Origin: Clostridium sp. AF15-31
GTDB lineage: Bacteria; Bacillota; Clostridia; Lachnospirales; Lachnospiraceae
Reading direction: 5' to 3'
NCBI RefSeq assembly: GCF_003461625.1
Contig: NZ_QTXL01000003.1
Coordinates: 62,001-126,000, forward strand
Length of the DNA: 64,000 nucleotides
The notes below the pieces were generated by a model, which had not been told where the DNA came from, did not search any database, and saw only the letters and a program-made list of their open reading frames with translations. Below, piece after piece: positions 1-64,000 of this stretch. The position numbers and the translations under genes were made by a program. The first letter of the stretch is position 1. Each line of letters opens with the position of its first letter.

Positions 1-197
1 GAAGAAGCCTCCTCTGATGTTTCCGTGTCAGAACCTACAGCTTCTGTATCCGCATCTGTTTTCTCCGTTTCTTCTGTCACAGTCTTCTCTGTTTTTTTGC
101 CACTGTTATCCGCATCTTTATTAAGGGAAAAACTGCATCCCATGAGGCTGCCTGCCAGTGCCATACTTAATACTATAAATCCTGCTTTTTTTCTCAT
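1..197 (-). CDS. Lipoprotein, N-terminal part only (cut by window edge)
   Basis: The gene starts at 197 on the minus strand and runs off the left edge, so about 65 residues are visible. It opens with a lipoprotein signal: MRKK, a short hydrophobic stretch and a lipobox-like LMGC with the cysteine near residue 21. After the cysteine comes a low-complexity linker rich in Thr, Glu, Lys and Asp, typical of surface lipoproteins of Gram-positive bacteria. The functional domain lies outside the window, so no function can be given. It follows the membrane protein gene ending at 222 by 24 bases and is probably co-transcribed with it. Confidence 0.75.
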   Translation of the reverse strand, partial: MRKKAGFIVLSMALAGSLMGCSFSLNKDADNSGKKTEKTVTEETEKTDADTEAVGSDTETSEEAS

Positions 198-221
198 CCT
201 TTTTACCCTCGTTTCTTTATC

Positions 222-995
222 TTATAACTGCCAGTTTATATTTTCAGCATTTTTTGCTACCAGCAGTTTGGTTCTGAGTTCTGTATCATCCACATCTATA
301 AAGTCACCATTTGAATAATACTTCCACTGTGCTACTTCCTGATTTCCTGACCAGTTCATCTCACTGATCACATAAAACTGCATCGAAGCCAACGGTTCCT
401 CACGATATTTCATATATCCATAACAATCGTTAAAATGTTCCCTATGCACCAGTTCCTTTATTTCCATAAATTCCTGTTCATTCTTTACCTGCCATATGGA
501 TAGTCTGCAGTCCTTTTTAGGCTTTCGTATTATTTTTTCAACAGATCGGTTGAACAAGATGGATATACAAATATAGAATACCGCATATTCTAATATATAC
601 ACTCCAATATGTACAGAATCTCCCATGGTTGTATAAAAACGTTCCTGCTGCAACTGATTGCGGTAATATATAATTACCTCCGTAATATACAACGATAAAA
701 TGACATCTGTTACAAACTGTCCTATTGTGATTGCCGACTGCATACATTTTGAGTTAGCAAAAAAACGGATAACTGCCAGCACAATTGCTGTTATTACAGC
801 AACGATCAATAACACAATTCCTATATTCCCAATTGAGGAAAATATCCAGTCCTTTTTATCTTTTATACTTGGATTAACTACTTTTCGCGTACATTCTTCA
901 AGGGATCGCACAGTCTCATTGGAATACAGTAAGGACAGAAAGCCCATTCCAAATCCTATTAAACATACAAACAACCCCATTAATTTCTTTTTCAT
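222..995 (-). CDS. Hypothetical membrane protein, about four transmembrane helices
   Basis: I do not recognise this protein of about 257 residues. It has an N-terminal hydrophobic segment (MKKKLMGLFVCLIGFG), a helix near residues 55-80, two more in the middle, then a basic stretch (KIIRKPKK) and a soluble C-terminal half of about 100 residues rich in charged and aromatic residues. I chose the ATG at 995 because a run of five G sits eight bases upstream of it. A second in-frame ATG at 1010 lacks a comparable site. The hydrophobic N-terminus followed by a soluble tail suggests an inner-membrane protein with a cytoplasmic C-terminal domain. It lies between cinA and the lipoprotein at the window edge, all on minus. 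Confidence 0.7.
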   Translation of the reverse strand: MKKKLMGLFVCLIGFGMGFLSLLYSNETVRSLEECTRKVVNPSIKDKKDWIFSSIGNIGIVLLIVAVITAIVLAVIRFFANSKCMQSAITIGQFVTDVILSLYITEVIIYYRNQLQQERFYTTMGDSVHIGVYILEYAVFYICISILFNRSVEKIIRKPKKDCRLSIWQVKNEQEFMEIKELVHREHFNDCYGYMKYREEPLASMQFYVISEMNWSGNQEVAQWKYYSNGDFIDVDDTELRTKLLVAKNAENINWQL

Positions 996-1048
996 ATCTT
1001 CATCCCCCATATCTTATATATTTCTCCAACAATATATTCGTCACACCA

Positions 1049-1588
1049 TCAGGCAAAAACCGCTTCCATTTCAACCCCAAGCACATCCCCAAGCGTTTCT
1101 GCCACCTTCTCTGCGGCATAAAGTTTATAATACAGTCTGGAATCCTGTTCTCCCATCTGGAAATAGCCATCGATGATCGTGTCAGAAACAGCCACTGCAT
1201 AATATACTTCTCCCGGTACGCTGTCCTGATTGTTTGGATCAATATTTCCCGTTGTACCGGTAATACCAATTCCGATGTCTGCACGATATGCCCGTTTACA
1301 GGCTTTCGCCATTGCCCGCGCTGTTTCTTTGGAATAGACACCACAAGTTTCTATCACCGCTTCCGGAACACCCTGCATGATCTTTGCTTCGTTGGAATAG
1401 GTTACAAATGCTCCTTTTAATATTGCAGATGCCCCTTCAGTATCTGTGATTAGGGAAGCAATCTGCCCGCAGGTGATACTTTCCATGGTCGTGATCGTCA
1501 TTTTCCGGTTGATCAGCCAGCCTGTCAATCGTCTGTAATTATTCCGTATTGTCTTTTCCATCTGTTCATCCAGTTTTTTTCCTGCCAT
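1049..1588 (-). CDS. pncC: CinA C-terminal domain protein (nicotinamide-nucleotide amidase family)
   Basis: This 179-residue protein is a stand-alone CinA C-terminal domain. The family deamidates nicotinamide mononucleotide to nicotinate mononucleotide in pyridine-nucleotide recycling. Visible hallmarks are TMESITCG near residues 34-41 (the family's ESxTxG, holding the catalytic Ser), GASAILKGAFVTYSNEAK near 53-70, and GITGTTGNIDP near 112, matching the family's VTGxAGP loop. The N-terminal molybdopterin-binding-like domain of full-length CinA is absent. The loop reads GTTG rather than the common GIAG, so activity is likely but unproven. A ribosome site (GGAAGGAT) precedes the ATG. It sits behind the terminator of the PTS gene, so it probably has its own promoter. 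Confidence 0.85.
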   Translation of the reverse strand: MAGKKLDEQMEKTIRNNYRRLTGWLINRKMTITTMESITCGQIASLITDTEGASAILKGAFVTYSNEAKIMQGVPEAVIETCGVYSKETARAMAKACKRAYRADIGIGITGTTGNIDPNNQDSVPGEVYYAVAVSDTIIDGYFQMGEQDSRLYYKLYAAEKVAETLGDVLGVEMEAVFA

Positions 1589-1641
1589 TTATCCTTCCGC
1601 CTTTGTTGCCTTTAATCTATTTATTATTATAATATATTCAC

Positions 1642-1669
1642 AAAAGGATTTCCACAAGTGGAAATCCTT
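1642..1669 (-). terminator. Intrinsic terminator after the PTS gene
   Basis: A near-perfect hairpin (AAGGATTTCCAC paired with GTGGAAATCCTT) is followed on the minus strand by TTTTG. It lies about 20 bases past the PTS stop codon. It separates the PTS gene from cinA, upstream of which an A/T-rich TATAAT-like sequence lies near 1628. Confidence 0.8.
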
Positions 1670-1687
1670 CTGTCATTTCTATTTATT

Positions 1688-3892
1688 CTAGTTCTTCTCC
1701 ACCACCAGGATCTCCTCGCCGTTCTTCACCTTTCCTGTCTTTACCGGACGCAGTTTATAGCCATCCGGAAGCTCTGTTATAATGACAGGGGATATTAAGG
1801 ATGGCGCATGCTTCTTCAGATAAGGAAGATCAAGCCGCATGACCGGCTGTCCGGCAGCCACTGTCTGTCCGGTCTCAACCAATGCGTCAAAGCCTTTGCC
1901 ATTTAGCTTTACCGTATCGATTCCGATATGGATCATCACACCGATTCCCTGTTCCGTTACCAACCCTATGGCATGCTTCGTGTCAAAGACAAAAGCAACT
2001 GTTCCGGCAACCGGTGCAGTTATTTCAGAATTCGCTGGCAATACAGCGATTCCATCACCCATCATTCCACTGGAAAATGCCTCATCCGGCACCTTCTCCA
2101 GTTCACATACCTCGCCTGTAACCGGACTCAATATAGAGACTGTATTATCATCCATATGCTTTTTCTGTCTATTTCTTGCATTTCTTCTGTTCTTCTCTTG
2201 GCCTGCAACGACATCCTCTCTTTGTCCTCCCACGTCTGCAATAACCGCTTTCTCATCATCCCCCTCCAGATAATCTTCCAGATTGGATTTGATCACGGAC
2301 ACCTTCGGACCATAGATAACCTGTACGCCATTTCCTTTTTTCACCACACCGGATGCTCCGCTTGCCCGGAGAATATCTTCTTTTACAAGAGCTGCATCAT
2401 ATACCGTACAACGCAGTCTGGTTGCGCAGCAGTCAATATCCGATATATTTGCCTTGCCGCCAAGCCCTTCACAGATCAGCCTGGAAGTCTCCATCTGTGG
2501 GCTATGATTCCGGAAAATATCCGTATTCCGGTCATTGTCTGATCCCTGCTCTCCGGCATTTTCTCCATGCTTTCTGGCATCTACATCACTTCGACGATAT
2601 AATTTTACTTCGTCATTGTTATCTCTACCCGGTGTTTTCAGATCAAACCGCCGGATCAGATAATAGAACAATACATAATATACGATAAAATAACCGATAC
2701 CGACAATAACGATCCAGATCCAGTTCGTCTTTGCATTTCCTTGCATGATGCCGAACAGGGTAAGATCGATCAGACCGCCGGAGAAGGTCATTCCCACACC
2801 GACTTCAAACATATGCATCAGCATATAAGCAAAGCCTGCCAGAATACAATGGATTCCATACAGAGCCGGTGCAACAAATAAAAATGTGAATTCCAGTGGC
2901 TCTGTAATACCTGTGATCATGGCTGTAAGGGCTGCGGAAAGAAGCAGTCCGCCTGCTGCCTTCCGTTTCTCCGGTGCTGCTGTTTTATACATGGCAAGAG
3001 CCGCTCCCGGCAGGCCGAATATCATAAGCGGGAATTTACCGGACATAAATCTGGTGGCCGATACCGCATACTTTGTAACAGATGGATCCGCAAGCTGTGC
3101 AAAGAAGATATTCTGCGCTCCTTCTACAACACGCCCGCCAACCTCCAGCGTTCCTCCGACCGCAGTCTGCCAGAATGGTAGATAGAACACATGATGCAGG
3201 CCAAATGGTATCAGCAGACGTTCCATAAATCCATATACCCAGGTTCCTGCATAGCCGGAATTTAAGACCAGATCACCTACTGTATAGATGCCCTTCTGGA
3301 TCGCCGGCCAGATAAAGAACATCAGAATACCAACTCCGGTATATACCAGTGCTGATATGATCGGAACGAATCTGGAACCACCAAAGAAGGACAACACCTG
3401 TGGCAGTTCAATCTTATAAAAGCGGTTATGCAGGGCAGCCACACCAAGGCCTACCAGAATACCGCCAAATACACCCATTTGCAAAGATGTGATACCGCAA
3501 ACAGAAGTAACTGCCCCTGCAAGCATTGCTTCCGTACCACCATTTATCGTGATCAAGGCACTGATCGATGCATGCATGATAAAGAATGCAATAGCTGCTG
3601 ACAGTGCAGCGACCTCTTTCTCCTTTTTTGCCATACCGATCGCCACGCCCATGGCAAACAGGATCGGCAGATTGGCAAATACCACATTTCCTGCCTCGCT
3701 CATTACTTCAAATACAGCAGCAAATATCGTTCCCGGTCCAAGGATCCGCATCAGCCCATATGTTTCAAGCATGGTTTCATTGGTAAAGGAGCTTCCGATT
3801 CCAAGCAGCAGTCCAGCTACCGGCAGGATTGCGATTGGAAGCATAAACGACCGTCCAACCCGTTGTAATATTCCAAATATTTTATCTTTCAT
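1688..3892 (-). CDS. PTS glucose/GlcNAc-class permease, EIICBA fusion
   Basis: This 734-residue protein is a complete sugar phosphotransferase permease that imports and phosphorylates a hexose using phosphate from HPr. Residues 1-420 form the multi-helix EIIC channel, with the GITEPLEF signature at 328-335. EIIB follows with the phosphocysteine motif CCATRLR (Cys489). EIIA begins near 583, with His640 in DTKHAIG and the phospho-accepting His655 in MIHIGID. The domain order C-B-A and the N-terminus (GRSFMLPIAILPVAGLLLGIG) match the glucose and N-acetylglucosamine class. I cannot tell which sugar is used. The linkers around 425-465 and 545-582 are polar and look disordered. Its ribosome site AGGGAG lies in the 3' arm of a terminator-like hairpin, so expression may be gated at the RNA level. 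Confidence 0.9.
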   Translation of the reverse strand: MKDKIFGILQRVGRSFMLPIAILPVAGLLLGIGSSFTNETMLETYGLMRILGPGTIFAAVFEVMSEAGNVVFANLPILFAMGVAIGMAKKEKEVAALSAAIAFFIMHASISALITINGGTEAMLAGAVTSVCGITSLQMGVFGGILVGLGVAALHNRFYKIELPQVLSFFGGSRFVPIISALVYTGVGILMFFIWPAIQKGIYTVGDLVLNSGYAGTWVYGFMERLLIPFGLHHVFYLPFWQTAVGGTLEVGGRVVEGAQNIFFAQLADPSVTKYAVSATRFMSGKFPLMIFGLPGAALAMYKTAAPEKRKAAGGLLLSAALTAMITGITEPLEFTFLFVAPALYGIHCILAGFAYMLMHMFEVGVGMTFSGGLIDLTLFGIMQGNAKTNWIWIVIVGIGYFIVYYVLFYYLIRRFDLKTPGRDNNDEVKLYRRSDVDARKHGENAGEQGSDNDRNTDIFRNHSPQMETSRLICEGLGGKANISDIDCCATRLRCTVYDAALVKEDILRASGASGVVKKGNGVQVIYGPKVSVIKSNLEDYLEGDDEKAVIADVGGQREDVVAGQEKNRRNARNRQKKHMDDNTVSILSPVTGEVCELEKVPDEAFSSGMMGDGIAVLPANSEITAPVAGTVAFVFDTKHAIGLVTEQGIGVMIHIGIDTVKLNGKGFDALVETGQTVAAGQPVMRLDLPYLKKHAPSLISPVIITELPDGYKLRPVKTGKVKNGEEILVVEKN

Positions 3893-3894
3893 AT

Positions 3895-3954
3895 AAAAAA
3901 TCTCCCTGTTTCACAGATACATTCATACGAACTAGTATCTGCAAAACAGAGAGA
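3895..3954 (-). promoter_or_regulatory. Terminator-like hairpin covering the PTS ribosome site (candidate attenuator)
   Basis: On the minus strand, arms at 3954-3935 and 3920-3901 form a 20-bp stem with three G-U wobbles and a 14-base loop, followed by six U, then AU and the PTS start codon. The 3' arm contains AGGGAG, the only ribosome site for the PTS gene. The stop codon of the LytTR gene is only 12 bases before the stem. The structure can therefore act as the terminator of the upstream gene and, if it forms, block both transcription into and translation of the PTS gene. I see no match to a LicT/SacY/GlcT antiterminator target. Confidence 0.75.
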
Positions 3955-3966
3955 ATCATTCTATTT

Positions 3967-4647
3967 TTATGAAAAAACTTCTTCTTTGTATGGTCTTCCG
4001 ATCTTTACGACTTCTCCATTATCCAGAGTTACGGTTGATCTTGAATAATGCTTGACGTGCTGACGGTTGATAATACAATTACTGTTTACACGGACAAATA
4101 CCTTTGGAAGATTTTTCAAAGCATTTGTCAATGTAATATACTGCACATAATCACCTCTTGTTGTACAGTATCTGGTGAGACGATCATCTCTGTGAATACA
4201 GATGATCTCCGAAGCTGAAAAAATATTGATCGTTTTACCATAGCAGACCCGGATAAAATTACTTCTGCTCATATTCAGACGCTTGATTGCCATATCAACG
4301 GCATGCACCAGCTTGATATCCCGGTTTCGCTTCATAACACAATTGCAGTGCTCCACGTCATAGATATCCCAGCCATCCGGAATATGGTCTGCATAAAATA
4401 TAATCTTGCAATTTGGAACAGAACGATTGATGGCTCTGGCCAGACAGATCCCGTTATATTGCAGATTGTCAAATACGATCTCCGTGATAAATATATCACA
4501 GGAAAAGGTACTTTCTTCTACATCTATAGACGCTTCTTCCGGCAGATACAATTCAAACTCTACATTATCCAGATCCATACGGGATTCTATAAAATCCTTC
4601 ACAGCTTCCACTTCATGCATAGATGAATCACATATACCAATTTTCAT
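3967..4647 (-). CDS. LytTR-family response regulator with an atypical receiver domain
   Basis: This 226-residue protein has an N-terminal receiver-like domain (about 1-120) and a C-terminal LytTR DNA-binding domain (about 130-226, with the family's VNSNCIINRQHVKHY and ending in GRPYKEEVF). The receiver is unusual. The position of the phospho-accepting Asp in the usual LLD(I/V) motif reads ITEI, giving Glu56. The usual acidic pair near the N-terminus is a single Asp7 followed by Ser. This suggests a receiver that is not phosphorylated or is held in an active-like state. No histidine kinase lies next to it. The gene directly precedes the PTS permease on the same strand and is the obvious candidate to control it. 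Confidence 0.85.
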   Translation of the reverse strand: MKIGICDSSMHEVEAVKDFIESRMDLDNVEFELYLPEEASIDVEESTFSCDIFITEIVFDNLQYNGICLARAINRSVPNCKIIFYADHIPDGWDIYDVEHCNCVMKRNRDIKLVHAVDMAIKRLNMSRSNFIRVCYGKTINIFSASEIICIHRDDRLTRYCTTRGDYVQYITLTNALKNLPKVFVRVNSNCIINRQHVKHYSRSTVTLDNGEVVKIGRPYKEEVFS

Positions 4648-4810
4648 TTGTATAACACTTCCCTCTCATTTGAATGCCACTTGTAAATTTTAGTATATTT
4701 CTTAGACATATGCAGTATTATTGTTAGTTTTTACATATAATAGAAGTGTCACTATCTGTTTCTTTTTTGATATTTATTAGAAAATACTTAAAAAGAAAAG
4801 GAATACCATC

Positions 4811-5134
4811 ATGACACTGAATTATAAAATTATAGGATCACGCATAAAAATACGCAGAAAAATGAAAGATGTCACCCAGGAACAGATGGCGGAAGACCTC
4901 AATCTGTCTGTAGGTTTTATCAGTCAGCTTGAACGTGGTATCTGCAAAGTGAGTCTGGATACGCTTGCAAATATCACCGAATATCTGGATTGTACTTTTT
5001 CTGATATTCTTGAATACAATCAACATTCTGAAAGCTATAATCAGTCGAAACTGAATGCTCTTTATTCATCCTTATCCCCTGAAGACCAGCATGTTATGCT
5101 CAGTCTGATAGAGGCTTACACAAAACACCGCTAA
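4811..5134 (+). CDS. XRE-family helix-turn-helix regulator
   Basis: This 107-residue protein carries a Cro/C1-type HTH over residues 7-65: RIKIRRKMKDVTQEQMAEDL, LSVGFISQLERG and LDTLANITEYLDCTFSDIL are the scaffold, turn and recognition elements. A short helical tail of about 40 residues may serve in dimerisation. AAAAGG ahead of the ATG is a fair ribosome site. It is divergent from the LytTR gene, with 163 bases between the starts, and convergent with tyrS. Targets cannot be read from the sequence. Confidence 0.85.
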   Translation: MTLNYKIIGSRIKIRRKMKDVTQEQMAEDLNLSVGFISQLERGICKVSLDTLANITEYLDCTFSDILEYNQHSESYNQSKLNALYSSLSPEDQHVMLSLIEAYTKHR

Positions 5135-5166
5135 TATCCGGAAATTAGAATACCATAAAACAGACT

Positions 5167-5198
5167 AAAAAAAACATAGATTGTCAATTCTACGTTTT
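5167..5198 (-). terminator. Second terminator downstream of tyrS
   Basis: On the minus strand AAAACGTAGA pairs with TCTATGTTTT (one G-U) across an eight-base loop and runs into eight U. The pairing is perfect only on the minus strand; on plus one pair becomes A-C. It therefore serves transcription leaving tyrS, as backup to the hairpin at 5276-5327. Confidence 0.65.
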
Positions 5199-5275
5199 AT
5201 CATGCATAAATGACATGTACAACTGACATTTCTGCTTTTTTTCTGCATAATTTACATCATAATAATAATAATAAC

Positions 5276-5327
5276 AAAACTCCGATCATCAAAATTAGAA
5301 TCCTAATTCCAGATAACCGGAGTTTTT
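5276..5327. terminator. Bidirectional terminator between XRE gene and tyrS
   Basis: AAAACTCCG at 5276-5284 pairs with CGGAGTTTT at 5318-5326, with a weaker inner helix (TTAGAATCCTAA). T-runs follow on both strands, so it can end the XRE transcript (plus) and the tyrS transcript (minus). Confidence 0.7.
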
Positions 5328-5359
5328 ATTATGTTTATTTTATTATTCTTTCGAATCTG

Positions 5360-6580
5360 TTATTTACTTACCTTACGGAAGTTCTTCTTACCACGTCTTA
5401 CAACAATTCCGTCTCCATCAAACTTCTCTTCCGGAATTGTAACTGAGATATCTGGTATCTTGTCACCATCAACAGCAACACCGCCCTGCTCTACCGCACG
5501 TCTTCCTTCATTTCTGGAGGATACCAGACCGGACTTTACAAGTACGGATACGATATCGATCGCACCATCCTTGAAATCATCGGCTGACAATGTAACAGAT
5601 GGCATATCAGCAGCAACACCCTTGGAGAATAATGCTCTTGCACTCTCCTGTGCCTTTACTGCTTCTTCTTCGCCATGAACCAGCTTTGTAAGTTCAAATG
5701 CAAGGATCTCTTTTGCTGTATTTAACTGACTGCCTTCCCATCTGTCCATCTTGTCGATCTCTTCCAGTGGAAGGAAGGTCAGCATACGGATACATTTTAA
5801 TACATCGGCATCTGCAACATTTCTCCAGTACTGGTAGAACTCAAATGGTGATGTCTTGTTTGGATCAAGCCATACAGCACCCTTCTGTGTCTTACCCATC
5901 TTCTTGCCTTCTGAGTTCAGAAGCAGGGTGATCGTCATGGCATATGCATCCTTGCCAAGCTTTCTACGGATCAGCTCTGTACCACCAAGCATGTTGCTCC
6001 ACTGGTCATCACCACCGAACTGCATATTACAGCCATATTTCTGGAATAACTCATAGAAATCGTAGCTCTGCATGATCATGTAGTTGAACTCTAAGAAGCT
6101 TAAGCCCTTCTCCATTCTCTGTTTGTAGCACTCTGCACGAAGCATATTGTTGACTGAGAAATGCGGACCAACCTCACGAAGAACATCTACATAGTTCAGG
6201 TCAAGTAACCAGTCTGCATTATTTACAAGAAGTGCCTTGCCTTCTGAGAAATCGATAAAACGGCTCATCTGCTTCTTGAAGCATTCTACATTATGAGCGA
6301 TCGTTTCTGTTGTCATCATCTGTCTCATATCGGTACGTCCGGACGGATCACCGATCATAGCTGTACCGCCACCGATCAGGGCGATCGGCTTATTACCTGC
6401 CATCTGTAAACGCTTCATCAGGCAAAGTGCCATGAAATGTCCTACATGAAGACTGTCTGCAGTTGGGTCAAATCCTATATAGAAAACAGCTTTTCCATTA
6501 TTTACCAGCTCTTTGATCTCTTCTTCATCTGTTGTCTGGGCAATTAATCCTCTTGCCACTAACTCGTCATAAACCTTCAT
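5360..6580 (-). CDS. tyrS: Tyrosyl-tRNA synthetase
   Basis: This 406-residue cytoplasmic class I synthetase charges tRNA-Tyr. The HIGH motif appears as HVGHF at residues 45-49, the KMSKS motif as KMGKT near residue 230, and an S4 RNA-binding domain occupies the last 60 or so residues ([21 protein letters not shown]). Length and layout are normal. AGGAGG lies just ahead of the ATG. No T-box (AGGGTGGNACCGCG) is present in the 192 bases upstream. The leader instead has a 7-bp hairpin (6597-6616) directly before the ribosome site. Confidence 0.97.
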
Positions 6581-6733
6581 TTTTTTCCTCCTGTAACAGC
6601 ATCCGCTCAGATGCTGACCTCTTATATCATAATTATTATCTACTTATTTATTCTGTGCCCGGATAGCTGCGACAAAATATATGTCTCCGATCACTTTCCG
6701 ACCATTATCCATCTATAATACACATACTCCGTG

Positions 6734-6763
6734 ATTATACAACGAAATACAACACTTTGACAA
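6734..6763 (-). promoter_or_regulatory. tyrS promoter
   Basis: TTGTCA (-35) and TATAAT (-10) on the minus strand are 18 bases apart. They lie in the gap just past the stop codon of the O-antigen-ligase-like gene and about 155 bases before the tyrS start. Confidence 0.65.
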
Positions 6764-6772
6764 GACCGTGTT

Positions 6773-8359
6773 TCAGTTTGCTTTTTTCAGACTGTTTCTG
6801 CGTATTCCTGCTGCTATCGCCACAAATAAAAACAGGAACGGTGTCGTGATCGGCTGCTCTACATTGACGAACGCCTGTGTGATATAAGAAACGATAAGCA
6901 TCAGAACCGCAAGCATCACCGGTTCATCCTTCCAGGTTTTCACACAGTTACGGATCGAAGTAATGATCAGCCCCACATAAGTGATCAGGCCAAAAGCTCC
7001 CATCGTGACCAGATACTGCAGATATTCATTATGCGCACTGTCATAAACCGTTCCGGTTACTGCCAGCATCTCATCATAATACCGGGCAGACATCAGCGCA
7101 TAGATGCTTTCATTTCCATTTCCAAATACCTGATCAACAAATGGCAGATCCTGATAGATCCGGCATAATCTCGACCAGATGAAGCCTCTGTAATCTCCCC
7201 AGAAATCATCAAATACGAAGATCTCCCAATGGTTGATACAGCCGATAACTGTCACGGTGATCCCTGCTATGAGCAATATTCCTGCTATGAGCAAACGGGA
7301 TAATGCGGATCTTCCTGTATTATATTTCTTCTTTGATAACCATATCGCACACAAGATACCGATCACACAACAGACAGTCAATATGTCTCTTGCATCCACC
7401 AGCTTCGCCAGACCGGACAGCTTCTCATATCCCCTTCCGGTTCCTGTCGTGATCCACGCCATGATCGTATAACCGGAAAGAAAGGTGGTACAAACAGTTA
7501 CAAATTCTGCAAACAGGCTTCGTTTTAATGCGAAAAAGAGTAATATCACCCATGCTGCAGCAAGTCCCATATATGCACTGTCACTATTTGCCGCGATCAA
7601 GGCGGCTCCGCCCAACAAAAGGGCTGCCATATAGCAGATCCGGAATGCCCGCTTTTCTTCGATCAGATACATACCGGAAAAGAACGCAGCACTGATGCAG
7701 ACAAAGCCAGCAAATATATTGATATTTCCAAAGGTGGACAGGAACATCGCCTGCTGATCCTCTCTGATATGTGACAACAGATGAAACACATCAATATCCA
7801 GGTGTTGTAAGCTTCCCATCAAAAATGCAAGTCCACTGATAACAGAAAACACCGGTGCCAGGATCTGCTGCCATTTATATCCGCTTCCAATGCCAATATA
7901 AAGCACAAGCACAAGCACCAGAAATTCCAGTCCGCAGCGTCTTCCCATGGATCCGGTGTAGGCTGCCATTTTATCATCTGCCATGATCCATGCAAGTGTG
8001 CCTGACAGCACAAAGGCTCCCATCCAGATATCCGACGCCAGAAAATTTCTGCCTCTTCCCGTTTTTTTTGCAGCATCCGTATGCTCTTCCATATGATCCG
8101 TAAATCCGAGTATAAATGTCAGACACATCAATATCCCATAGATCAATACTCCATTTTTAAAGAAATTGTATTTTGTGATCGTAATATCCATATATCCATC
8201 ATGAAGAACCAATGGAAAAACAACAAACATGTACAGCAGGAATGCCGTTGTAATGCTTTCTTTAAAAATCTGAAATGCTGCTTCTTTTTTGAAATCATTC
8301 TTTTTTGAAAAAGCCGGCTTTTGATCTCCGGCTTTTTGTTTCTTATTTGTTTTTGTCAT
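6773..8359 (-). CDS. O-antigen ligase-like (Wzy/WaaL superfamily) membrane protein
   Basis: This 528-residue integral membrane protein has about a dozen hydrophobic helices. It contains the Wzy_C signature region near residues 440-465: DSAHNEYLQYLVTMGAFGL, preceded by a large extracytoplasmic loop with RLCRIYQDLPFVDQVFGNGN. The superfamily transfers or polymerises lipid-linked glycans at the outer face of the membrane. In a Gram-positive host likely roles are attaching glycans to teichoic acid-like polymers or proteins. The N-terminal 45 residues are basic and cytoplasmic. It follows cls by 21 bases and is probably co-transcribed with it. No glycosyltransferases are nearby, so the substrate is unknown. 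Confidence 0.8.
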   Translation of the reverse strand: MTKTNKKQKAGDQKPAFSKKNDFKKEAAFQIFKESITTAFLLYMFVVFPLVLHDGYMDITITKYNFFKNGVLIYGILMCLTFILGFTDHMEEHTDAAKKTGRGRNFLASDIWMGAFVLSGTLAWIMADDKMAAYTGSMGRRCGLEFLVLVLVLYIGIGSGYKWQQILAPVFSVISGLAFLMGSLQHLDIDVFHLLSHIREDQQAMFLSTFGNINIFAGFVCISAAFFSGMYLIEEKRAFRICYMAALLLGGAALIAANSDSAYMGLAAAWVILLFFALKRSLFAEFVTVCTTFLSGYTIMAWITTGTGRGYEKLSGLAKLVDARDILTVCCVIGILCAIWLSKKKYNTGRSALSRLLIAGILLIAGITVTVIGCINHWEIFVFDDFWGDYRGFIWSRLCRIYQDLPFVDQVFGNGNESIYALMSARYYDEMLAVTGTVYDSAHNEYLQYLVTMGAFGLITYVGLIITSIRNCVKTWKDEPVMLAVLMLIVSYITQAFVNVEQPITTPFLFLFVAIAAGIRRNSLKKAN

Positions 8360-8380
8360 TTTCTCTCTTTGCCCTTATTC

Positions 8381-9910
8381 CTATAGCAATGGTGACAGGA
8401 GTCTGAGGAAGGCATCCACCAGTGTAATTCTGGACATATGCTTCTTACACCAGTCCAGCGTGATCTCCTCTGATTCCTTCATCGTTGAAAGCATATCATA
8501 CTTCACTTCTGCAATGATACTGGAATCATATACCAATACACCGCATTCAAAATGATGATAGAAGCTCCGGTTATCCATATTGATCGAACCGATCGAGGTC
8601 AGATTATCATCCGTCAGGATACATTTGGAATGGATAAATCCCGGTGTGTACTGATAGATCTTCACGCCGGCACGAAGCAGTTCTTTGTAGCTTGACTGTG
8701 TCATACGAAAGATCATCTTCTTATCCGGGATAGCCGGCGTTACGATTCGGATATCGATGCCTCTCTTTGCCGCAAGCTTTAATGCTGTCATCATCTCATT
8801 GCATACGATCAGATATGGTGTAAAAATATATACATACTCTCTTGCGTCATTGATCATCTGCATATATATGTTCTCGCCAATCGGCTCTTTCTTGAGCGGA
8901 TTTGTCGTATATGGTTGAAGATATCCATCATTCAAATGCTTCTTCTGCTCTGTTGGACGATAGCTTAAGATATGCCTATCTTCATTTCGGATACTGTTCC
9001 ACAGCTGTAAAAACAGGATTGTAAAACGCCATGCAGCATCACCTTCCATACGGATACCATTATCCTTCCATTTGCCATAAGGTGCTTTCTTATTTATATA
9101 CTCATCGGATAGATTAAAGCCGCCGGTATAGGCAACCTTACCATCCATAACCGCGATTTTCCGATGATCCCTGTTATTAAAGATCGTTGCCAGAAATGGT
9201 ACCACCTGATTAAATGCCATACATTTGATCCCATGGCTCTCCAGCTCACGCCAGTAATACTTTGGCACATAAAAGACTGAGCCGATATCATCATAGATCA
9301 GGCGGACTTCCACGCCCTCTTTTACTTTCTCTTTTAAGATCTCAAGCACCGTATTCCACATTTCGCCCGGATTGATGATGAAATATTCAAGGAAAATATA
9401 CTTTTTTGCCGATTTCAGGTCATCGACAAAATCCGGCCAGACATCGTCCCCCATCGGATAATACCGGACATCCGTATTCTGATATACAAGCGAACCTGCA
9501 TAATCTTCTGTATATTTGAACAACCGGTATGGCGGCTGCCCCTTTATCACATCACTGAAATATGCCATATTTGCATACAGATCCGTCTCGTAGTCCCATT
9601 CTGCCGCATGCTTCATATATTTCTCTAACTTCTTCGGCATAATGATATGTCCATAGAGCAGATAAAGCAGACCACCGAGGACCGGAAACATCAGGATCGG
9701 AACGATCCATGCCAATTTAATTGACGGATTCACATCCTTTAATAACAGATGCATCACAGCTATAAAACTTAACAAATGCAAAATAGCCGCCACCAATACA
9801 TAGTATTGCTGCAGCTTTAATACTTCTACCATAAAGAAGATCAACTGTGCCGCTACCAGCAGACATGTAATTACCATTCGACTAAATAACCTGTTCAATA
9901 GTTTCTTCAT
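8381..9910 (-). CDS. cls: Cardiolipin synthase (phospholipase D family)
   Basis: The protein joins two phosphatidylglycerol molecules into cardiolipin at the membrane. Two N-terminal hydrophobic segments precede two HKD catalytic motifs: HRKIAVMDGKVAYTGG in the first half and HSKCILTDDNLTSIGS in the second, as in bacterial Cls. I chose the ATG at 9910 because AGAAGGA lies eight bases upstream. An in-frame start 39 bases further up (9949) has no such site. From 9910 the protein is about 509 residues, normal for the family. The downstream ligase-like gene follows after 21 bases. Confidence 0.92.
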   Translation of the reverse strand: MKKLLNRLFSRMVITCLLVAAQLIFFMVEVLKLQQYYVLVAAILHLLSFIAVMHLLLKDVNPSIKLAWIVPILMFPVLGGLLYLLYGHIIMPKKLEKYMKHAAEWDYETDLYANMAYFSDVIKGQPPYRLFKYTEDYAGSLVYQNTDVRYYPMGDDVWPDFVDDLKSAKKYIFLEYFIINPGEMWNTVLEILKEKVKEGVEVRLIYDDIGSVFYVPKYYWRELESHGIKCMAFNQVVPFLATIFNNRDHRKIAVMDGKVAYTGGFNLSDEYINKKAPYGKWKDNGIRMEGDAAWRFTILFLQLWNSIRNEDRHILSYRPTEQKKHLNDGYLQPYTTNPLKKEPIGENIYMQMINDAREYVYIFTPYLIVCNEMMTALKLAAKRGIDIRIVTPAIPDKKMIFRMTQSSYKELLRAGVKIYQYTPGFIHSKCILTDDNLTSIGSINMDNRSFYHHFECGVLVYDSSIIAEVKYDMLSTMKESEEITLDWCKKHMSRITLVDAFLRLLSPLL

Positions 9911-9936
9911 AGACAATTTCCTTCTTATTAATTTAT

Positions 9937-9964
9937 GACAGGACACCATAAACCGTGCCCTGCC
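9937..9964. terminator. Weak terminator candidate between copA and cls
   Basis: A 10-bp stem (GGCAGGGCAC with GTGTCCTGTC, including G-U pairs on the minus strand) lies just past the copA stop. No clear U-run follows it on minus, so it may be a weak terminator or an mRNA-stabilising hairpin. Confidence 0.35.
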
Positions 9965-9992
9965 ATTTTATCTTTTATCCCGTATTTCTATT

Positions 9993-10202
9993 TTACCTGA
10001 TCGAAGTTACCTTATATCCGGCTTCCTTCACTGTATTCTTAATCTCTTTATCGGATAACTCGCCACTTAAAGTAAGCACCGCCTGCTTCTTCTCATGGCT
10101 GACCTCCGCTTCTATTACCTGTGGAAGTGCCTCAAATGCTTTCTTCACCCTTGCCTCGCAGTGTCCGCACATCATTCCTTCTATATACACCGTCTTATTC
10201 AT
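9993..10202 (-). CDS. Possible internally initiated CopZ-like copper chaperone (in frame within copA)
   Basis: An ATG at 10202, in frame with copA, is preceded by AAGGAG with a nine-base spacer, as strong a ribosome site as any in this window. Translation from it gives 69 residues starting MNKTVYIEGMMCGHCEARVK, the size and motif of a free CopZ chaperone, ending at the copA stop. The codons before it (residues about 782-808) encode a polar, repeat-free linker that looks like former intergenic DNA. Either one mRNA yields both CopA-CopZ fusion and free CopZ, or this is a recent fusion of copA and copZ that kept the old ribosome site. Initiation is inferred. Confidence 0.5.
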   Translation of the reverse strand: MNKTVYIEGMMCGHCEARVKKAFEALPQVIEAEVSHEKKQAVLTLSGELSDKEIKNTVKEAGYKVTSIR

Positions 10203-12626
10203 CGTACCAGTCTCCTTTTCTATCTTATTATTTCCCTCAACATTTTTTGATACCATTTTTTGGTGTATTCTGTATTTACTATTATTAACATATATCTTCA
10301 CGAAATTCAACCGTAATGCATTCATTACTACACAAAAACTGGAAAGGCTCATGGCAAATGCTCCAAACATCGGGTTTAATTTCCAGCCAAACATCGGATA
10401 CCAGACACCTGCGGCAAGCGGTATTCCGATAATGTTATAAATAAATGCCCAGAACAGGTTCTCTTTGATATTTCGTATCGTTGCCATACTTAACCGGATT
10501 GCTGCAGGAACGGTTCGAAGACCTTCCCGCATCAGTACCACATCTGCCGCATCGATTGCAACATCGGTTCCGGCTCCGATCGCCATACCGATATCCGCAC
10601 GGGTTAATGCAGGGGCATCATTAATGCCGTCACCAACCATGATCACACGGTGCTCCTTCATCAGTTCTCTTACTACCGCTTCTTTTCCATCCGGCAGTAC
10701 ATCAGCGATCACGCGGTCAACACCTGCCTGTTTACCGATTGCTTCTGCTGTCTTTGCATTATCTCCGGTTAACATAACAACTGAATAATTCATCTCTTTT
10801 AATTCTTTGATCGCAAGGATTCCATCCTCTTTGATCGTATCTGCAACTGCAAGGATACCGATCAGTTTATTCTCATCGATTGCCAGATAGATCGGGGTCT
10901 TGCCCTGTGAAGCTAATTCTTCTGCCAGTGTCTTATCCGCCTCGGATAAGGTTACATACTGGCTGATAAATTTTCCATTTCCACCAAGCAAAATATGATC
11001 TGATATCTGAGAATGGTTCTGTCCTGCACAAAATCCTCTTTCATTCTGTGAAACCGCCTCACTGCTTAATCTACAGCGGAGTCCATTTCCCGGAAGCACC
11101 TGAAAATCTTCAATCTTCTGTGGCTTGATCCCTTTCTGTCCGACATATTCCATAATGGCTTTGCCTATCGGGTGCTCACTGTATTGTTCCAGACTTGCTG
11201 CAAAGGTAAGCAGGTCTGTCTCACTGTATCCATTTCCCGGAACTACATCTACCACTTCCGGCGTTCCATTTGTGATCGTTCCTGTCTTATCCAGTACAAC
11301 CACATCTGTTTTTCCTGTCATCTCAAGTGCTGCCGCATTCTTAAATAGGATACCCTGCTTTGCTCCGACACCGTTACCTACCATAACGGCAACCGGTGTT
11401 GCAAGTCCAAGTGCACATGGACAACTGATCACAAGCACCGATATACCTCTGGCAAGTACAAAGCCTGTGCTCTCTCCTGCAATGATCCATACAATAATAG
11501 TGATCAAGGAACAGATCAGGACAGCCGGAACAAAGATACCGGATACCTTATCTGCAATCTTTGCGATCGGTGCTTTTGTTGCTGCTGCATCACTGACCAT
11601 CTCTATGATCTGGGATAAAGTCGTATCTGTACCGACTCTGGTTGCCCGACATTTCAGATAACCGGATTTATTGATCGTTGCGGCAGATACCTTATCTCCT
11701 TCTGCTTTATCAACCGGAAGACTCTCACCGGATAAAGCAGACTCATCAACCGCACTGTTTCCTTCTATAACCACACCATCTACCGGAACACTGGATCCCG
11801 GACGGACGATAAATACCTCTCCAACTACCACATCCTCAGCAGCAACTTCCTGTTCTTCTCCATCACGAAGAACAAGGGCTGTTTTGGGTGCAAGCTTCAT
11901 TAATCCCTTTAAGGCATCTGTCGTACGACCTTTGGAATATTCCTCGAGTGTCTTACCAACCGTTATAAGTGCAAGAATCATCGCTGCCGATTCAAAATAA
12001 AAATCATGCATCAAGGTCATAACACGGTCATTATCCTGCCGCATCACGGCATCTGTCATTGCAAATAATACATATGTGCTGTAAATAAAGGATGCGCCTG
12101 AGCCAAGTGCTACTAATGTATCCATACCCGGTGCTCCATGGATCACACCCTTAAATCCATTAATAAAAAACTTCTGGTTTACAACCATGATCGCAATTGC
12201 AAATAACATCTGGATCAGTCCCATAGCGACATGGTTATCACTGATAATCGCCGGCAGTGGCCATCCCCACATCATATGTCCCATGGAAATGTACATCAGC
12301 GGAATTAACAGAACGATAGATGCGATCAGCCGGACCTTCATCTTGTGCAGGGCTGCATGATTATCCAATTCATCTGCATCCGCTGCCTGCTTCTTCCCGA
12401 CATTCTTCCGGTCTTCTCCTGTCATCAGACTGGCTCCATATCCTGCCTTTTCTACTGCTTCAATAACTGTCTTAGGATCAGCATGTCCTTCTACTGTCAT
12501 CGAATTTGTAAGCAGGCTGACGGTACAACTGTCAATCCCTTTTACTTTCTTCACTGCCTTTTCTACGCTTGCGCTGCAGGCACTGCAGCTCATTCCTGTT
12601 ACGTTATATTTATCCAATTCATTCAC
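9993..12626 (-). CDS. copA: Copper-exporting P1B-type ATPase with a fused C-terminal CopZ-like domain
   Basis: This 877-residue membrane ATPase exports Cu(I). In order it has an N-terminal heavy-metal-binding domain (CSAC, Cys14 and Cys17), transmembrane helices, the actuator motif SGES at 299-302, the metal-gate CPC at 402-404, the phosphorylation site DKTGT at 446-450, the SEHP motif at 483-486 and GDGIND at 665-670. After the last helices (near residue 780) comes an A/T-coded linker and a second metal-binding domain (MMCGHC, Cys820 and Cys823). A C-terminal metal domain is uncommon in CopA. An ATG at codon 809, with AAGGAG nine bases upstream, begins exactly at this domain (see separate entry). 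It lies 142 bases after csoR in the same operon. Confidence 0.95.
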   Translation of the reverse strand: MNELDKYNVTGMSCSACSASVEKAVKKVKGIDSCTVSLLTNSMTVEGHADPKTVIEAVEKAGYGASLMTGEDRKNVGKKQAADADELDNHAALHKMKVRLIASIVLLIPLMYISMGHMMWGWPLPAIISDNHVAMGLIQMLFAIAIMVVNQKFFINGFKGVIHGAPGMDTLVALGSGASFIYSTYVLFAMTDAVMRQDNDRVMTLMHDFYFESAAMILALITVGKTLEEYSKGRTTDALKGLMKLAPKTALVLRDGEEQEVAAEDVVVGEVFIVRPGSSVPVDGVVIEGNSAVDESALSGESLPVDKAEGDKVSAATINKSGYLKCRATRVGTDTTLSQIIEMVSDAAATKAPIAKIADKVSGIFVPAVLICSLITIIVWIIAGESTGFVLARGISVLVISCPCALGLATPVAVMVGNGVGAKQGILFKNAAALEMTGKTDVVVLDKTGTITNGTPEVVDVVPGNGYSETDLLTFAASLEQYSEHPIGKAIMEYVGQKGIKPQKIEDFQVLPGNGLRCRLSSEAVSQNERGFCAGQNHSQISDHILLGGNGKFISQYVTLSEADKTLAEELASQGKTPIYLAIDENKLIGILAVADTIKEDGILAIKELKEMNYSVVMLTGDNAKTAEAIGKQAGVDRVIADVLPDGKEAVVRELMKEHRVIMVGDGINDAPALTRADIGMAIGAGTDVAIDAADVVLMREGLRTVPAAIRLSMATIRNIKENLFWAFIYNIIGIPLAAGVWYPMFGWKLNPMFGAFAMSLSSFCVVMNALRLNFVKIYVNNSKYRIHQKMVSKNVEGNNKIEKETGTMNKTVYIEGMMCGHCEARVKKAFEALPQVIEAEVSHEKKQAVLTLSGELSDKEIKNTVKEAGYKVTSIR

Positions 12627-12768
12627 CCTCTTATCAAGCTTTTATCATGTGCTTCGCACATTCTATGCCTTCATTATATCTTAAACACATTTTTATTATG
12701 TTTCATATCCAAAGCAATCATACGAACATATTCTCATACGATCTTTCAGACAGAAAATTTCTATGTGT

Positions 12769-13116
12769 TTATTTCATTAATTTCTTAATGGTATCTACCA
12801 GATCATCCACCGTATCTTCTTTTCCTGCTTTGATATCCTCGATCACACAGGTTCGGATATGCTCTGCAAGAAGTTCCTTATTAAAGCTGTTCAATGCAGA
12901 ATTGACAGCGGCAACCTGTACTAATATGTCCGTACAATATGCATCCTTTTCCAGCATTCCCTTGATTCCCCGGATCTGTCCCTCGATCCGGTTCAGCCGG
13001 TTCATCAGCTTCTTATATTCACCTTCTGTTCTCTGTTTTGTTTTATGACAATGGCAACATGGTTCTTCCATTCTTGTCCGCTCCCTTCTGTCTGTTTCCT
13101 GAATTTTTTCATCCAT
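12769..13116 (-). CDS. csoR: CsoR-type copper-sensing repressor
   Basis: This 115-residue all-helical repressor belongs to the CsoR/RcnR/FrmR (DUF156) family. The core begins at LMNRLNRIEGQIRGIKGML. The Cu(I) ligands are visible as Cys in AYCTDIL and His plus Cys in LLAEHIRTCV, the C-H-C set of true copper sensors. The N-terminus adds a CCHCH cluster (residues 18-22) not needed for the family fold, which may bind extra metal. It is the first gene of the csoR-copA operon, with an operator-promoter just upstream. Apo-CsoR should bind there and release when Cu(I) binds. Confidence 0.92.
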   Translation of the reverse strand: MDEKIQETDRRERTRMEEPCCHCHKTKQRTEGEYKKLMNRLNRIEGQIRGIKGMLEKDAYCTDILVQVAAVNSALNSFNKELLAEHIRTCVIEDIKAGKEDTVDDLVDTIKKLMK

Positions 13117-13172
13117 CTGTATCTGTACATTTATTTTTTGTATCCAATTTTAATGATCCCGGATACGATATT

Positions 13173-13201
13173 ATATATACCCCATAGGGGTATTTTGTCA
13201 A
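13173..13201 (-). promoter_or_regulatory. csoR-copA promoter with CsoR operator
   Basis: On the minus strand TTGACA (13201-13196) and TATATA (13178-13173) are 17 bases apart. The spacer is filled by the palindrome ATACCCC-ATA-GGGGTAT (13177-13193), which has the G/C-tract dyad form of CsoR operators. Bound repressor would cover the whole spacer, fitting copper-inducible expression. Confidence 0.85.
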
Positions 13202-13306
13202 TACCAAAACCAATAAAAAACGCAGGGCAAATGATAAAAAATATCACTCGTCCTGCATCTTTATAGTCTGGCGTCGTATGACACCTTATTTTCCTGTAGG
13301 ATTGTA

Positions 13307-14941
13307 TTATTCTACAACATCATCCTCTAACATACCTTCGTCGTCAATGATCCCTTCATCGGATCCATCCTCTATCTCATCTGATGAATCATCGGATCCG
13401 TCATCACTGCCATCTGATGAATCACCGGATCCGTCATCACTGCCATCTGAATCTATACTTTCCATATCACTGTCATCATATTCGTATCCATCGATCATAT
13501 CACCCTGATCATCGTAATAATCACTGTATGAGATCGAACCGGCCTCCAGAACATCTTTCAGATTGTAGATTGTTCCATCGGTTGCATTTACCATAAGTGC
13601 CTGTACCGGATAGTCAAAATCATATGTTCCATCATTTTCGTCTGCCTGTGCAAATATCCATACAGGAACATAATTATATACATCATCCTGAGAATCATCC
13701 TTAATACAGTAATATGTCAATCTGACATCGTTAAATTCAATATCGCTGTAGGAAGTCTTATTATCTGTATAATACTGTGCAACATTCTTATCCAGTTCCT
13801 TTAAAAGCTCCTTCCAGCTCAAAAGATCTACATTTTTTTGATCCTCACCGGTTGAAACTAACAATGGATAACAGCTTGCGTTGATCACGCCATTGGAGTC
13901 GATCTGAATGGAGAACGTCTCTGTTGGAGCATCATACCAGGCATCATCCTCATCGCTTGAAAGAGTGTCAACCATAGACAGATCCGCACTGTATGGAGCA
14001 GTTCCATTGACAGAACGTCCAAAGTTTACGATATAGCCTTCATACTCTGTTGCAATCACATTATAAGAGCTGTCATAATACTCCCATAATAACGGAGATT
14101 TATCTGTAACGATCACATCATCAATTCCACATCCGGCAAGAAATTCCTGTGCCAGTGATACGGCTTCCTCTTCAGAAAATGTACAAGTATTTACAATGCT
14201 GTCATCAATCCCCTCTTCTCCATACTTTGCGTCATAAGCATATACAAAGGATGCACCCTCATATGGTCTGTAATTGATCATGCTTTCGGATGGATAATAA
14301 GAAAGATCAAAGCTTGCATTTAACCCTTCTGTTCCCTCTGAAAATGAGAGCATGAACTGATTATCGCCAATCTGTCCGATATAATCCGATGCACTGTAAT
14401 CACCGGCTCCTTCTCTCTCATCCGTTGCCGTTGCCATTTCATTTTCCAGATAGGATATGTATTCCTTACAATAATCCTCTGTATCTGTATCTCCAGCTTC
14501 CTTCGCATCGTCTAACATCGTCTGATATGAATCAATCTGAGTCTGCAGATCACTCTTGGTCTGGTGCTCAAAGTCATATACATAGATACCCTTTGACTTA
14601 TCAAAGATTGCCTCACAGACCTTCTGCCTGTATGCATTATCAAAGGAATTCTTCTTATAAGACACAATAGACATACTGTCGGAATCTGGTGTTATGATAT
14701 CATCATCTTTAATGGTAATCTCTTTGATACCGGAATCACCGACATCCAGCTTACCCTCATAAGACTCCGGAACACCGAGACGGGACGATAATTCGCCGCC
14801 TTCTCCTGCACTTCCTTCTTTCTGCGTTCCATCACCCATATCGTAATCAACCTTCTTATTACATCCTGAAAAAACAGTTGCTGCAGACAATGCTGTTGCC
14901 AGTAACACTGCCGACATTTTTGTTAATTTTCTCTTCTTCAT
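13307..14941 (-). CDS. Large lipoprotein of unknown function with Asp/Ser repeat tail
   Basis: This 544-residue protein has a lipoprotein signal (MKKRK..., hydrophobic core, lipobox FSGC with Cys26). The mature part is acidic. Residues about 95-470 look globular (mixed alpha/beta, many Tyr and Asp), and I cannot name the family with certainty. The last 50 residues are almost pure Asp, Ser, Gly and Glu, encoded partly by a 33-base tandem repeat. GGAGG precedes the ATG, and it has its own promoter at 14981-15009. It lies directly downstream of the MacB-type export operon on the same strand and could be a partner, but it is transcriptionally separable. The tail may act as a flexible wall-spanning or metal-buffering segment (inference). 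Confidence 0.8.
   Translation of the reverse strand: MKKRKLTKMSAVLLATALSAATVFSGCNKKVDYDMGDGTQKEGSAGEGGELSSRLGVPESYEGKLDVGDSGIKEITIKDDDIITPDSDSMSIVSYKKNSFDNAYRQKVCEAIFDKSKGIYVYDFEHQTKSDLQTQIDSYQTMLDDAKEAGDTDTEDYCKEYISYLENEMATATDEREGAGDYSASDYIGQIGDNQFMLSFSEGTEGLNASFDLSYYPSESMINYRPYEGASFVYAYDAKYGEEGIDDSIVNTCTFSEEEAVSLAQEFLAGCGIDDVIVTDKSPLLWEYYDSSYNVIATEYEGYIVNFGRSVNGTAPYSADLSMVDTLSSDEDDAWYDAPTETFSIQIDSNGVINASCYPLLVSTGEDQKNVDLLSWKELLKELDKNVAQYYTDNKTSYSDIEFNDVRLTYYCIKDDSQDDVYNYVPVWIFAQADENDGTYDFDYPVQALMVNATDGTIYNLKDVLEAGSISYSDYYDDQGDMIDGYEYDDSDMESIDSDGSDDGSGDSSDGSDDGSDDSSDEIEDGSDEGIIDDEGMLEDDVVE
13378..13443. repeat. 33-base tandem repeat in the lipoprotein tail
   Basis: Two 33-base copies (13378-13410 and 13411-13443) differ at one base, and a partial third copy begins at 13444. 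Each encodes an 11-residue Ser/Asp/Gly unit. The repeat keeps frame, so copy-number change would alter only the tail length. Confidence 0.85.
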
Positions 14942-14980
14942 GGTTTCCTCCTCGAAATTCCAAATCAGCTAAACAAAGTT

Positions 14981-15009
14981 ATTATAATCGAACCAACGCA
15001 CGATAGCAA
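14981..15009 (-). promoter_or_regulatory. Promoter of the Asp/Ser-rich lipoprotein gene
   Basis: TTGCTA (-35) and TATAAT (-10) on the minus strand are separated by 17 bases and lie about 40 bases before the start codon. Confidence 0.6.
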
Positions 15010-15043
15010 GAAAAAGCAAGAAAGAAAATGTGAAAATATTGCG

Positions 15044-15077
15044 AACGACCCTGAATGCATATGCATCCAGAGCCGTT
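15044..15077. terminator. Strong hairpin after the ABC export operon
   Basis: AACG at 15044 pairs with CGTT at 15077, and the helix continues inward to the palindrome ATGCATATGCAT, giving a stem of about 15 bp (some G-U) on the minus strand. It follows the second ATPase gene by 14 bases. Only a loose U-run follows on minus, so termination efficiency is uncertain. Confidence 0.45.
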
Positions 15078-15091
15078 TTCTGAACTGATAT

Positions 15092-16279
15092 TTATTCTTT
15101 TGAAATAACAACCTTGCCATCCACTACCTGAATCTTTACCTTGTTTGTATCAATTCCGGCAGCCTCCAGAATATCATCACTGATCTGTACACGGTGTGCC
15201 TTATCCATAATGGAATATTCTTCATGGGAATCGGTTCCATTAAAGCTCTCGCTTTCCATGTCATTGATCCGTTTTCTGTAATCCTCTTTCATGATCTTTT
15301 CTGTACTGATCTTACCATCTGCGATCATAACCACACGTCCAACCTTATTTGCAAGACTGATATCATGCGTTACGATGATAACTGTAATACCCATTTCCTC
15401 ATTCAGTTTCCGGAACAGATCCTGGATCATATCTGAGGTTTTGGAATCGACTGCACCGGTCGGCTCATCTGCCAGCAGGATTTTTGGATTGTTGGCAAGT
15501 GCAATCGCAATTGCAACTCTCTGCTGCTCACCACCGGACATCTGTGCCGGATAGGAATTTACCTTTTCCTTTAAACCAACCTTGCACAAAAGATCATAGG
15601 CTCTGGCTTCCCGGTCTTCCTTATTGTCTTTATCAAAATACATCGGCACCTGGACATTTTCCAGAGCTGTCATATACGGAAGCAGGTTTCTGGAATTCTT
15701 CTGCCATACAAAGCCAACGGTATGTTTCCGATATTCTACCAGTTCTTTGTCTGTCATTGCAAAAAGGTCTTTTCCATCTACATATAATTTTCCTGCTGTC
15801 GGACGTTCCAGTCCACCGATCATATTCAAAAGCGTTGACTTACCACTACCGGATTTACCGATAACTGCCATCAGCTCACCCTTTTTGATCGTAAGCTCCA
15901 GCCCCTGAAGTGCCATTACTTCAACTTCATCTGTTTTATAGATCTTAACCAGACTGTCGCAGTCAATGATATTGCCGGTTTCTTCATATTCTTCCGCAGC
16001 CTGACTGTTTCTGTCTGTATCGTCCAAATCTTCTGATGTTTCTGTATCGTCATCTGCTATATCTGCTTCATCAACAGCGTTCCCAGCATCCACTGCAGTC
16101 TCCTGCACACCGATATCGTTCATGTCTGTATCTGCGATATCGGCGTCTTCCTGAACAGGATCCTGATCCATTGGTCCTTCCATCATCTGTGCAACATTTT
16201 CCTGCATATCAGTTTCCGGAATCGTATTTTTATCTTTTTTCTTAAAAAATCCACTATGCTTTGCCAATGATCTCACCAT
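15092..16279 (-). CDS. MacB/LolD-type ABC ATPase with a long acidic N-terminal extension
   Basis: This 395-residue ATP-binding subunit is the last gene of the export operon. The ATPase core starts near residue 103: Walker A GKSGSGKST, signature MSGGEQQRVAIA, Walker B ILLADEPTGAVDS and the H-loop VTHD are all present. Ahead of it lie about 100 residues dominated by Asp, Glu and Ala without clear fold, unusual for this family. Behind it lie about 70 extra residues with an AbrB-like or dimerisation-like end (VKIQVVDGKVVISKE). The first codons overlap the preceding ATPase gene by 26 bases. The start is not certain because no clean ribosome site precedes it. It should pair with the other ATPase and the FtsX-type permease. 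Confidence 0.85.
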   Translation of the reverse strand: MVRSLAKHSGFFKKKDKNTIPETDMQENVAQMMEGPMDQDPVQEDADIADTDMNDIGVQETAVDAGNAVDEADIADDDTETSEDLDDTDRNSQAAEEYEETGNIIDCDSLVKIYKTDEVEVMALQGLELTIKKGELMAVIGKSGSGKSTLLNMIGGLERPTAGKLYVDGKDLFAMTDKELVEYRKHTVGFVWQKNSRNLLPYMTALENVQVPMYFDKDNKEDREARAYDLLCKVGLKEKVNSYPAQMSGGEQQRVAIAIALANNPKILLADEPTGAVDSKTSDMIQDLFRKLNEEMGITVIIVTHDISLANKVGRVVMIADGKISTEKIMKEDYRKRINDMESESFNGTDSHEEYSIMDKAHRVQISDDILEAAGIDTNKVKIQVVDGKVVISKE

Positions 16280-16931
16280 CCTCTATCTCAAATACTACGT
16301 CTCCGAGTTCCATCAGGTTTGGATCATGTGTCGTCATAACGATCGTGATTCCTTCTTTTGCCACCAGATCCTTGAACAGCTTCATAACATTCAGTCCGGA
16401 TGCTGTATCCAAAGCTCCTGTCGGCTCATCTGCAAAGATTACCCTTGGCTTATGGGCAACCGCTCTTGCGATCGCTACCCTCTGCTGCTCACCACCGGAC
16501 ATCTGGTTCGGCATATGGAACATTCTGGAACTAAGTCCAACCATCTCCAGAACCTCGCGGATACGGGAATCCCGGTTTCCTTCATATTCCGCAAGTCTTA
16601 AACCAAAATCTACATTCTCATATGCATTCATGATCGGAATCAACGCTACCGACTGGAATACAAATCCGATATCGTACCGTCTGAGTTTTTCTCTTTCCGG
16701 TACAGCCATCTCCGACAGGTCGTGATCCTCTATGATCACCTGCCCCTCCGTTGCTTCATCCAGCGCACTTAAAATATTTAAAAGGGTTGTTTTACCGGAA
16801 CCGGATCTTCCCTTCAGGATCGCAAGTTTTCCTTCCGGGATATCCAGATCTATTCCTTTAAGAGCATAAAATGGTTCGCCATTTCCAACTGTAAAACACC
16901 GCTTTATTCCTCTTGCAGTAATCATATTCAT
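16254..16931 (-). CDS. MacB/LolD-type ABC ATPase
   Basis: This 225-residue ATP-binding subunit has Walker A GRSGSGKTT near residue 40, the signature MSGGEQQRVAIARA near 143, Walker B VIFADEPTGALD and H-loop TTHD. The compact length and strong MacB/LolD character fit ATPases that drive mechanotransmission through FtsX-fold permeases rather than channel transport. GGAGGAC lies just before the ATG and overlaps the permease stop region, so the genes are translationally coupled. A full-length second ATPase in the same operon makes a heterodimer likely. Confidence 0.92.
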   Translation of the reverse strand: MNMITARGIKRCFTVGNGEPFYALKGIDLDIPEGKLAILKGRSGSGKTTLLNILSALDEATEGQVIIEDHDLSEMAVPEREKLRRYDIGFVFQSVALIPIMNAYENVDFGLRLAEYEGNRDSRIREVLEMVGLSSRMFHMPNQMSGGEQQRVAIARAVAHKPRVIFADEPTGALDTASGLNVMKLFKDLVAKEGITIVMTTHDPNLMELGDVVFEIEDGEIIGKA

Positions 16932-16934
16932 TGT

Positions 16935-19754
16935 TTAGTCCTCCCCCAGTTTTAATGCCTGTGTGATGTTCATCTTCTTTAAAATTGTCCGGAGAACAAT
17001 GAAGCAGATAATAAACATTACCACAACTACGATCGTCAGTTTCAATATATCAAATGGGTTGACCGCTATGCTGATCGCTATGTTATGCGACTCCGGCAGA
17101 TATACGATCGCTACCAGCTTTACAAACAACGCAGTAGCCGCCGCTCCAACTCCATATCCTGCCAGACTGGCAAGAACGGAACTGAACATCTGCTCGTTGA
17201 TCAGCATCTTGTTAATCTCCTTCATGCTCATACCCATCGCACGGTAGATACCAAACAGAAGCTCCCGTTGCTTGATCGATGTGATCCAGTAGATGAGGAA
17301 TCCTACTGTACAGAGGATAACTGCTACCAGGAAGCTCAGTGAGAATAACCCATTTGTGATCAGTACAAGCGGAGATTCCAGCATGTTCTGTACTTCCTGA
17401 TCTACACTCTGATAACTCTTTAATAAAATACCCTGCTTTTCAACCGTATCCAGGACCTCCTGATAATCATGTCCATCTGCAAGCTGTCCCCATACCTGAT
17501 ATGGAGTAAGACCAAATGCACTGACAACATATGCGTAATTAGCAACAACCAGATAACGTTCCTTCTCAACAACCTTTCCACTGTTGTCCTTCTCATATGT
17601 GTACTGGTTAAATCCAGGCCATGCATCTACAATTGCGCAGATTGTTCCGGACGGTGATGCGATCTCAACCGGCTCCTTTGTCTTCATCGGGCTGTATCTT
17701 GCATATGTGATGCTGTCACCAACAGACAGATCATATTCCTTTGCCAGATTTGATGAAATGATAACACCATTGGAAACAGTTGCAATACTGTTCAGGTAAT
17801 TATACCAGTGTTCATCATTCAAGCCTGACTTTAATTCGGCTGTCTCACCAAATTCCTTTGTATTAATTCCCATCAGAACAGAGTCCGGAAGTTCAGAACC
17901 TCCAACCTTGATCGTTGTATTGTCATCATAGATCACACGGGTCAGATGTTTGCATGAATTGGAAAGATTCTCTGTATACCGTTCAAAATCCGGTTCTTCA
18001 TAGTACCAGTGACTCTTCTTATCTTTATCCAGATACGCACCCATCTTCCACTGTTCACTCAGAACGATATCTGTTCCAAGATTATATTCGATACGCTCCT
18101 GATTGTTCTCATTGATCGTTCTTGCCATATTGGAATTAAACATACCCATGGCGATCGTCATAACCAGAAATACAGAGATAAAGCCCTGCTTCTTCACTGT
18201 TCTGGTGATCTGAAGGAAGGAAGCATATACCGCAGGTGACCATCTCTTCTTACCAATGAAATAAATGAACTTGATCAGATATTTGATCAGTCGCAGGATC
18301 AGCAGCCCAACTGCAAATATAAACAGGGAGGAATTCAAAAAGATCAATGGATCCGGTTTGTTTCCAGCCAGAATGCTTAATGCAATATCACTCTTCTGTT
18401 TATTGTAATTGTACAGCAGGTAAATGGAAACTGCCACCAGGATCACATCCAGAAATGCCTTCTCCCAGATTGGCTTTGTATTCACCTTTCCAAGTTTACT
18501 CTTCTGCTCTACTATCGAATTCTTCGCGTATTTCAATACCGGAAGTGTTATAAACAGGATTGCGATAACTGCAGCAACCAGACTGTATAATAACATTCCC
18601 CATGTCAGCTTATAAAAGTGTGTATCACCAAAGCTGAATTTCAGGAAGGAGGTTGCACTTGCACATAATTTACACAACAAATATCCGACCGGAATACCAA
18701 TAACGATCGCGATCAAAGAAAGGATCGCAGATTCTCCAAAATAGATGCCAAGAATCTGTTTCGTACTGGTACCACGACTCTTTAGCATCGCAATCTCACC
18801 GTCCTCCATTTCCAGGATCTGACTGGATACCATATAGATAAATGCCAGAAGCAATACCAGGATTGGAAGCTCCAGTACCCAGATAATGATCATGATCGAT
18901 GTTGCATCGTCCTGATAATCAGCAAGTATGCTGCTGAAATTCTGAATAAAGTTACCATCTGCTTTTGAAAATGCACTCAGATAATAACGGATATCTGATG
19001 CATTTGTATGATCGATATATGCATAATCCAGCATATTATATGTTGCATAATATATTGTCAAAACACCATAGTTTGCAACGGTTTCATCAAAGGATGCCTG
19101 ATCTGTAAATATCATCTTATCAAAATCTACCGGTGTCTCTTTCCAGTAAATATCAGTGGTATCCTTTGGTTCAAAGATTCCGACAATCGTAAATGTAACC
19201 GGCTTTCCATCCTTGTCTACCAATTTATCAATTGATACGGTTTCACCTACAACCAGATCATATGTATCCGCATTCTGCTGATTGATAATCACCGGATAAG
19301 TACCTTCAACCGGTTTCCCGGTATCAAGTCCCTCTCCAAACGTGATATTGATATGTTCGCTCATATCCTGCATATAGTTTACACTGAAAAATCTCCTGGA
19401 ACCGAGCCCGGTCATTGCATAAGTACCTTCTATAAACAATCTGTTCTGTCTGCTTAATACCGGTACGTCAATGTAACTCATCCACTTCTTTTCATATGCA
19501 TTGATACGGTCAAGTACAGATGCAGAATCCGGGAAATTGTCTGTTGAGCAGGAGCCCTGTCTTCCGACCACGGCTGAATATGTGTTGTTATCTTCTATCG
19601 CTGAATCAAACTTGGATGCCAGCGTCATATCCATTGCACCGTTTTTGAACATCGGATTACAGGATGCTACAGCAACCAGAAGCACAATACCAAGAAGGAG
19701 GCAGGCATTCAGCCACTTTTTATTCAGTAATTTATTTCTTAAGAATTTAAACAT
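16935..19754 (-). CDS. ABC transporter permease, two FtsX-like domains
   Basis: This 939-residue permease has an N-terminal helix, a large extracytoplasmic region (about 45-285), a first FtsX-type helix bundle (about 290-410), two or so extra helices (about 430-500), a second anchor helix near 535 followed by another extracytoplasmic region, and a terminal FtsX bundle (about 790-930). This duplicated architecture matches macrolide- or peptide-type MacB systems of Gram-positive bacteria, where one chain supplies both halves. The cargo is unknown. The gene sits between the adaptor genes and the two ATPase genes. Confidence 0.88.
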   Translation of the reverse strand: MFKFLRNKLLNKKWLNACLLLGIVLLVAVASCNPMFKNGAMDMTLASKFDSAIEDNNTYSAVVGRQGSCSTDNFPDSASVLDRINAYEKKWMSYIDVPVLSRQNRLFIEGTYAMTGLGSRRFFSVNYMQDMSEHINITFGEGLDTGKPVEGTYPVIINQQNADTYDLVVGETVSIDKLVDKDGKPVTFTIVGIFEPKDTTDIYWKETPVDFDKMIFTDQASFDETVANYGVLTIYYATYNMLDYAYIDHTNASDIRYYLSAFSKADGNFIQNFSSILADYQDDATSIMIIIWVLELPILVLLLAFIYMVSSQILEMEDGEIAMLKSRGTSTKQILGIYFGESAILSLIAIVIGIPVGYLLCKLCASATSFLKFSFGDTHFYKLTWGMLLYSLVAAVIAILFITLPVLKYAKNSIVEQKSKLGKVNTKPIWEKAFLDVILVAVSIYLLYNYNKQKSDIALSILAGNKPDPLIFLNSSLFIFAVGLLILRLIKYLIKFIYFIGKKRWSPAVYASFLQITRTVKKQGFISVFLVMTIAMGMFNSNMARTINENNQERIEYNLGTDIVLSEQWKMGAYLDKDKKSHWYYEEPDFERYTENLSNSCKHLTRVIYDDNTTIKVGGSELPDSVLMGINTKEFGETAELKSGLNDEHWYNYLNSIATVSNGVIISSNLAKEYDLSVGDSITYARYSPMKTKEPVEIASPSGTICAIVDAWPGFNQYTYEKDNSGKVVEKERYLVVANYAYVVSAFGLTPYQVWGQLADGHDYQEVLDTVEKQGILLKSYQSVDQEVQNMLESPLVLITNGLFSLSFLVAVILCTVGFLIYWITSIKQRELLFGIYRAMGMSMKEINKMLINEQMFSSVLASLAGYGVGAAATALFVKLVAIVYLPESHNIAISIAVNPFDILKLTIVVVVMFIICFIVLRTILKKMNITQALKLGED

Positions 19755-19768
19755 TCCTCTTCTCCCTT

Positions 19769-22222
19769 CTATTCTTCTGAGCTGCTATCGGCTTTTTTCT
19801 TTGTATTGTCACCACTGCCGGAAGAACCGGATTCTTTCAGAATCACATCTCCTTCTGACAATCCGGTAAGTACACATGCATTTGACGACTTTGTATCTGT
19901 GCTTGTTGTTACATACTGTTTTACAATCTCATCCTTTGAAAGCTTCCACACATATTCATAGGATTTACCGGATGTCTTATCCGTCTCTGTATAAATAATA
20001 TTCATTGGAACTGTTACTACATTTTCCAGTGACATTTTTGCAAAGCTTACAAAATATCCCTTTGGTGAATCATAGAAGCTCTTATCATCCACCTGTATAT
20101 AATATCTGGTATCTTCGGATCCGGAGCTGCTTGTTATATATACCTGACCATCGATTGTTGTTACATAAGCCTTCTTGGAATCCGCTGTTGCTCCGATACA
20201 TCTTCCGGTCAGCTTCTTGCTGTCATCCTTCTGATCAATTAAAGTAACCTCCTGATTGACCAGAAGTGTTGCATTGCTGTTATCACTTCCGGTATCGTCA
20301 CTTCCGCTATTTCCGTTACGTCTGGAGCTTCCACCGTTATCTGTCAAGGATAAGGACATCATCTTGGATTCATTGCTTCCTATGCTGACAACCTTGTCAC
20401 CCTCTTTGATCTGTTTTCCCTGACTGGCATATACACTCTGTACAACGCCGTCGCTTTCTGCATATACGCTGATATTACCTTTTCCATCATTATTTTTGTT
20501 CAGCTTATCACGCTTTGCGATCAATGGATTCACAGTCGTATTATAATTGATCTTTGCCAGCTCTTCATTGTATTTTGCAATCTCAATCTGGCAGGTAAGC
20601 TGCTCAACCATGTATAATGTATTGCCATTATTATCATCTGGATCCGGGATATCGTAATCACCGTCTTCTTCATCCTCGTCATCTGTTGTAGTATCCGTTG
20701 TATCATCTGCCGGATCAGCATCTCCCGGTGTTGCCACCTGCTGTTTCTTCCTGCCGGAACGGTAATCTTCAATCTCGGCTCTCAGATCCTTGATCTGCTC
20801 TTCATAGCCCGCTACTGTCGAATCATAATCACTCTTTGCATCTGATATCTGGGAGTTTAACTCCAGCAGCTCTGCGCTACCACCACCACTGTCAACAATA
20901 TACAACAGATCGCCTTTTTTCACTTCCTGACCTTCCGCCAGATCAAGCTGTGTAAAATAGCCTTCTACAGGAGCTTTATAGGTTATCTGATTGGTATCTA
21001 CCATCTTATAGGATTTGCTGGTTCCTGTTGTCTTAAAAGTTCCCAGCTTAATCTCATATGTTGTATAATCGCTTGGGATCGTTGAATCAGAATCATAATA
21101 AACCAGATCTCCCTCTGAAAGACCGCTCTTTACTTCCGTGTAGTTATCATCCTGTGCACCGATCTTGATCTCACGCTTTTCCTTATCACTGCTGTCTGTC
21201 TTCACATATACAAAATACTTATCTCCTTCTTCGTATAAGGAATCATTTCCGACTACAAGAACATTTGCAGCAGTTGAAGTACTGAAATACAACGGTGTCA
21301 GTGTTCCTGTCTTTAAGATCTTGCTGTTATCCACATCTTTCAGTTTAAAACGGACATATGGCAGCTTGGATGCACTCTGTGCTGCCGCGATCTCCTGATT
21401 GGAATATTTGTATTCTTCCAGCTCATACCGTTTGCCATCGATCATCGTATACATGGTGTTAAAATTTGAATATCCATCTCTTGTGATCTGCTCACCGGTG
21501 ATCTCAATGTACGGTGTATTGTAATCAGATATGATAACAACGTTCTCACCACTGGAGATCGATCCGCCGCCTTCATCTGATGAATCTGTATCCGTCAGGC
21601 TCTTGGCATATGTAACATAGCCGTCCTGTTCTGCTATGAGCTTGTTATCGGTTTCCAGAGATTCCTTCTCGTCAATCTGCTGCTGGATTTTCTTGATCTT
21701 ATAATTGTACAACATGTTATCATACCGGTTATTCTCGGCATTGACTGCTTTTGTGCTCTGGTTTTCTTTCGTGCCGGCAGAATCTCCTGCCTCATTACAT
21801 GCTTTAATCTTATAATCCAGTTCCTTCTGTTTCTGTTCGTATATCTTTTCGTTTACATTATGGGTCTGCTGCTCACTGGAAAGAGAGGCTTTCAGGTCTT
21901 CAATTCCTGAAGTTGTATCATCGCTGTCTGCCTCTGCAAGAACCGTGCCCTTTTTAACATAATCACCTACATTGACATAAATCTTTGAGAGTGTCGCTGA
22001 GGTTTTAAAGAAATAACAGTAATCCGTTGGTACGATCGCACCGTTCTTGATGATCTTCTTACCAACATCGCTCTTTTCGACCGGACGGTACGCTTCATTC
22101 GTTGTAACAGGTTCTAACAGCTCCGGTGCCTTTTCTTCTTTTTTCCCACAGCCTGTTAAACCAAGCATCATTGCCATAGCGATCGCTGTCATTCTGACTG
22201 CATACGATTTTTTATTGATCAT
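19769..22222 (-). CDS. HlyD/RND-type adaptor lipoprotein of the ABC exporter, long form
   Basis: This protein of about 817 residues is a periplasmic-adaptor homologue anchored as a lipoprotein (lipobox LGLTGC near residue 25). It contains repeated lipoyl/barrel-sandwich segments (VGDYVKKGTVLAEADS, LAEGQEVKKGDLLYIVDSGG, ASQGKQIKEGDKVVSIGS), separated by coiled-coil regions with many Glu, Lys and Gln. It also has a low-complexity Asp/Thr stretch near residue 525 and a Ser/Gly/Asn stretch near 650. It is about twice the usual adaptor length and looks like two adaptor units in one chain. The ATG at 22222 has a purine-rich site before it. An upstream TTG at 22240 overlapping the previous stop is an alternative. 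Confidence 0.85.
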   Translation of the reverse strand: MINKKSYAVRMTAIAMAMMLGLTGCGKKEEKAPELLEPVTTNEAYRPVEKSDVGKKIIKNGAIVPTDYCYFFKTSATLSKIYVNVGDYVKKGTVLAEADSDDTTSGIEDLKASLSSEQQTHNVNEKIYEQKQKELDYKIKACNEAGDSAGTKENQSTKAVNAENNRYDNMLYNYKIKKIQQQIDEKESLETDNKLIAEQDGYVTYAKSLTDTDSSDEGGGSISSGENVVIISDYNTPYIEITGEQITRDGYSNFNTMYTMIDGKRYELEEYKYSNQEIAAAQSASKLPYVRFKLKDVDNSKILKTGTLTPLYFSTSTAANVLVVGNDSLYEEGDKYFVYVKTDSSDKEKREIKIGAQDDNYTEVKSGLSEGDLVYYDSDSTIPSDYTTYEIKLGTFKTTGTSKSYKMVDTNQITYKAPVEGYFTQLDLAEGQEVKKGDLLYIVDSGGGSAELLELNSQISDAKSDYDSTVAGYEEQIKDLRAEIEDYRSGRKKQQVATPGDADPADDTTDTTTDDEDEEDGDYDIPDPDDNNGNTLYMVEQLTCQIEIAKYNEELAKINYNTTVNPLIAKRDKLNKNNDGKGNISVYAESDGVVQSVYASQGKQIKEGDKVVSIGSNESKMMSLSLTDNGGSSRRNGNSGSDDTGSDNSNATLLVNQEVTLIDQKDDSKKLTGRCIGATADSKKAYVTTIDGQVYITSSSGSEDTRYYIQVDDKSFYDSPKGYFVSFAKMSLENVVTVPMNIIYTETDKTSGKSYEYVWKLSKDEIVKQYVTTSTDTKSSNACVLTGLSEGDVILKESGSSGSGDNTKKKADSSSEE

Positions 22223-22236
22223 TATTCTCTTCTTTA

Positions 22237-23262
22237 TCAATTTACCGTCACCTGCTCTCCAGCCTTCAATCCAGACTTAATAATCGTATATCCGTCTACC
22301 GTTTCACCAATTGTTACATCAACTGCTGTCCGGAAGCCATCATCATTGATCGTGAATACATAATAATTATCTTCTGACTTCTCATTGATTGCTTTTTCAT
22401 CAACATAGACAACATTGCTGATCACCGGCTTATGGATCGTCATGGTCAGCACATCTTCTTCTGAGATTCCTGCCATACTGTCTACCGGCTCAAATAAGAT
22501 TTTCTGCATCTGCTTACCGGTTGCCTTATCTTCATACTGACTGACATCAATAACCTTCATATCGTAGGATGCCACTTCATAATCTGCCTGATAGACATCT
22601 CCTTTTTTAAATTCATAATCATCATCTGTCGTTGCTGTATAATTAGAGGAGCCGGATGCTACGGTTACCAGATTATCGGTTGAACTTGCATATCCATATC
22701 CCAACCACTCATTGACATAGGTTACAGTTCCATCCTTTTCTGCAATCAGACAATACTCCTTCATCTTCTCGTTCTGTTCTTCAATATATGTATCTGCGAT
22801 CTGAATATCCTCTTTCAGACTTGCTATATCATCAGAATAATCCTCTGATCCATCAATCTGCATCAGTTTCTGATAATGTTCGATCAGCAGTTCGTTCTCT
22901 GCCTTCTGTTCTGTATATTCCTTGATCGTAGCCTGAATATCATCTGCCTTAAACTGAACCATGATATCTCCGGCTTTAACCCGATCTCCCTTTGATACAT
23001 TAACCTTTTCTACTTCGTAATCATCCTGTGAAACTTTATAATTTTTCGTTTCAAATTCATCCGGGGAAAGTTTTAAATTCAAGATTGGTGAAATATCTCC
23101 TGACTGAACGGTCACCGTATCATATCCCACCTTTGTATATGATTCAATATGAATAGAAGGTTTGCTGCTTTCTGCATTTTTGCTGCTGCATCCACCCAGA
23201 AGGGCAGCTACCATACTGGCACATAATACACATGCCACACCCTTTTTGATTCGTTTCCGCAT
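22237..23262 (-). CDS. HlyD/RND-type adaptor lipoprotein of the ABC exporter, short form
   Basis: This 341-residue lipoprotein (lipobox LLGGCSS, Cys25) has the adaptor layout: barrel-sandwich half VSKGDRVKAGDIMVQFKAD, a coiled coil (about 110-165), the second half AEKDGTVTYVNEWLGYG, and a beta-barrel/membrane-proximal end (GLKAGEQVTVN). It is the first gene of the operon and overlaps or abuts the long adaptor gene. Adaptors of MacB-like systems link the FtsX permease to substrate or wall components. Two non-identical adaptors in one operon suggest they assemble together. GGAGG lies five bases before the ATG. Confidence 0.88.
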   Translation of the reverse strand: MRKRIKKGVACVLCASMVAALLGGCSSKNAESSKPSIHIESYTKVGYDTVTVQSGDISPILNLKLSPDEFETKNYKVSQDDYEVEKVNVSKGDRVKAGDIMVQFKADDIQATIKEYTEQKAENELLIEHYQKLMQIDGSEDYSDDIASLKEDIQIADTYIEEQNEKMKEYCLIAEKDGTVTYVNEWLGYGYASSTDNLVTVASGSSNYTATTDDDYEFKKGDVYQADYEVASYDMKVIDVSQYEDKATGKQMQKILFEPVDSMAGISEEDVLTMTIHKPVISNVVYVDEKAINEKSEDNYYVFTINDDGFRTAVDVTIGETVDGYTIIKSGLKAGEQVTVN

Positions 23263-23310
23263 CGTTGCCTCCTTGCTTACGCTGTTTTATTTTTATGTAT
23301 ATCTGAAAAT

Positions 23311-23339
23311 ACTATATTTCCCAAATTAAATCATTGTAA
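23311..23339 (-). promoter_or_regulatory. Promoter of the adaptor-ABC export operon
   Basis: TTACAA (-35) and TATAGT (-10) on the minus strand are 17 bases apart, about 50 bases before the first adaptor gene. An inverted repeat (AATCCTTA...TAAGGATT, 23370-23401) lies about 30 bases upstream of the -35 and could be an activator site. Nothing else is recognisable between 23340 and the tRNA promoter at 23607. Confidence 0.6.
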
Positions 23340-23606
23340 TTTTACTCTCTCTGTCTGGCATAATCAAGCAATCCTTATTTTATTAAACAATCTTAAGGAT
23401 TCCTGTATTATTTCTGTTACATATCATTTTCTGACAAATGTCCTAGTCTTATGCCAGTATAAAAAACAAATGTATCATATTTGCATCTTTTCGTGTTACA
23501 TACAAACTTCGTTGTAAGTTTATCATGTAAATGTGTCCATTTTATGGTGAAAATCTCTATCATAATGCGTTCATTGCATTTTTTCAAAAAAAAGTAAAAA
23601 AACTTG

Positions 23607-23635
23607 TTGACATTTATATAGCACAGTGGTATTAT
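23607..23635 (+). promoter_or_regulatory. tRNA-Leu promoter
   Basis: TTGACA and TATTAT are separated by exactly 17 bases, placing transcription start about 33 bases before the mature tRNA 5' end. Confidence 0.85.
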
Positions 23636-23674
23636 CTTACTTGCGTCGGCGGTAAGCCGTACGAAATAAGACAT

Positions 23675-23758
23675 GCGGGAGTGCTGGAATTGGCAGACAG
23701 GCTAGACTAAGGATCTAGTGCTGGAAACGGCGTGTGGGTTCAAGTCCCATCTCCCGCA
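23675..23758 (+). tRNA. tRNA-Leu (anticodon AAG)
   Basis: This 84-base class II tRNA has acceptor stem GCGGGAG/CTCCCGC, a D-arm, anticodon stem CTAGA/TCTAG with loop CTAAGGA (anticodon AAG), a long variable arm (GCTG/CGGC) and a T-arm with TTCAAGT. The long variable arm and the anticodon identify leucine (CUU/CUC codons). The 3' CCA is not encoded and must be added. Confidence 0.95.
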
Positions 23759-23771
23759 TCTTTATTTTTTA

Positions 23772-23797
23772 GAAAACCTTTGAGGTTTTCTTTTTTT
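23772..23797 (+). terminator. Terminator after tRNA-Leu
   Basis: GAAAACC pairs with GGTTTTC over a five-base loop, followed by seven T. It lies 13 bases after the tRNA. Confidence 0.85.
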
Positions 23798-23803
23798 ATG
23801 CAC

Positions 23804-24073
23804 AAAATCCCTGATACAAAGTATTTATATAATTATAATAAAACACTTACATGTATATATCTTTATGAAGCAGACCTTTTTACTCTGTATAACTTCGAAC
23901 TAACCTCGGCGAGCCTCGCTAAGGTCTCAGTTACAAACGTCGGTCCTTAACGATTCATCGCAAGATGAAGAGTTTAGTACCGCTACGTTTGAAATAGAAC
24001 GAAAGTGTTCTGCGGAATAAATGGTATATACCTGTAAGTGTTTTGTTGTTAATATACTTGTATCAGGGATTTT
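23804..24073 (+). ncRNA. Structured repeat element, copy A (candidate novel RNA)
   Basis: The ends are complementary over roughly 45-50 bp: AAAATCCCTGATAC at 23804 pairs with GTATCAGGGATTTT ending at 24073, and AAACACTTACA pairs further in. The core (about 23861-24024) has GCAGA 23870-23874 with TCTGC 24009-24013, and CAAACGT 23934-23940 with ACGTTTG 23985-23991 beside a CU bulge. Inward come CGGT with ACCG, then CUUAAC with GUUUAG, then GA facing GA, then hairpin TTCATC-GCAA-GATGAA capped by a GNRA loop. An extra hairpin (about 23894-23926) is unique to this copy. The pairing rules recur with different bases in copies B and C. Copy A lies between the tRNA-Leu terminator and the convergent gene ending at 24080. 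No promoter of its own is visible. Confidence 0.7.
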
Positions 24074-24079
24074 ACTTTC

Positions 24080-24385
24080 TCAGATTTTTATCATATTGGT
24101 AAGCTTCTTTTCTACGTCTTCTAACAGATGTGCCTTAAATGCACTGTAGTACTCATGTGTAAACTGTGTATAAAGGAATTTGTTCCACAGGTTACTGCAA
24201 TATGTACTGTCAAAATCATAGTAAGAGTCTGTGTACATCATTCCGTTACTGTATCTGGTTACATCCAGATATGGCTCTTTTCCTGCGTAATTTAATCTCA
24301 TTACAAGATTCTTCTGTTCGCTGCAGCATGCGAATGTCTCCAAGAACATCTTCATCTGCTCTCTTGTTACTCGTTCTACAAACAT
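24080..24385 (-). CDS. Small hypothetical protein
   Basis: I do not recognise this 101-residue soluble protein. It has an N-terminal VTREQMKMFLETFACC, several aromatic-rich segments (YSNGMMYTDSYYDFDSTY) and a helical, charged C-terminus (AHLLEDVEKKLTNMIKI). No signal peptide or membrane helix is seen. A good ribosome site (GGAGG, ten bases before ATG) and a promoter at 24433-24462 support it as a real single gene. Its stop codon is six bases from structured element A, whose long stem could serve as its transcript end. Confidence 0.7.
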   Translation of the reverse strand: MFVERVTREQMKMFLETFACCSEQKNLVMRLNYAGKEPYLDVTRYSNGMMYTDSYYDFDSTYCSNLWNKFLYTQFTHEYYSAFKAHLLEDVEKKLTNMIKI

Positions 24386-24432
24386 AATATGTCACCCTCC
24401 ATGTCCCATAAATTAGCTCAATGTACAGTTCT

Positions 24433-24462
24433 ATTATAGTATGAACAGGACAACTCTGTAAA
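24433..24462 (-). promoter_or_regulatory. Promoter of the small hypothetical gene
   Basis: TTTACA and TATAAT on the minus strand are 18 bases apart, about 50 bases before the start codon at 24385. Confidence 0.6.
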
Positions 24463-24542
24463 GGCAATTATGTCAATGTCCGCCTTTTATTTATGATCTT
24501 TAAAATAACGGATCACTTGGCCGGGCAAACGTTCCGATAACG

Positions 24543-24590
24543 CAAAAACAGACCATAACCATCTTCTTCCGAAAATCATCATGATCTGTT
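24543..24590 (-). terminator. Terminator of the infC-rpmI-rplT operon
   Basis: AACAGATCAT (24590-24581) pairs with ATGGTCTGTT (24556-24547), with one G-U pair, across an inner imperfect helix, and is followed by UUUUU on minus. It lies 20 bases after rplT. Confidence 0.8.
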
Positions 24591-24609
24591 TTTATCTGCT
24601 TATATTAAA

Positions 24610-24966
24610 TTAAGCAAGCTTTTCCTTTGCAACAGCAACAAGCTTAGCAAATCCTTCCGGATCACTGATAGCCATCTCTGAAAGCATCTTTCTGTTGATG
24701 TCTACACTTGCAAGCTTTAAGCCGTGCATTAATTTGCTGTATGAAATATCATTCATTCTTGCAGCAGCATTAATACGAGCGATCCATAACTGTCTGAATT
24801 CTCTCTTTCTCTGCTTTCTGCCAGCATATGAACTTGTTAAAGCTCTCATAACTGACTGCTTTGCTACTCTATACTGCTTTGATCTAGCTCCTCTGTAACC
24901 CTTAGCCAGCTTAAGTGTTCTGTTATGTTTTTTCTTAGCGCCAACGCCGCCTTTTACTCTTGCCAT
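24610..24966 (-). CDS. rplT: 50S ribosomal protein L20
   Basis: This 118-residue, very basic protein has the family start [20 protein letters not shown] and the helical core ([21 protein letters not shown]). It binds 23S rRNA early in 50S assembly and, in Firmicutes, represses its own operon by binding the leader mRNA. It is the last gene of infC-rpmI-rplT, 21 bases after rpmI. Confidence 0.98.
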
Positions 24967-24987
24967 TCTCTAGTTCCTCCTGATTTA

Positions 24988-25185
24988 TTAGATATAAGGT
25001 AAAATCTTCTTCATTACCTTTTCATTTGTTGAATCCGTCATTGTTAACTTTCTAAGATTTCTCTTTCTCTTAGTTGTCTTCTTTGTTAAGATATGACTCT
25101 TGTAAGCCTTGCTTCTCTTAAGGCCGCCGTTAGCTGTTTTCTTGAAACGCTTAGCTGCTGCTCTTTTTGTCTTTAATTTAGCCAT
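24988..25185 (-). CDS. rpmI: 50S ribosomal protein L35
   Basis: This 65-residue basic protein starts [20 protein letters not shown], the L35 signature, and has normal length. It lies between infC and rplT in the standard order and is a structural component of the 50S subunit. GGAGG lies upstream of the ATG. Confidence 0.98.
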
Positions 25186-25222
25186 GTGTGTATTTCCTCC
25201 TTAATATATGTCATATTGTAAA

Positions 25223-25729
25223 TTAACGTTTTTCAGTTAAAAACATTATCATACTTCTTCCTTCAAACTTGGCAGGCTTATCGATAACTGCGATGTCTGA
25301 AAGCTTCTCAGCAAATTCATCAAGAATGCCCTTTGTCTGTTCTACATGGGCAAGCTCTCTACCTCTGAATCGAAGCGTAACCTTTACTTTATCGCCATGT
25401 GTCAGGAACTTTCTTGCCTGATTTACTTTTGTATTCAAGTCGTTAGTATCAATGTTTGGAGATAAACGAACTTCCTTGATCTCCATTGTCTTCTGTTTCT
25501 TTCTGGCTTCTTTCTCCTTACGAGCAAGCTCATAACGGTACTTACCATAATCAATAATCTTGCATACAGGTGGTTTTGCCTGTGGAGCGATCTTAACCAG
25601 ATCAAGCTCTGCTTCCTTTGCAAGCTTCAGTGCATCTCTGGAGGACATAATTCCGATCACCTGACCATCCTCGCCGATCACGCGCACTTCTCTGTCTCTA
25701 ATCTGTTCGTTAATCATTAATTCGCTAAT
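25223..25729 (-). CDS. infC: Translation initiation factor IF-3, probable AUU start
   Basis: IF-3 prevents subunit joining and proofreads the initiator codon. The N-domain (INEQIRDREVRVIGEDGQVIG) and C-domain (KEVRLSPNIDTNDLNTK, KVTLRFRGRELAH) are both present. The first in-frame ATG is at 25717, but GGAGG (25743-25739) is 21 bases from it and only nine bases from an in-frame ATT at 25729. ATT therefore fits as start, adding four residues (168 in total). AUU starts on infC are a known autoregulatory feature, because IF-3 rejects non-standard start codons. The upstream leader carries an attenuator. Confidence 0.93.
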   Translation of the reverse strand: MSELMINEQIRDREVRVIGEDGQVIGIMSSRDALKLAKEAELDLVKIAPQAKPPVCKIIDYGKYRYELARKEKEARKKQKTMEIKEVRLSPNIDTNDLNTKVNQARKFLTHGDKVKVTLRFRGRELAHVEQTKGILDEFAEKLSDIAVIDKPAKFEGRSMIMFLTEKR

Positions 25730-25898
25730 GACTTTTTACCTCCATTGCATAAAAAATAGTGGACAGCGCAAACCATCCACTATTATATATAAGTACATAT
25801 TATAATCTACTTAGATATGAACCCAAGTCACTGTTCTTCGTGCTAAGGTGAGAGTGGATACTCTGCTTTCTTGTCTGTCTCTGCTAAACAGCTTCTAT
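25730..25898 (-). promoter_or_regulatory. infC leader with attenuator (L20-leader type)
   Basis: Between the promoter (25899-25927) and infC lies a leader of about 165 bases. Its 3' part contains an intrinsic terminator: AATAGTGGA (25784-25776) pairs with TCCACTATT (25763-25755), followed by TTTTT. Terminator structures in this position are regulated by L20 binding in Firmicutes. I infer the L20 leader type from position; the upstream anti-terminator fold was not verified base by base. Confidence 0.75.
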
Positions 25899-25927
25899 AG
25901 GTTAGCACATACGTGTGCATATGTCAA
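25899..25927 (-). promoter_or_regulatory. infC operon promoter
   Basis: TTGACA (25927-25922) and TAACCT (25904-25899) are spaced by 17 bases on the minus strand, right after the ppk gene. The spacer holds the palindrome GCACACGTATGTGC. Confidence 0.65.
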
Positions 25928-25977
25928 GAATTTTTTTACTGTATCCAGCAACTTTTTTCGTTATATTTAGCAACTTT

Positions 25978-28107
25978 TTAATGCTCGCTCTCTTCCGCTT
26001 CGATCGGGATAAATACCCGGTCATGAGAGATTGCCGCATCTGCATCCTCCGGTTTTGCAGAACGCTTACGGGCTTCTTCCGCGAAGTACATCTGGGAATC
26101 CAGTTTTACCTTACCGCGAAGGTCCTGCTTCTCGTAACTGCCATCCGGCTGCATGATGTGCGCCTTTAAAGTATCAGCAAGCTGGATCTTTAAGATGTCC
26201 TTGATTCGTTTCTTCAGATCAGGATCTTCTACCGGGAAGGTGATCTCGACACGCTTGTCAAGGTTTCTCGGCATCCAGTCTGCACTGCCCATATAGATAT
26301 CTTCAAATCCATCATTAAAGAAATAGAAGATTCTGGAATGTTCCAGGAAATTACCAACGATCGAACGAACCGATATGTTCTCGCTGAGTCCCGGCACACC
26401 TGCTTTGATACAGCAGATACCACGGACGATCAGGTCGATCTTAACACCAGCAGCCGATGCATCATATAAGGCTTCCATCACCTTCGGATCACAAAGAGAA
26501 TTCATCTTGGCAATGATCCGTGCCTTCTTACCCTGTCTGGCATTTTCCGCTTCACGGTTAATAAGCATCAGGAATTTATCCTTTAACCAGATTGGTGCAA
26601 CCGCCAGTTTGTTCCATTTTCCTGGTTCTGAATATCCAGACAGCATATTAAATACTGCTGTCGCATCCTCACCGATCGGATCCGAACAGGTCAGAAGTCC
26701 CATATCTGTATATAACTTTGCTGTCTGATCGTTATAGTTACCGGTACCAAGATGTACATAGCGCTTGATACCATCTTCTTCTCTTCTGACAACCAGCGCG
26801 ATCTTGGAATGTGTCTTAAGTCCGACCAGACCATAGATAACATGACAGCCGGCTTTCTCAAGCTTTTTCGCCCATGCAATATTGTTTTCCTCATCGAATC
26901 TTGCCTTTAACTCAACCAGAACAGTTACCTGCTTGCCATTCTCCGCAGCCTGCTCTAACGCTGCTATGATCGGTGAATTGCCGCTGACACGATATAAGGT
27001 CTGCTTGATCGCAAGAACATTTGGATCGACTGCTGCCTGACGAATAAATTCAATAACCGGTGTGAACTCATAATATGGATGGAACAACAGGCGGTCATGC
27101 TTCTTAATCTTATCAAATATGTTACTGTAGTCGCCATTTGAAAATGCCGGCTGCGGAACATATTTCTCATATTTCAGATGATCAAAGCCCGGCAGGCCAT
27201 TTACTTTCATAAGGAAGGTAAGGTCAAGCGGTCCGTTTATCTTATATACAACACGATCAACCACATCCAGATGCTTCTTTAATTCTTTTAACAGCTTCTT
27301 ATCCATCGTGTCTTCTACTTCCAGACGGATAACCTCGCCCCACTGGCGCTGCTTTAACTGCTTCTCGATCTCCTTTAACAGATCGGCTGTCTCTTCCTCA
27401 TCAATTGAGAAATCCGCATTACGCATAATACGATATGGATGTGCACATACGATATCATAGCTTAAGAACAGCTTATCCAGATTCTTCTCGATTACTTCTT
27501 CAAGCAGGATGATCTCTGTCATGCCCTGTCGCTCGGATGGCAGAATGATCACTCTTGGAAGTACAGATGGAACCTGAACGGTCGCGATATCTGTAACATC
27601 TTTCTTCTTATCATAGATCAGCGCACCGATATTTAAAGATTTATTTCTTACAAGAGGAAACGGTCTGGAAGAATCCACTGCCATCGGTGTTAATACCGGA
27701 TAGATATCCCGTTCGAATAATTTATCTACATATCTGGACTGTTCCGGTGTCAGATCTTCATAATGTCTGACGATCTTCAGTCCATTTGCCTCTAATAACG
27801 GAACCAGAGAACGATTATAGGTCTGATACTGATTCTTCATGAATTCCTTCGTTGCAGGGATCAGCTCATCAAGCTGTTCTTCCGGTGTCATTCCTGCGAT
27901 ATCCTTCTTCGTATATCCCGCATTCTTCATATCCTTTAAGGATGCGATACGCACCATAAAAAACTCATCCAGATTGGATGCTGTGATGCTTAGGAACTTG
28001 ATCCGTTCAAATATCGGAATATTCTTATCCTTCGCTTCACTCAGGCATCTTTTATCAAATTCCAGCCAGGACAGTTCCCGGTTGTAAAATAAATTCTTAT
28101 CACTCAT
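25978..28107 (-). CDS. ppk1: Polyphosphate kinase 1
   Basis: This 709-residue enzyme polymerises the terminal phosphate of ATP into polyphosphate, reversibly. The N-terminal region (MSDKNLFYNRELSWLEFDKR), the active-site stretch KQTLYRVSGNSPII near 368 and the autophosphorylated His433 in LKTHSKIALVV are present. A second conserved region (HSRIFYFFNDG) follows near 575. Length is normal. The start codon follows the ppx stop codon directly, with GGAGGGG as ribosome site, so the two are one transcriptional and translational unit. This pairs synthesis with degradation of polyphosphate. Confidence 0.97.
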   Translation of the reverse strand: MSDKNLFYNRELSWLEFDKRCLSEAKDKNIPIFERIKFLSITASNLDEFFMVRIASLKDMKNAGYTKKDIAGMTPEEQLDELIPATKEFMKNQYQTYNRSLVPLLEANGLKIVRHYEDLTPEQSRYVDKLFERDIYPVLTPMAVDSSRPFPLVRNKSLNIGALIYDKKKDVTDIATVQVPSVLPRVIILPSERQGMTEIILLEEVIEKNLDKLFLSYDIVCAHPYRIMRNADFSIDEEETADLLKEIEKQLKQRQWGEVIRLEVEDTMDKKLLKELKKHLDVVDRVVYKINGPLDLTFLMKVNGLPGFDHLKYEKYVPQPAFSNGDYSNIFDKIKKHDRLLFHPYYEFTPVIEFIRQAAVDPNVLAIKQTLYRVSGNSPIIAALEQAAENGKQVTVLVELKARFDEENNIAWAKKLEKAGCHVIYGLVGLKTHSKIALVVRREEDGIKRYVHLGTGNYNDQTAKLYTDMGLLTCSDPIGEDATAVFNMLSGYSEPGKWNKLAVAPIWLKDKFLMLINREAENARQGKKARIIAKMNSLCDPKVMEALYDASAAGVKIDLIVRGICCIKAGVPGLSENISVRSIVGNFLEHSRIFYFFNDGFEDIYMGSADWMPRNLDKRVEITFPVEDPDLKKRIKDILKIQLADTLKAHIMQPDGSYEKQDLRGKVKLDSQMYFAEEARKRSAKPEDADAAISHDRVFIPIEAEESEH

Positions 28108-29643
28108 TTATATGCCCCTCCTTTGTTTCAATACTACTTTTACACCATAGACCTTTTCAAATAAGATATTATTCGTTTTAAACATGCCTGCTTCAAGTGT
28201 AATATCCTCCAGCGTATCTGTATAGATCACCAGTGTATTGTCATGTAATGAAATCCTAAGATTTGTAATCTTCTGTTTATAGCTCTTATCAAGCACATCA
28301 GCCAGTCGAAGGATAGCGGTAAGCTTGGCCACTTTCATATAATCTGCCGATCCGATCCGCCCGGATGCCCTTAATTCCGACGGAAGATAAAATCCATTAT
28401 AATAAACCGCATTTGCGATCTCCTCTCTCTCTTTATGAGAAAGTCCTAAAATCTCTGTCGCCATCACGATATGATAAGAGATCAGGGATACATCCTTCAT
28501 ATTTACAAATTTACCACAGTTATGCAGGATCGCCGCGATCTGTAACTGCAACCGTTCCCGTTTACCAAGTCCGTGTAATTTTCGTATGCTGTCAAATATT
28601 GCAAGTGCATTATCCGATACATTCTGGACATGCGCACGATTTACTTTATATTTCTTTGCAATTGTATTCACAGATGCAAGAATATCCTGATCAAAATTCT
28701 TGTCCATCAGAAAGGTTCCCTGCTTATCCATATAGTCAGCAATAATGCCATCACAGAAGATCACATTCGGAGTCAGGATCTCCTCTGCCCTGGAATTATC
28801 CAGAAATGACTGATAAATAATCGCCATCGGAAGCATCAGGGTGGCACGCTCATATGGAATACCATACCGTTCCGCCAGATCTTCCGGTTTTATGTCAACT
28901 ACCCGTTTATAGAGAATGCGGAATTGTTCTCTCGATATACTGTTCGCAATCGAAAGCTCCGGACCAACTTTTTTCAGGTTGTTGATACCATCACCAATTG
29001 CAATAATACTCTTAATATCTTTATCATTTAAAAACAGATTTCTGAATTCTATGATCGCATTTGATGCGTACTCTTCCATCAGTGTTTCAAGATCTACCGT
29101 ATCGGAACCGAACCGGGTCAGATAATCACGGATTCGGACTGCACCGATTGGAAGATTCTGTGTCTGTACCAGATTTCTTCTGTCAAAGATCGAAATCTGT
29201 AAGCTTCCGGCTCCGATATCAAGCAATGCATTATTCTTATGGGTTGCCACATCCACATCCATCCCGGTTGCCACGAATGCTTTATAATTCATAAAACGTT
29301 GTTCTGAATTACTGAGTATCTGCACATCAAAATCCGTACATATCTTAATTCTCTCAATGATCATAGAAGCATTCTCCGCTTCTCTGACCGCACTGGATGC
29401 ATATGCCCTGTAATCAGATACATCATATTCCTTCATCTTTCTCCGGAATTTAATCAACGTGTCACACAGCTTATTCAAATTATTTTCTTCGATATATCCT
29501 TTATTATAAGTATCACTTCCAAGCTCAATGATCGTTTTTACGGTATCAAGCTCCCTGGCACCCTTTCTTGGTGTGATCTCGCAGATCTTCATTGATATCT
29601 CATTAGAACCTACATTGATCGCGGCAAATGTCTTTCCTGCCAT
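28108..29643 (-). CDS. ppx: Exopolyphosphatase / guanosine pentaphosphatase family (Ppx/GppA)
   Basis: The protein (about 511 residues) removes terminal phosphates from polyphosphate or pppGpp. The N-terminal actin-like phosphatase has the phosphate-binding loop FAAINVGSNEISMKI and a second loop NALLDIGAGSLQISIF. The C-terminal half has an HD-type domain (LQIAAILHNCGKFVNM). I chose the ATG at 29643 (MAGKTFAAINV), with GAGG upstream. A GTG four codons earlier (29655) is possible. Note GSNE and GAGSLQ instead of the common GSNS and GGGS, small departures in the active loops. It is followed immediately by ppk and preceded by pheA after 32 bases. Confidence 0.92.
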   Translation of the reverse strand: MAGKTFAAINVGSNEISMKICEITPRKGARELDTVKTIIELGSDTYNKGYIEENNLNKLCDTLIKFRRKMKEYDVSDYRAYASSAVREAENASMIIERIKICTDFDVQILSNSEQRFMNYKAFVATGMDVDVATHKNNALLDIGAGSLQISIFDRRNLVQTQNLPIGAVRIRDYLTRFGSDTVDLETLMEEYASNAIIEFRNLFLNDKDIKSIIAIGDGINNLKKVGPELSIANSISREQFRILYKRVVDIKPEDLAERYGIPYERATLMLPMAIIYQSFLDNSRAEEILTPNVIFCDGIIADYMDKQGTFLMDKNFDQDILASVNTIAKKYKVNRAHVQNVSDNALAIFDSIRKLHGLGKRERLQLQIAAILHNCGKFVNMKDVSLISYHIVMATEILGLSHKEREEIANAVYYNGFYLPSELRASGRIGSADYMKVAKLTAILRLADVLDKSYKQKITNLRISLHDNTLVIYTDTLEDITLEAGMFKTNNILFEKVYGVKVVLKQRRGI

Positions 29644-29675
29644 ACTTTCATACACCTCACTTCTTTTTTACACCC

Positions 29676-30665
29676 CTAATATGTACCGATCAGACGAAAA
29701 TCCATCGCATCTTCACAGATTCCCTGTAATGCATGTCTTGTTCTTGAATCTAACAGACTGCCCTCCATTGTAACAAAAAAGGCATATTCCCATTTTCTAC
29801 CGGTAAGCGGTCTCGATTCGATGCTTGTCATATTAATTCCGTTCAGATTTATATGGCTCAATATATTGTAAAGTGTACCACTTTCATCCGGTAAGGAAAA
29901 GCGGATACTTATATTTTCAGCCTTTTCCACAAAGATTTTCTGTTTTGACAGGATGATAAAACGTGTCGTATTGTTGTCATTGTTCACAATGTCTTTTGCA
30001 AGGATCTGAAGTCCATAAAGCTCTGCTGCAAGCTCGCTTGCAATCGCTGCCTGTGTCTTATCTCCTTCTTCAATGACCTTGACCGCCGCTACTGCCGTAT
30101 TTGCAACACTGCACTGCTTCCACGGCTTCCGGCTCAGATAATTCGTGCACTGAAGCAAACCCTGTGTGTGTGAATATACAGTTTTGATCCGGGAAAGGTC
30201 ACTGCCCGGCACACCCATTAATGCATGTGCTACATGAACCTCTTCTTCGCCGACGATGGTCACATCATTATTTCCCACCATGTCATAGATTCCATTTACA
30301 AATCCGGCTGAAGAATTCTCGATTGGAAGTACACCATAGTCTGCCTTACCGTTCTTCACCATCTCGATCACATCTCCGAAATCCGGTACATTGATATTCT
30401 GGATCTTCTTTCCAAAGAACCTGAACATTGCCTGTTGGCTGTATGCTCCCGGAACCCCCTGATAACAGACAACAGTGTCCTTATCTACTTCTAATTTCTT
30501 CACACAGGTAAAATCCTTCATTCCATCACAAACAACCTGAGAGCTGTCATTCGTCAGCTTCTTATTCTCATCTGCCATACCTGCCAGAATCTTATCTCTT
30601 GTCTTTACAAGAGAAGCAATCTGTGCTTCTACTGTCCGTAAATCTTCCATATTATATTTATCCAT
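29676..30665 (-). CDS. pheA: Prephenate dehydratase with reduced N-terminal chorismate-mutase-like segment
   Basis: The enzyme converts prephenate to phenylpyruvate for phenylalanine synthesis. The dehydratase domain spans about 65-245 (CYQGVPGAYSQQA, DYGVLPIENSSAG, the catalytic-site TRFIILSKQ). The ACT domain follows with SGTLYNILSHINL and the Phe-binding ESRP (SIESRPL). The first 55 residues resemble only the first helix of a chorismate mutase (EDLRTVEAQIASLVKTRD), with about half of that domain missing. The mutase activity is therefore probably lost or supplied elsewhere. Of 329 residues, the two main domains are complete. Confidence 0.92.
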   Translation of the reverse strand: MDKYNMEDLRTVEAQIASLVKTRDKILAGMADENKKLTNDSSQVVCDGMKDFTCVKKLEVDKDTVVCYQGVPGAYSQQAMFRFFGKKIQNINVPDFGDVIEMVKNGKADYGVLPIENSSAGFVNGIYDMVGNNDVTIVGEEEVHVAHALMGVPGSDLSRIKTVYSHTQGLLQCTNYLSRKPWKQCSVANTAVAAVKVIEEGDKTQAAIASELAAELYGLQILAKDIVNNDNNTTRFIILSKQKIFVEKAENISIRFSLPDESGTLYNILSHINLNGINMTSIESRPLTGRKWEYAFFVTMEGSLLDSRTRHALQGICEDAMDFRLIGTY

Positions 30666-30777
30666 TGTTTTATCTGCTCCAAATACAAGACATTCCGCCT
30701 GCAGTCTTTCTATAATATTAATGTTGTCTTTAAAACTTTGCCAATACGATCAAATGCGCATGCTCATTTTCCCCGGT

Positions 30778-31602
30778 TTATTCTTCGTTCCGTTCCAGCT
30801 CGTCAAGAAGCTCCCGTATCGTCCTGCCATTGACCGGATGTCTCTTATAGCCTGCTATATTGGATAACGGCTCTAATACAAATTCCCGCTTGCACATCTC
30901 TATATGTGGGATATGGAGATTCTCCTCATCACAGATCAGATCATCATATAAAAGGATATCGATATCCAGAGTTCTTGGTCCCCAGTGGATAAGGCGTTCC
31001 CTGCCGGCGTCCTTCTCGATCGCATTGATCAGATGTAATAGTTCATCCGGCGAATGAAGTGTCTCTACCTCGATACAGCCATTTAAAAAATCATCCTGTT
31101 CCACGCCACCATACGGCTCTGTCTCGATGAAATCTGAAACCTTAGTCACCTTAGTATATTCATCTTTATTTAATTCATCAATCGCAAAATCAAGATAGGA
31201 TTCCCGGTCGCCCATATTCGAACCAAGTCCCAGATAAGCAATGTGTCTCTTTCTTCGTATCTTTACTGACACTGTCTGAAGCGGCATTAATACCGGTGCC
31301 CATGGTTTCTCAACCTCTACTTCAACCTCTGACATCGTCGGATATGACAGAAGGATATTCGCCGCTACCTCTTCCGCAACTGCTTCGATCAGCTTATAAG
31401 TATGCTCTTTCATCGTCTTTTCAACCAGATTACAGATAGCTCCATAATCAATAGACAGCTTCAGATCATCCCGGATCCCTGCCGCCCTTGTCGATGTATA
31501 CATATCAATATTAATTACAAATTTCTGTCCAAGCACATTTTCTTCTTTAAAAACTCCGTGATTGGCAAATATTTCCAGTCCTTTTATGCTGATTCTATCC
31601 AT
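30778..31602 (-). CDS. folBK: Dihydroneopterin aldolase / HPPK bifunctional folate enzyme
   Basis: A fusion of two consecutive folate steps. Residues 1-118 are FolB (GLEIFANHGVFKEENVLGQ; Lys in VEKPWAPV). The remainder is FolK, 6-hydroxymethyl-dihydropterin pyrophosphokinase (AYLGLGSNMGDRESYL; GPRTLDIDILLYDD). AGGAGGTGT before the ATG at 31602 decides the start; an in-frame upstream start at 31647 has no site. The protein is about 274 residues. It follows folP in the folate operon after 126 bases, which contain a 12-bp inverted repeat. Confidence 0.95.
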   Translation of the reverse strand: MDRISIKGLEIFANHGVFKEENVLGQKFVINIDMYTSTRAAGIRDDLKLSIDYGAICNLVEKTMKEHTYKLIEAVAEEVAANILLSYPTMSEVEVEVEKPWAPVLMPLQTVSVKIRRKRHIAYLGLGSNMGDRESYLDFAIDELNKDEYTKVTKVSDFIETEPYGGVEQDDFLNGCIEVETLHSPDELLHLINAIEKDAGRERLIHWGPRTLDIDILLYDDLICDEENLHIPHIEMCKREFVLEPLSNIAGYKRHPVNGRTIRELLDELERNEE

Positions 31603-31658
31603 ACGACACCTCCTGTCTGTTCTCCCTTTTACCAGATCAAACCTCATCTTTTTTATTT

Positions 31659-31695
31659 ATGATTCAATGAAATTTTCTTCTGTTCATTGAATCAT
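31659..31695. repeat. Intercistronic inverted repeat between folP and folBK
   Basis: ATGATTCAATGA (31659-31670) pairs with TCATTGAATCAT (31684-31695) over a 13-base loop. No U-run follows on either strand, so it is unlikely to be an intrinsic terminator. A processing or mRNA-stability role is possible. Confidence 0.6.
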
Positions 31696-31728
31696 TAAGT
31701 ACTGCTTCATTTTCTCTTATTGACTGTA

Positions 31729-32535
31729 TTAACTATGCATGATCGCCCATGCCATCTGAAGTGCACGCGCATTTCCTTTTACATTATGCACACGGAAGAA
31801 CTGACAGCCCTTCATAAGCCCCATGACCGATGTCGCGATCGTACCTTCTTCCCTCTCTGTAACAGGAAGATCGAGAGTCAGACCGATCATAGATTTTCTG
31901 GAAGTACCCAGCAGTATCGGGAAATCCCATTTGTGTAAAAGCTCCAGATGATTCATTAAAGCGAGATTCTGTTCTAAGTTCTTTGCAAATCCGATTCCCG
32001 GATCTACCATGATCTTCTCCTTCTTCACACCTGCATTAAGTGCCATCTGAACGGATTCGTCCAGATCTTTAACAACGTCGTTTAAATAATCGGTATAATC
32101 CATTACCCTTCTGTTATGCATCAGACAACATGCCACATCATGTGCAGCAACGATATCTGCCATCCTTCCATCCCATTTGAAGCCCCAGATATCATTGATC
32201 AGATCTGCACCTGCCCGGATTCCGGCTTCCGCCACGCCAGCCTTATAGGTATCCAGTGAAATTACGGTATCAAATCGTTCCCTGATTGCCTCGATCACAG
32301 GAACAACACGACCAATCTCCTCCTCATCTGAAATTAATGTATAACCGGGTCTGGTCGATTCTCCGCCTACATCTATAATATCTGCGCCATCATTTATCAT
32401 CTGCTCTGTGGCATACAATGCATCATCGAACTTGTTATGTGTTCCTCCATCGGAAAATGAATCCGGTGTCACATTCAAGATTCCCATTACATACGGTTTT
32501 TCATTCAGTTTAAATTCTTTGTTCCCTATAATCAT
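31729..32535 (-). CDS. folP: Dihydropteroate synthase
   Basis: The enzyme joins hydroxymethyl-dihydropterin pyrophosphate and p-aminobenzoate. Signatures are MGILNVTPDSFSDGG and DIIDVGGESTRPG in the N-terminal part and KIMVDPGIGFAK in the middle. The ATG at 32535 overlaps the TGA stop of the HD-domain gene by one base, with AAGGAG upstream, which indicates coupling. An upstream in-frame start at 32580 lies inside that gene and is unlikely. The resulting 268 residues are normal. This is the target of sulfonamides in the family. Confidence 0.96.
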   Translation of the reverse strand: MIIGNKEFKLNEKPYVMGILNVTPDSFSDGGTHNKFDDALYATEQMINDGADIIDVGGESTRPGYTLISDEEEIGRVVPVIEAIRERFDTVISLDTYKAGVAEAGIRAGADLINDIWGFKWDGRMADIVAAHDVACCLMHNRRVMDYTDYLNDVVKDLDESVQMALNAGVKKEKIMVDPGIGFAKNLEQNLALMNHLELLHKWDFPILLGTSRKSMIGLTLDLPVTEREEGTIATSVMGLMKGCQFFRVHNVKGNARALQMAWAIMHS

Positions 32536-33020
32536 CAGTAGACCACTCCTTTGTTCTTTTCGTCTTCCTTCCAGTAACACTCGTCATAGACCTCACAGTC
32601 AAAACAGCGTCTGGAAAGCTTGTCTGCCCTGTATATTACATAGGAAAGCCCCTCTGCTTCCTTCCCTGTCGTATTATGTTTGCTGATTGCTTCTAAGATC
32701 AGCTCTGTTTCCTTACCGGAAAATCCGGTTGCCAGCAAAATACTCCGGCTGTTACGAACACTTGCCAGATGATGTTCTTCGCTGGTCTGATAGCTGACCG
32801 CCCGTCCGATATCATGTAATAATGCCGCCGCATAGATAAGCTCCGGTTCCAGTCCTAACTTCTCCTCCAGATTCATCAGCATTCCGATCCTTGCTACATC
32901 CAGACAATGATCGATCCCATGACAGCAGAATCTTCGTTCTTTCTCGGATGTTCGGATCTGCTCCATCCAGTCTTTATATTCTTCATTTACTAATATTGCG
33001 TTGACTCTATCCATCGTCAT
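32535..33020 (-). CDS. HD-domain hydrolase embedded in the folate operon
   Basis: This 161-residue metal-dependent phosphohydrolase-type protein has HD residues at His34 (CCHGIDHCLDV), His69-Asp70 (ALLHDIGRAV), His84 and Asp133 (RADKLSRRC). The C-terminus has a cysteine group (Cys139, Cys142, Cys148) that could bind metal. It lies between folC and folP, overlapping folP by one base. The pathway step with no gene here is removal of phosphates from dihydroneopterin triphosphate. This protein is a candidate for that step, which is inference. Alternatives are a general nucleotidase or tRNA/nucleotide hydrolase. Confidence 0.85.
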   Translation of the reverse strand: MTMDRVNAILVNEEYKDWMEQIRTSEKERRFCCHGIDHCLDVARIGMLMNLEEKLGLEPELIYAAALLHDIGRAVSYQTSEEHHLASVRNSRSILLATGFSGKETELILEAISKHNTTGKEAEGLSYVIYRADKLSRRCFDCEVYDECYWKEDEKNKGVVY

Positions 33021-33053
33021 TTCTTCTCTGTAGTCCTCTCCTGGTTTATCGTA

Positions 33054-34328
33054 CTACTTTATCCGCGGTATCAGCGGTCCTATAAAAGATAATGAACCAA
33101 ATACCACGATCACCGGCTCCGTCATTTCTTGTGCCAGTGTTTCCGCCTGTCTCTGTGCAGTAAACACATCCTCTGCCGTATCCACCGACTTTCCGTATGA
33201 ACGATAGCAGTCTGCCAGAATCTTCTTATCAAGCGCCCGTGGATTATCCGGTGTTACCGTTATGATAAAGCTTGCAAACGGCGCCATGATATCCACCATT
33301 TTCTCATACTCTTTATCTGCAAGAACACCACAGATATAGATCAACGGCCGCCCTGTAAAATATGCCCGGATATTCTCTCTGAGGCTTCTCCATCCGCCTT
33401 CATTATGCGCTCCATCGATATAAGTCAAAGGCACATCCTTAATCTTCTGGAATCTGCCCTCCCACACCGTCTCTTTTAATCCGTTCTTTATATTCACATT
33501 TTTTAAATCATACTGTTTTTTCAAACAATTACAGACCTCAATTGCGGTTATACTGTTATAGATCTGATAGATTCCGGGAATCCCCAGCTCATACTCCTGT
33601 CCTTTATAACAAAACCTGCTTCCATGCAGATTTTCTGCTATGACCTGCAGTTGGTCGGTATCTGCCATGATCGGTTCTATCTGCATTTTATCACATTTTT
33701 TTAGCCATATCTGTCTCATCTCATCCTGCATCGGATATGCCACACACGGAACCTGTTCCCGAAGGATCCCCATCTTCTGTTCCAGAATCTCCTGCAATGT
33801 ATCACCAAGAAACTGCATATGATCTCTGCTGATGCTTGCAAGCACGGTACAAAGCGGCTGTTTCACCACATTTGTCGCATCGTTCTTTCCACCCATTCCG
33901 GTTTCCAGTAACACGATATCGACCTTTTTCTGCACAAAATACAGAAATGCTACCGCAGTCTCAAGCTCAAATGCGGTCGGTATCGGAAGCCCGGCTTCCT
34001 CCATATCCTCGCAAACCGGGATCACGGTCTCCATGATCCGTGCAAATTCCGATTCTTTCATATAATGTCCATTTATCTGAAATCGTTCCAGATATGTAAA
34101 GATCGTTGGGGATATATAGCGTCCGACAACATACCCTGCATCCTCCAGAATATGCCCGACAAATGCGAATATAGAACCTTTTCCGTTTGTTCCGGCTATA
34201 TGAACGACAGGAACCCGATCCTGTGGATTCCCCAGTCTTAAAAGTAGTTCTTTCACTGTCTCCGTTCCGTAGACACTGCCTCTTTTTCCCGCTTCTTTCA
34301 TATATAGATATGCTTCTTCGTATGTCAT
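33054..34328 (-). CDS. folC: Folylpolyglutamate synthase / dihydrofolate synthase
   Basis: This 424-residue Mur-ligase-fold enzyme adds glutamate to dihydropteroate and folates. The P-loop HIAGTNGKGSIFAF is at about 43-56. A conserved LLETGMGGKNDATNVV follows, with ISRDHMQFLGDTL in the middle and DGAHNEGG in the C-terminal half. It is the first gene of the folate operon (folC-HD-folP-folBK), and an A/T-rich promoter-like region lies between it and the deacetylase stop. Confidence 0.95.
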   Translation of the reverse strand: MTYEEAYLYMKEAGKRGSVYGTETVKELLLRLGNPQDRVPVVHIAGTNGKGSIFAFVGHILEDAGYVVGRYISPTIFTYLERFQINGHYMKESEFARIMETVIPVCEDMEEAGLPIPTAFELETAVAFLYFVQKKVDIVLLETGMGGKNDATNVVKQPLCTVLASISRDHMQFLGDTLQEILEQKMGILREQVPCVAYPMQDEMRQIWLKKCDKMQIEPIMADTDQLQVIAENLHGSRFCYKGQEYELGIPGIYQIYNSITAIEVCNCLKKQYDLKNVNIKNGLKETVWEGRFQKIKDVPLTYIDGAHNEGGWRSLRENIRAYFTGRPLIYICGVLADKEYEKMVDIMAPFASFIITVTPDNPRALDKKILADCYRSYGKSVDTAEDVFTAQRQAETLAQEMTEPVIVVFGSLSFIGPLIPRIK

Positions 34329-34379
34329 TCTTTAGCCTCTTTACTTGATTATGTATAGATAAAATATAATGAACTATTT

Positions 34380-35210
34380 CTAATGTGTTCTATGTTGGAT
34401 ATGCGGTGTATCATCATCAATCGGAAGGATCTCATATCCATGTTCCTCTAATTGTTCAATCAGTGACGGCAGAGATTCCACTGTTTCATGACAGCAATCC
34501 AGATCATGCATCAATATGATCGTGTCATCATAATTTAATGCATCCTTCAATATATTCTTTACAAGCTGATCCGGTGTCTGTCCGGCCATCACCGCATCAT
34601 TATTCAATGCATTCCAGTCAAAATACGTCAATCCTGCCGAGTCCAGATAGTCGATCAGGTCATTCACCGGTACCTGCGTAACACGGTTTGAACTTCCACC
34701 CGGGAACCTGTAATACCGGCAGTCCACTCCTGTAACATCATACAATAATTTTCTTAATTCCTCAACATCATTCACGAAATTGTCATAGCTTGCATAAATC
34801 GTACTATATTCATGGGAATATGAATGGATCGCCAGTGTATGCCCTTCCTCCACAATCCGTTTGTACATGGGATAGTATCGTTCATTTCTTCCTATTACAA
34901 AGAACGTAGCTTTAACATTATGCTCTTTTAAAATATCAAGGATCTCTCCGGTCTGATCGGATGGACCGTCGTCAAAGGTCAGATATGCCCGTTTTCGTGT
35001 CACTGTTTTTGATGACATGGCAGCCACGCTGTCTGAATCCGGAAATTTATCTTTCTGATCGATAATGAATTTTCCTGTAAACAATAAAAATACAATCAGT
35101 GCAGCAACCAGAATTATATTTTGCCAGTAAGCTGCAAAAAATCGGTCACACTCTTTTAACGCTTCGTTGTCATTTATGTGGGATAAAACTGTTTTTATTT
35201 TTTTCCTCAT
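34380..35210 (-). CDS. Membrane-anchored polysaccharide deacetylase (CE4/NodB)
   Basis: This 276-residue protein removes N-acetyl groups from a cell-wall or extracellular glycan. A single N-terminal membrane anchor (about residues 30-50) places the catalytic domain outside. The NodB motifs are intact: TFDDGP (78-83), metal-binding HSYSH (129-133), RFPGGS (168-173), FDWNALNND near 200, and ILMHD near the end. Peptidoglycan or another N-acetylated glycan is the likely substrate; the sequence does not say which. It is monocistronic and ends 51 bases before folC. Confidence 0.92.
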   Translation of the reverse strand: MRKKIKTVLSHINDNEALKECDRFFAAYWQNIILVAALIVFLLFTGKFIIDQKDKFPDSDSVAAMSSKTVTRKRAYLTFDDGPSDQTGEILDILKEHNVKATFFVIGRNERYYPMYKRIVEEGHTLAIHSYSHEYSTIYASYDNFVNDVEELRKLLYDVTGVDCRYYRFPGGSSNRVTQVPVNDLIDYLDSAGLTYFDWNALNNDAVMAGQTPDQLVKNILKDALNYDDTIILMHDLDCCHETVESLPSLIEQLEEHGYEILPIDDDTPHIQHRTH

Positions 35211-35327
35211 TTTTATAAGATTTTCCGTTTTTTATACATCTATACTCCCGATCTGATATTTTTATTCGAATAAAAAACAGGAAATGTCAGATACTATTTT
35301 TATCAAATGGAAAAGGAGAATAAAAAA

Positions 35328-35843
35328 ATGAAAAAATCATTTCTTTTATGTGCATGTCTGGTTGTCATGGCATTTACCCTGACCGCATGCGGCGAGAAAA
35401 ATAACCCTGAAACAACCGGTACAACAACCGGGAGCAGTACAGAGGACAGCAGTTCCACAGAAAACGGGAATAATTCAAACGGTACAGGTTCTGTAGGTAA
35501 GGATCTCGGTAACATGATCGACGATGCCGGAGATGTTGTAGATGATGCAGCAAAGGATGTATCCGATGCTCTGACCGGAAACTATGATACTTATGACCAT
35601 GCTTATAAGTATTTTATGGATCAGATTCCCGGCGACTCCAAGAACTATGAAGTTCGCAATAACGACAAGGATCTTACTGATTATAACTCCGGCAGCATGG
35701 GGTACCACTTTGAGCTTCATGACACCAGAAAATCTGACAACTCTAAGGTTGGTGACTTCTATGTAGATTCTACCTCCGGCAAGGTCTACAAGGCAGCCTC
35801 CGGCTCCGGCGTGTCCGAATTTGACTTCTCGACCTTGAAGTAG
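35328..35843 (+). CDS. Small secreted lipoprotein of unknown function
   Basis: Starting at 35328 (AAAAGGAG nine bases upstream), the protein is about 171 residues with a lipoprotein signal (MKKSFLLCACLVV, lipobox LTAC). A Thr/Ser/Asn-rich linker follows, then DAGDVVDDAAKDVSDALTG, then a compact C-terminal domain (about 95-171) with a VGDFYVDSTSGKVYKAASG segment that could bind a ligand or fold as a small beta domain. I do not recognise the family. Upstream in-frame codons from 35307 lack a site. It is followed by structured element B. Confidence 0.75.
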   Translation: MKKSFLLCACLVVMAFTLTACGEKNNPETTGTTTGSSTEDSSSTENGNNSNGTGSVGKDLGNMIDDAGDVVDDAAKDVSDALTGNYDTYDHAYKYFMDQIPGDSKNYEVRNNDKDLTDYNSGSMGYHFELHDTRKSDNSKVGDFYVDSTSGKVYKAASGSGVSEFDFSTLK

Positions 35844-35875
35844 ACCCCTTTTTGTAAAAAGGACGATAACCATAT

Positions 35876-36042
35876 TCAGACAAACAGAACTGGTCGATGG
35901 TTATACTATTATGTAGCAAGCCTATCCGAATGTCGGTCCTTGATGAGCTGTATAAACAGCGAATCTAGTACCGCTACATGAGGATAGAGTGCAAACGTCT
36001 TGCGTAATAATAGGTATAACCATCGGCCAGTTCGTCCGTTTT
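35876..36042 (+). ncRNA. Structured repeat element, copy B (candidate novel RNA)
   Basis: The outer arms (about 35887-35906 and 36014-36033, GAACTGG with CCAGTTC and so on) form a stem of roughly 25 bp with small bulges. Inward come TATTAT with AATAATA, GCAAG (35916-35920) with CTTGC (35999-36003), CTATCC with GGATAG, GA facing GA, AUGU with ACAU plus a CU bulge, CGGU with ACCG, CUU-GAU with AUC-UAG, GA facing GA, and hairpin GCTGT-ATAA-ACAGC. Every helix matches copies A and C in position but not in sequence. It overlaps the last bases of the minus gene ending at 36041 and follows the lipoprotein gene by 33 bases. Confidence 0.7.
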
Positions 36043-36319
36043 AAGATTTATCGTCCTCTTTTTTGACAATCTCATGGGTGATGGGATTTACGACTACGCC
36101 CATCTCCTCTGCCATTTTGAGGTAGACATCCATCTCATGGTCTTTTCTCTGCTGTTCGCGTTTACGGATAGCTTTTGACCGGATGATCTCCACGATACCG
36201 AATACAATCATACAGCATCCAAAAAAGATCATCACTGGACTTAAGGTTCCTACACAGCCTTTTACCAGACAGATTGTTCCGATCCCGATCATGACGATTC
36301 CCATTACCAGATTAAACAT
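36041..36319 (-). CDS. Small membrane protein, two helices
   Basis: This 92-residue protein has two N-terminal hydrophobic helices (MFNLVMGIVMIGIGTICLVK and LSPVMIFFGCCMIVFGIVE) and a basic, helical cytoplasmic tail ending in KKEDDKS. I do not recognise it. Its start codon directly follows the stop of the preceding 120-residue gene, so the two are coupled. The stop codon lies in the 3' end of structured element B. Confidence 0.65.
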   Translation of the reverse strand: MFNLVMGIVMIGIGTICLVKGCVGTLSPVMIFFGCCMIVFGIVEIIRSKAIRKREQQRKDHEMDVYLKMAEEMGVVVNPITHEIVKKEDDKS

Positions 36320-36682
36320 TTAACTTTCCTTTCCTGTATAAAATGCATCTTTTCCTGCTTTTTCCATCATTTTGTCATACTGATCGTACATTCTCTGCAC
36401 GCTGTTTTCGAGTAAATAATAATGCCGGATATATGGAATCAGTAAGACAAACAGTGCTGCCGCTAACAGTAAGATCTGTATTTTTTCCGTCACCACAAAG
36501 GTCACACAGCAGCCTACCGTAAGGATCGCAAATAAGATTGTTACAAGAAGATGGATCAGACGCTCATGCATGAAAAATTCAATCTGCACCAGATGTCTCC
36601 TCATCTCCTCATCAAAATCAACATCATCCCTTACAAGCAGCTTATCTACATATGCCAGATATTCTTTGATTCGTTTTGCCAT
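36320..36682 (-). CDS. Small membrane protein, two helices
   Basis: This 120-residue protein has a charged N-terminal third (EYLAYVDKLLVRDDVDFDEE), then two central helices (LLVTILFAILTVGCCVTFVV and a second near 85-100) and a basic helical tail. The family was not recognised. It is coupled to the 92-residue membrane protein and preceded by the 193-residue gene after 10 bases, so the three form an operon. Confidence 0.65.
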   Translation of the reverse strand: MAKRIKEYLAYVDKLLVRDDVDFDEEMRRHLVQIEFFMHERLIHLLVTILFAILTVGCCVTFVVTEKIQILLLAAALFVLLIPYIRHYYLLENSVQRMYDQYDKMMEKAGKDAFYTGKES

Positions 36683-36692
36683 ATTCGATCAC

Positions 36693-37274
36693 CTAACCCA
36701 TGTTTGCCTTATTCAGGAAATGATTCCATCCGGCAATTACCTTATCATAATAAAAGCTTACTATATAAGAATCTTCGTCAACATCAATGATCATCTGATA
36801 ACACTTCTTATCTGCTTCCGGCTTACCACCATAGAAGATATAGTTCTCTTTGAACTTTCCAAATATCTTTTCATACTCATCTTCCGCAAGTTTCTGATCC
36901 GGAACTTCTTCTACCAGATTATCATTTGCATCATAATACTTATGACCTTCCAACAATACCGCTTCAATGACCGGATTCTTAAACCGTATCTCCATCTGAT
37001 CGGCATATTTGTCTGTATAGTATTCGTTCTGAGAATTGTTATCCTTTACAACCGCACCTTCTACATAGAATTCCAGCCATCTTGCCCGAAGCCCTTTAAG
37101 GGAAGTTTCTGCATCTCTGACACTCCCTGCCGCGTCGTCTGCTTTCACTTTTTCAACACTCTCTGCTGCTTCGCCATCTGTTTCCACTTCTCCGACTCCG
37201 ACAAGCTTCATTTCTTTGATCTGTGCATCCCGTAACTGAATGGTTTCTATCTCATTTGTACTCTTAAATTTCAT
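36693..37274 (-). CDS. Hypothetical soluble protein, first of a three-gene operon
   Basis: This 193-residue protein has no signal peptide or membrane helix. It starts MKFKSTNEIETIQLRDAQIK, passes through an Ala/Glu/Asp-rich linker (about 30-60) and has a mixed C-terminal domain (FYVEGAVVKDN, RFKNPVIEAVLLEGHKYY, MIIDVDEDSYIVSFYYDKV). No function can be given. Two small membrane proteins follow, suggesting a membrane-associated complex (inference). Confidence 0.6.
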   Translation of the reverse strand: MKFKSTNEIETIQLRDAQIKEMKLVGVGEVETDGEAAESVEKVKADDAAGSVRDAETSLKGLRARWLEFYVEGAVVKDNNSQNEYYTDKYADQMEIRFKNPVIEAVLLEGHKYYDANDNLVEEVPDQKLAEDEYEKIFGKFKENYIFYGGKPEADKKCYQMIIDVDEDSYIVSFYYDKVIAGWNHFLNKANMG

Positions 37275-37357
37275 ATTTTATACACCGTCCTGAACAATTT
37301 TAACTGCCTATAACTATAAACTGTTTTTCATGGCTTGTAAATGGAATTTAAGACAGA

Positions 37358-37391
37358 AAAATAAGAGGAACCCGTCTTACAGGCTCCTCCT
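37358..37391 (-). terminator. Terminator of the amt-glnK operon
   Basis: AGGAGGAGCC pairs with GGTTCCTCTT (with G-U pairs) on the minus strand, followed by ATTTTT. It lies just past the glnK stop. Confidence 0.8.
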
Positions 37392-37397
37392 GTTTGT

Positions 37398-37745
37398 CTA
37401 ATTCAGCGCATCATAGCCGCTTTCCTTCGTACGAATCTTCATGGCGGTGCGGATCTCATAACTGAAGATCTTGCCGTCTCCGACTTCTCCGGTGTATGCT
37501 GCCTTCTGGATTGCATCGATCGTCTTCTTCTCCCATTCTTCCGAAGAAACTACGATCTCAAATTTGATCTTCGGCTGCATAACGACATCAACCTCTGTAC
37601 CACGTACAAGCTTCTTATATCCTCGCTGTGCACCGCATCCCATTACCTGAGATACTGTAATACCATTTACATCAATCGCATTCAGTGCTTCTTTTACATC
37701 TTCAAATACTTCTTCTCGCACGATTGCTTCTATCTTGATCATCAT
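37398..37745 (-). CDS. glnK: P-II nitrogen regulatory protein next to the ammonium transporter
   Basis: This 115-residue trimeric signalling protein senses 2-oxoglutarate, ATP and ADP. The conserved end AAYTGEVGDGKIFSYEI and the N-terminal IKIEAIVREEVFEDVKEAL fit the family. The T-loop reads GYKKLVRGTEVDVVMQPK. The tyrosine that is uridylylated in proteobacteria (in ELYRGAEY) is Val here, so that modification is not possible. The gene lies 26 bases after amt and almost surely blocks or regulates the Amt channel through its T-loop. Confidence 0.92.
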   Translation of the reverse strand: MMIKIEAIVREEVFEDVKEALNAIDVNGITVSQVMGCGAQRGYKKLVRGTEVDVVMQPKIKFEIVVSSEEWEKKTIDAIQKAAYTGEVGDGKIFSYEIRTAMKIRTKESGYDALN

Positions 37746-37770
37746 ATTCTCCTACTCCTTTCCGCAACTT

Positions 37771-39015
37771 CTATGAATCCAATCCGTTAAATGTCGGATA
37801 TGCACTTTCTCCCTGTTCTGCAAGATCCAGACCGATCTTTTCTTCCTTATCCGATACACGAAGCGGCGTGATCAGTCTTACAAGTCCAAGACAGATAAAC
37901 GTTCCGACCACTGCAACTGCTATTGTCACAACGATACCGATCAACTGTGCAACAAAAAGGTGATAGTCTCCGAAGAACAGTCCATCCCATCTGGCAACGC
38001 TGTTGATCGAACTCTTACCAAATAATCCGGTCGCGATACCACCCCAGACACCACCGATACCATGACATCCAAAAGCATCGAGTGCATCATCTATTTTCAA
38101 TTTCTTCTTTAATAAAGTAATCATACCACAACAAATCGGACTTACAAGTGCACCGATAATAAATGCAGACCAGATTGGAACAAAGCCTGCTCCCGGTGTG
38201 ATCGCAACCAGTCCGACAACAAGACCGGTCGAAGCACCAACCAAGGTTGGCTTTCCGTCTTTTATCACATCGATCAGCATCCATGACATCATGGCACTCG
38301 CACTTGCGATCGCTGAGGTTAAGAATGCATGAGCTGCAAGACCATTTGCTCCGAGGGCACTTCCTGCATTGAAGCCGAACCATCCGAACCAAAGGATAAA
38401 TGCACCAAGAGCAACGAATGGAATGTTATGAACACGATAAGCAGTATTCTCATAACCTTTTCGTCTGCCAAGGATGATCGCAAATACCAATGCGCTTACA
38501 CCGGAGCTGATATGTACGACATTTCCGCCTGCAAAATCGACGGAACCGATCTCTGCAAGGAAACCGCCCTGTCCCCATACCATATGTGCCATCGGGTAGT
38601 AAACCAGAATCGACCAGAACATGATAAAGAAGAATAAAGCCTTAAACTTTACACGTCCGACTAATGATCCTGTGATCAGTGCCGGCGTGATCATTGCAAA
38701 CATCATCTGGAATGCAATATATACAAAATGCGGAATATTGTCTGCATACGGTCCGGCCTCATTCATGGATATGCCATTTAACGCAAACCATCTGAGATCA
38801 CCAATGATTCCTCCGTGATTTCCCCCAAAGGAAAGGGAGTAACCAAATAATATCCACATTACAACCGAAAGTCCCATAATAAAAGTACATGCCATCATCG
38901 TATTAACGACATTTTTCCTTCGCACCATTCCACCATAAAAGAAAGCAAGTCCCGGTGTCATAAAAAATACCAATGCTGTACAGATCAGCATAAAACCAGT
39001 ATCACCAGTATTCAT
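37771..39015 (-). CDS. amt: Ammonium transporter (Amt/Mep/Rh)
   Basis: The protein (about 414 residues) forms a trimeric ammonium channel with 11 membrane helices. Signatures are GLAFFYGGMVRRKNVVNTMM, the DFAGGNVVHISSG region and the HGIGGVWGG near the end, which includes one of the paired pore histidines. I chose the ATG at 39015 because GGAGG lies eight bases upstream. An open in-frame extension to 39072 is untranslated leader, since it reads through the G-rich leader hairpin. Paired with glnK. Confidence 0.95.
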   Translation of the reverse strand: MNTGDTGFMLICTALVFFMTPGLAFFYGGMVRRKNVVNTMMACTFIMGLSVVMWILFGYSLSFGGNHGGIIGDLRWFALNGISMNEAGPYADNIPHFVYIAFQMMFAMITPALITGSLVGRVKFKALFFFIMFWSILVYYPMAHMVWGQGGFLAEIGSVDFAGGNVVHISSGVSALVFAIILGRRKGYENTAYRVHNIPFVALGAFILWFGWFGFNAGSALGANGLAAHAFLTSAIASASAMMSWMLIDVIKDGKPTLVGASTGLVVGLVAITPGAGFVPIWSAFIIGALVSPICCGMITLLKKKLKIDDALDAFGCHGIGGVWGGIATGLFGKSSINSVARWDGLFFGDYHLFVAQLIGIVVTIAVAVVGTFICLGLVRLITPLRVSDKEEKIGLDLAEQGESAYPTFNGLDS

Positions 39016-39179
39016 AACTATTTCCTCCATTTTTTTCTGAAATTCTTTTTGAAATCTCCGGCAGGTGCGCATCCCCCGACAGGTTTCGCTTCACTTTTTT
39101 ACAAAATTCCATGGTACTTTTTTTGTAAAACAGAAAAGACGCCAATCGAACGTATCTCGTTCAACTGACGTCTTTGTCT
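39016..39179 (-). promoter_or_regulatory. Structured leader of amt with an early intrinsic terminator
   Basis: Transcription should start near 39179. A hairpin follows at once: 39174-39157 pairs with 39152-39135 over 18 bp, three of them G-U wobbles that pair only on minus, then CUUUUCUGUUUU. This is terminator-like and sits within the first 50 bases. The remaining leader (39134-39029) is G/C-rich, with CUGUCGG and CUGCCGG that can pair across GGGAUGCGCAC. A 36-codon reading frame (39112-39002, MEFCKKVKRNLSG...) overlaps the amt start out of frame, without a clear ribosome site. I found no match to known riboswitch motifs or to ANTAR dual-hexaloop sites. Confidence 0.6.
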
Positions 39180-39185
39180 GAAGAT

Positions 39186-39214
39186 ATACTAGCAGACCTG
39201 ATTTATTTTTTCAA
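39186..39214 (-). promoter_or_regulatory. amt-glnK promoter
   Basis: TTGAAA and TAGTAT on the minus strand are 17 bases apart, giving a transcription start near 39179. Confidence 0.75.
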
Positions 39215-39291
39215 GTATTTTTTACAAATCCTTTACCATTCTTTAGCCAGGACATAATTTTACCTGTTTTTCTAAAGCAGATCGTATTTGT

Positions 39292-39320
39292 TTGACTTTT
39301 TTCTCATATTACGCTATGAT
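39292..39320 (+). promoter_or_regulatory. putP promoter
   Basis: TTGACT and TATGAT are 17 bases apart. Transcription would start near 39327, about 75 bases before the start codon of putP. Confidence 0.75.
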
Positions 39321-39402
39321 TTTTTAGTTATGTATTCTATTACGAAATTTAACGATTTTGTCCATGTTATGCATACGCAATAAAAAATTGGAGGATATTT
39401 AA

Positions 39403-40938
39403 ATGTTTATGACAACTAACTTTTTCATCATGCTTGCAATCGTTGTCTACCTGGCGATCATGCTTGTGATCGGCTTTGTTTACAGCAAGCGTAACAACAG
39501 TACAGAAGATTTCTATCTTGGCGGCCGTAAGATGGGACCTCTCGTAACAGCCATGAGTGCTGAAGCAAGTGATATGTCAAGCTGGCTCCTGATGGGACTT
39601 CCGGGGGTTGCATATCTGTCCGGTATCTGCGATGCCGCATGGACTGCCATCGGTCTTGCCGTTGGTACATGGTTGAACTGGTTCTTCGTGTCCAGAAAAC
39701 TCAGACGTTATTCAAATAATATCGGCGCGATCACTGTGCCTGATTTCTTTGCAAAACGATTCCATGATAAGAATAATGTTATCACAGCACTTTCCGCTCT
39801 CGTTATCATTATCTTCTTCATCCCTTACACAGCATCTGGTTTTGCTGCCTGTGGTAAGCTGTTCAACAGCTTATTCGGTATCAATTATCAGGTTGCCATG
39901 ATGTTGTCCGCCCTGTTGATTGTTGGTTACACTATCACCGGTGGGTTCAATGCCGTATGTGTTACAGACCTTGTTCAGAGTATCGTTATGACCGGTGCAC
40001 TTGCGATCGTTCTGATCTATGGAATCTCAAGAGCAGGTGGTTGGACAGCCGTTATGGACAACGCAGCCGCCCTTCCGGGTTATCTGTCTCTGACATCTAC
40101 CTTTGATGTTGCCTCCGGTTCTGAAGTCAAATATAACTTTTTGACAATTTTCTCAACTGCTGCATGGGGACTCGGTTACTTTGGTATGCCTCATATTCTT
40201 GTCCGTTTCATGGCAATCGAGGATGAGAAAAAACTGGTACTTTCCCGCCGTATTGCCTCTGTATGGGTAGTGATCGCTATGACCGCAGGTGTTCTGATCG
40301 GTATTGTCGGTCTTGGTATGACCAAAGCCGGTGCACTCGACACTCTGACCGGTTCAAACAGTGAAACTATTATCGTTCGTATCGCAGGTATCATCAGCCA
40401 GCATAATGCATTAACTGCTCTTATCGCAGGTATCATCCTTGCCGGTATCCTTGCCGCTACGATGTCTACCGCAGACAGTCAGATGCTTGCTGCTGCATCC
40501 GGTGTTTCACAGAATATCGTACATGATTTCTTAAAGATCAAGATTTCCGAGAAGACAAATCTTCTGATCGCACGTTTAACAATTGTTGGTATTGCGATCG
40601 TAAGTATCTTCCTTGCAAGGAATCCTGACTCCAGTGTATTCAAGATCGTTTCCTTCGCATGGGCCGGCTTCGGCGGTGCATTTGGTGCTGTTGTGCTCTG
40701 TTCTTTATTCTGGAAGCGTTGTAATCTTGCAGGTGCGATCGCCGGTATCGTATCCGGTGGTGCTACCGTATTCATCTGGAAGTATCTGGTTCGTCCACTT
40801 GGAGGAATTCTTGATATCTACGAACTGCTTCCTGCATTTATCGTATCCCTGATCTTCATCATTGTGGTCAGCCTGCTTACAAAGGCTCCTGATGAAGAAA
40901 TCATCCGGGAGTTTGAAGCAGCCGGCAAGAAGGCGTAG
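39403..40938 (+). CDS. putP: Sodium:proline symporter, PutP
   Basis: This 511-residue solute:sodium symporter imports proline. The N-terminal helix, GGRKMGPLVTAMSAEASDMS and SSWLLMGLPGVAYLSG are the strong PutP signature, and about 13 membrane helices follow. The protein ends with a short cytoplasmic tail (EEIIREFEAAGKKA). GGAGG lies eight bases before the ATG. A clear promoter and terminator make it monocistronic. The high share of C-ending codons compared with neighbours suggests high expression. Confidence 0.95.
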   Translation: MFMTTNFFIMLAIVVYLAIMLVIGFVYSKRNNSTEDFYLGGRKMGPLVTAMSAEASDMSSWLLMGLPGVAYLSGICDAAWTAIGLAVGTWLNWFFVSRKLRRYSNNIGAITVPDFFAKRFHDKNNVITALSALVIIIFFIPYTASGFAACGKLFNSLFGINYQVAMMLSALLIVGYTITGGFNAVCVTDLVQSIVMTGALAIVLIYGISRAGGWTAVMDNAAALPGYLSLTSTFDVASGSEVKYNFLTIFSTAAWGLGYFGMPHILVRFMAIEDEKKLVLSRRIASVWVVIAMTAGVLIGIVGLGMTKAGALDTLTGSNSETIIVRIAGIISQHNALTALIAGIILAGILAATMSTADSQMLAAASGVSQNIVHDFLKIKISEKTNLLIARLTIVGIAIVSIFLARNPDSSVFKIVSFAWAGFGGAFGAVVLCSLFWKRCNLAGAIAGIVSGGATVFIWKYLVRPLGGILDIYELLPAFIVSLIFIIVVSLLTKAPDEEIIREFEAAGKKA

Positions 40939-40949
40939 GAATCCCTACG

Positions 40950-40990
40950 AAAAAGGAAACCGATATACATAGTATATCGGTTTCCTTTTT
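40950..40990 (+). terminator. putP terminator
   Basis: AAAAGGAAACCGATATAC is followed by ATA and a perfect complement ending in TTTTT, giving an 18-bp stem 13 bases past the stop codon. Confidence 0.9.
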
Positions 40991-41020
40991 CTTATGTATA
41001 TTTTGAAATAACTTACATTT

Positions 41021-41185
41021 CCAAAATTACGGCTCTGTTATAGTTCACATATTATTACGCAAGTCGTTTGCACTCTATTTCAACGCAACGGTGCTAAGCT
41101 CCTCGCCTATAAGGCGACTCACTAAGTACCGGCGTTGAAAAAGGCTTGCTTCATAATAGTGAATCTATAACAGAGCCGTAATTGG
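41021..41185 (-). ncRNA. Structured repeat element, copy C (candidate novel RNA)
   Basis: Read on minus, the ends pair for about 28 bp (CCAATTACGGCTCTG with CAGAGCCGTAATTTTGG), then TATTAT with ATAATA, GCAAG (41149-41145) with CTTGC (41063-41059), TTTCAACGC with GCGTTGAAA beside a UU bulge, CGGU with ACCG, CUU-AGU with GCU-UAG, GA facing GA, and hairpin TCGCC-TTATA-GGCGA. The segment GAAATAGAGTGCAAACG is nearly identical to copy B. It lies between the putP terminator and the promoter of the next gene, on the strand opposite to both. Confidence 0.7.
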
Positions 41186-41200
41186 ATAAAGAAAATAAAG

Positions 41201-41228
41201 TTGATTTTATCTGCTTTTGTTATATAAT
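41201..41228 (+). promoter_or_regulatory. Promoter of the HD nucleotidase-like gene
   Basis: TTGATT and TATAAT are 16 bases apart. Transcription would start near 41235, downstream of the GTG at 41231, which rules out that codon and supports the ATG at 41267. Confidence 0.65.
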
Positions 41229-41266
41229 CAGTGAGAAATAACTATTTTCGACAGGATAATTTTTAT

Positions 41267-41803
41267 ATGGCTGATTATATTACAACTTATACCGGGGATC
41301 ATTTTGATCCGACTCTGCCGGAGGCAGAACATCTTCATATCGAGGACATCGCACACGCATTATCACTAATTTGTCGTGGAAACGGTCATGTAAAGACCTT
41401 CTTTTCCGTCGGCAGTCATTGTATCAACTGTGCAAAGGAAGCAGCTGCCCGTGGGTATTCCGACCGACTGGTGCTTGCCTGTCTGCTTCACGATGCAAGT
41501 GAAGCCTACCTGTCAGATGTTCCAAGACCTTTTAAAAAGCATCTTCCTGCATATAAAGATCTGGAACAGAATCTGTTAGATGTGATCTATACAAAATATC
41601 TGGGTTCTCCTCTGACAGAGGAAGAAGAACGCAGGATCAAATGCATCGACGACGATATGCTCTATTTCGATCTTCTCACTTTGCTAAATGAGCCATCGAA
41701 CAGACCGGAGCCTGAGCTTCACATCAACCTTTCTTATGAGGTTCGTCCGTTTGAGGATGTCGAACAGGAATATCTGCATTTGTTTCATATGCTGTATAAA
41801 TAG
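41267..41803 (+). CDS. HD-superfamily phosphohydrolase, YfbR-like
   Basis: This protein (about 178 residues) starts MADYITTYTGDHFDP at the ATG 41267. It has an HD metal site: His in FFSVGSHCINCAKEA, His-Asp in ACLLHDASEAYLSD and a distal Asp (RRIKCIDDDMLYFD). The arrangement is that of small nucleotidases of the YfbR/phage HD family that cleave deoxynucleoside monophosphates. Substrate is inferred from family only. Its stop codon is three bases from that of the convergent purine permease gene. Confidence 0.75.
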   Translation: MADYITTYTGDHFDPTLPEAEHLHIEDIAHALSLICRGNGHVKTFFSVGSHCINCAKEAAARGYSDRLVLACLLHDASEAYLSDVPRPFKKHLPAYKDLEQNLLDVIYTKYLGSPLTEEEERRIKCIDDDMLYFDLLTLLNEPSNRPEPELHINLSYEVRPFEDVEQEYLHLFHMLYK

Positions 41804-41806
41804 TAT

Positions 41807-43201
41807 TTATTTTTCCTCTTTCGGCAAAATGATATTTAAAAGAATAGCTACCATTGCTGCCGGTACAATTCCCGATCCGCCAAACACCAACTGTACCACC
41901 TCCGGTGTATGTACCAGAATTCCGGGATTAGCTCCCATTCCATATCCAACGCCCAGTGCTACTGATACAATGGAAAGATTTCTGGCATTCAACGGATTCT
42001 TCGTGATCAACTGAATACCACTGATTACAATTGAGGAAAACATCATGACTGCTGCGCCACCAAGTACAGACTGTGGCATGATTGATACCAATGCAGCAAG
42101 CTTTGGACATAAGCCGCAAAGGACAAGGAAAATGGCTCCGGTTGCAAGAGCGAACCGGTTTACAACCTTTGTCATGGCTACCAATCCAACGTTCTGACTG
42201 AATGATGTATTTGGCAGGACACCAAATATCGCTGCAAATGAAGAACCCAGTCCGTCACACATAACACCGCCTGCAAGTTCTTTATCTGTTGCTTCTCTGT
42301 CCAATCCGCCTTCCATAACACCTGAAATATCTCCAACCGTCTCAACTGCAGTTACAATGAACATAATAAGAACCGGAAGAATCGCCCGCAGATCGAAAAC
42401 AGGTTTTACAGGCAAAAGCTTCGGAACCGCAAACCAGGAGGCTTCCGCAACTTTATCCCAGTTCAACACCCATGCCTTTGTATATTCTACACCATCTGCC
42501 GTCACTCCGGTTTTCGGCAAAACAAAGCCCATGATCATTGCTGCAATGTATCCGAAAATAATGCCAAATAAAATAGATGACGAACTCAAAAATCCTTTTG
42601 TCGCATGTTTGAAAAACAAGATTACAATAAGCACAAACAACGCAAGTAACAGATTCTCAATGGAGCCAAAATCTTCTGCTTTATTTCCTCCACCAAAAGA
42701 ATTGATACCTACCGAAATCAGGCTTAATCCGATCGACATTACCACGGTACCGGTTACAACCGATGGAAAGAACTTACGAAGGGGCTTTAAGAAAAAGCCA
42801 AGCACTGTTTCAAAAAGGCCACCTATAATAGATGCTCCCATGATCGCACCATATGCCAGTATACCACCACCCATGGTTGCTGCTACACTGTTAAAGACAC
42901 CTATAAATCCGGAAGATGTTCCCATTATGATCGGTACCCGGCCTCCTACCGGACCAATTCCGAACAACTGTACCAATGTCACAATTCCTGCGATCAGCAT
43001 CGCATTCTGAAGCAAAGAAAGCTGTAGATCTGCGAACTCACCGCCTGCCAGGCCACATGCTCCTGTGATGATCAGAAGTGGGGTCAGGTTTCCTACAAAC
43101 ATTGCCAAAACATGCTGTAATCCTAACGGAATCGCCTGCGAAAGCGGCATCTTTCCATCCATCTGAAATGCTGTCTCAGACAGCTTAAATATTTTTTTCA
43201 T
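41807..43201 (-). CDS. NCS2 purine (xanthine/urate) permease
   Basis: This protein (about 464 residues) has a 14-helix uracil/xanthine permease fold: PLGLQHVLAMFVGNLTPLLI at the start and GTSSGFIGVFNSVAATMGGG and SVVTGTVVMSIGLSLISVGI further on. It belongs to the xanthine/uric acid branch. I chose the ATG at 43201, which has GAGGAG nine bases upstream; the longer frame (43234) overlaps the preceding gene. It ends the xdh gene group, so it should supply the substrate. Xanthine or urate are the best guesses. Confidence 0.9.
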   Translation of the reverse strand: MKKIFKLSETAFQMDGKMPLSQAIPLGLQHVLAMFVGNLTPLLIITGACGLAGGEFADLQLSLLQNAMLIAGIVTLVQLFGIGPVGGRVPIIMGTSSGFIGVFNSVAATMGGGILAYGAIMGASIIGGLFETVLGFFLKPLRKFFPSVVTGTVVMSIGLSLISVGINSFGGGNKAEDFGSIENLLLALFVLIVILFFKHATKGFLSSSSILFGIIFGYIAAMIMGFVLPKTGVTADGVEYTKAWVLNWDKVAEASWFAVPKLLPVKPVFDLRAILPVLIMFIVTAVETVGDISGVMEGGLDREATDKELAGGVMCDGLGSSFAAIFGVLPNTSFSQNVGLVAMTKVVNRFALATGAIFLVLCGLCPKLAALVSIMPQSVLGGAAVMMFSSIVISGIQLITKNPLNARNLSIVSVALGVGYGMGANPGILVHTPEVVQLVFGGSGIVPAAMVAILLNIILPKEEK

Positions 43202-43220
43202 TTGTGAATTCTCCTCATCT

Positions 43221-45521
43221 TTATTCTTTTTCATCCAACATGGACATCAGTATCTTTTCCGGAGTGATCGGAAGTTCTCTGTGCCATACGCCTGTTGCAC
43301 GATAGATTGCATGTGCAATTGCAGGTGCAGGTGTATTGATCACTATCTCTCCTATAGACTTGGCTCCAAATGGGCCTGTCGGTTCATAACTGTGTTCAAA
43401 TTCTACCTGAAGATGCCCCATATCAAGGCGGGTTGGAATCTTATACTGCATGAAACTGGATTCAATCGGACATCCTCTTTCATTGTAGGTGACATTCTCA
43501 AACAGTGTATGCCCGATTCCCTGTACGATGCCGCCTTCTGCCTGAATACGTGCCAATGCCGGGTTGATAGGAATTCCACAATCAACAACAGCTACATAAT
43601 CCAGAATTTTTACCTCTCCTGTATATCGATCTAACTCAATCTCAACCATGCCGACCATATAAGGCGGAGGCGATACAGGTGAAGAATGGGAAACCGTTGC
43701 TACTGCTGCGATATCATTTGCAATCTGGTCTTTTACACTAATCTCGGCAAGTGACACACTTTGATCTGTATTGACCCGACATGCCCTTCCATTTTCAAAG
43801 ATCATTTCCTCCGGACTGCAGGAAAGCATACCGGCTGCTATCGCACAAAGCTTTTTTTTCAGTTTCTCACAGGCAAGTTCTACGGCCTTACCCGTAACAT
43901 ATGTTGTAGATGATGCATACGAACCGGAATCATATGGTGATGCATCTGTATCTGCCCCAAATACAGCTACATCATCCACGGAACAATCCATACATTCTGC
44001 CACCATCTGAGCCAGGATCGTGTCACACCCGGTTCCCATATCTGCCGCACCGATGATCAGATTAAATGTTCCGTCATCGGCCAGCTTTACCGTTGCCGAT
44101 CCGACATCCAGATTGGAGATACAGGAGCCTTGCATCGCCATAGCTACTCCGGCTGTTCTTACCTTCCCATCTCCTATCTCACGAACAGGATATTTCTCGT
44201 CCCAATGAAATAATTCTTTGCATTTTGCCATACATTTATCAAGTGCGCAGGCATTTGCTGTCTCTCCATAATATGCCGGCATCTTCATTCCTTCACGGAT
44301 CATGTTGTTTTCACGGATTACAGTCGGATCAATTCCAAGTCTTTCTGCAAGTTCATTTACAGCACTTTCCAGTGCAAATATACCCTGTGTCGCACCATAT
44401 CCCCGGTAAGCACCGGCTGCCATCGTATTGGTATATACTACATCATAATTAAACCGATATGCTTCAAGTCCACCTGTATAAAGGGGAATTGATTTATGTC
44501 CGCTCAGACCAACTGTTGTAGGTCCGTGTTCTCCATATGCTCCTGTATTTGAAAGTGTATACAGATCCAGTCCGCGGATATGTCCGTCCCGGTCTGCTCC
44601 CAGGCGTACACGGACTTCCATCTCATGCCGCGGAGAACCGGCAATCTGACTCTCTTCTCTTGTAAATATAAGTTTGGCGGGTTGTCCGGTCTTCAGTGTG
44701 ACAAACGCCGGATATACTTCACTGACTGCTGTCTGTTTTGCTCCAAAACCCCCACCGATTCTTGGTTTCTCAACACGTATCCTGCTCTTTGGAATGCCCA
44801 GTGCTCTGGAAAGGATACGACGCACATGAAATACAATCTGTGTAGACGAGATCACATGAAGCCTTCCATATCGGTCAAAACAGGTATAGGTGCGGAAGGT
44901 TTCCATCATTGCCTGGTTAAACGCCCGCATATGATATGTGTGTTCGAACACCTCATCACAATCCGCTATTACGGCATCCACATCACCATCTCCGTTTTTT
45001 TCACTTGCAACCAGATTCCGTCCGGGATCTCCTCCAACTTCCATAGGTGGAAACCAGTCCTCCTCCGGGTGTACAAGGACAGCACTATCCTTTGCCTGAT
45101 GAAAATCAAGGACCGGTTCGAGGATATCATATTTCACTTTTATCAGCTTCATTGCTTTTAAAGCAGCTTTCTCATCCGTAGCCGCAATAATAGCAACAAC
45201 ATCCCCTACAAAACGTACATGCCGGTCTATGATCAGCCGATCATAGGGAGATGGTTCCGGATATGTCTGTCCTGCAATCGCAAACCTCTGCTTTGGAACA
45301 TCCTTCCATGTATAAACATCTACAACTCCCGGAACTTTTTTCGCTATTGCTACGTTGATATCTTCTACAATAGCATTGGCATATGGGCTTCTTAAAAGCT
45401 TTACCGTCAAAGCATCTGATGATGTAATATCATCAACATAAACCGGTTTTCCCAAAAGGAGCTGCATTGCATCTTTTTTACGAACCGAATGATTGACTGA
45501 ATTATACTTCTTTTCTTCCAT
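43221..45521 (-). CDS. xdhA: Molybdenum-binding subunit of xanthine dehydrogenase-type hydroxylase
   Basis: This 766-residue catalytic subunit of the xanthine oxidase family contains the Moco-binding segments GGGFGAKQTAV, TGAYGEHG, AAGAYRGYGATQ and PFGAKSIGEIVI. The last holds the catalytic Glu. The ATG at 45521 has GAGGAGG six bases upstream; codons above it belong to the Fe-S subunit overlap. It overlaps that gene by 20 bases and is followed by a purine permease. The family hydroxylates purines or related heterocycles with water. Substrate is inferred from the permease. The rest of the Moco pathway is not in the window. Confidence 0.9.
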   Translation of the reverse strand: MEEKKYNSVNHSVRKKDAMQLLLGKPVYVDDITSSDALTVKLLRSPYANAIVEDINVAIAKKVPGVVDVYTWKDVPKQRFAIAGQTYPEPSPYDRLIIDRHVRFVGDVVAIIAATDEKAALKAMKLIKVKYDILEPVLDFHQAKDSAVLVHPEEDWFPPMEVGGDPGRNLVASEKNGDGDVDAVIADCDEVFEHTYHMRAFNQAMMETFRTYTCFDRYGRLHVISSTQIVFHVRRILSRALGIPKSRIRVEKPRIGGGFGAKQTAVSEVYPAFVTLKTGQPAKLIFTREESQIAGSPRHEMEVRVRLGADRDGHIRGLDLYTLSNTGAYGEHGPTTVGLSGHKSIPLYTGGLEAYRFNYDVVYTNTMAAGAYRGYGATQGIFALESAVNELAERLGIDPTVIRENNMIREGMKMPAYYGETANACALDKCMAKCKELFHWDEKYPVREIGDGKVRTAGVAMAMQGSCISNLDVGSATVKLADDGTFNLIIGAADMGTGCDTILAQMVAECMDCSVDDVAVFGADTDASPYDSGSYASSTTYVTGKAVELACEKLKKKLCAIAAGMLSCSPEEMIFENGRACRVNTDQSVSLAEISVKDQIANDIAAVATVSHSSPVSPPPYMVGMVEIELDRYTGEVKILDYVAVVDCGIPINPALARIQAEGGIVQGIGHTLFENVTYNERGCPIESSFMQYKIPTRLDMGHLQVEFEHSYEPTGPFGAKSIGEIVINTPAPAIAHAIYRATGVWHRELPITPEKILMSMLDEKE

Positions 45522-45987
45522 GAATGCCCTCCTCTGATCTCTTATATTCCAGATAATTTCGAATTCCCCGTAACTGGCCTTCATATCCGGAACATCTGCA
45601 AAGATTTCCTGCCAGATAAGCACGGATCTCATCATCTGTAGGATCCGGATTCTCTCGCAATAATGCTATCGTGTTCATGACAAATCCGGGATTGCAAAAT
45701 CCGCACTGATCAGCTCCCTGATCTGCAATAAATCCGACAAATTCAGAAGCTTCCTCCTGAAGTCCCTCTAATGTCTGTACCTCATGACCAGCTGCCCTTG
45801 CTGCCGGCACTGAACAGGAAAGCACAGGAATGCCGTCCAAAAAGACTGTACACAATCCGCAATTTGCAGTTTCACAGCCTCGCTTTACACTGTAGCAGCC
45901 ATGCTTTCTCAGAAAATCGATCAGAAGCAGATCCGGTTCAATAGAATCCACCAGTTTTTTTCCATTTACAATTACTGTTATCTCCAT
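45502..45987 (-). CDS. xdhC: [2Fe-2S] subunit of xanthine dehydrogenase-type hydroxylase
   Basis: This 161-residue protein holds two [2Fe-2S] clusters that carry electrons from molybdenum to FAD. The plant-type motif is CETANCGLC plus a later Cys (LSCSV), and the C-terminal helical domain has CGFCNPGF and LCRCSGY. It is coupled to both neighbours: it overlaps the FAD gene by 10 bases and the Mo gene by 20. Length is normal. Confidence 0.95.
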   Translation of the reverse strand: MEITVIVNGKKLVDSIEPDLLLIDFLRKHGCYSVKRGCETANCGLCTVFLDGIPVLSCSVPAARAAGHEVQTLEGLQEEASEFVGFIADQGADQCGFCNPGFVMNTIALLRENPDPTDDEIRAYLAGNLCRCSGYEGQLRGIRNYLEYKRSEEGIHGRKEV

Positions 45988-46778
45988 TTCTGCTCCTCTC
46001 TCAATTTATTTAATAATCTCTGACTTAATACACGAATCAGTCTGGAACGATACTTTGCTCCGGCTCGATGATTGCTTCCTGTCGGAATATGTTTCTCTGC
46101 CCACATAGCAAAGTTCTCTATAGAGTCTTCTGTCAGTCCCTCTGACAGAAGTCCTTCTTCATCCAGAAGAAGCATCGCTCGTCCCGGTCTTGCTCCCACT
46201 GATAAACGATATTCCCCGCCTACAACAGAAGCCGCACATGCGATCACCGGAAAATCAGTACTTTGATTTCTTACAGATGCATAAGAGAAGCACCCGGACG
46301 TCTTCTTTATGACAAGACGAACCAGAATATCCTGATCCGGTTTCTGTTCCGCAAATTCTCTAAGTGGTATTCTCCCGCCCTGATATAATTCCACATATGT
46401 ATCCATGGCAAGAAATACCGTCAGTACATCAGAGAAACCAAAACGTCCCCAGATACTTCCACCTACCGTTGCCAAGTTACGAAACTGTACACCGACAATA
46501 TCTTTTACAGCGTCTCTGACAGAATTTTGTGTATAATTATTTAAGCCTCTATGCAATTCTAGCTGTCGTAAAGATACCATCGAACCGATAATGATCTCAT
46601 TCTCCGTCTCCTCGATCTGATCCAGTTTCAGATCACACAGATCAATTGCTGTCAATATCGTCCGGTTCTGCATCTTTGTCCATAACATTCCACCGATTAT
46701 ACAGCTACCTTTTTTTTGATTTAACTGATAAGCCTCTTCCAGACTTTTAACACGTATATAATTCTGAATTGTTACCAT
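45978..46778 (-). CDS. xdhB: FAD-binding subunit of xanthine dehydrogenase-type hydroxylase
   Basis: This protein (about 266 residues) contains the FAD_binding_5 fold: SCIIGGMLWTKMQ replaces the common AGGTDL loop, and ATVGGSIWGRFGFSDV replaces the usual ATIGGN region. The match to the usual FAD loops is weaker than for most relatives, so cofactor use is likely but altered. I chose the ATG at 46778 with AAAGGAG upstream over an in-frame start at 46811. It is the first gene of the xdh operon and is divergent from the ABC importer. Confidence 0.88.
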   Translation of the reverse strand: MVTIQNYIRVKSLEEAYQLNQKKGSCIIGGMLWTKMQNRTILTAIDLCDLKLDQIEETENEIIIGSMVSLRQLELHRGLNNYTQNSVRDAVKDIVGVQFRNLATVGGSIWGRFGFSDVLTVFLAMDTYVELYQGGRIPLREFAEQKPDQDILVRLVIKKTSGCFSYASVRNQSTDFPVIACAASVVGGEYRLSVGARPGRAMLLLDEEGLLSEGLTEDSIENFAMWAEKHIPTGSNHRAGAKYRSRLIRVLSQRLLNKLREEQKWR

Positions 46779-46824
46779 AAAAAGCTCCTTTAAATGTTGC
46801 TTTAGCCGCACTATATCAAAATAT

Positions 46825-46853
46825 ATTATAGTAAAAATACTTGTTTTTGAAAA
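46825..46853 (-). promoter_or_regulatory. xdh operon promoter
   Basis: TTTTCA and TATAAT are spaced by 17 bases on the minus strand. The -35 overlaps the -35 region of the divergent promoter (46841-46869), so the two are mutually exclusive or co-regulated. A dyad ACTATA...TATAGT (46810-46832) covers the -10. Confidence 0.6.
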
Positions 46854-46869
46854 GATGCTTTGCTACAAT
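46841..46869 (+). promoter_or_regulatory. Promoter of the ABC importer operon
   Basis: TTGTTT and TACAAT are spaced by 17 bases. Transcription would start near 46876, inside the palindrome at 46872-46895. Confidence 0.6.
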
Positions 46870-46871
46870 AC

Positions 46872-46895
46872 CGTTGTATTATTTAAAGTATAACG
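46872..46895. promoter_or_regulatory. ModE-box-like palindrome
   Basis: CGTTGTA and TATAACG are inverted half sites (one mismatch) 10 bases apart, overlapping the expected transcription start of the ABC importer operon. The CGTTATA form resembles ModE operators of other bacteria. A ModE-type HTH gene is the fourth gene of the same operon. Binding is inferred. Confidence 0.6.
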
Positions 46896-46908
46896 AAAAG
46901 GAGTTATT

Positions 46909-48006
46909 ATGAAAAACACACTAAAAAAATACTTATCCTTATTATTAATCTGTTCCCTGCTTTTATCCCTGGCAGGCTGTAATACTTCATCGAAGCCTGC
47001 AGGCACAGGAACAACCGCTTCATCAGAAGCGACCTCAGAAATATCATCAGAAGCTTCTTCAGATGATGTGTCTACAGAAGCTGCCGAAAAAGAAACCTCT
47101 TATCCGGTCACAGTTACGGATCAGGCAGACCGCACCGTTACCATTGAAAAAGAGCCAGCTAAGATTGTAAGCGGATACTACATTCCTTCCAGCCTTCTGA
47201 TCGCACTTGGATTATCGGACAAGGTGGTAGGTATTGAGGCAAAAGCAGACAAAAGACCGATCTACAAACTGGCTGCTCCGGAGCTTCTGGAACTTCCAAA
47301 TGTCGGAACAGCAAAGGAATTCGATCTGGAAACCTGTGCTTCTCTTTCACCGGATCTTGTAATTTTGCCGTTAAAGCTAAAGGATGCCGCAAAGAGTCTG
47401 ACAGAGCTTGGTATTCCTGTGTTACTGGTAAATCCAGAAAGTCCGGATCAGTTATCCGATATGATCAGTCTTATTGCCACAGCTACAAATACCCAGGATA
47501 AAGCAGACCAACTGCTTGACTTCATTAATCAGGAAAAAGAAATGCTTACTACTTCTCTTGCAACCGCAAACGACACTCCGAATATTTACCTTGCAGGTAA
47601 TTCTTCTCTCCTGTCAACTGCCGGTCCAGCTATGTACCAATCAGGTATTATCGAACTTGCAGGCGGTAAAAATGTAGCATCTGATATCTCTGATACCTAT
47701 TGGGCCGAGATTAGCTATGAACAGCTTCTCTCCTGGGATCCTGATTATATTATTCTTGCTTCCGATGCAGAATATACAGTAGACGATGTATTAAGCGATC
47801 CGAACCTGAAAGACTGCACAGCAGTAAAAAATAACCACGTTTATGCTATTTCAGGGGATATCGAAGCACTGGACAGTCCTGTACCTGCTAGTATCCTGGC
47901 TTCCATCTGGCTTGCCGGAATCCTGCATCCTGATCAGGTTTCAACTGATACTTATACGAAAGAGATGAATTCTTTCTATGAAACATTCTATGGAATCAAA
48001 AAATAA
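46909..48006 (+). CDS. ABC importer substrate-binding lipoprotein, FecB/BtuF type (likely molybdate/tungstate)
   Basis: This 365-residue lipoprotein (LLSLAGCN, lipobox cysteine near 24) has a Ser/Glu/Thr-rich linker to about residue 62. The two-lobed cluster III binding fold follows (VTVTDQADRTVTIEKEPAKIV, LALGLSDKVVGIEAK, SYEQLLSWDPDYIIL). The class carries iron-siderophores, cobalamin or, in MolA of Haemophilus influenzae, molybdate and tungstate. The next genes and the ModE-type regulator favour molybdate or tungstate; this is inference. A strong AAGGAG site precedes the ATG. Confidence 0.85.
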   Translation: MKNTLKKYLSLLLICSLLLSLAGCNTSSKPAGTGTTASSEATSEISSEASSDDVSTEAAEKETSYPVTVTDQADRTVTIEKEPAKIVSGYYIPSSLLIALGLSDKVVGIEAKADKRPIYKLAAPELLELPNVGTAKEFDLETCASLSPDLVILPLKLKDAAKSLTELGIPVLLVNPESPDQLSDMISLIATATNTQDKADQLLDFINQEKEMLTTSLATANDTPNIYLAGNSSLLSTAGPAMYQSGIIELAGGKNVASDISDTYWAEISYEQLLSWDPDYIILASDAEYTVDDVLSDPNLKDCTAVKNNHVYAISGDIEALDSPVPASILASIWLAGILHPDQVSTDTYTKEMNSFYETFYGIKK

Positions 48007-48967
48007 AGCAAATTTATATCTTATTGCCGGAAGCGTAGGTCTGATTCTTCTGACAGCAGCTTCCCTGTTTATCGGAAAATACAGGATCACCCTGACCGGT
48101 CTGATAGCCGGAGACCCCATGCAATGGCGTGTATTTCTTACGCTCCGTGCCAGCCGCGCTGTTATCGGTGCTATCGGAGGATTTGTCCTTGGCATGGCAG
48201 GTTTTGTCTATCAGACCGTTTTTCGGAATCCTCTGGCCTCCCCTGATATCATTGGCGTATCTTCGGGAGCCAGTGCCGGTGCAGCATTTGGAATTCTGTT
48301 CTTATCCGGTTCTATGGCGATCACAGTCTCTGCTTTTGCAGGGGCTGTTTGTTCTGTTATCCTTGCACTGGTATTATCTTCCATAACCGCAGACCGGGAT
48401 GGTCGCAGCATTGTACTTGCCGGAATCGCTGTTCACAGTCTCGCACAGACGGCGCTGGTTTGTCTGAAATTAATCGCAGATCCGGAAAAACAACTGGCAT
48501 CGATTGAATATTGGATCATGGGAAGCCTAAATGGAATCAGCATCTACTCCATAAAAGGAAATATTATCCTGTGTCTTTTCTGTTCAGTCATTCTATTCTT
48601 ATTATATCGACAGATCATTCTTCTCTCTTTAGATGATAATGAGGGAAAAATGCTCGGTGTAAATGTACAGCAGATTCGTCTGATTGTTTTGTTGATTGCG
48701 ACACTGGCTGTTTCCGGTGTGATCAGTATGACCGGACTGATCAGCTTCGTATCTCTTCTGGCACCACACGGAGCACGTTTATTACTAAAAAACAACCGGC
48801 TATCCACCATGCTGCTAAGCGGACTGATCGGTGGATGTCTGCTAACCATGGGAGATATATTTGCTCGTAGTATAGCATCCACAGAACTGCCTGTAAGTAT
48901 CTTTACAAGTCTTTTAGGAGTCCCATTCTTAATCTATCTATGTATAAGGAGAAGTGATCGGATATGA
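47978..48967 (+). CDS. ABC importer permease, FecCD/BtuC type
   Basis: This protein of about 329 residues forms the ten-helix membrane channel of the BtuCD-type importers. Signatures are LRASRAVIGAIGGFVLGMAG and VYQTVFRNPLASPDIIGVSSGAS. The start at 47978 overlaps the upstream gene by 29 bases. Another ATG at 47990 is possible. It pairs with the following ATPase to form the import complex. A homodimer of permease is expected. Confidence 0.92.
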   Translation: MKHSMESKNKANLYLIAGSVGLILLTAASLFIGKYRITLTGLIAGDPMQWRVFLTLRASRAVIGAIGGFVLGMAGFVYQTVFRNPLASPDIIGVSSGASAGAAFGILFLSGSMAITVSAFAGAVCSVILALVLSSITADRDGRSIVLAGIAVHSLAQTALVCLKLIADPEKQLASIEYWIMGSLNGISIYSIKGNIILCLFCSVILFLLYRQIILLSLDDNEGKMLGVNVQQIRLIVLLIATLAVSGVISMTGLISFVSLLAPHGARLLLKNNRLSTMLLSGLIGGCLLTMGDIFARSIASTELPVSIFTSLLGVPFLIYLCIRRSDRI

Positions 48968-49761
48968 AATTACTGACTGTAAACAATCTGTCTGCCGGAT
49001 ATAATGGAACAGACATTATCAAAAATATCAGTTTTTCCGTCGACTCCGGTCAAATTATTGGTATACTGGGGGCAAACGGTTGCGGAAAAACCACCTTGAT
49101 CAAGTCCCTGGCAAATCTGCATCCCCATACGGGTAACTGTCAGCTTGATACAATTACTGTAGAATCAGTTTCCCCAAAGGAATTGGCAAGGCTTTGTGGA
49201 TATATACCACAAAATAACAGTATCTCTTTAGATCTCACGCTTTTTGATGTAGTTATGATGGGGTTCAACCCTGAACTGAAACTGTTGCAGACTCCAACCC
49301 GGCAAATGAAAGAAACGGCTATACAGACACTTATCGATGTTGGCCTTGGCAACCGGATGTATGATAATTTTCAAAGTCTGAGTGCCGGTCAGAAACAGTT
49401 ATGTATATTAGCACGTACATTTGCAGGCAAACGAAAACTTCTTCTTTTGGATGAACCGGAAAGTGCCTTGGATTTTCGGCTGCGTTATCAGGCAATGGAG
49501 CTTTTACAGGATTATATCCAACAAAATCATGCTTCTGCCCTGATCACACTACATGATTCAGCTCTGGCGCTAAATTATTGTGATTCACTTCTGATCCTGT
49601 CAGACGGCAGATTGATCGGTACGATCATTCCATCTGAAACATCAATTTCCGAGATGGAACAGCTTCTTTCCAAAATATATGGTACAATCAGTCTGTCAAA
49701 GCTTAACGATCGTCTTGGAAACAGCAGGCTTGTTATGATGAAGGAGGCTGAAACATCTTGA
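48964..49761 (+). CDS. ABC importer ATPase, FecE/BtuD type
   Basis: This 265-residue ATPase has Walker A GANGCGKTT, signature LSAGQKQLCILAR, Walker B LLLDEPESALD and H-loop TLHDSALALNYCD. It uses QN and SAG variants common in molybdate and cobalamin systems. The start overlaps the permease stop (ATGA). The C-terminal third ends near MEQLLSKIYGTISL. Confidence 0.95.
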   Translation: MKLLTVNNLSAGYNGTDIIKNISFSVDSGQIIGILGANGCGKTTLIKSLANLHPHTGNCQLDTITVESVSPKELARLCGYIPQNNSISLDLTLFDVVMMGFNPELKLLQTPTRQMKETAIQTLIDVGLGNRMYDNFQSLSAGQKQLCILARTFAGKRKLLLLDEPESALDFRLRYQAMELLQDYIQQNHASALITLHDSALALNYCDSLLILSDGRLIGTIIPSETSISEMEQLLSKIYGTISLSKLNDRLGNSRLVMMKEAETS

Positions 49762-50093
49762 AAGCAATAACAAAAATTTATTTTGTAAATGATAATAACG
49801 AAAAATTTTTTGGAGCCGGACCATGCCAACTGCTTCATATGATCGAAGAAACCGGCTCTCTCCGTTCGGCATCAATCTCTATGGGACTTGCCTATACAAA
49901 GGCACTCCGTATGATCAATAAAGCCGAGAAAGAACTGGGATTTTCTCTGACAAAACGCAGCACCGGTGGCAGATCCGGTGGTGGAAGTACTCTGACTCCT
50001 GAGGGAAAGGAATGGCTGAAAAAATATGAAACCTACCGGAATGCCTGTAACGAGGCCAACAGCAAACTCTATATGGAGATCTTTTCAGACTAG
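49758..50093 (+). CDS. ModE-type HTH protein, single domain
   Basis: This 111-residue winged-helix protein has the ModE N-terminal domain: GAGPCQLLHMIEETGSLRSA, MGLAYTKALRMINKAEKELG and the GG-rich wing RSTGGRSGGGSTLTPEG. There is no C-terminal molybdate-binding domain (MOP), so the ligand, if any, is different. A TTG start (49758) has AAGGAGG ten bases upstream and overlaps the ATPase stop. It probably controls the divergent operon through the palindrome at 46872-46895. Its stop lies 68 bases into the next gene's frame. Confidence 0.85.
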   Translation: MKAITKIYFVNDNNEKFFGAGPCQLLHMIEETGSLRSASISMGLAYTKALRMINKAEKELGFSLTKRSTGGRSGGGSTLTPEGKEWLKKYETYRNACNEANSKLYMEIFSD

Positions 50094-51123
50094 CGGGAAA
50101 AAACATCTGGTTCTGACAGGAGCATCCGGAAGTGGAAAAACAACACTTCTGTCATCTCTCTTTTCCTCTCCGATGCCCGGTGTTACCTCCTGGGTAGTAC
50201 CGGAAAAAGGAGTCTACCTGAAAAACAACCGTTCAACTGAAACAATCCAGATTGGACGTTTTCATCCGGATCCAACCCATAAGAGAAATCAGATGCTTGC
50301 TATTCCCGAAAGCTTTGATGAAAAAGGAACCGCATTCTTATATTCCTGTCTGCATACAACTTCCGAATGGATCACAATTGATGAAATCGGCTTTCTGGAA
50401 AGTGATTCCTGCAAATACCGGCAAGCCATACGAACCTTAATGAAGCACAAACAGCTTCTCATGGTCGTGCGAAAACAAAAGCTTCCGTTCCTTGAGGAAC
50501 TGCGTAACCATAAGGATGTTTTCCTTGTGGATCTCGATCAACCATATGGAAATGCAGGCTGTATCATCATGGCATCCGGTCAGGGTACCCGTTTTGGTGG
50601 AAATAAGCTGCTTGCTGATTTCAATGGACAACCATTGATCGATTCCTCTCTTAACATTATTAAGAATCTGTTTACAACATGTGTCGTGGTAACCATTCAC
50701 AAGGAAATTCAGAGCTTATGTATAAAACAAAATATTCCGGTACTGCTTCATACCTTTCCGCATCGAAACGACATGATTCGCCTCGGTCTGGAAACCATTG
50801 GTGAGCATATCGATCGCTGCGTCTTTCTCCCTGCTGACCAGCCTTTGCTTCAAAAAGAATCCATGATCTCGCTGCTTCTTTGTGCGGAAAATGACAGAAA
50901 CTCAATCTGGCGAACCTGTTATGAAGATATAGTCGGTTCTCCTGTTATCTTCCCGTCTGAATTTTTTGAGGAACTTCAGAATCTTCCTTTAAGAAAAGGC
51001 GGCAGTCAGGTAATAAATAATCATCCTGATCGTATTCGTACCTTTTCTGTTTCAGATATAAACGAACTAAGGGATATTGATACACCTGATGATTTATCCC
51101 AATTACTCCACGGGAACCTTTAA
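50026..51123 (+). CDS. P-loop NTPase fused to MocA-like cytidylyltransferase
   Basis: This 365-residue fusion has an N-terminal P-loop NTPase (Walker A LTGASGSGKTT, Walker B ITIDEIGFLES, THEP1-like). From about residue 175 it has a MobA/MocA nucleotidyltransferase (IIMASGQGTRFGGNKLLAD, FLPADQPLL). MocA-type enzymes convert Mo-molybdopterin into the cytosine dinucleotide form used by xanthine dehydrogenase-type hydroxylases. The NTPase half may drive insertion of the cofactor or metal. The ATG at 50026 lies inside the ModE gene in another frame, so the two could be joined by a +1 frameshift or by reinitiation. The fusion is unusual. Confidence 0.85.
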   Translation: MKPTGMPVTRPTANSIWRSFQTSGKKHLVLTGASGSGKTTLLSSLFSSPMPGVTSWVVPEKGVYLKNNRSTETIQIGRFHPDPTHKRNQMLAIPESFDEKGTAFLYSCLHTTSEWITIDEIGFLESDSCKYRQAIRTLMKHKQLLMVVRKQKLPFLEELRNHKDVFLVDLDQPYGNAGCIIMASGQGTRFGGNKLLADFNGQPLIDSSLNIIKNLFTTCVVVTIHKEIQSLCIKQNIPVLLHTFPHRNDMIRLGLETIGEHIDRCVFLPADQPLLQKESMISLLLCAENDRNSIWRTCYEDIVGSPVIFPSEFFEELQNLPLRKGGSQVINNHPDRIRTFSVSDINELRDIDTPDDLSQLLHGNL

Positions 51124-51129
51124 TCATTC

Positions 51130-51157
51130 TTGACATTTTATTTTATCGTTCTATAAT
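51130..51157 (+). promoter_or_regulatory. Promoter of the MATE gene
   Basis: TTGACA and TATAAT are 16 bases apart, about 40 bases before the start codon. Confidence 0.7.
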
Positions 51158-51195
51158 TCATCATGTCATAAAAAAAGAAATGAGGACGAATAAAA

Positions 51196-52539
51196 ATGAA
51201 CAAGGATCTGACCGTAGGAAAACCGGAATCTGTGCTGTGGCGTTTCTGTCTGCCACTCTTTGGAAGTGTGATCTTCCAGCAGCTCTATAACATTGCCGAC
51301 AGTCTGGTTGCCGGAAAATTTATCAATGAAAGTGCTCTTGCCGCTGTTGGCAACAGTTACGAGATCACATTGATCTTTATCGCATTTGCATTTGGATGCA
51401 ATATGGGATGCTCGGTTATCGTATCCAGATTATTTGGAGCAAAAGAATATCGGAATATGAAGACGGCTGTATCGACCACCTTTATCTTTACGGCTGTTTT
51501 ACTGGCTGTTATGGTGATTGCCGGTCTGCTCACCAGCCGGGAACTGCTTGCTCTGATCCACACTCCGGACGATATCATGGATGCTTCCCTGCTGTATCTG
51601 AACATCTATATCTATGGTCTTCCATTTATGTTCTTTTACAACATTGCAACCGGAATTTTCTCCGCTCTCGGTGATTCCAGAACTCCATTCATCTTCCTTG
51701 CAATATCATCCGTTTCCAATATATTTATCGATATCTTATTTGTAAAATCCTTTCAGATGGGAATCGCAGGTGTTGCCTGGGCGACCTTCCTCTGTCAGGG
51801 TGTCAGTGCTATTCTGGCTGTCGCTGTTGTGATACGCCGTCTTACCGGTATCAAGACAGACGGCCGTTTCCGGTTCTTTGATGGCAGCATCTTAAAACAA
51901 ATCTTGGTTGTTGCTATCCCAAGCACCTTACAGCAGAGCTTTATATCCATCGGAAATATTATCATCCAGAGCGTTATCAACGACTTCGGAACCAGCGTTA
52001 TCGCCGGATATTCTGCGGCTGTCAAGCTGAACAATCTGGTCATCACCTCTCTCACCACACTGGGAAATGGTATCTCGAACTATACCGCCCAGAATATCGG
52101 TGCAGGCAAGATCGACCGTATCCGTTCCGGCTTCAAGGCTTCCTTAAAGCTGGTCTGGCTGTTATGTATTCCATTTGCATTGTTGTATTTCACCTGCGGA
52201 AGATGGCTGTTGCTGCTCTTTCTTGATAACCCGACTGCAACTGCGATCAAGACAGGTATCGTTTTCCTGTGTATCCTTGCACCATTTTATTTCATCGTTT
52301 CCATCAAATTAATGGCAGACGGAATCCTGCGTGGCGCAGGTATCATGAACAAATTCATGATCTCCACCTTTACCGATCTGATTCTTCGAGTAGTCTTATC
52401 CATCATCTTTTCAAAGATGTTCGGTTCTGTCGGTATCTGGTGCTCCTGGCCGGTCGGCTGGTGCTGCGGAACTGCAGTCTCCGTCCTCTTTTACCGCGGT
52501 GAACAGAAACGGGATTTTAAAAATGCATTTGAAGCATAA
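51196..52539 (+). CDS. MATE-family efflux transporter
   Basis: This 447-residue protein with 12 membrane helices belongs to the multidrug and toxic compound extrusion family. It starts LTVGKPESVLWRFCLPLFGS and continues QQLYNIADSLVAGKFINESALAAVG, the usual start of the fold. It exchanges a cation (Na+ or H+) for organic cations or drugs. Substrate is not predictable. It is monocistronic. The 166 bases after it, up to the convergent symporter gene, hold no gene or strong terminator that I can support. Confidence 0.9.
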   Translation: MNKDLTVGKPESVLWRFCLPLFGSVIFQQLYNIADSLVAGKFINESALAAVGNSYEITLIFIAFAFGCNMGCSVIVSRLFGAKEYRNMKTAVSTTFIFTAVLLAVMVIAGLLTSRELLALIHTPDDIMDASLLYLNIYIYGLPFMFFYNIATGIFSALGDSRTPFIFLAISSVSNIFIDILFVKSFQMGIAGVAWATFLCQGVSAILAVAVVIRRLTGIKTDGRFRFFDGSILKQILVVAIPSTLQQSFISIGNIIIQSVINDFGTSVIAGYSAAVKLNNLVITSLTTLGNGISNYTAQNIGAGKIDRIRSGFKASLKLVWLLCIPFALLYFTCGRWLLLLFLDNPTATAIKTGIVFLCILAPFYFIVSIKLMADGILRGAGIMNKFMISTFTDLILRVVLSIIFSKMFGSVGIWCSWPVGWCCGTAVSVLFYRGEQKRDFKNAFEA

Positions 52540-52705
52540 TAATGTTATGACTTCTTCCAAGGGCTTCAATCCGGTCAAGGTCAGCCCTTCTTCGACTGAT
52601 ATCGGCAAACCAGTTTCCACCATAAACATACAAAGCAAAAATCTCCTTCTGCAGGAAATAAATGCCATAAACAGCACATCCATTTCTAACATAAGGAGAT
52701 TGAAG

Positions 52706-54082
52706 CTACATCGAGATCCAGCCAAGTGCATTTGCAACCGAGCTTGCAAGAATGATCAAAGCAAAAATCGGACATATGTATTTGATCATCACAACAAAGA
52801 TCTTCTTTCTGCGGAATGCACCCTCGCCATGACGAATCTCTTCTTCTATCTTATCGATTCCCACAACTCTTGAAACCAGTAAGCAGGTCATAAGTGCTGC
52901 AATCGGCATCATAACCGAATTCGTCAGAAAATCAAACAGATCTAAGAACTGCATACCGATGATCTTTACACAGGCGAGCGGTCCATATCCAAGTGATGAC
53001 AGACTTCCAAGGATCAGCATGATCACACCTACATAAACAGTTGCTTTCTTTCTGCTCCAACCGATCTCATCCTCAAATGTGGATACTGCACTCTCAGTCA
53101 GTGCGATTGAGCTGGTTACTGCTGCAAATAAAACCAACAGGAAGAACAGAATACCGACTATTGTTCCAAGTCCCATATTCTGAAATACCTTAGGGATCGT
53201 TATAAACATCAATGAAGGACCTGCCTGTAAGGTGTCAGGATTACCGCCTGAAAATGCGAATACCGCAGGAATGATCATAAGTCCTGCCATGATCGCAATC
53301 GCCGTATCAAACACCTCAACATTCCTTGTAGCATCCTCGATCGCCGTATCCTTTTTCATATAAGAACCAAATGTGATCAGAATACCCATTGCGATCGACA
53401 GGGAATAAAACATCTGCCCCATCGCCGCTACCACAGTCATCCATGAGAAATTATCAAAATTCGGAACAAGAAAATACCTCACGCCCTTTAATGCCCCCGG
53501 TCTTGTCACTGAATATACAGCAATAAGGATCGATAACACGATCAGTACCGGCATCATGATCTTTGATACACGCTCAATACCATTCTGAACACCTGCAAAG
53601 ATGATCCCCAGCGTAAACAGACAAAATACGATGAAACAAAGCTCTGTCGAAACGCCATTCGAGATAAAGTCTGTAAAATATCCATCCTTTGCCAGATTCT
53701 TTCCATTTCCTTTGACATATTCCACCAGATATTTGATAACCCAGCCACCAATCACCGAATAATACGGTACGATCAGCACCGGTATGATCGCATTGATCCA
53801 GCCGCCAAAGGACAACCATTTCTTCTTGCCAAATGACCGAAACGCTCCGACCGGACTCTTTCTTGTCATACGACCGATCGCAGACTCAGCAACAATCATC
53901 GTATATCCAAATGTGAGTGCCAGCAGAATATAGATCAGAAGAAAGATTCCTCCTCCGTACTTTGCCGCCAAATACGGGAACCGCCATATATTTCCAAGAC
54001 CGACCGACGCTCCTGCCGCCGACAGCACATATCCTATCTTCCCCGAAAATGAACTTCTGTTGTTATTGTTTTGTGTATCCAT
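52706..54082 (-). CDS. Neurotransmitter:sodium symporter family transporter
   Basis: This 458-residue LeuT-type sodium symporter has about 12 helices. The N-terminal helix 1 has the strong signature GASVGLGNIWRFPYLAAKYGG, with the unwound part that binds sodium and substrate. The class usually carries amino acids such as tryptophan or leucine in bacteria. The C-terminal 30 residues are hydrophobic (YICPIFALIILASSVAN). It is single and convergent with the MATE gene. Confidence 0.93.
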   Translation of the reverse strand: MDTQNNNNRSSFSGKIGYVLSAAGASVGLGNIWRFPYLAAKYGGGIFLLIYILLALTFGYTMIVAESAIGRMTRKSPVGAFRSFGKKKWLSFGGWINAIIPVLIVPYYSVIGGWVIKYLVEYVKGNGKNLAKDGYFTDFISNGVSTELCFIVFCLFTLGIIFAGVQNGIERVSKIMMPVLIVLSILIAVYSVTRPGALKGVRYFLVPNFDNFSWMTVVAAMGQMFYSLSIAMGILITFGSYMKKDTAIEDATRNVEVFDTAIAIMAGLMIIPAVFAFSGGNPDTLQAGPSLMFITIPKVFQNMGLGTIVGILFFLLVLFAAVTSSIALTESAVSTFEDEIGWSRKKATVYVGVIMLILGSLSSLGYGPLACVKIIGMQFLDLFDFLTNSVMMPIAALMTCLLVSRVVGIDKIEEEIRHGEGAFRRKKIFVVMIKYICPIFALIILASSVANALGWISM

Positions 54083-54187
54083 CGTACTCTATCTTCTGCT
54101 CCATGTACCCTGAAGCAAAATATCCCTTCTCTTTTTTCTTTTAACAGTGTACAGCTTCGATTCTAACATGAATAATCAATTAAGTCA

Positions 54188-55276
54188 CTACTTTATCATA
54201 TTTTCAATAAATACAGCATACCCTTCCGTCGGATCATCCACAAGCACATGTGTAACCGCACCGATCAGCTTGCCATTCTGTACGATCGGGCTTCCGCTCA
54301 TGCCCTGACAGACGCCGCCGGTAAGTGCGATCAGATCCTCGTCCTCTACCTTAAATTCCATATTTTTATTGGCAGTATCGGTATGAACCGCCAGAATGTT
54401 GATCTTGTATTTTTTCAGATTCCCATCCAATCTGGAATAAATATATGCCTCTCCGGTCTGAACTTCACCAGGATCTGCGATATACATGGCTTCTGCAGCT
54501 TTGTAATGCTTCGCCACATATTCTTCATCGAGATATCCGCCGATTCCGTTATCATAATTACCTTCTACAATTCCGATCAGATCCTTCTTGTAAAGGATCG
54601 TTCCCTGAAGCTGCCCCGGCATCGACACAAAAGATCGGTTGATCTTCGTTATATGTGTAGTATAGATACCCCCACCGGTGCTGCTGATCTTAAGCCCGGT
54701 ATCATTATCCGATACGCTGTGTCCAAGTGCCATAAACTGATTGCCACATAGGAAGGTCACTGTTCCGATACCCGATATGTCATCCTTCACCCACAGTCCT
54801 AACATATAAGCATTCTTATTTGTTTTCACAGGTGTAACCTCTGTTACCTGTGACTTTCCGTCCCGCAGAAATGTAAGTCTCACAGTTCCGGTATTATTCC
54901 CGGATAAAGCCTGCATCAGTTCCTTTTTTGTTGATATGGCTGTTTCATTTACAGCTGTGATATAATCTCCTGTCTGAAGCAGGCCGTTACAGGGAGAGCA
55001 AATCTCTCCCTGTGCAGTTGCCACCTCGCCACAATCTATGACCATAACGCCATCTGTTTTCAGATAGATCCCGACCGGCTCGCCGGACGGTATTACTTTC
55101 TGTCCGGACAGATCATCGAATACAAGCTCCGCATCTTCATACTTGATTTCCTGATCTCCGATATCTCCATTCCAGAAATAAGCGATTGCCAACAGTGTAA
55201 ATGCGATCAGATCCAAGATCAAAAATCCGATCAGCAGCGAACGGTAACGGTTCGACGTCTTTGTTCCTTCTTCCAT
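54188..55276 (-). CDS. spoIVB: SpoIVB serine peptidase (sporulation sigma-K checkpoint family)
   Basis: From the ATG at 55276 (AAAGGAG seven bases upstream) the protein has 362 residues: a membrane anchor (about 13-33), a PDZ domain (about 90-160) and an S55 peptidase domain with His186 in FMALGHSVSD and Ser327 in CQGMSGSPIVQ. SpoIVB cleaves SpoIVFA to release sigma-K activation in Bacillus. The upstream frame to 55321 runs through a hairpin and is not used. The gene follows recN. The usual next gene, spo0A, is absent here and an NSS symporter follows instead. Confidence 0.93.
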   Translation of the reverse strand: MEEGTKTSNRYRSLLIGFLILDLIAFTLLAIAYFWNGDIGDQEIKYEDAELVFDDLSGQKVIPSGEPVGIYLKTDGVMVIDCGEVATAQGEICSPCNGLLQTGDYITAVNETAISTKKELMQALSGNNTGTVRLTFLRDGKSQVTEVTPVKTNKNAYMLGLWVKDDISGIGTVTFLCGNQFMALGHSVSDNDTGLKISSTGGGIYTTHITKINRSFVSMPGQLQGTILYKKDLIGIVEGNYDNGIGGYLDEEYVAKHYKAAEAMYIADPGEVQTGEAYIYSRLDGNLKKYKINILAVHTDTANKNMEFKVEDEDLIALTGGVCQGMSGSPIVQNGKLIGAVTHVLVDDPTEGYAVFIENMIK

Positions 55277-55307
55277 CCCAATACTCCTTTCTGTAAATGC
55301 TGCATAG

Positions 55308-55340
55308 ACCATAAGAAACATGCCTCCGGTTTCTTATGGT
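55308..55340 (-). promoter_or_regulatory. Hairpin in the spoIVB leader
   Basis: ACCATAAGAAAC pairs perfectly with GTTTCTTATGGT over a nine-base loop that contains GGAGG and the start of an ATG. A second hairpin, CAAAGTCTGTGC with GCACAAGACCTTG, lies just upstream (about 55343-55396). The leader may have a role in timing. The decoy ribosome site in the loop is not followed by a useful frame. Confidence 0.55.
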
Positions 55341-55396
55341 TATCGCGACAGTCTCCAAGGTCTTGTGCAAGCACAGACTTTGGCTCGTTGTCCGCG

Positions 55397-55431
55397 TAAA
55401 AAAGAGCAGCAATTGTTTTATTGCTACTCTT
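55397..55431 (-). terminator. recN terminator
   Basis: AAGAGTAGCAAT pairs with ATTGCTGCTCTT (one G-U) over a five-base loop, followed by TTTT on minus. It lies about 29 bases past the recN stop and separates recN from spoIVB. Confidence 0.85.
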
Positions 55432-55459
55432 AGTATTGGTTATTTTGTTCTGTTTTTAA

Positions 55460-57145
55460 TTAGTGTATTTTTGCTTTGTCTGCCAGTTCTTTCATATCCC
55501 TGGCATTTTCAACCGCGGCATTTGTGATCTCTGCACCGCCAAGCAGTCTGGCAATCTCAAGCACAGATTCTTCCCGGTCTAACTTGGAGATCTGCGTGAT
55601 CGTCTTGCCATCCTTTACCACTTTTTCAATTCTGTAATGGCTGTCCGCCATTGCAGCGATCTGTGGCAGATGCGTAATACTGATCACCTGATGCGCTTTT
55701 GATATAACCGCAAGCTTTGTTGCCACACTTGACGCTGCTCTGCCGCTGATACCAACATCAATCTCATCAAATATCAGAGTATCAATGTTATCTTCCGATG
55801 CCATGCAGGATTTGATCGCAAGCATGATCCTCGAAAGCTCACCGCCGGATGCAACCTCATAAAGCGGACGTTCCTTTTCTCCGACATTTGTCGATACAAC
55901 AAAGTAACAATCATCGATACCGGAGATGCCCGGATACGCCAGACGGTCAAAATGCATATCGAACCGGATCTGATTAAAGCTCAGATCCTCCAGCGCCTCT
56001 GATACCCGCTTACATAATTCTTTTGCCTGAATCTTTCGTTCTGCACTTAAAGCTTCCGCTGCCTGATCCAGTTCTTTTTTTGCTGTTTCTACTTTCTGCT
56101 GCAATTCTTCCGCATATTCCTCATACTGCACAAGCTTTGCTTCATCCTGCTTCAACTGCTCCAGATAGGCAAGCACATCGTCTGTCGTTCTGCCGTATTT
56201 TCCTTTTAAATTATTAATGGTATTCAACCGGTCTTCAACCTCATGGAATTCAGACTCATCGAATTCCATACTCTGCATATAATCACTGACCGATACATTA
56301 AAATCATTTAACAACGAATCAATATTGGTAAGCTCACTGAAGATGCTCTCCATCTCCTCGTCCAGACCTTTTACCGCTTTTAAGCTTGCAAGCGCACGTC
56401 CAATCTCATTTCCGGCAGATGCGTTCCGATTATACCCTGTGATCGAATAAACCTCAGAAACTGCTTCCACGATATCCTTGGCATTCACCATCTTACGATA
56501 CTGTTTTTCCAGTTCTTCATCTTCTCCCGGAACCAGCCTGGCACCTTCAATCTCTCCTGCTTCAAACCGGATATATTCCAGCTTCCGTTTCCGCTCGCCC
56601 TCATCCATCTGTCCTTCTTCCAGTTCTTTTCGAAGATCTTCAAATGTTTTATAGCAGTCTTCATATTTCTGTTTTAATGATGCAAGCGGTCTTTTTGCAA
56701 ATTTATCCAGAATATTCAAATGCTCTGCCTTCTTCAACAGGATCTGCTGCTCATGCTGTGCATGCATATCCACAAGAAGTGCCGAAACATCTTTTAACTT
56801 TGCCGCTGTTACTGTCCGGTCATTAATAGTATTCATGGTTCTGCCATTTACTATTCGTCTGGTTATGATGATCTCTCCATCCTCTGATGGTGTAACGTCA
56901 AGCTCCTGCAGCTGCTCAAACAATGATTCATCATCAATAAAAAATAATAACTGACAGAAGCCTTCTTTTTCCGGATCTCTCAGCATATCTTTTGGGAGCT
57001 TGCCTCCCATACCAATCTTTAAAGCTCCCATGATAATAGACTTACCTGCACCGGTCTCACCGGTTAAGATATTCAGTCCATCTGTAAAATTGATATTTGC
57101 ATCTTCAATCAATGCGATATTTTTTATGTGTACATTTAAAAGCAT
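55460..57145 (-). CDS. recN: DNA repair protein RecN
   Basis: This SMC-like ATPase (about 561 residues) works in double-strand break repair. Walker A GETGAGKSIIMGALK is at about 31-45. Long coiled coils occupy the middle third. The signature SGGELSRIMLAIK and Walker B TLIFDEIDVGISG follow. The ATG at 57145 has AGGAGG five bases upstream; a start at 57172 is less likely. The gene follows argR in the standard order. Confidence 0.97.
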   Translation of the reverse strand: MLLNVHIKNIALIEDANINFTDGLNILTGETGAGKSIIMGALKIGMGGKLPKDMLRDPEKEGFCQLLFFIDDESLFEQLQELDVTPSEDGEIIITRRIVNGRTMNTINDRTVTAAKLKDVSALLVDMHAQHEQQILLKKAEHLNILDKFAKRPLASLKQKYEDCYKTFEDLRKELEEGQMDEGERKRKLEYIRFEAGEIEGARLVPGEDEELEKQYRKMVNAKDIVEAVSEVYSITGYNRNASAGNEIGRALASLKAVKGLDEEMESIFSELTNIDSLLNDFNVSVSDYMQSMEFDESEFHEVEDRLNTINNLKGKYGRTTDDVLAYLEQLKQDEAKLVQYEEYAEELQQKVETAKKELDQAAEALSAERKIQAKELCKRVSEALEDLSFNQIRFDMHFDRLAYPGISGIDDCYFVVSTNVGEKERPLYEVASGGELSRIMLAIKSCMASEDNIDTLIFDEIDVGISGRAASSVATKLAVISKAHQVISITHLPQIAAMADSHYRIEKVVKDGKTITQISKLDREESVLEIARLLGGAEITNAAVENARDMKELADKAKIH

Positions 57146-57183
57146 ATGTCCTCCTGTATATTCCATGCACAAAATAACAGAAT

Positions 57184-57627
57184 TTACATCTTTTCAATCT
57201 GCGCCTTGATCGACATCGTCAGGCTCTTATCCTTCACAGCAAGGAAGATCGTATCATCTCCCGCGATACAGCCCATCAGCCCATCAATATCCATATGATC
57301 CAGCGCTGCCGCTACAGCCATGGCAACACCGGAGATTGTCTTGATCACGATCAGGTTCTCTGCCGCATCTACAGAAATAATTCCTGTGCTCAGAACCTTC
57401 TTATAGGAATCCAGCGTCTCATAACGATTGTTCTTCTCAACGGCGTACTTCTGTCTGGCTCCCGGTACGGATACCTTGGTCAGATTCATTTCCCGAATAT
57501 CTCTGGAAACAGTTGCCTGTGTTGCCTGAAATCCCTCTTCCTTCAGTTTCTCCAGAAGATCATCCTGTGTTTCAATATCATATTTTTCAACAAGCTCCAG
57601 TATCTTTGCCTGTCTTTGATATTTCAT
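57184..57627 (-). CDS. argR: Arginine repressor
   Basis: This 147-residue transcription factor has a winged-helix DNA-binding domain (KYDIETQDDLLEKLKEEGF, QATVSRDIREMNLTKV) and a C-terminal arginine-binding/oligomerisation domain with MGCIAGDDTIFLAVKD (conserved GDDT). It represses arginine biosynthesis genes as an arginine-bound hexamer. It lies between nadK and recN, as in other Firmicutes. Confidence 0.97.
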   Translation of the reverse strand: MKYQRQAKILELVEKYDIETQDDLLEKLKEEGFQATQATVSRDIREMNLTKVSVPGARQKYAVEKNNRYETLDSYKKVLSTGIISVDAAENLIVIKTISGVAMAVAAALDHMDIDGLMGCIAGDDTIFLAVKDKSLTMSIKAQIEKM

Positions 57628-57628
57628 C

Positions 57629-58477
57629 TCAGTTTCCTCCTAATTTATTTCTAAGTATCTCATAAAAATTTACATTACTTGCTTTGATCAGTCTGGTTAT
57701 CTTCTCCGCCTTGCGGATATCTACCCGGTCACCAACAGATAATTCCACATCATTACCACCATCAAAAGAACAGATCGCCTCTGTATCCTGTGTCTTACGC
57801 TTCTTGGTGATCTCTATCGTAATCTCCTCTTTACCGGATAATACGATACTCTTTGCAGTCAATGAATGTGGTGATACCGGCGTGATCACTAATAACTCTG
57901 CATCCGGGCTGACGATTGGCCCTCCCGCTGACAGATTATAGCCGGTTGAGCCTGTCGGTGTCGATATCACAACACCATCTGCCTCATATGTATCAAGCAC
58001 CTGTCCATCAACAGACACATTAAGTCCGATCAGTCTGGAAAATCCTGCCCGGCTGATCACGATATCATTTAAAGCACTCTTGCGATACGTTGTGCCATCC
58101 GCTTTCGTAACCGTACCTGTGACCATCATTCGTTCTTCGATCGTAAAATCATCCGTCAGTAGCCGATCCAGTATCTCTTCGATATTTGCAACTTCCCCTT
58201 CTGTCAAAAAGCCTACCGTACCCAGATTGATCCCAAATAACGGTATATCAATATCTTCCGTCTCACCTGCCATGCGCAAAAGCGTTCCATCACCACCAAG
58301 AACCAGTACACAGCCAAACTGCTCTTTCTTTAAAGCTTCCCAGTCCGAAAACTCCAGATGGAATACATCCCGCACCATACAGGCTGCTCCATGCGCTTCC
58401 AGATAACTCTGTATTCTGTTTGTAACTGTCGAATCGGTGTCCTTATCGGGATTCACCACGATCATAAAACGATTCAT
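57629..58477 (-). CDS. nadK: NAD kinase
   Basis: This 282-residue enzyme phosphorylates NAD to NADP using ATP or polyphosphate. Motifs are LVLGGDGTLLRM, NLGTVGFLTEG, and PTGSTGYNLSAGGP. The stop codon is one base before the argR start. A ribosome site GAGGAG precedes the start codon. Length is typical. Confidence 0.97.
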   Translation of the reverse strand: MNRFMIVVNPDKDTDSTVTNRIQSYLEAHGAACMVRDVFHLEFSDWEALKKEQFGCVLVLGGDGTLLRMAGETEDIDIPLFGINLGTVGFLTEGEVANIEEILDRLLTDDFTIEERMMVTGTVTKADGTTYRKSALNDIVISRAGFSRLIGLNVSVDGQVLDTYEADGVVISTPTGSTGYNLSAGGPIVSPDAELLVITPVSPHSLTAKSIVLSGKEEITIEITKKRKTQDTEAICSFDGGNDVELSVGDRVDIRKAEKITRLIKASNVNFYEILRNKLGGN

Positions 58478-58493
58478 CGGATCTTTACTCCTC

Positions 58494-59288
58494 TTACAGG
58501 CATCTGTGTGATTCTTCCACCATAGCCTTTATATCAAATTCTTTATTTTCTTTCGTCTGATCCTTTGTTATGTACAAAAGATACTCGATATTTCCTTCCG
58601 GTCCCTTGATCGGTGAATAGCTTAAGTCAAGTGTTTTAAATCCGATCTGTCTTGCGAAGTCAACGATCATCTCAACCACTTCTACATGCACCTTCTGATC
58701 TCTGACAACGCCCTTCTTACCGACCTTTTCTCTGCCGGCTTCAAACTGCGGCTTGATCAGACACACGATCTCTCCGTCGTCTGTCAGAAGCTCTTTTACC
58801 GGAGGAAGCACCTTTGTCAAAGAAATAAAGGATACATCAATCGATGCAAATGCAATCCTGTCTTCGATATCATCCGGTGTCACATAACGGATATTTGTTT
58901 TCTCCATACAGACAACCCGCTCATCGTTTCGAAGCTTCCATGCAAGCTGTCCATGTCCGACATCCACCGAATACACCTTGACTGCACCATTTTGCAGCAT
59001 ACAGTCCGTAAATCCACCGGTTGAAGATCCAACATCCATTGCCACTTTTCCTGCAAGACTTACCCCGAAGCAATCCATTGCCTTTTCAAGCTTTAAACCA
59101 CCGCGGCTCACATATTTTAATGTGTTGCCTCTTACTTCTATCTGTGCTTTCTCATCAAATGTCGATCCTGCCTTGTCTTCCTTTATGTTATCTACATAGA
59201 CAATGCCCGACATGATGATCGCCTTTGCTTTTTCTCTGGACTCTGCAAGTCCACGATTTACCATCATTACATCCAGTCGTTCTTTCAT
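58494..59288 (-). CDS. tlyA: TlyA-family rRNA cytidine-2'-O-methyltransferase
   Basis: This 264-residue protein has an N-terminal S4 RNA-binding domain (LAESREKAKAIIMSGIVYVD) and a FtsJ-like methyltransferase domain with AdoMet motif DVGSSTGGFTDCMLQNGA near 80-97. TlyA methylates 16S and 23S rRNA cytidines in some bacteria. It lies between dxs and nadK, as in most Firmicutes. The start codon lies two bases after the dxs stop. Confidence 0.93.
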   Translation of the reverse strand: MKERLDVMMVNRGLAESREKAKAIIMSGIVYVDNIKEDKAGSTFDEKAQIEVRGNTLKYVSRGGLKLEKAMDCFGVSLAGKVAMDVGSSTGGFTDCMLQNGAVKVYSVDVGHGQLAWKLRNDERVVCMEKTNIRYVTPDDIEDRIAFASIDVSFISLTKVLPPVKELLTDDGEIVCLIKPQFEAGREKVGKKGVVRDQKVHVEVVEMIVDFARQIGFKTLDLSYSPIKGPEGNIEYLLYITKDQTKENKEFDIKAMVEESHRCL

Positions 59289-59290
59289 CT

Positions 59291-61162
59291 CTACTCCATT
59301 ATGTCCCGAATCCGTCTGTATATGGATTCAGCATCTATCTTCAACATCTTTCTCAGTTCTTCTACACTTCCATGACGGACAAAGGTATCTTCGATTGCGA
59401 TCGGAAGCACCTTCACATCACTTGCCTTTGATTCCAGATATTCCTCAACCAGAGCACCATAACCGCCATGCAGAATACCTTCCTCGATCGTTACGATCAG
59501 CTTATGTGTCACTGCCAGATGGTCGATCATCTCTTTATCTAATGGCTTGATAAATCTTGCATTGACAAAGGTCACCTGTCTGCCTTCCTGTAGGAACCGG
59601 TTATATAATTTCTCGGTTTCTTCCACCATATTTCCAACCGCTACTAATGCGATCTCACTTCCCTCACGAAGGATCTCGCTCTTTCCGTATTCGACCGGCT
59701 CATTATAATCTTTCAAACCGTAATATGCCTGTCCTCTGGCGTATTTGATCGCAATCGGTCCGTCATAGGCTACTGCCCATTCCATCGCTCTGGTCAGCTC
59801 ATAGCGGTTCTTCGGAGCCATAATGACCAGATTCGGAATATGCGATAAAAATGCCGTATCAAAGATTCCCTGATGTGTCTCACCGTCTGCCCCGACCAGC
59901 CCTGACCGGTCGATTGCAAATATAACATGCAGATTCTGCATACAGACATCATGCAGGATCTGATCGTAAGCCCGCTGTAAGAAGGAAGAATATACCGCTA
60001 CCACAGGGATCATGCCCTCCGTAGCAAGTCCTGCCGCAAATGTTACCGCATGTTCTTCTGCAATTCCCACATCAAAGGTTCGATCCGGGAATTCCTCTGC
60101 AAATTTATTGACTCCGGTTCCCTTGCTCATTGCTGCCGTGATCGCAACGATTCGATTATTTTCTGTTCCAAGTTCTACCAGTTTTCTCGCAAATACAGCA
60201 GTATAAGATAAACCTTTTTCTACATTTTTCACTTTTCCGGTTGCAACATCAAAAGAACTGATCCCATGGAAATAGCATGGATGCTTCTCCGCATATTTAT
60301 ACCCTTTTCCTTTGATCGTTTTCACATGAACCAGAATCGGTTTATTTAACTTAAATGCACGCCGGAAGGTTTCTTCCATCATGCGTATATTATGACCATC
60401 GATCGGTCCGATATAAGTAACACCCATTTCTTCAAAAAACATTCCGGGAACGAATATCTGCTTTAAAGAGTCTTTTGACCGCTTCAATCCTTTCGCAAGC
60501 TTCTCACCTGCTACCGGTATATGCATCAGTGCTTTCTCGATTCCGTTTTTCAGATCATTATATGGCTGACCGACACGAAGCTTACTCAGGTAGCTTGACA
60601 TTCCACCTACATTGTGGTCGATCGACATCTCATTGTCATTCAGCACGACCAAACATCCGGTCTTGACCTCTGCCATGTTATTTAGCGCTTCATAAACCAT
60701 ACCACCGGTGAAAGAACCGTCACCAACAACGGCTGCGATCTTCTCCTGTGTTCCTTTGATTCCTCTTGCGCATGCCATACCAAGTGCTGCTGACATCGCA
60801 GTCGAACTGTGTCCTGTATTAAAAGCATCACAATCACTCTCACTGGTCTTGGGAAATCCGCTTAAACCGCCAAACTTCCGTAACGTTGTCATCTGATCTT
60901 TTCGTCCGGTCAGGATCTTATGCACATAGGACTGATGTCCTACATCCCATACCAGCTTATCAGCCGGGAAATCCATCGCACGGTGAAGTGCGATCGTAAG
61001 TTCCACGCACCCAAGGTTTGACGCCAGATGTCCACCCGTCTCGCTGACATTTGCAATCAGAAACTCTCGGATATCCTGTGCCAGCTCCGGCAGATCTTTC
61101 TCATCTATTTTCTTTATGTCATTTGGTTCTTGTATTCGATCCAGTATACTCATATCTTTCAT
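59291..61162 (-). CDS. dxs: 1-deoxy-D-xylulose-5-phosphate synthase
   Basis: This 623-residue thiamine-diphosphate enzyme makes DXP from pyruvate and glyceraldehyde 3-phosphate, the first step of the MEP isoprenoid route. Motifs include GHQSYVHKILTGR near 75, the ThDP motif GDGSFTGGMVYEALNN, and DRSGLVGADGETHQG in the transketolase middle domain. Start could be at 61162 or three codons later (MSILDR). It lies between ispA and tlyA. Confidence 0.97.
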   Translation of the reverse strand: MKDMSILDRIQEPNDIKKIDEKDLPELAQDIREFLIANVSETGGHLASNLGCVELTIALHRAMDFPADKLVWDVGHQSYVHKILTGRKDQMTTLRKFGGLSGFPKTSESDCDAFNTGHSSTAMSAALGMACARGIKGTQEKIAAVVGDGSFTGGMVYEALNNMAEVKTGCLVVLNDNEMSIDHNVGGMSSYLSKLRVGQPYNDLKNGIEKALMHIPVAGEKLAKGLKRSKDSLKQIFVPGMFFEEMGVTYIGPIDGHNIRMMEETFRRAFKLNKPILVHVKTIKGKGYKYAEKHPCYFHGISSFDVATGKVKNVEKGLSYTAVFARKLVELGTENNRIVAITAAMSKGTGVNKFAEEFPDRTFDVGIAEEHAVTFAAGLATEGMIPVVAVYSSFLQRAYDQILHDVCMQNLHVIFAIDRSGLVGADGETHQGIFDTAFLSHIPNLVIMAPKNRYELTRAMEWAVAYDGPIAIKYARGQAYYGLKDYNEPVEYGKSEILREGSEIALVAVGNMVEETEKLYNRFLQEGRQVTFVNARFIKPLDKEMIDHLAVTHKLIVTIEEGILHGGYGALVEEYLESKASDVKVLPIAIEDTFVRHGSVEELRKMLKIDAESIYRRIRDIME

Positions 61163-61167
61163 CTCTG

Positions 61168-62052
61168 TTATTTCTTTCTGTTGACCAGTTCCAGAATCAA
61201 TTCATCCAAAAATTCATTCTTATATGGAAGCTGATCCAGTCTTGTAACCGCACGTCTGGATATCTCCGCGACATCCTTCTTGGACTCCTCAAGTCCATGA
61301 ATCGTGACATAGGTTACTTTACCATTTTCTTCATCTGAGCAGACAGGCTTTCCAAGCACTGTGCTGTCACCCAGAATATCCAGAAGATCATCCTGGATCT
61401 GGAATGCCAGTCCGATATCCGATGCGATCATCTCGACCTGCTTCAATTCGTCTTCCGTTGCTCCGGCAAGTACTGCACCGATCATCATCGATGCCTCGAT
61501 CAACGCACCCGTTTTATTCTCATATACAAAATGAAGCTGATCACCACTCATCTGCTTCCCTGTCATCTCTACATCTACAACCTGACCACCGATCATTCCG
61601 TTTACACCTGCTTTTTTTGCAAGGATCGTGAATGCTCTGGCAACAGTCTGATTCCCCGGTTCCAGTTCAAATGCCTTACAGGCTGTCTCAAATGCATAAT
61701 TTAAAAGCGCATCACCAGCAAGGATCGCCATTGCCTCACCAAATACCACATGCGAGGTCTTTCTTCCTCTGCGGTATTCATCATTATCCAATGCCGGCAG
61801 ATCATCATGGATCAGGGAATAGGTATGTATCATCTCGATTGCTGCCATAAACGGCTCTACAACTTTTCCTGTTCCGCCAAATAAACGGTAGGTTTCCTGC
61901 ATTAATAACGGACGTAGTCTCTTTCCTCCTGCCTGAAAGGAATAGTTCATTGCCGTAAAGATAGTTTTCTGAAACCCTTCTTCTGCCGGTGCATATGTGT
62001 ATATAATATTCTGTACTTCTTTTGTATGAAGTTCTAATTTATTCTTTTCCAC
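61168..62052 (-). CDS. ispA: Polyprenyl (farnesyl/geranyl) diphosphate synthase
   Basis: The protein (about 294 residues) condenses isoprenyl diphosphates. The first Asp-rich motif is DDLPALDND and the second IQDDLLDILGD. The ORF can be extended to a GTG at 62064. I favour the GTG at 62052 because GTGGAG lies six bases upstream, inside the end of xseB. It is followed by dxs after five bases, so the two act in one pathway and one operon. Confidence 0.93.
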   Translation of the reverse strand: MEKNKLELHTKEVQNIIYTYAPAEEGFQKTIFTAMNYSFQAGGKRLRPLLMQETYRLFGGTGKVVEPFMAAIEMIHTYSLIHDDLPALDNDEYRRGRKTSHVVFGEAMAILAGDALLNYAFETACKAFELEPGNQTVARAFTILAKKAGVNGMIGGQVVDVEMTGKQMSGDQLHFVYENKTGALIEASMMIGAVLAGATEDELKQVEMIASDIGLAFQIQDDLLDILGDSTVLGKPVCSDEENGKVTYVTIHGLEESKKDVAEISRRAVTRLDQLPYKNEFLDELILELVNRKK

Positions 62053-62257
62053 TGTTCTCTCCACTTAATACGATCATTTCTTTTTCAACATCACACAGAT
62101 CATCCTTACATGCCTGAACAAGCTGTACGCCCTCTGCGTAGGCTGCCAGACTATCCTTTAACGATGTCGCGGGATTCTCTAAGACAGCCGTGATTGCTTC
62201 TATTTTCTTCAGGGATTCCTCGATTGAGAAATCCTTCTTTTCCATCTTCTCTGCCAT
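62039..62257 (-). CDS. xseB: Exonuclease VII small subunit
   Basis: This 72-residue helical protein fits XseB: SIEESLKKIEAITAVLENPATSLKDSLAAYAEGVQL is the core, with the conserved L(E)xNP segment. It pairs with XseA to form exonuclease VII. It starts two bases after the xseA stop and its end overlaps ispA. Confidence 0.95.
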   Translation of the reverse strand: MAEKMEKKDFSIEESLKKIEAITAVLENPATSLKDSLAAYAEGVQLVQACKDDLCDVEKEMIVLSGENSGKE

Positions 62258-62259
62258 TT

Positions 62260-63465
62260 CTAATCTTCCTCTTTCACATCCGTTACTCTTGTCTCGATCA
62301 GACCATCATGAACACGGATGGTAATGTGGTCATCTTTTTCTATCTCTTTTATCGTCGTTACCGGCGTTCCGGTCTTTTCGATATATCCAAATCCATTTAT
62401 AAGCTTCGCCGATGGTGACAGACCATGCAGACGTTCTGCAAGAAGCATCACCCGATGTTCGTATCTGTCGTATTTGTTCTTCATAGCACGGTTTAAACGA
62501 TCTGACAGATCATCCAGATAAATCTGCTGCTGTGCAAGCCTCTGCTTCGGATTCAGGATACGAAGATGCCTTTCTGCAGCCTGCAGCTTCTCCTGATATG
62601 CTGCAAGTCTCCGTTTCATCAGATAATCCATCTGTCTGCCCTGATTTATGACCTGATGGACTGCAGACATCACATCCGGGATTGCCTGCTCACAGGCGGC
62701 TGATGGTGTCGGTGCTCGAAGATCTGCCGCATAATCTGCGATCGTATTATCAATCTCATGACCTGTACCGGAAATGATTGGCGTTGTTGCATGGTAGATT
62801 GCCCATGCAACGACCTCCTCATTAAACGCCCAGAGGTCTTCGATCGAGCCGCCGCCACGACCGATAATGATCGTATCTACGCCCATGTTATCCAACACTT
62901 CGATTCCATGCGCGATATCTTCTGCTGCCCCATCTCCCTGTACCTTTGCCGGATACAGGATAAGCTGGACATATGGATTTCTTCTCTTTGCGATGTTTCT
63001 GATATCCTGGATCGCTGCACCTGTCTGTGCTGTCACGATGCCTACCCGCTTCGGATATGCCGGTATCGGCTTCTTGATATCGAATTCAAACAGTCCCTGT
63101 TCATACAGCTTCTGTTTCAACTGTTCATACCGCTCATAGAGATTTCCAATCCCATCCAGCTTGATCTCTTTTACATATAACTGATATCTGCCATCCCGTT
63201 CGTAGATATTCACACTTCCGTGGCAGACTACCTGCTGCCCGTTTTCCAGTTTGAAATCAAGACCGGAATATGCATAACTTTTAAACATAACAGCCATGAT
63301 CGAACCGGTCTCATCCTTCAATGAAAAATAGATATGCCCGGAACTGTGATATTTGCAGTTAGAGACTTCTCCCTTCACATAAATATCACCAAGCAGATAA
63401 TCACTGCTGATCAGATTCTTGATATATCCATTTACCTGTCCGACGGTATAGCTTTTCTTTGCCAT
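62260..63465 (-). CDS. xseA: Exonuclease VII large subunit
   Basis: This 401-residue nuclease subunit degrades single-stranded DNA. It has an N-terminal OB-fold (VKGEVSNCKYHSSGHIYFSLKD) and a catalytic domain with VGIVTAQTGAAIQDI and IIIGRGGGSIEDLWAFN. A coiled-coil C-terminal region (about 280-370) follows. It lies between nusB and xseB; AGGTGAG precedes the start codon. Confidence 0.97.
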   Translation of the reverse strand: MAKKSYTVGQVNGYIKNLISSDYLLGDIYVKGEVSNCKYHSSGHIYFSLKDETGSIMAVMFKSYAYSGLDFKLENGQQVVCHGSVNIYERDGRYQLYVKEIKLDGIGNLYERYEQLKQKLYEQGLFEFDIKKPIPAYPKRVGIVTAQTGAAIQDIRNIAKRRNPYVQLILYPAKVQGDGAAEDIAHGIEVLDNMGVDTIIIGRGGGSIEDLWAFNEEVVAWAIYHATTPIISGTGHEIDNTIADYAADLRAPTPSAACEQAIPDVMSAVHQVINQGRQMDYLMKRRLAAYQEKLQAAERHLRILNPKQRLAQQQIYLDDLSDRLNRAMKNKYDRYEHRVMLLAERLHGLSPSAKLINGFGYIEKTGTPVTTIKEIEKDDHITIRVHDGLIETRVTDVKEED

Positions 63466-63473
63466 ATTCTCAC

Positions 63474-63908
63474 CTAATCTGCAAGCTTTGCAAGAAGTGC
63501 ATTAATGAAGCTCTTTGCTTCTACATCGCAGTATGTCTTTGCAAGCTCTACTGCTTCATTGATCGCTACCTTTACAGGAATATCTTCATCAAATTTGATC
63601 TCGTATACAGCCAGTCTGAGAATCGCAAGCTCCGCTTTTCCGATTCTGCCAAGCTTCCATCCCTGTGAAATACCACTGATCGTTTCATCGATCTCTGTAA
63701 TATGGGCTACGACTGCCTCTACTCGATCTATAACATAGGCTTTTTCTTCCTCTGTCATGGCTACTGCATCCATCTTGTTATCGTCTTCATCATAAAGGCT
63801 GGCATGCTCCAGTTCGAGTTCTGCTTCTTCTCTGATCTCTGAAATGTCATTGAATTCCAGACTGAATAAAATTTTAAATACGGTTTCTCTTATCTCTCGT
63901 CTTGTCAT
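63474..63908 (-). CDS. nusB: Transcription antitermination factor NusB
   Basis: This 144-residue all-helical protein starts MTRREIRETVFKILFSLEF and ends with LAVYEIKFDEDIPVKVAINEAVELAKTYC, a diagnostic stretch. It binds boxA RNA with NusE in rRNA antitermination. It is the second gene seen in the cluster, after the Asp23 gene. Confidence 0.97.
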   Translation of the reverse strand: MTRREIRETVFKILFSLEFNDISEIREEAELELEHASLYDEDDNKMDAVAMTEEEKAYVIDRVEAVVAHITEIDETISGISQGWKLGRIGKAELAILRLAVYEIKFDEDIPVKVAINEAVELAKTYCDVEAKSFINALLAKLAD

Positions 63909-63918
63909 ATGTTCCTCT

Positions 63919-64000
63919 CTAGTTTGCGTCTGCCATGCGAACGCCGGCTACACGTATATTTACCTTGGTTACATTAAGACCTGTCATAGTCTCGATCGCC
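63919..64000 (-). CDS. Asp23/Gls24 family envelope stress protein, C-terminal end only
   Basis: The gene enters from the right edge and ends at the TAG at 63919-63921. About 26 codons are visible: AIETMTGLNVTKVNIRVAGV followed by RMADAN. This matches the C-terminal end of the Asp23 (YqhY/AmaP) family, which usually precedes nusB in Firmicutes. The rest lies outside the window. The nusB start follows after 10 bases. Confidence 0.8.
   Translation of the reverse strand, partial: AIETMTGLNVTKVNIRVAGVRMADAN

Follow-up and report, generated by a model that had tools for sequence, protein, structure and literature searches.

A covarying, structured core of about 100 nt recurs within long palindromic hairpins of the window, the whole 64,000-nucleotide stretch of Clostridium sp. 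AF15-31 DNA analyzed here, and the same core is carried by miniature transposons that have two different sets of ends and are flanked by direct repeats (G061 and G211). With a probability of roughly 60%, we read the family as two parts, a non-autonomous RNA-like module and the palindromic carriers at whose apex it sits. These would be small non-autonomous mobile elements, each with an inner conserved core and an outer long palindrome, the carrier, whose sequence would differ between lineages and often between copies. The carrier ends would be substrates for transposases acting in trans, and the core would be a separable RNA-like passenger that may acquire new carriers when it inserts into the loop of a hairpin already present. 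In the window lineage the recipient hairpins are probably terminator-like and located 3′ of genes, and the core is putatively transcribed and would work as an RNA.

A structured core within copy-specific arms

The window contains three structured copies, as the earlier note had observed: A at 23804–24073 (+), B at about 35860–36055 (+), and C at about 41005–41195 (−). A lies 3′ of a tRNA-Leu, B is flanked by convergent genes on both sides and has an ortholog in the nearest genome (G001), and C occupies a hairpin that we call H2. Their folding energies of −105.2, −83.1, and −80.8 kcal/mol (A, B, and C; z −11.5, −9.2, and −10.9 against dinucleotide shuffles) were equaled by 0 of 200 shuffles each. 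The base-pair changes that had been listed between copies are real, as are the copy-specific arms, for which an inverted-repeat search returned lengths of 37, 20, and 48 nt with 81%, 95%, and 79% complementarity in A, B, and C; that of C (I1) pairs 41025–41072 with 41136–41183.

Inside these arms, the cores span 23854–24031 in A (+; from the alignment), 35900–36020 in B (+; from the match to covariance model R1 and comparison with G001), and 41043–41165 in C (−; from comparison with G001). R1 matches A at 23854–24030, which is a self-match, as A is one of the three sequences used to build the model. All three cores adopt one complex fold, a rod with facing GA/GA and a GNRA hairpin (P5) that meet at a three-way junction, and the rod signature of the family is CUUARYGA/GARYUUAG. 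As read from the sequence, P5 is AC-GAAA-GU in A (23999–24006, +) and GU-GCAA-AC in both B (35989–35996, +) and C (41066–41073, −), and it lies in covarying columns (243–254 of alignment A6 for the hairpin of A). A GNRA hairpin had been described before, but the one conserved in the family is this second small hairpin at the junction of all three copies, which the earlier note missed, and not the apical hairpin of A. Within its junction, A also carries an additional hairpin of about 53 nt (roughly 23880–23932, +). The A core is 83% identical to one G001 copy over 179 nt; because 9 of 93 G001 matches are 173–177 nt long, near the length of the A core (judged on length only), the data suggest that A-type cores with the extra junction hairpin form a recurring subfamily.

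The core covaries as a structure. Across the 112 distinct rows of A6, 93.5% of cells are paired, compared with 26–45% when the partners are slid, although pairing in A6 is inflated because its rows are exclusively R1-found sequences fitted to the R1 structure. Both sides have changed in 44 of 46 proposed pairs, and 0 of 500 shuffles attain any of five covariation measures. In a ranking by covariation, proposed pairs occupy every one of the top 21 places, and the top 60 include 41 of the 44 proposed pairs. Such extreme covariation in a wide alignment supports the earlier reading of a structured element. A6 draws on 100 sources (the window, 6 of 30 G001 loci, 20 of 27 relatives' loci, and 73 of 80 contig loci), some of which yielded no match at the cut-off. 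One antisense row was dropped for the covariation ranking and the count of G-U and A-C cells, and kept for the paired-cell test and for R2, a covariance model from the wider family that can be used for annotation.

With 150 of 186 candidates scored against R1, G001 yields at least 93 matches at E ≤ 1, located at about 86 places; strand and cluster counts there use 86 of the 93 rows and omit the other 7, which comprise antisense re-matches of a place already listed, partial matches, and a single weak match of full length. The wider covariance model, under strict filters, matches 90 of 200 sampled genera in the same bacterial family as the window. No viral contig stretch was matched (0) by a pattern that finds only one of the three window copies. 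The deduplicated locus set counts L062 ~17185 (G001) on both strands and includes the B orthologs of both the window and G001.

Transposon carriers and neighboring hairpins

In G061 the element is mobile, as its target duplications and insertion-sequence ends demonstrate. Among the 42 of about 125 copies that were read, 33 have target duplications of 9–10 bp (exact in 30, one mismatch in 3), and the length is exactly 189 bp in 38. Direct repeats of at least 9 nt occur in 24 of 37 cases, against 6% with flanks swapped. The carrier ends have 124 and 132 matches, the element ends match those of a DDE_Tnp_1 insertion sequence, and 4 of 16 DDE_Tnp_1 places are bracketed by CAATGTCATT ends. The G061 transposase lies at L220 1267–2577. 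G211 carries the same core in a second miniature transposon with different ends, 204–208 bp long with the core. The 16 loci read there include 11 with paired ends, 10 of which match a loose core pattern; direct repeats of 7–13 nt flank all 11 and reach at least 9 nt at 7 (raw counts without a shuffled control). Both types have the size and inverted repeats of miniature inverted-repeat transposable elements (MITEs) and no coding region, and the duplications and direct repeats agree with the earlier suggestion of a mobile non-coding element.

Clear target duplications were not found in the window and G001, where a direct repeat of at least 9 nt occurs at 3 of 65 places against 1.6% with flanks swapped, and such repeats occur at 0 of 22 places in G021. 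The palindrome is the sole MITE feature of the window and G001 copies, and a stretch of about 150 nt, part of the arms included, is common to some of the G001 copies. G001 contains cores and, with up to one mismatch allowed, neither set of ends, which favors a core that is separable from the carrier ends. Across genera, neither set of ends is tied to presence of the element: CAATGTCATT ends occur in 29 of the 90 genomes that have the element and in 32 of the 110 that do not (p 0.65), and GTAATTGCGAAACTC ends in 29 of 90 and 26 of 110 (p 0.20). A candidate autonomous partner at L196 4791 proved to be an element remnant ahead of a metabolic gene, and not a transposase.

The history of C turns on an adjoining hairpin, H1 (40949–40991, no strand assigned), which is absent from the earlier note and emerged from a hairpin scan and comparison with G001. 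In the window H1 is empty, a 20-bp stem closed by the 3-nt loop ATA; in G001 it holds a core that, across 114 nt, shares 98% identity with the window C core, which resides in H2. The G001 H2 contains another core in the opposite orientation. At this one locus of the window lineage, arms have persisted while cores were lost, replaced, and inverted, and a core appears to have been exchanged between the neighboring hairpins H1 and H2. The site of A in G001 is also occupied by an element, with both arms and core different. For orthologous empty sites we tried one protein of the C locus, and the four other genus genomes yielded no site comparison because it is only 40–41% identical there. This locus, together with the core in at least two unrelated transposon types, is the reason to consider tentatively that the core is itself a new kind of mobile unit, a parasite, RNA-like and about 100 nt long, that would enter and leave the loops of DNA hairpins of any sequence in either orientation and hitch-hike on unrelated carriers; we hold this possible but doubtful.

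Gene context and sense strand

An alternative to a passenger on mobile carriers is a host RNA family, either a small RNA or a 3′-end element, that is selected at each site and was captured by transposons in a few genomes. Copies are often found 3′ of genes and between genes that converge (44 of the 91 places aligned, with all genomes pooled, compared with 50 of 345 neighboring pairs of genes in the stretches from the window and G001), and 40 are antisense and 10 sense relative to the nearest gene end in G001 and the window. The close pairs of G001 are likewise ordered, with 10 of 15 in the arrangement '−,+' and none '+,−' (the sole triple is '−,+,+'). The B cores of the window and G001 are identical over 121 nt, and in the 23 G021 copies read the core is kept, whereas the mid-stem sequence varies and, by eye, remains paired. 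However, the convergent and antisense preferences are missing in G061 (2 convergent, 4 divergent, 12 tandem; 7 antisense, 5 sense) and in the mixed genome contig set (9 convergent, 8 divergent, 45 tandem; 30 antisense, 25 sense); G021 has 8 antisense and 2 sense copies, with 14 lacking a gene end in reach. The near-uniform length of the G061 copies, with their duplications, and the 110 of 200 sampled genera without a match under strict filters also weigh against a host RNA, which we regard as unlikely. Promoter-like signals 5′ of the elements score hardly higher than in shuffles (8.9 vs 8.6). Replication-strand bias in G001 is weak, with p between 0.01 and 0.05 depending on a terminus position picked after the fact.

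The compensatory changes could instead arise in a cruciform or single-stranded DNA hairpin through hairpin-templated repair and not through RNA selection. Watson–Crick pairs dominate A6, with G-U at only about 3% of cells (145/4706), and complementarity is kept in the arms whatever their sequence. One H1 position is altered on both arms between the window and G001, and 7 of the 42 G061 copies have palindromic flanks that replace the duplications. The 145 G-U cells on the proposed sense strand nevertheless exceed the 64 A-C cells and therefore support that strand as RNA or single-stranded DNA. This excess runs through the arms (44:15), P2 (15:3), and the apical hairpin (34:2), which argues against a DNA-level origin, although G-T in single-stranded DNA could yield an equal one. 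The earlier assignment of the sense strand fits this overall excess, which is reversed in two inner segments, the conserved rod (22 A-C vs 10 G-U) and P3b (15 vs 11). The unpaired U-U, GA/GA, and GNRA positions kept across the family suggest function on one strand, and we judge a DNA-level element to be quite improbable.

In the window lineage, cores are seated in terminator-like hairpins, and the core is an addition to the terminator, not part of it. The possibility raised earlier that the arms are ordinary terminators holds insofar as they lie directly 3′ of genes in this lineage, but the core is extra. The flanks are A-rich 5′ and T-rich 3′, and 442 kb scanned without regard to gene positions contain 24 hairpins with a stem of at least 18 bp and a loop of at most 10 nt, including H1. 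Ordinary bidirectional terminators are a fair description of the arms in the window lineage, but as an account of the core, terminators or chance hairpins are refuted by the conservation of about 100 nt, by covariation, and by the presence of the core within transposons, and this reading has almost no probability left.

Known families and significance

The earlier statement that no known family has this layout stands for Rfam 15, in which no family reached its cut-off on the element. The tRNA is the sole match in the window at gathering score, the best permissive match to A alone scores 22.2 bits against a cut-off of 39, and nothing exceeded the cut-off over the element in 8 relatives' loci. 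Clostridiales-1 RNA (RF01699) is a hairpin RNA of gut Clostridiales; its sub-threshold match at L034 (1233–1349) lies about 150 nt from the element match (1501–1620) with no overlap, and we rejected the identity of the two.

REP elements are palindromic, intergenic, and present in many copies, as is the element, which differs in that no arm sequence is common to all copies in the window lineage. REP elements and their single-strand transposases are the subject of PMC6006769. Bacterial MITEs, as described in passages of PMC10969869, are short, non-autonomous, and intergenic, with inverted-repeat ends, target duplications, and transcripts predicted to fold into stable stem-loops (for example, QMITE2 of Coxiella). 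The element resembles them in these respects, with duplications seen in G061 and G211 and not in G001, the window, or G021, but, unlike MITEs as described there, has a covarying core that is common to unrelated ends and also occurs without transposon ends. MRSC-65-2, one of 250 mobile/repeat sequence candidates, consists, according to PMC11109978, of one long stem that bears a conserved UYCCGG repeat. By that description it resembles the element in having a stem that covaries, dozens of copies in each genome, presumed selfishness, and occasional nearby transposases, and it differs from the three-way junction, GNRA hairpin, and CUUARYGA/GARYUUAG rod found here. The element may be an unnamed one of those 250 candidates. 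The family is apparently undescribed, with no description in the titles and abstract openings searched or in passages of PMC11109978, PMC8632094, PMC2864571, and PMC10969869.

Abundant and structured, the element occurs in 90 of the 200 genera sampled from one bacterial family, has no Rfam entry that we found, and brings transposons, terminators, and structured RNA together in a single object. We know of no clear precedent for transposition of a core into hairpin loops; if the core does move between hairpins, both the target and the mechanism of transposition would be without one. If it is instead a host RNA, it would be an unstudied RNA in up to about 100 copies per genome.

A folded core within copy-specific arms

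The three copies that the earlier note had described lie where it placed them in the window, at 23804–24073 (A, plus strand), about 35860–36055 (B, plus strand) and about 41005–41195 (C, minus strand). The fold of each copy taken by itself is much more stable than those of its dinucleotide shuffles (z of −11.5, −9.2 and −10.9 for A, B and C, respectively), with 0 of 200 shuffles per copy as stable as the real sequence. R1, a covariance model built from the three window cores, scores 134, 134 and 109 bits on them by construction. From the outside in, the copy-specific arms (P1) lead through a short internal loop to P2 (GCAAG/CUUGC or covarying forms) and then to a three-way junction that gives off a rod (P3/P4) and a very small hairpin (P5). 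The rod is strongly conserved, with CGGUACUUA-RY-GA ... GA-RY-UUAGUACCG flanking a variable apical hairpin; a continuous apical helix replaces GA/GA in some copies from G001, the nearest genome, and G211, a further genome with the element. P5, absent from the earlier list of features, comprises 2 bp and a GNRA loop, with pair changes from C-G to U-A and from G-C to A-U, and is located at 23999–24006 (A), 35989–35996 (B) and 41066–41073 (C). Copy A has an additional hairpin inside the junction, and 9 of the 93 G001 matches show the corresponding length of 173–177 nt.

The core alignment and a per-pair table bear out the compensatory changes claimed for the window copies, and the structure read from them also covaries in a wide alignment. 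Across its 112 distinct rows, which were fitted to R1 and include only R1-found sequences and are thus biased toward the structure, pairing holds in 93.5% of 4707 cells, 44 of the 46 pairs show both-sided changes, and the covariation score is 0.665 versus 0.041–0.101 with partners slid. No shuffle out of 500 reached any covariation measure. When all column pairs were scored blind to structure, the strongest 21 all belonged to the proposed structure, and the top 60 took in 41 of its 44 pairs. Set against this alignment bias is a very wide margin over slid partners.

On the proposed sense strand G-U cells exceed A-C cells (145 versus 64), most clearly in the arms, P2 and the apical hairpin, with the balance reversed in the conserved rod (10 versus 22) and P3b (11 versus 15). 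Since G-U is in excess overall, the proposed strand is on balance favored as RNA, or as single-stranded DNA. The rival here is a purely DNA-level palindrome. Given that conservation of the unpaired motifs is confined to one strand, we consider it most likely that the fold would act as a transcribed RNA recognized by a protein, a putative role.

Transposon-type carriers

In G061 (the genome of locus L089), the ends CAATGTCATTNNGTTAAG occur 124 and 132 times at up to one mismatch, and their reversed control gives 0 matches. We read 42 copies, of which 38 measure exactly 189 bp and 33 carry direct duplications of 9–10 bp (30 exact, three with one mismatch); in a separate test, direct repeats of 9 nt or more are found at 24 of 37 copies versus 6% in the flank-swapped control. 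Seven copies, in L104, L121, L122, L142, L201, L205 and L214, have palindromic flanks (11–12 of 12 bases matched) and no duplication, as though the element had entered without duplication or a hairpin had re-formed about it, and two have neither. Duplications also flank three 158-bp copies in which one strand of P1/P2 is gone, so transposition seems to need the ends rather than an intact fold. DDE_Tnp_1 is found at 16 places in this genome, four bracketed by CAATGTCATT ends; a 436-aa transposase, presumably IS4-like, spans L220 1267–2577 between such ends at 1068 and 2778. At L196 4791, a leftover piece of one element end sits immediately upstream of a gene that we take to encode a decarboxylase-like protein, and could supply it with leader or promoter sequence.

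Different ends, AGGTAATTGCGAAACT, bracket 11 of 16 loci read in G211. A loose core pattern matched in 10 of these 11; of those 10, six were also folded and one matched a stricter pattern. Raw counts, taken without a shuffled control, place direct repeats of 7–13 nt no more than 22 nt away from the element at all 11 loci, and repeats of at least 9 nt at seven. A third outer end, GCGACATGGACTCATATG, occurs in two copies of a Butyrivibrio bin, with variants in two more. The G061 and G211 ends differ around the same core, which thus has at least two types of transposon as carriers. Neither type of end predicts element presence across 200 genera. The ends and duplications suggest that transposases would act in trans to move the carriers in G061, and probably in G211.

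Hairpins and apparent core exchange in the window lineage

G001, about 97% identical to the window over 24062–64000, has no match to G061-type or G211-type ends. No clear target duplications emerge in G001 and the window, where 3 of 65 copies have direct repeats of 9 nt or more versus 1.6% in the flank-swapped control, or in G021, another genome with the element (0 of 22). The carriers in the window lineage would be terminator-like hairpins. H1, a hairpin adjoining C at 40949–40991, holds a core in G001; in the window it is empty, a stem of 20 bp closed by the loop ATA. The core of C, carried in hairpin H2, matches the G001 H1 core at 98% identity over 114 nt, and G001 H2 contains another core, oriented the opposite way. 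Thus, whatever the order of events, the arms at this one locus persisted through loss or gain, replacement and inversion of cores; the module itself would seem to enter and leave such hairpins. Core-less hairpins of at least 18 bp with short loops number 24 in 442 kb, H1 included.

G001 has one extra element beside B, and its A differs in both arms and core. Between about 13548 and 23815 the aligned pieces are 77–79% identical, whereas identity is 97% from 24062 onward; A sits at this junction, and so may mark a recombination border. About 60 bp at window positions 37105–37165, inside listed ORFs, are missing from G001. In G021, 23 copies (L032, L046, L056 and L240–L259) retain the 5′ leader, core and inner stem; their mid-stem, judged by eye, is hypervariable but still complementary, with conserved parts on its inner and outer sides.

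The copies are mostly intergenic, with 2 of 91 places inside an ORF and 6 at an ORF edge. With all genomes pooled, 44 of 91 lie between convergent genes, versus 50 of 345 neighboring gene pairs from the window and G001 stretches, element-bearing gaps included. Within 150 nt of the nearest gene end, 40 of 50 copies in G001 and the window are antisense to it, as are 10 of 19 in other genomes. The 15 close pairs in G001 include ten '-,+' and no '+,-', and the lone triple is '-,+,+'.

Distribution and relation to known families

The R1 search of G001 gave 93 matches at E ≤ 1 (150 of 186 candidates scored), of which 86 were retained as places. Matches occur in 15 of 60 relatives, all among the 36 same-family genomes, and in 0 of 24 from other families. 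A wider model (R2) at E ≤ 1e-4 matches 90 of 200 genera of the window's family, and a phylum-wide draw yields 4 of 299, all four in that family. These counts are lower bounds, since the searches used strict filters and scored few candidates per genome. A pattern scan of named genomes found at least 118 stretches. Titles of the 80 loci listed name Lachnospiraceae in 47 cases and Butyrivibrio in 8, the rest including Falcatimonas, Lachnoclostridium, Eubacteriaceae, one Anaerovibrio lipolyticus LB2005 and one Selenomonadaceae; three come from metagenome bins titled Muribaculaceae (two, one bin) and Bacteroides (one), which may be mislabeled. These titles point to Lachnospiraceae as the window's family. 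The scan of viral contigs, using a pattern that catches just one of the three window copies, found none.

The earlier note knew of no family with this layout, and Rfam agrees: at gathering scores Rfam 15 matches only tRNA in the whole window, a permissive search of A gives nothing near the cut-off, and no match covers the element in eight loci from other genomes. A sub-threshold Clostridiales-1 RNA match (40.9 versus 48 bits) lies at L034 1233–1349, between a T-box leader and an element copy, with a weaker one at L033 784–915. Full-text literature searches found no description of the element family. The closest published kind found is a class of 250 'mobile/repeat sequence candidates' (PMC11109978), whose example MRSC-65-2 is a single long stem with UYCCGG repeats, whereas our element has a three-way junction and P5; the comparison covers that example of the class, so the element may already be among the 250, unnamed. 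Besides the DNA-level palindrome, a host RNA family is a rival to the best account. On that account the element is a non-autonomous mobile one, in which a conserved folded module forms the tip of palindromic carriers.
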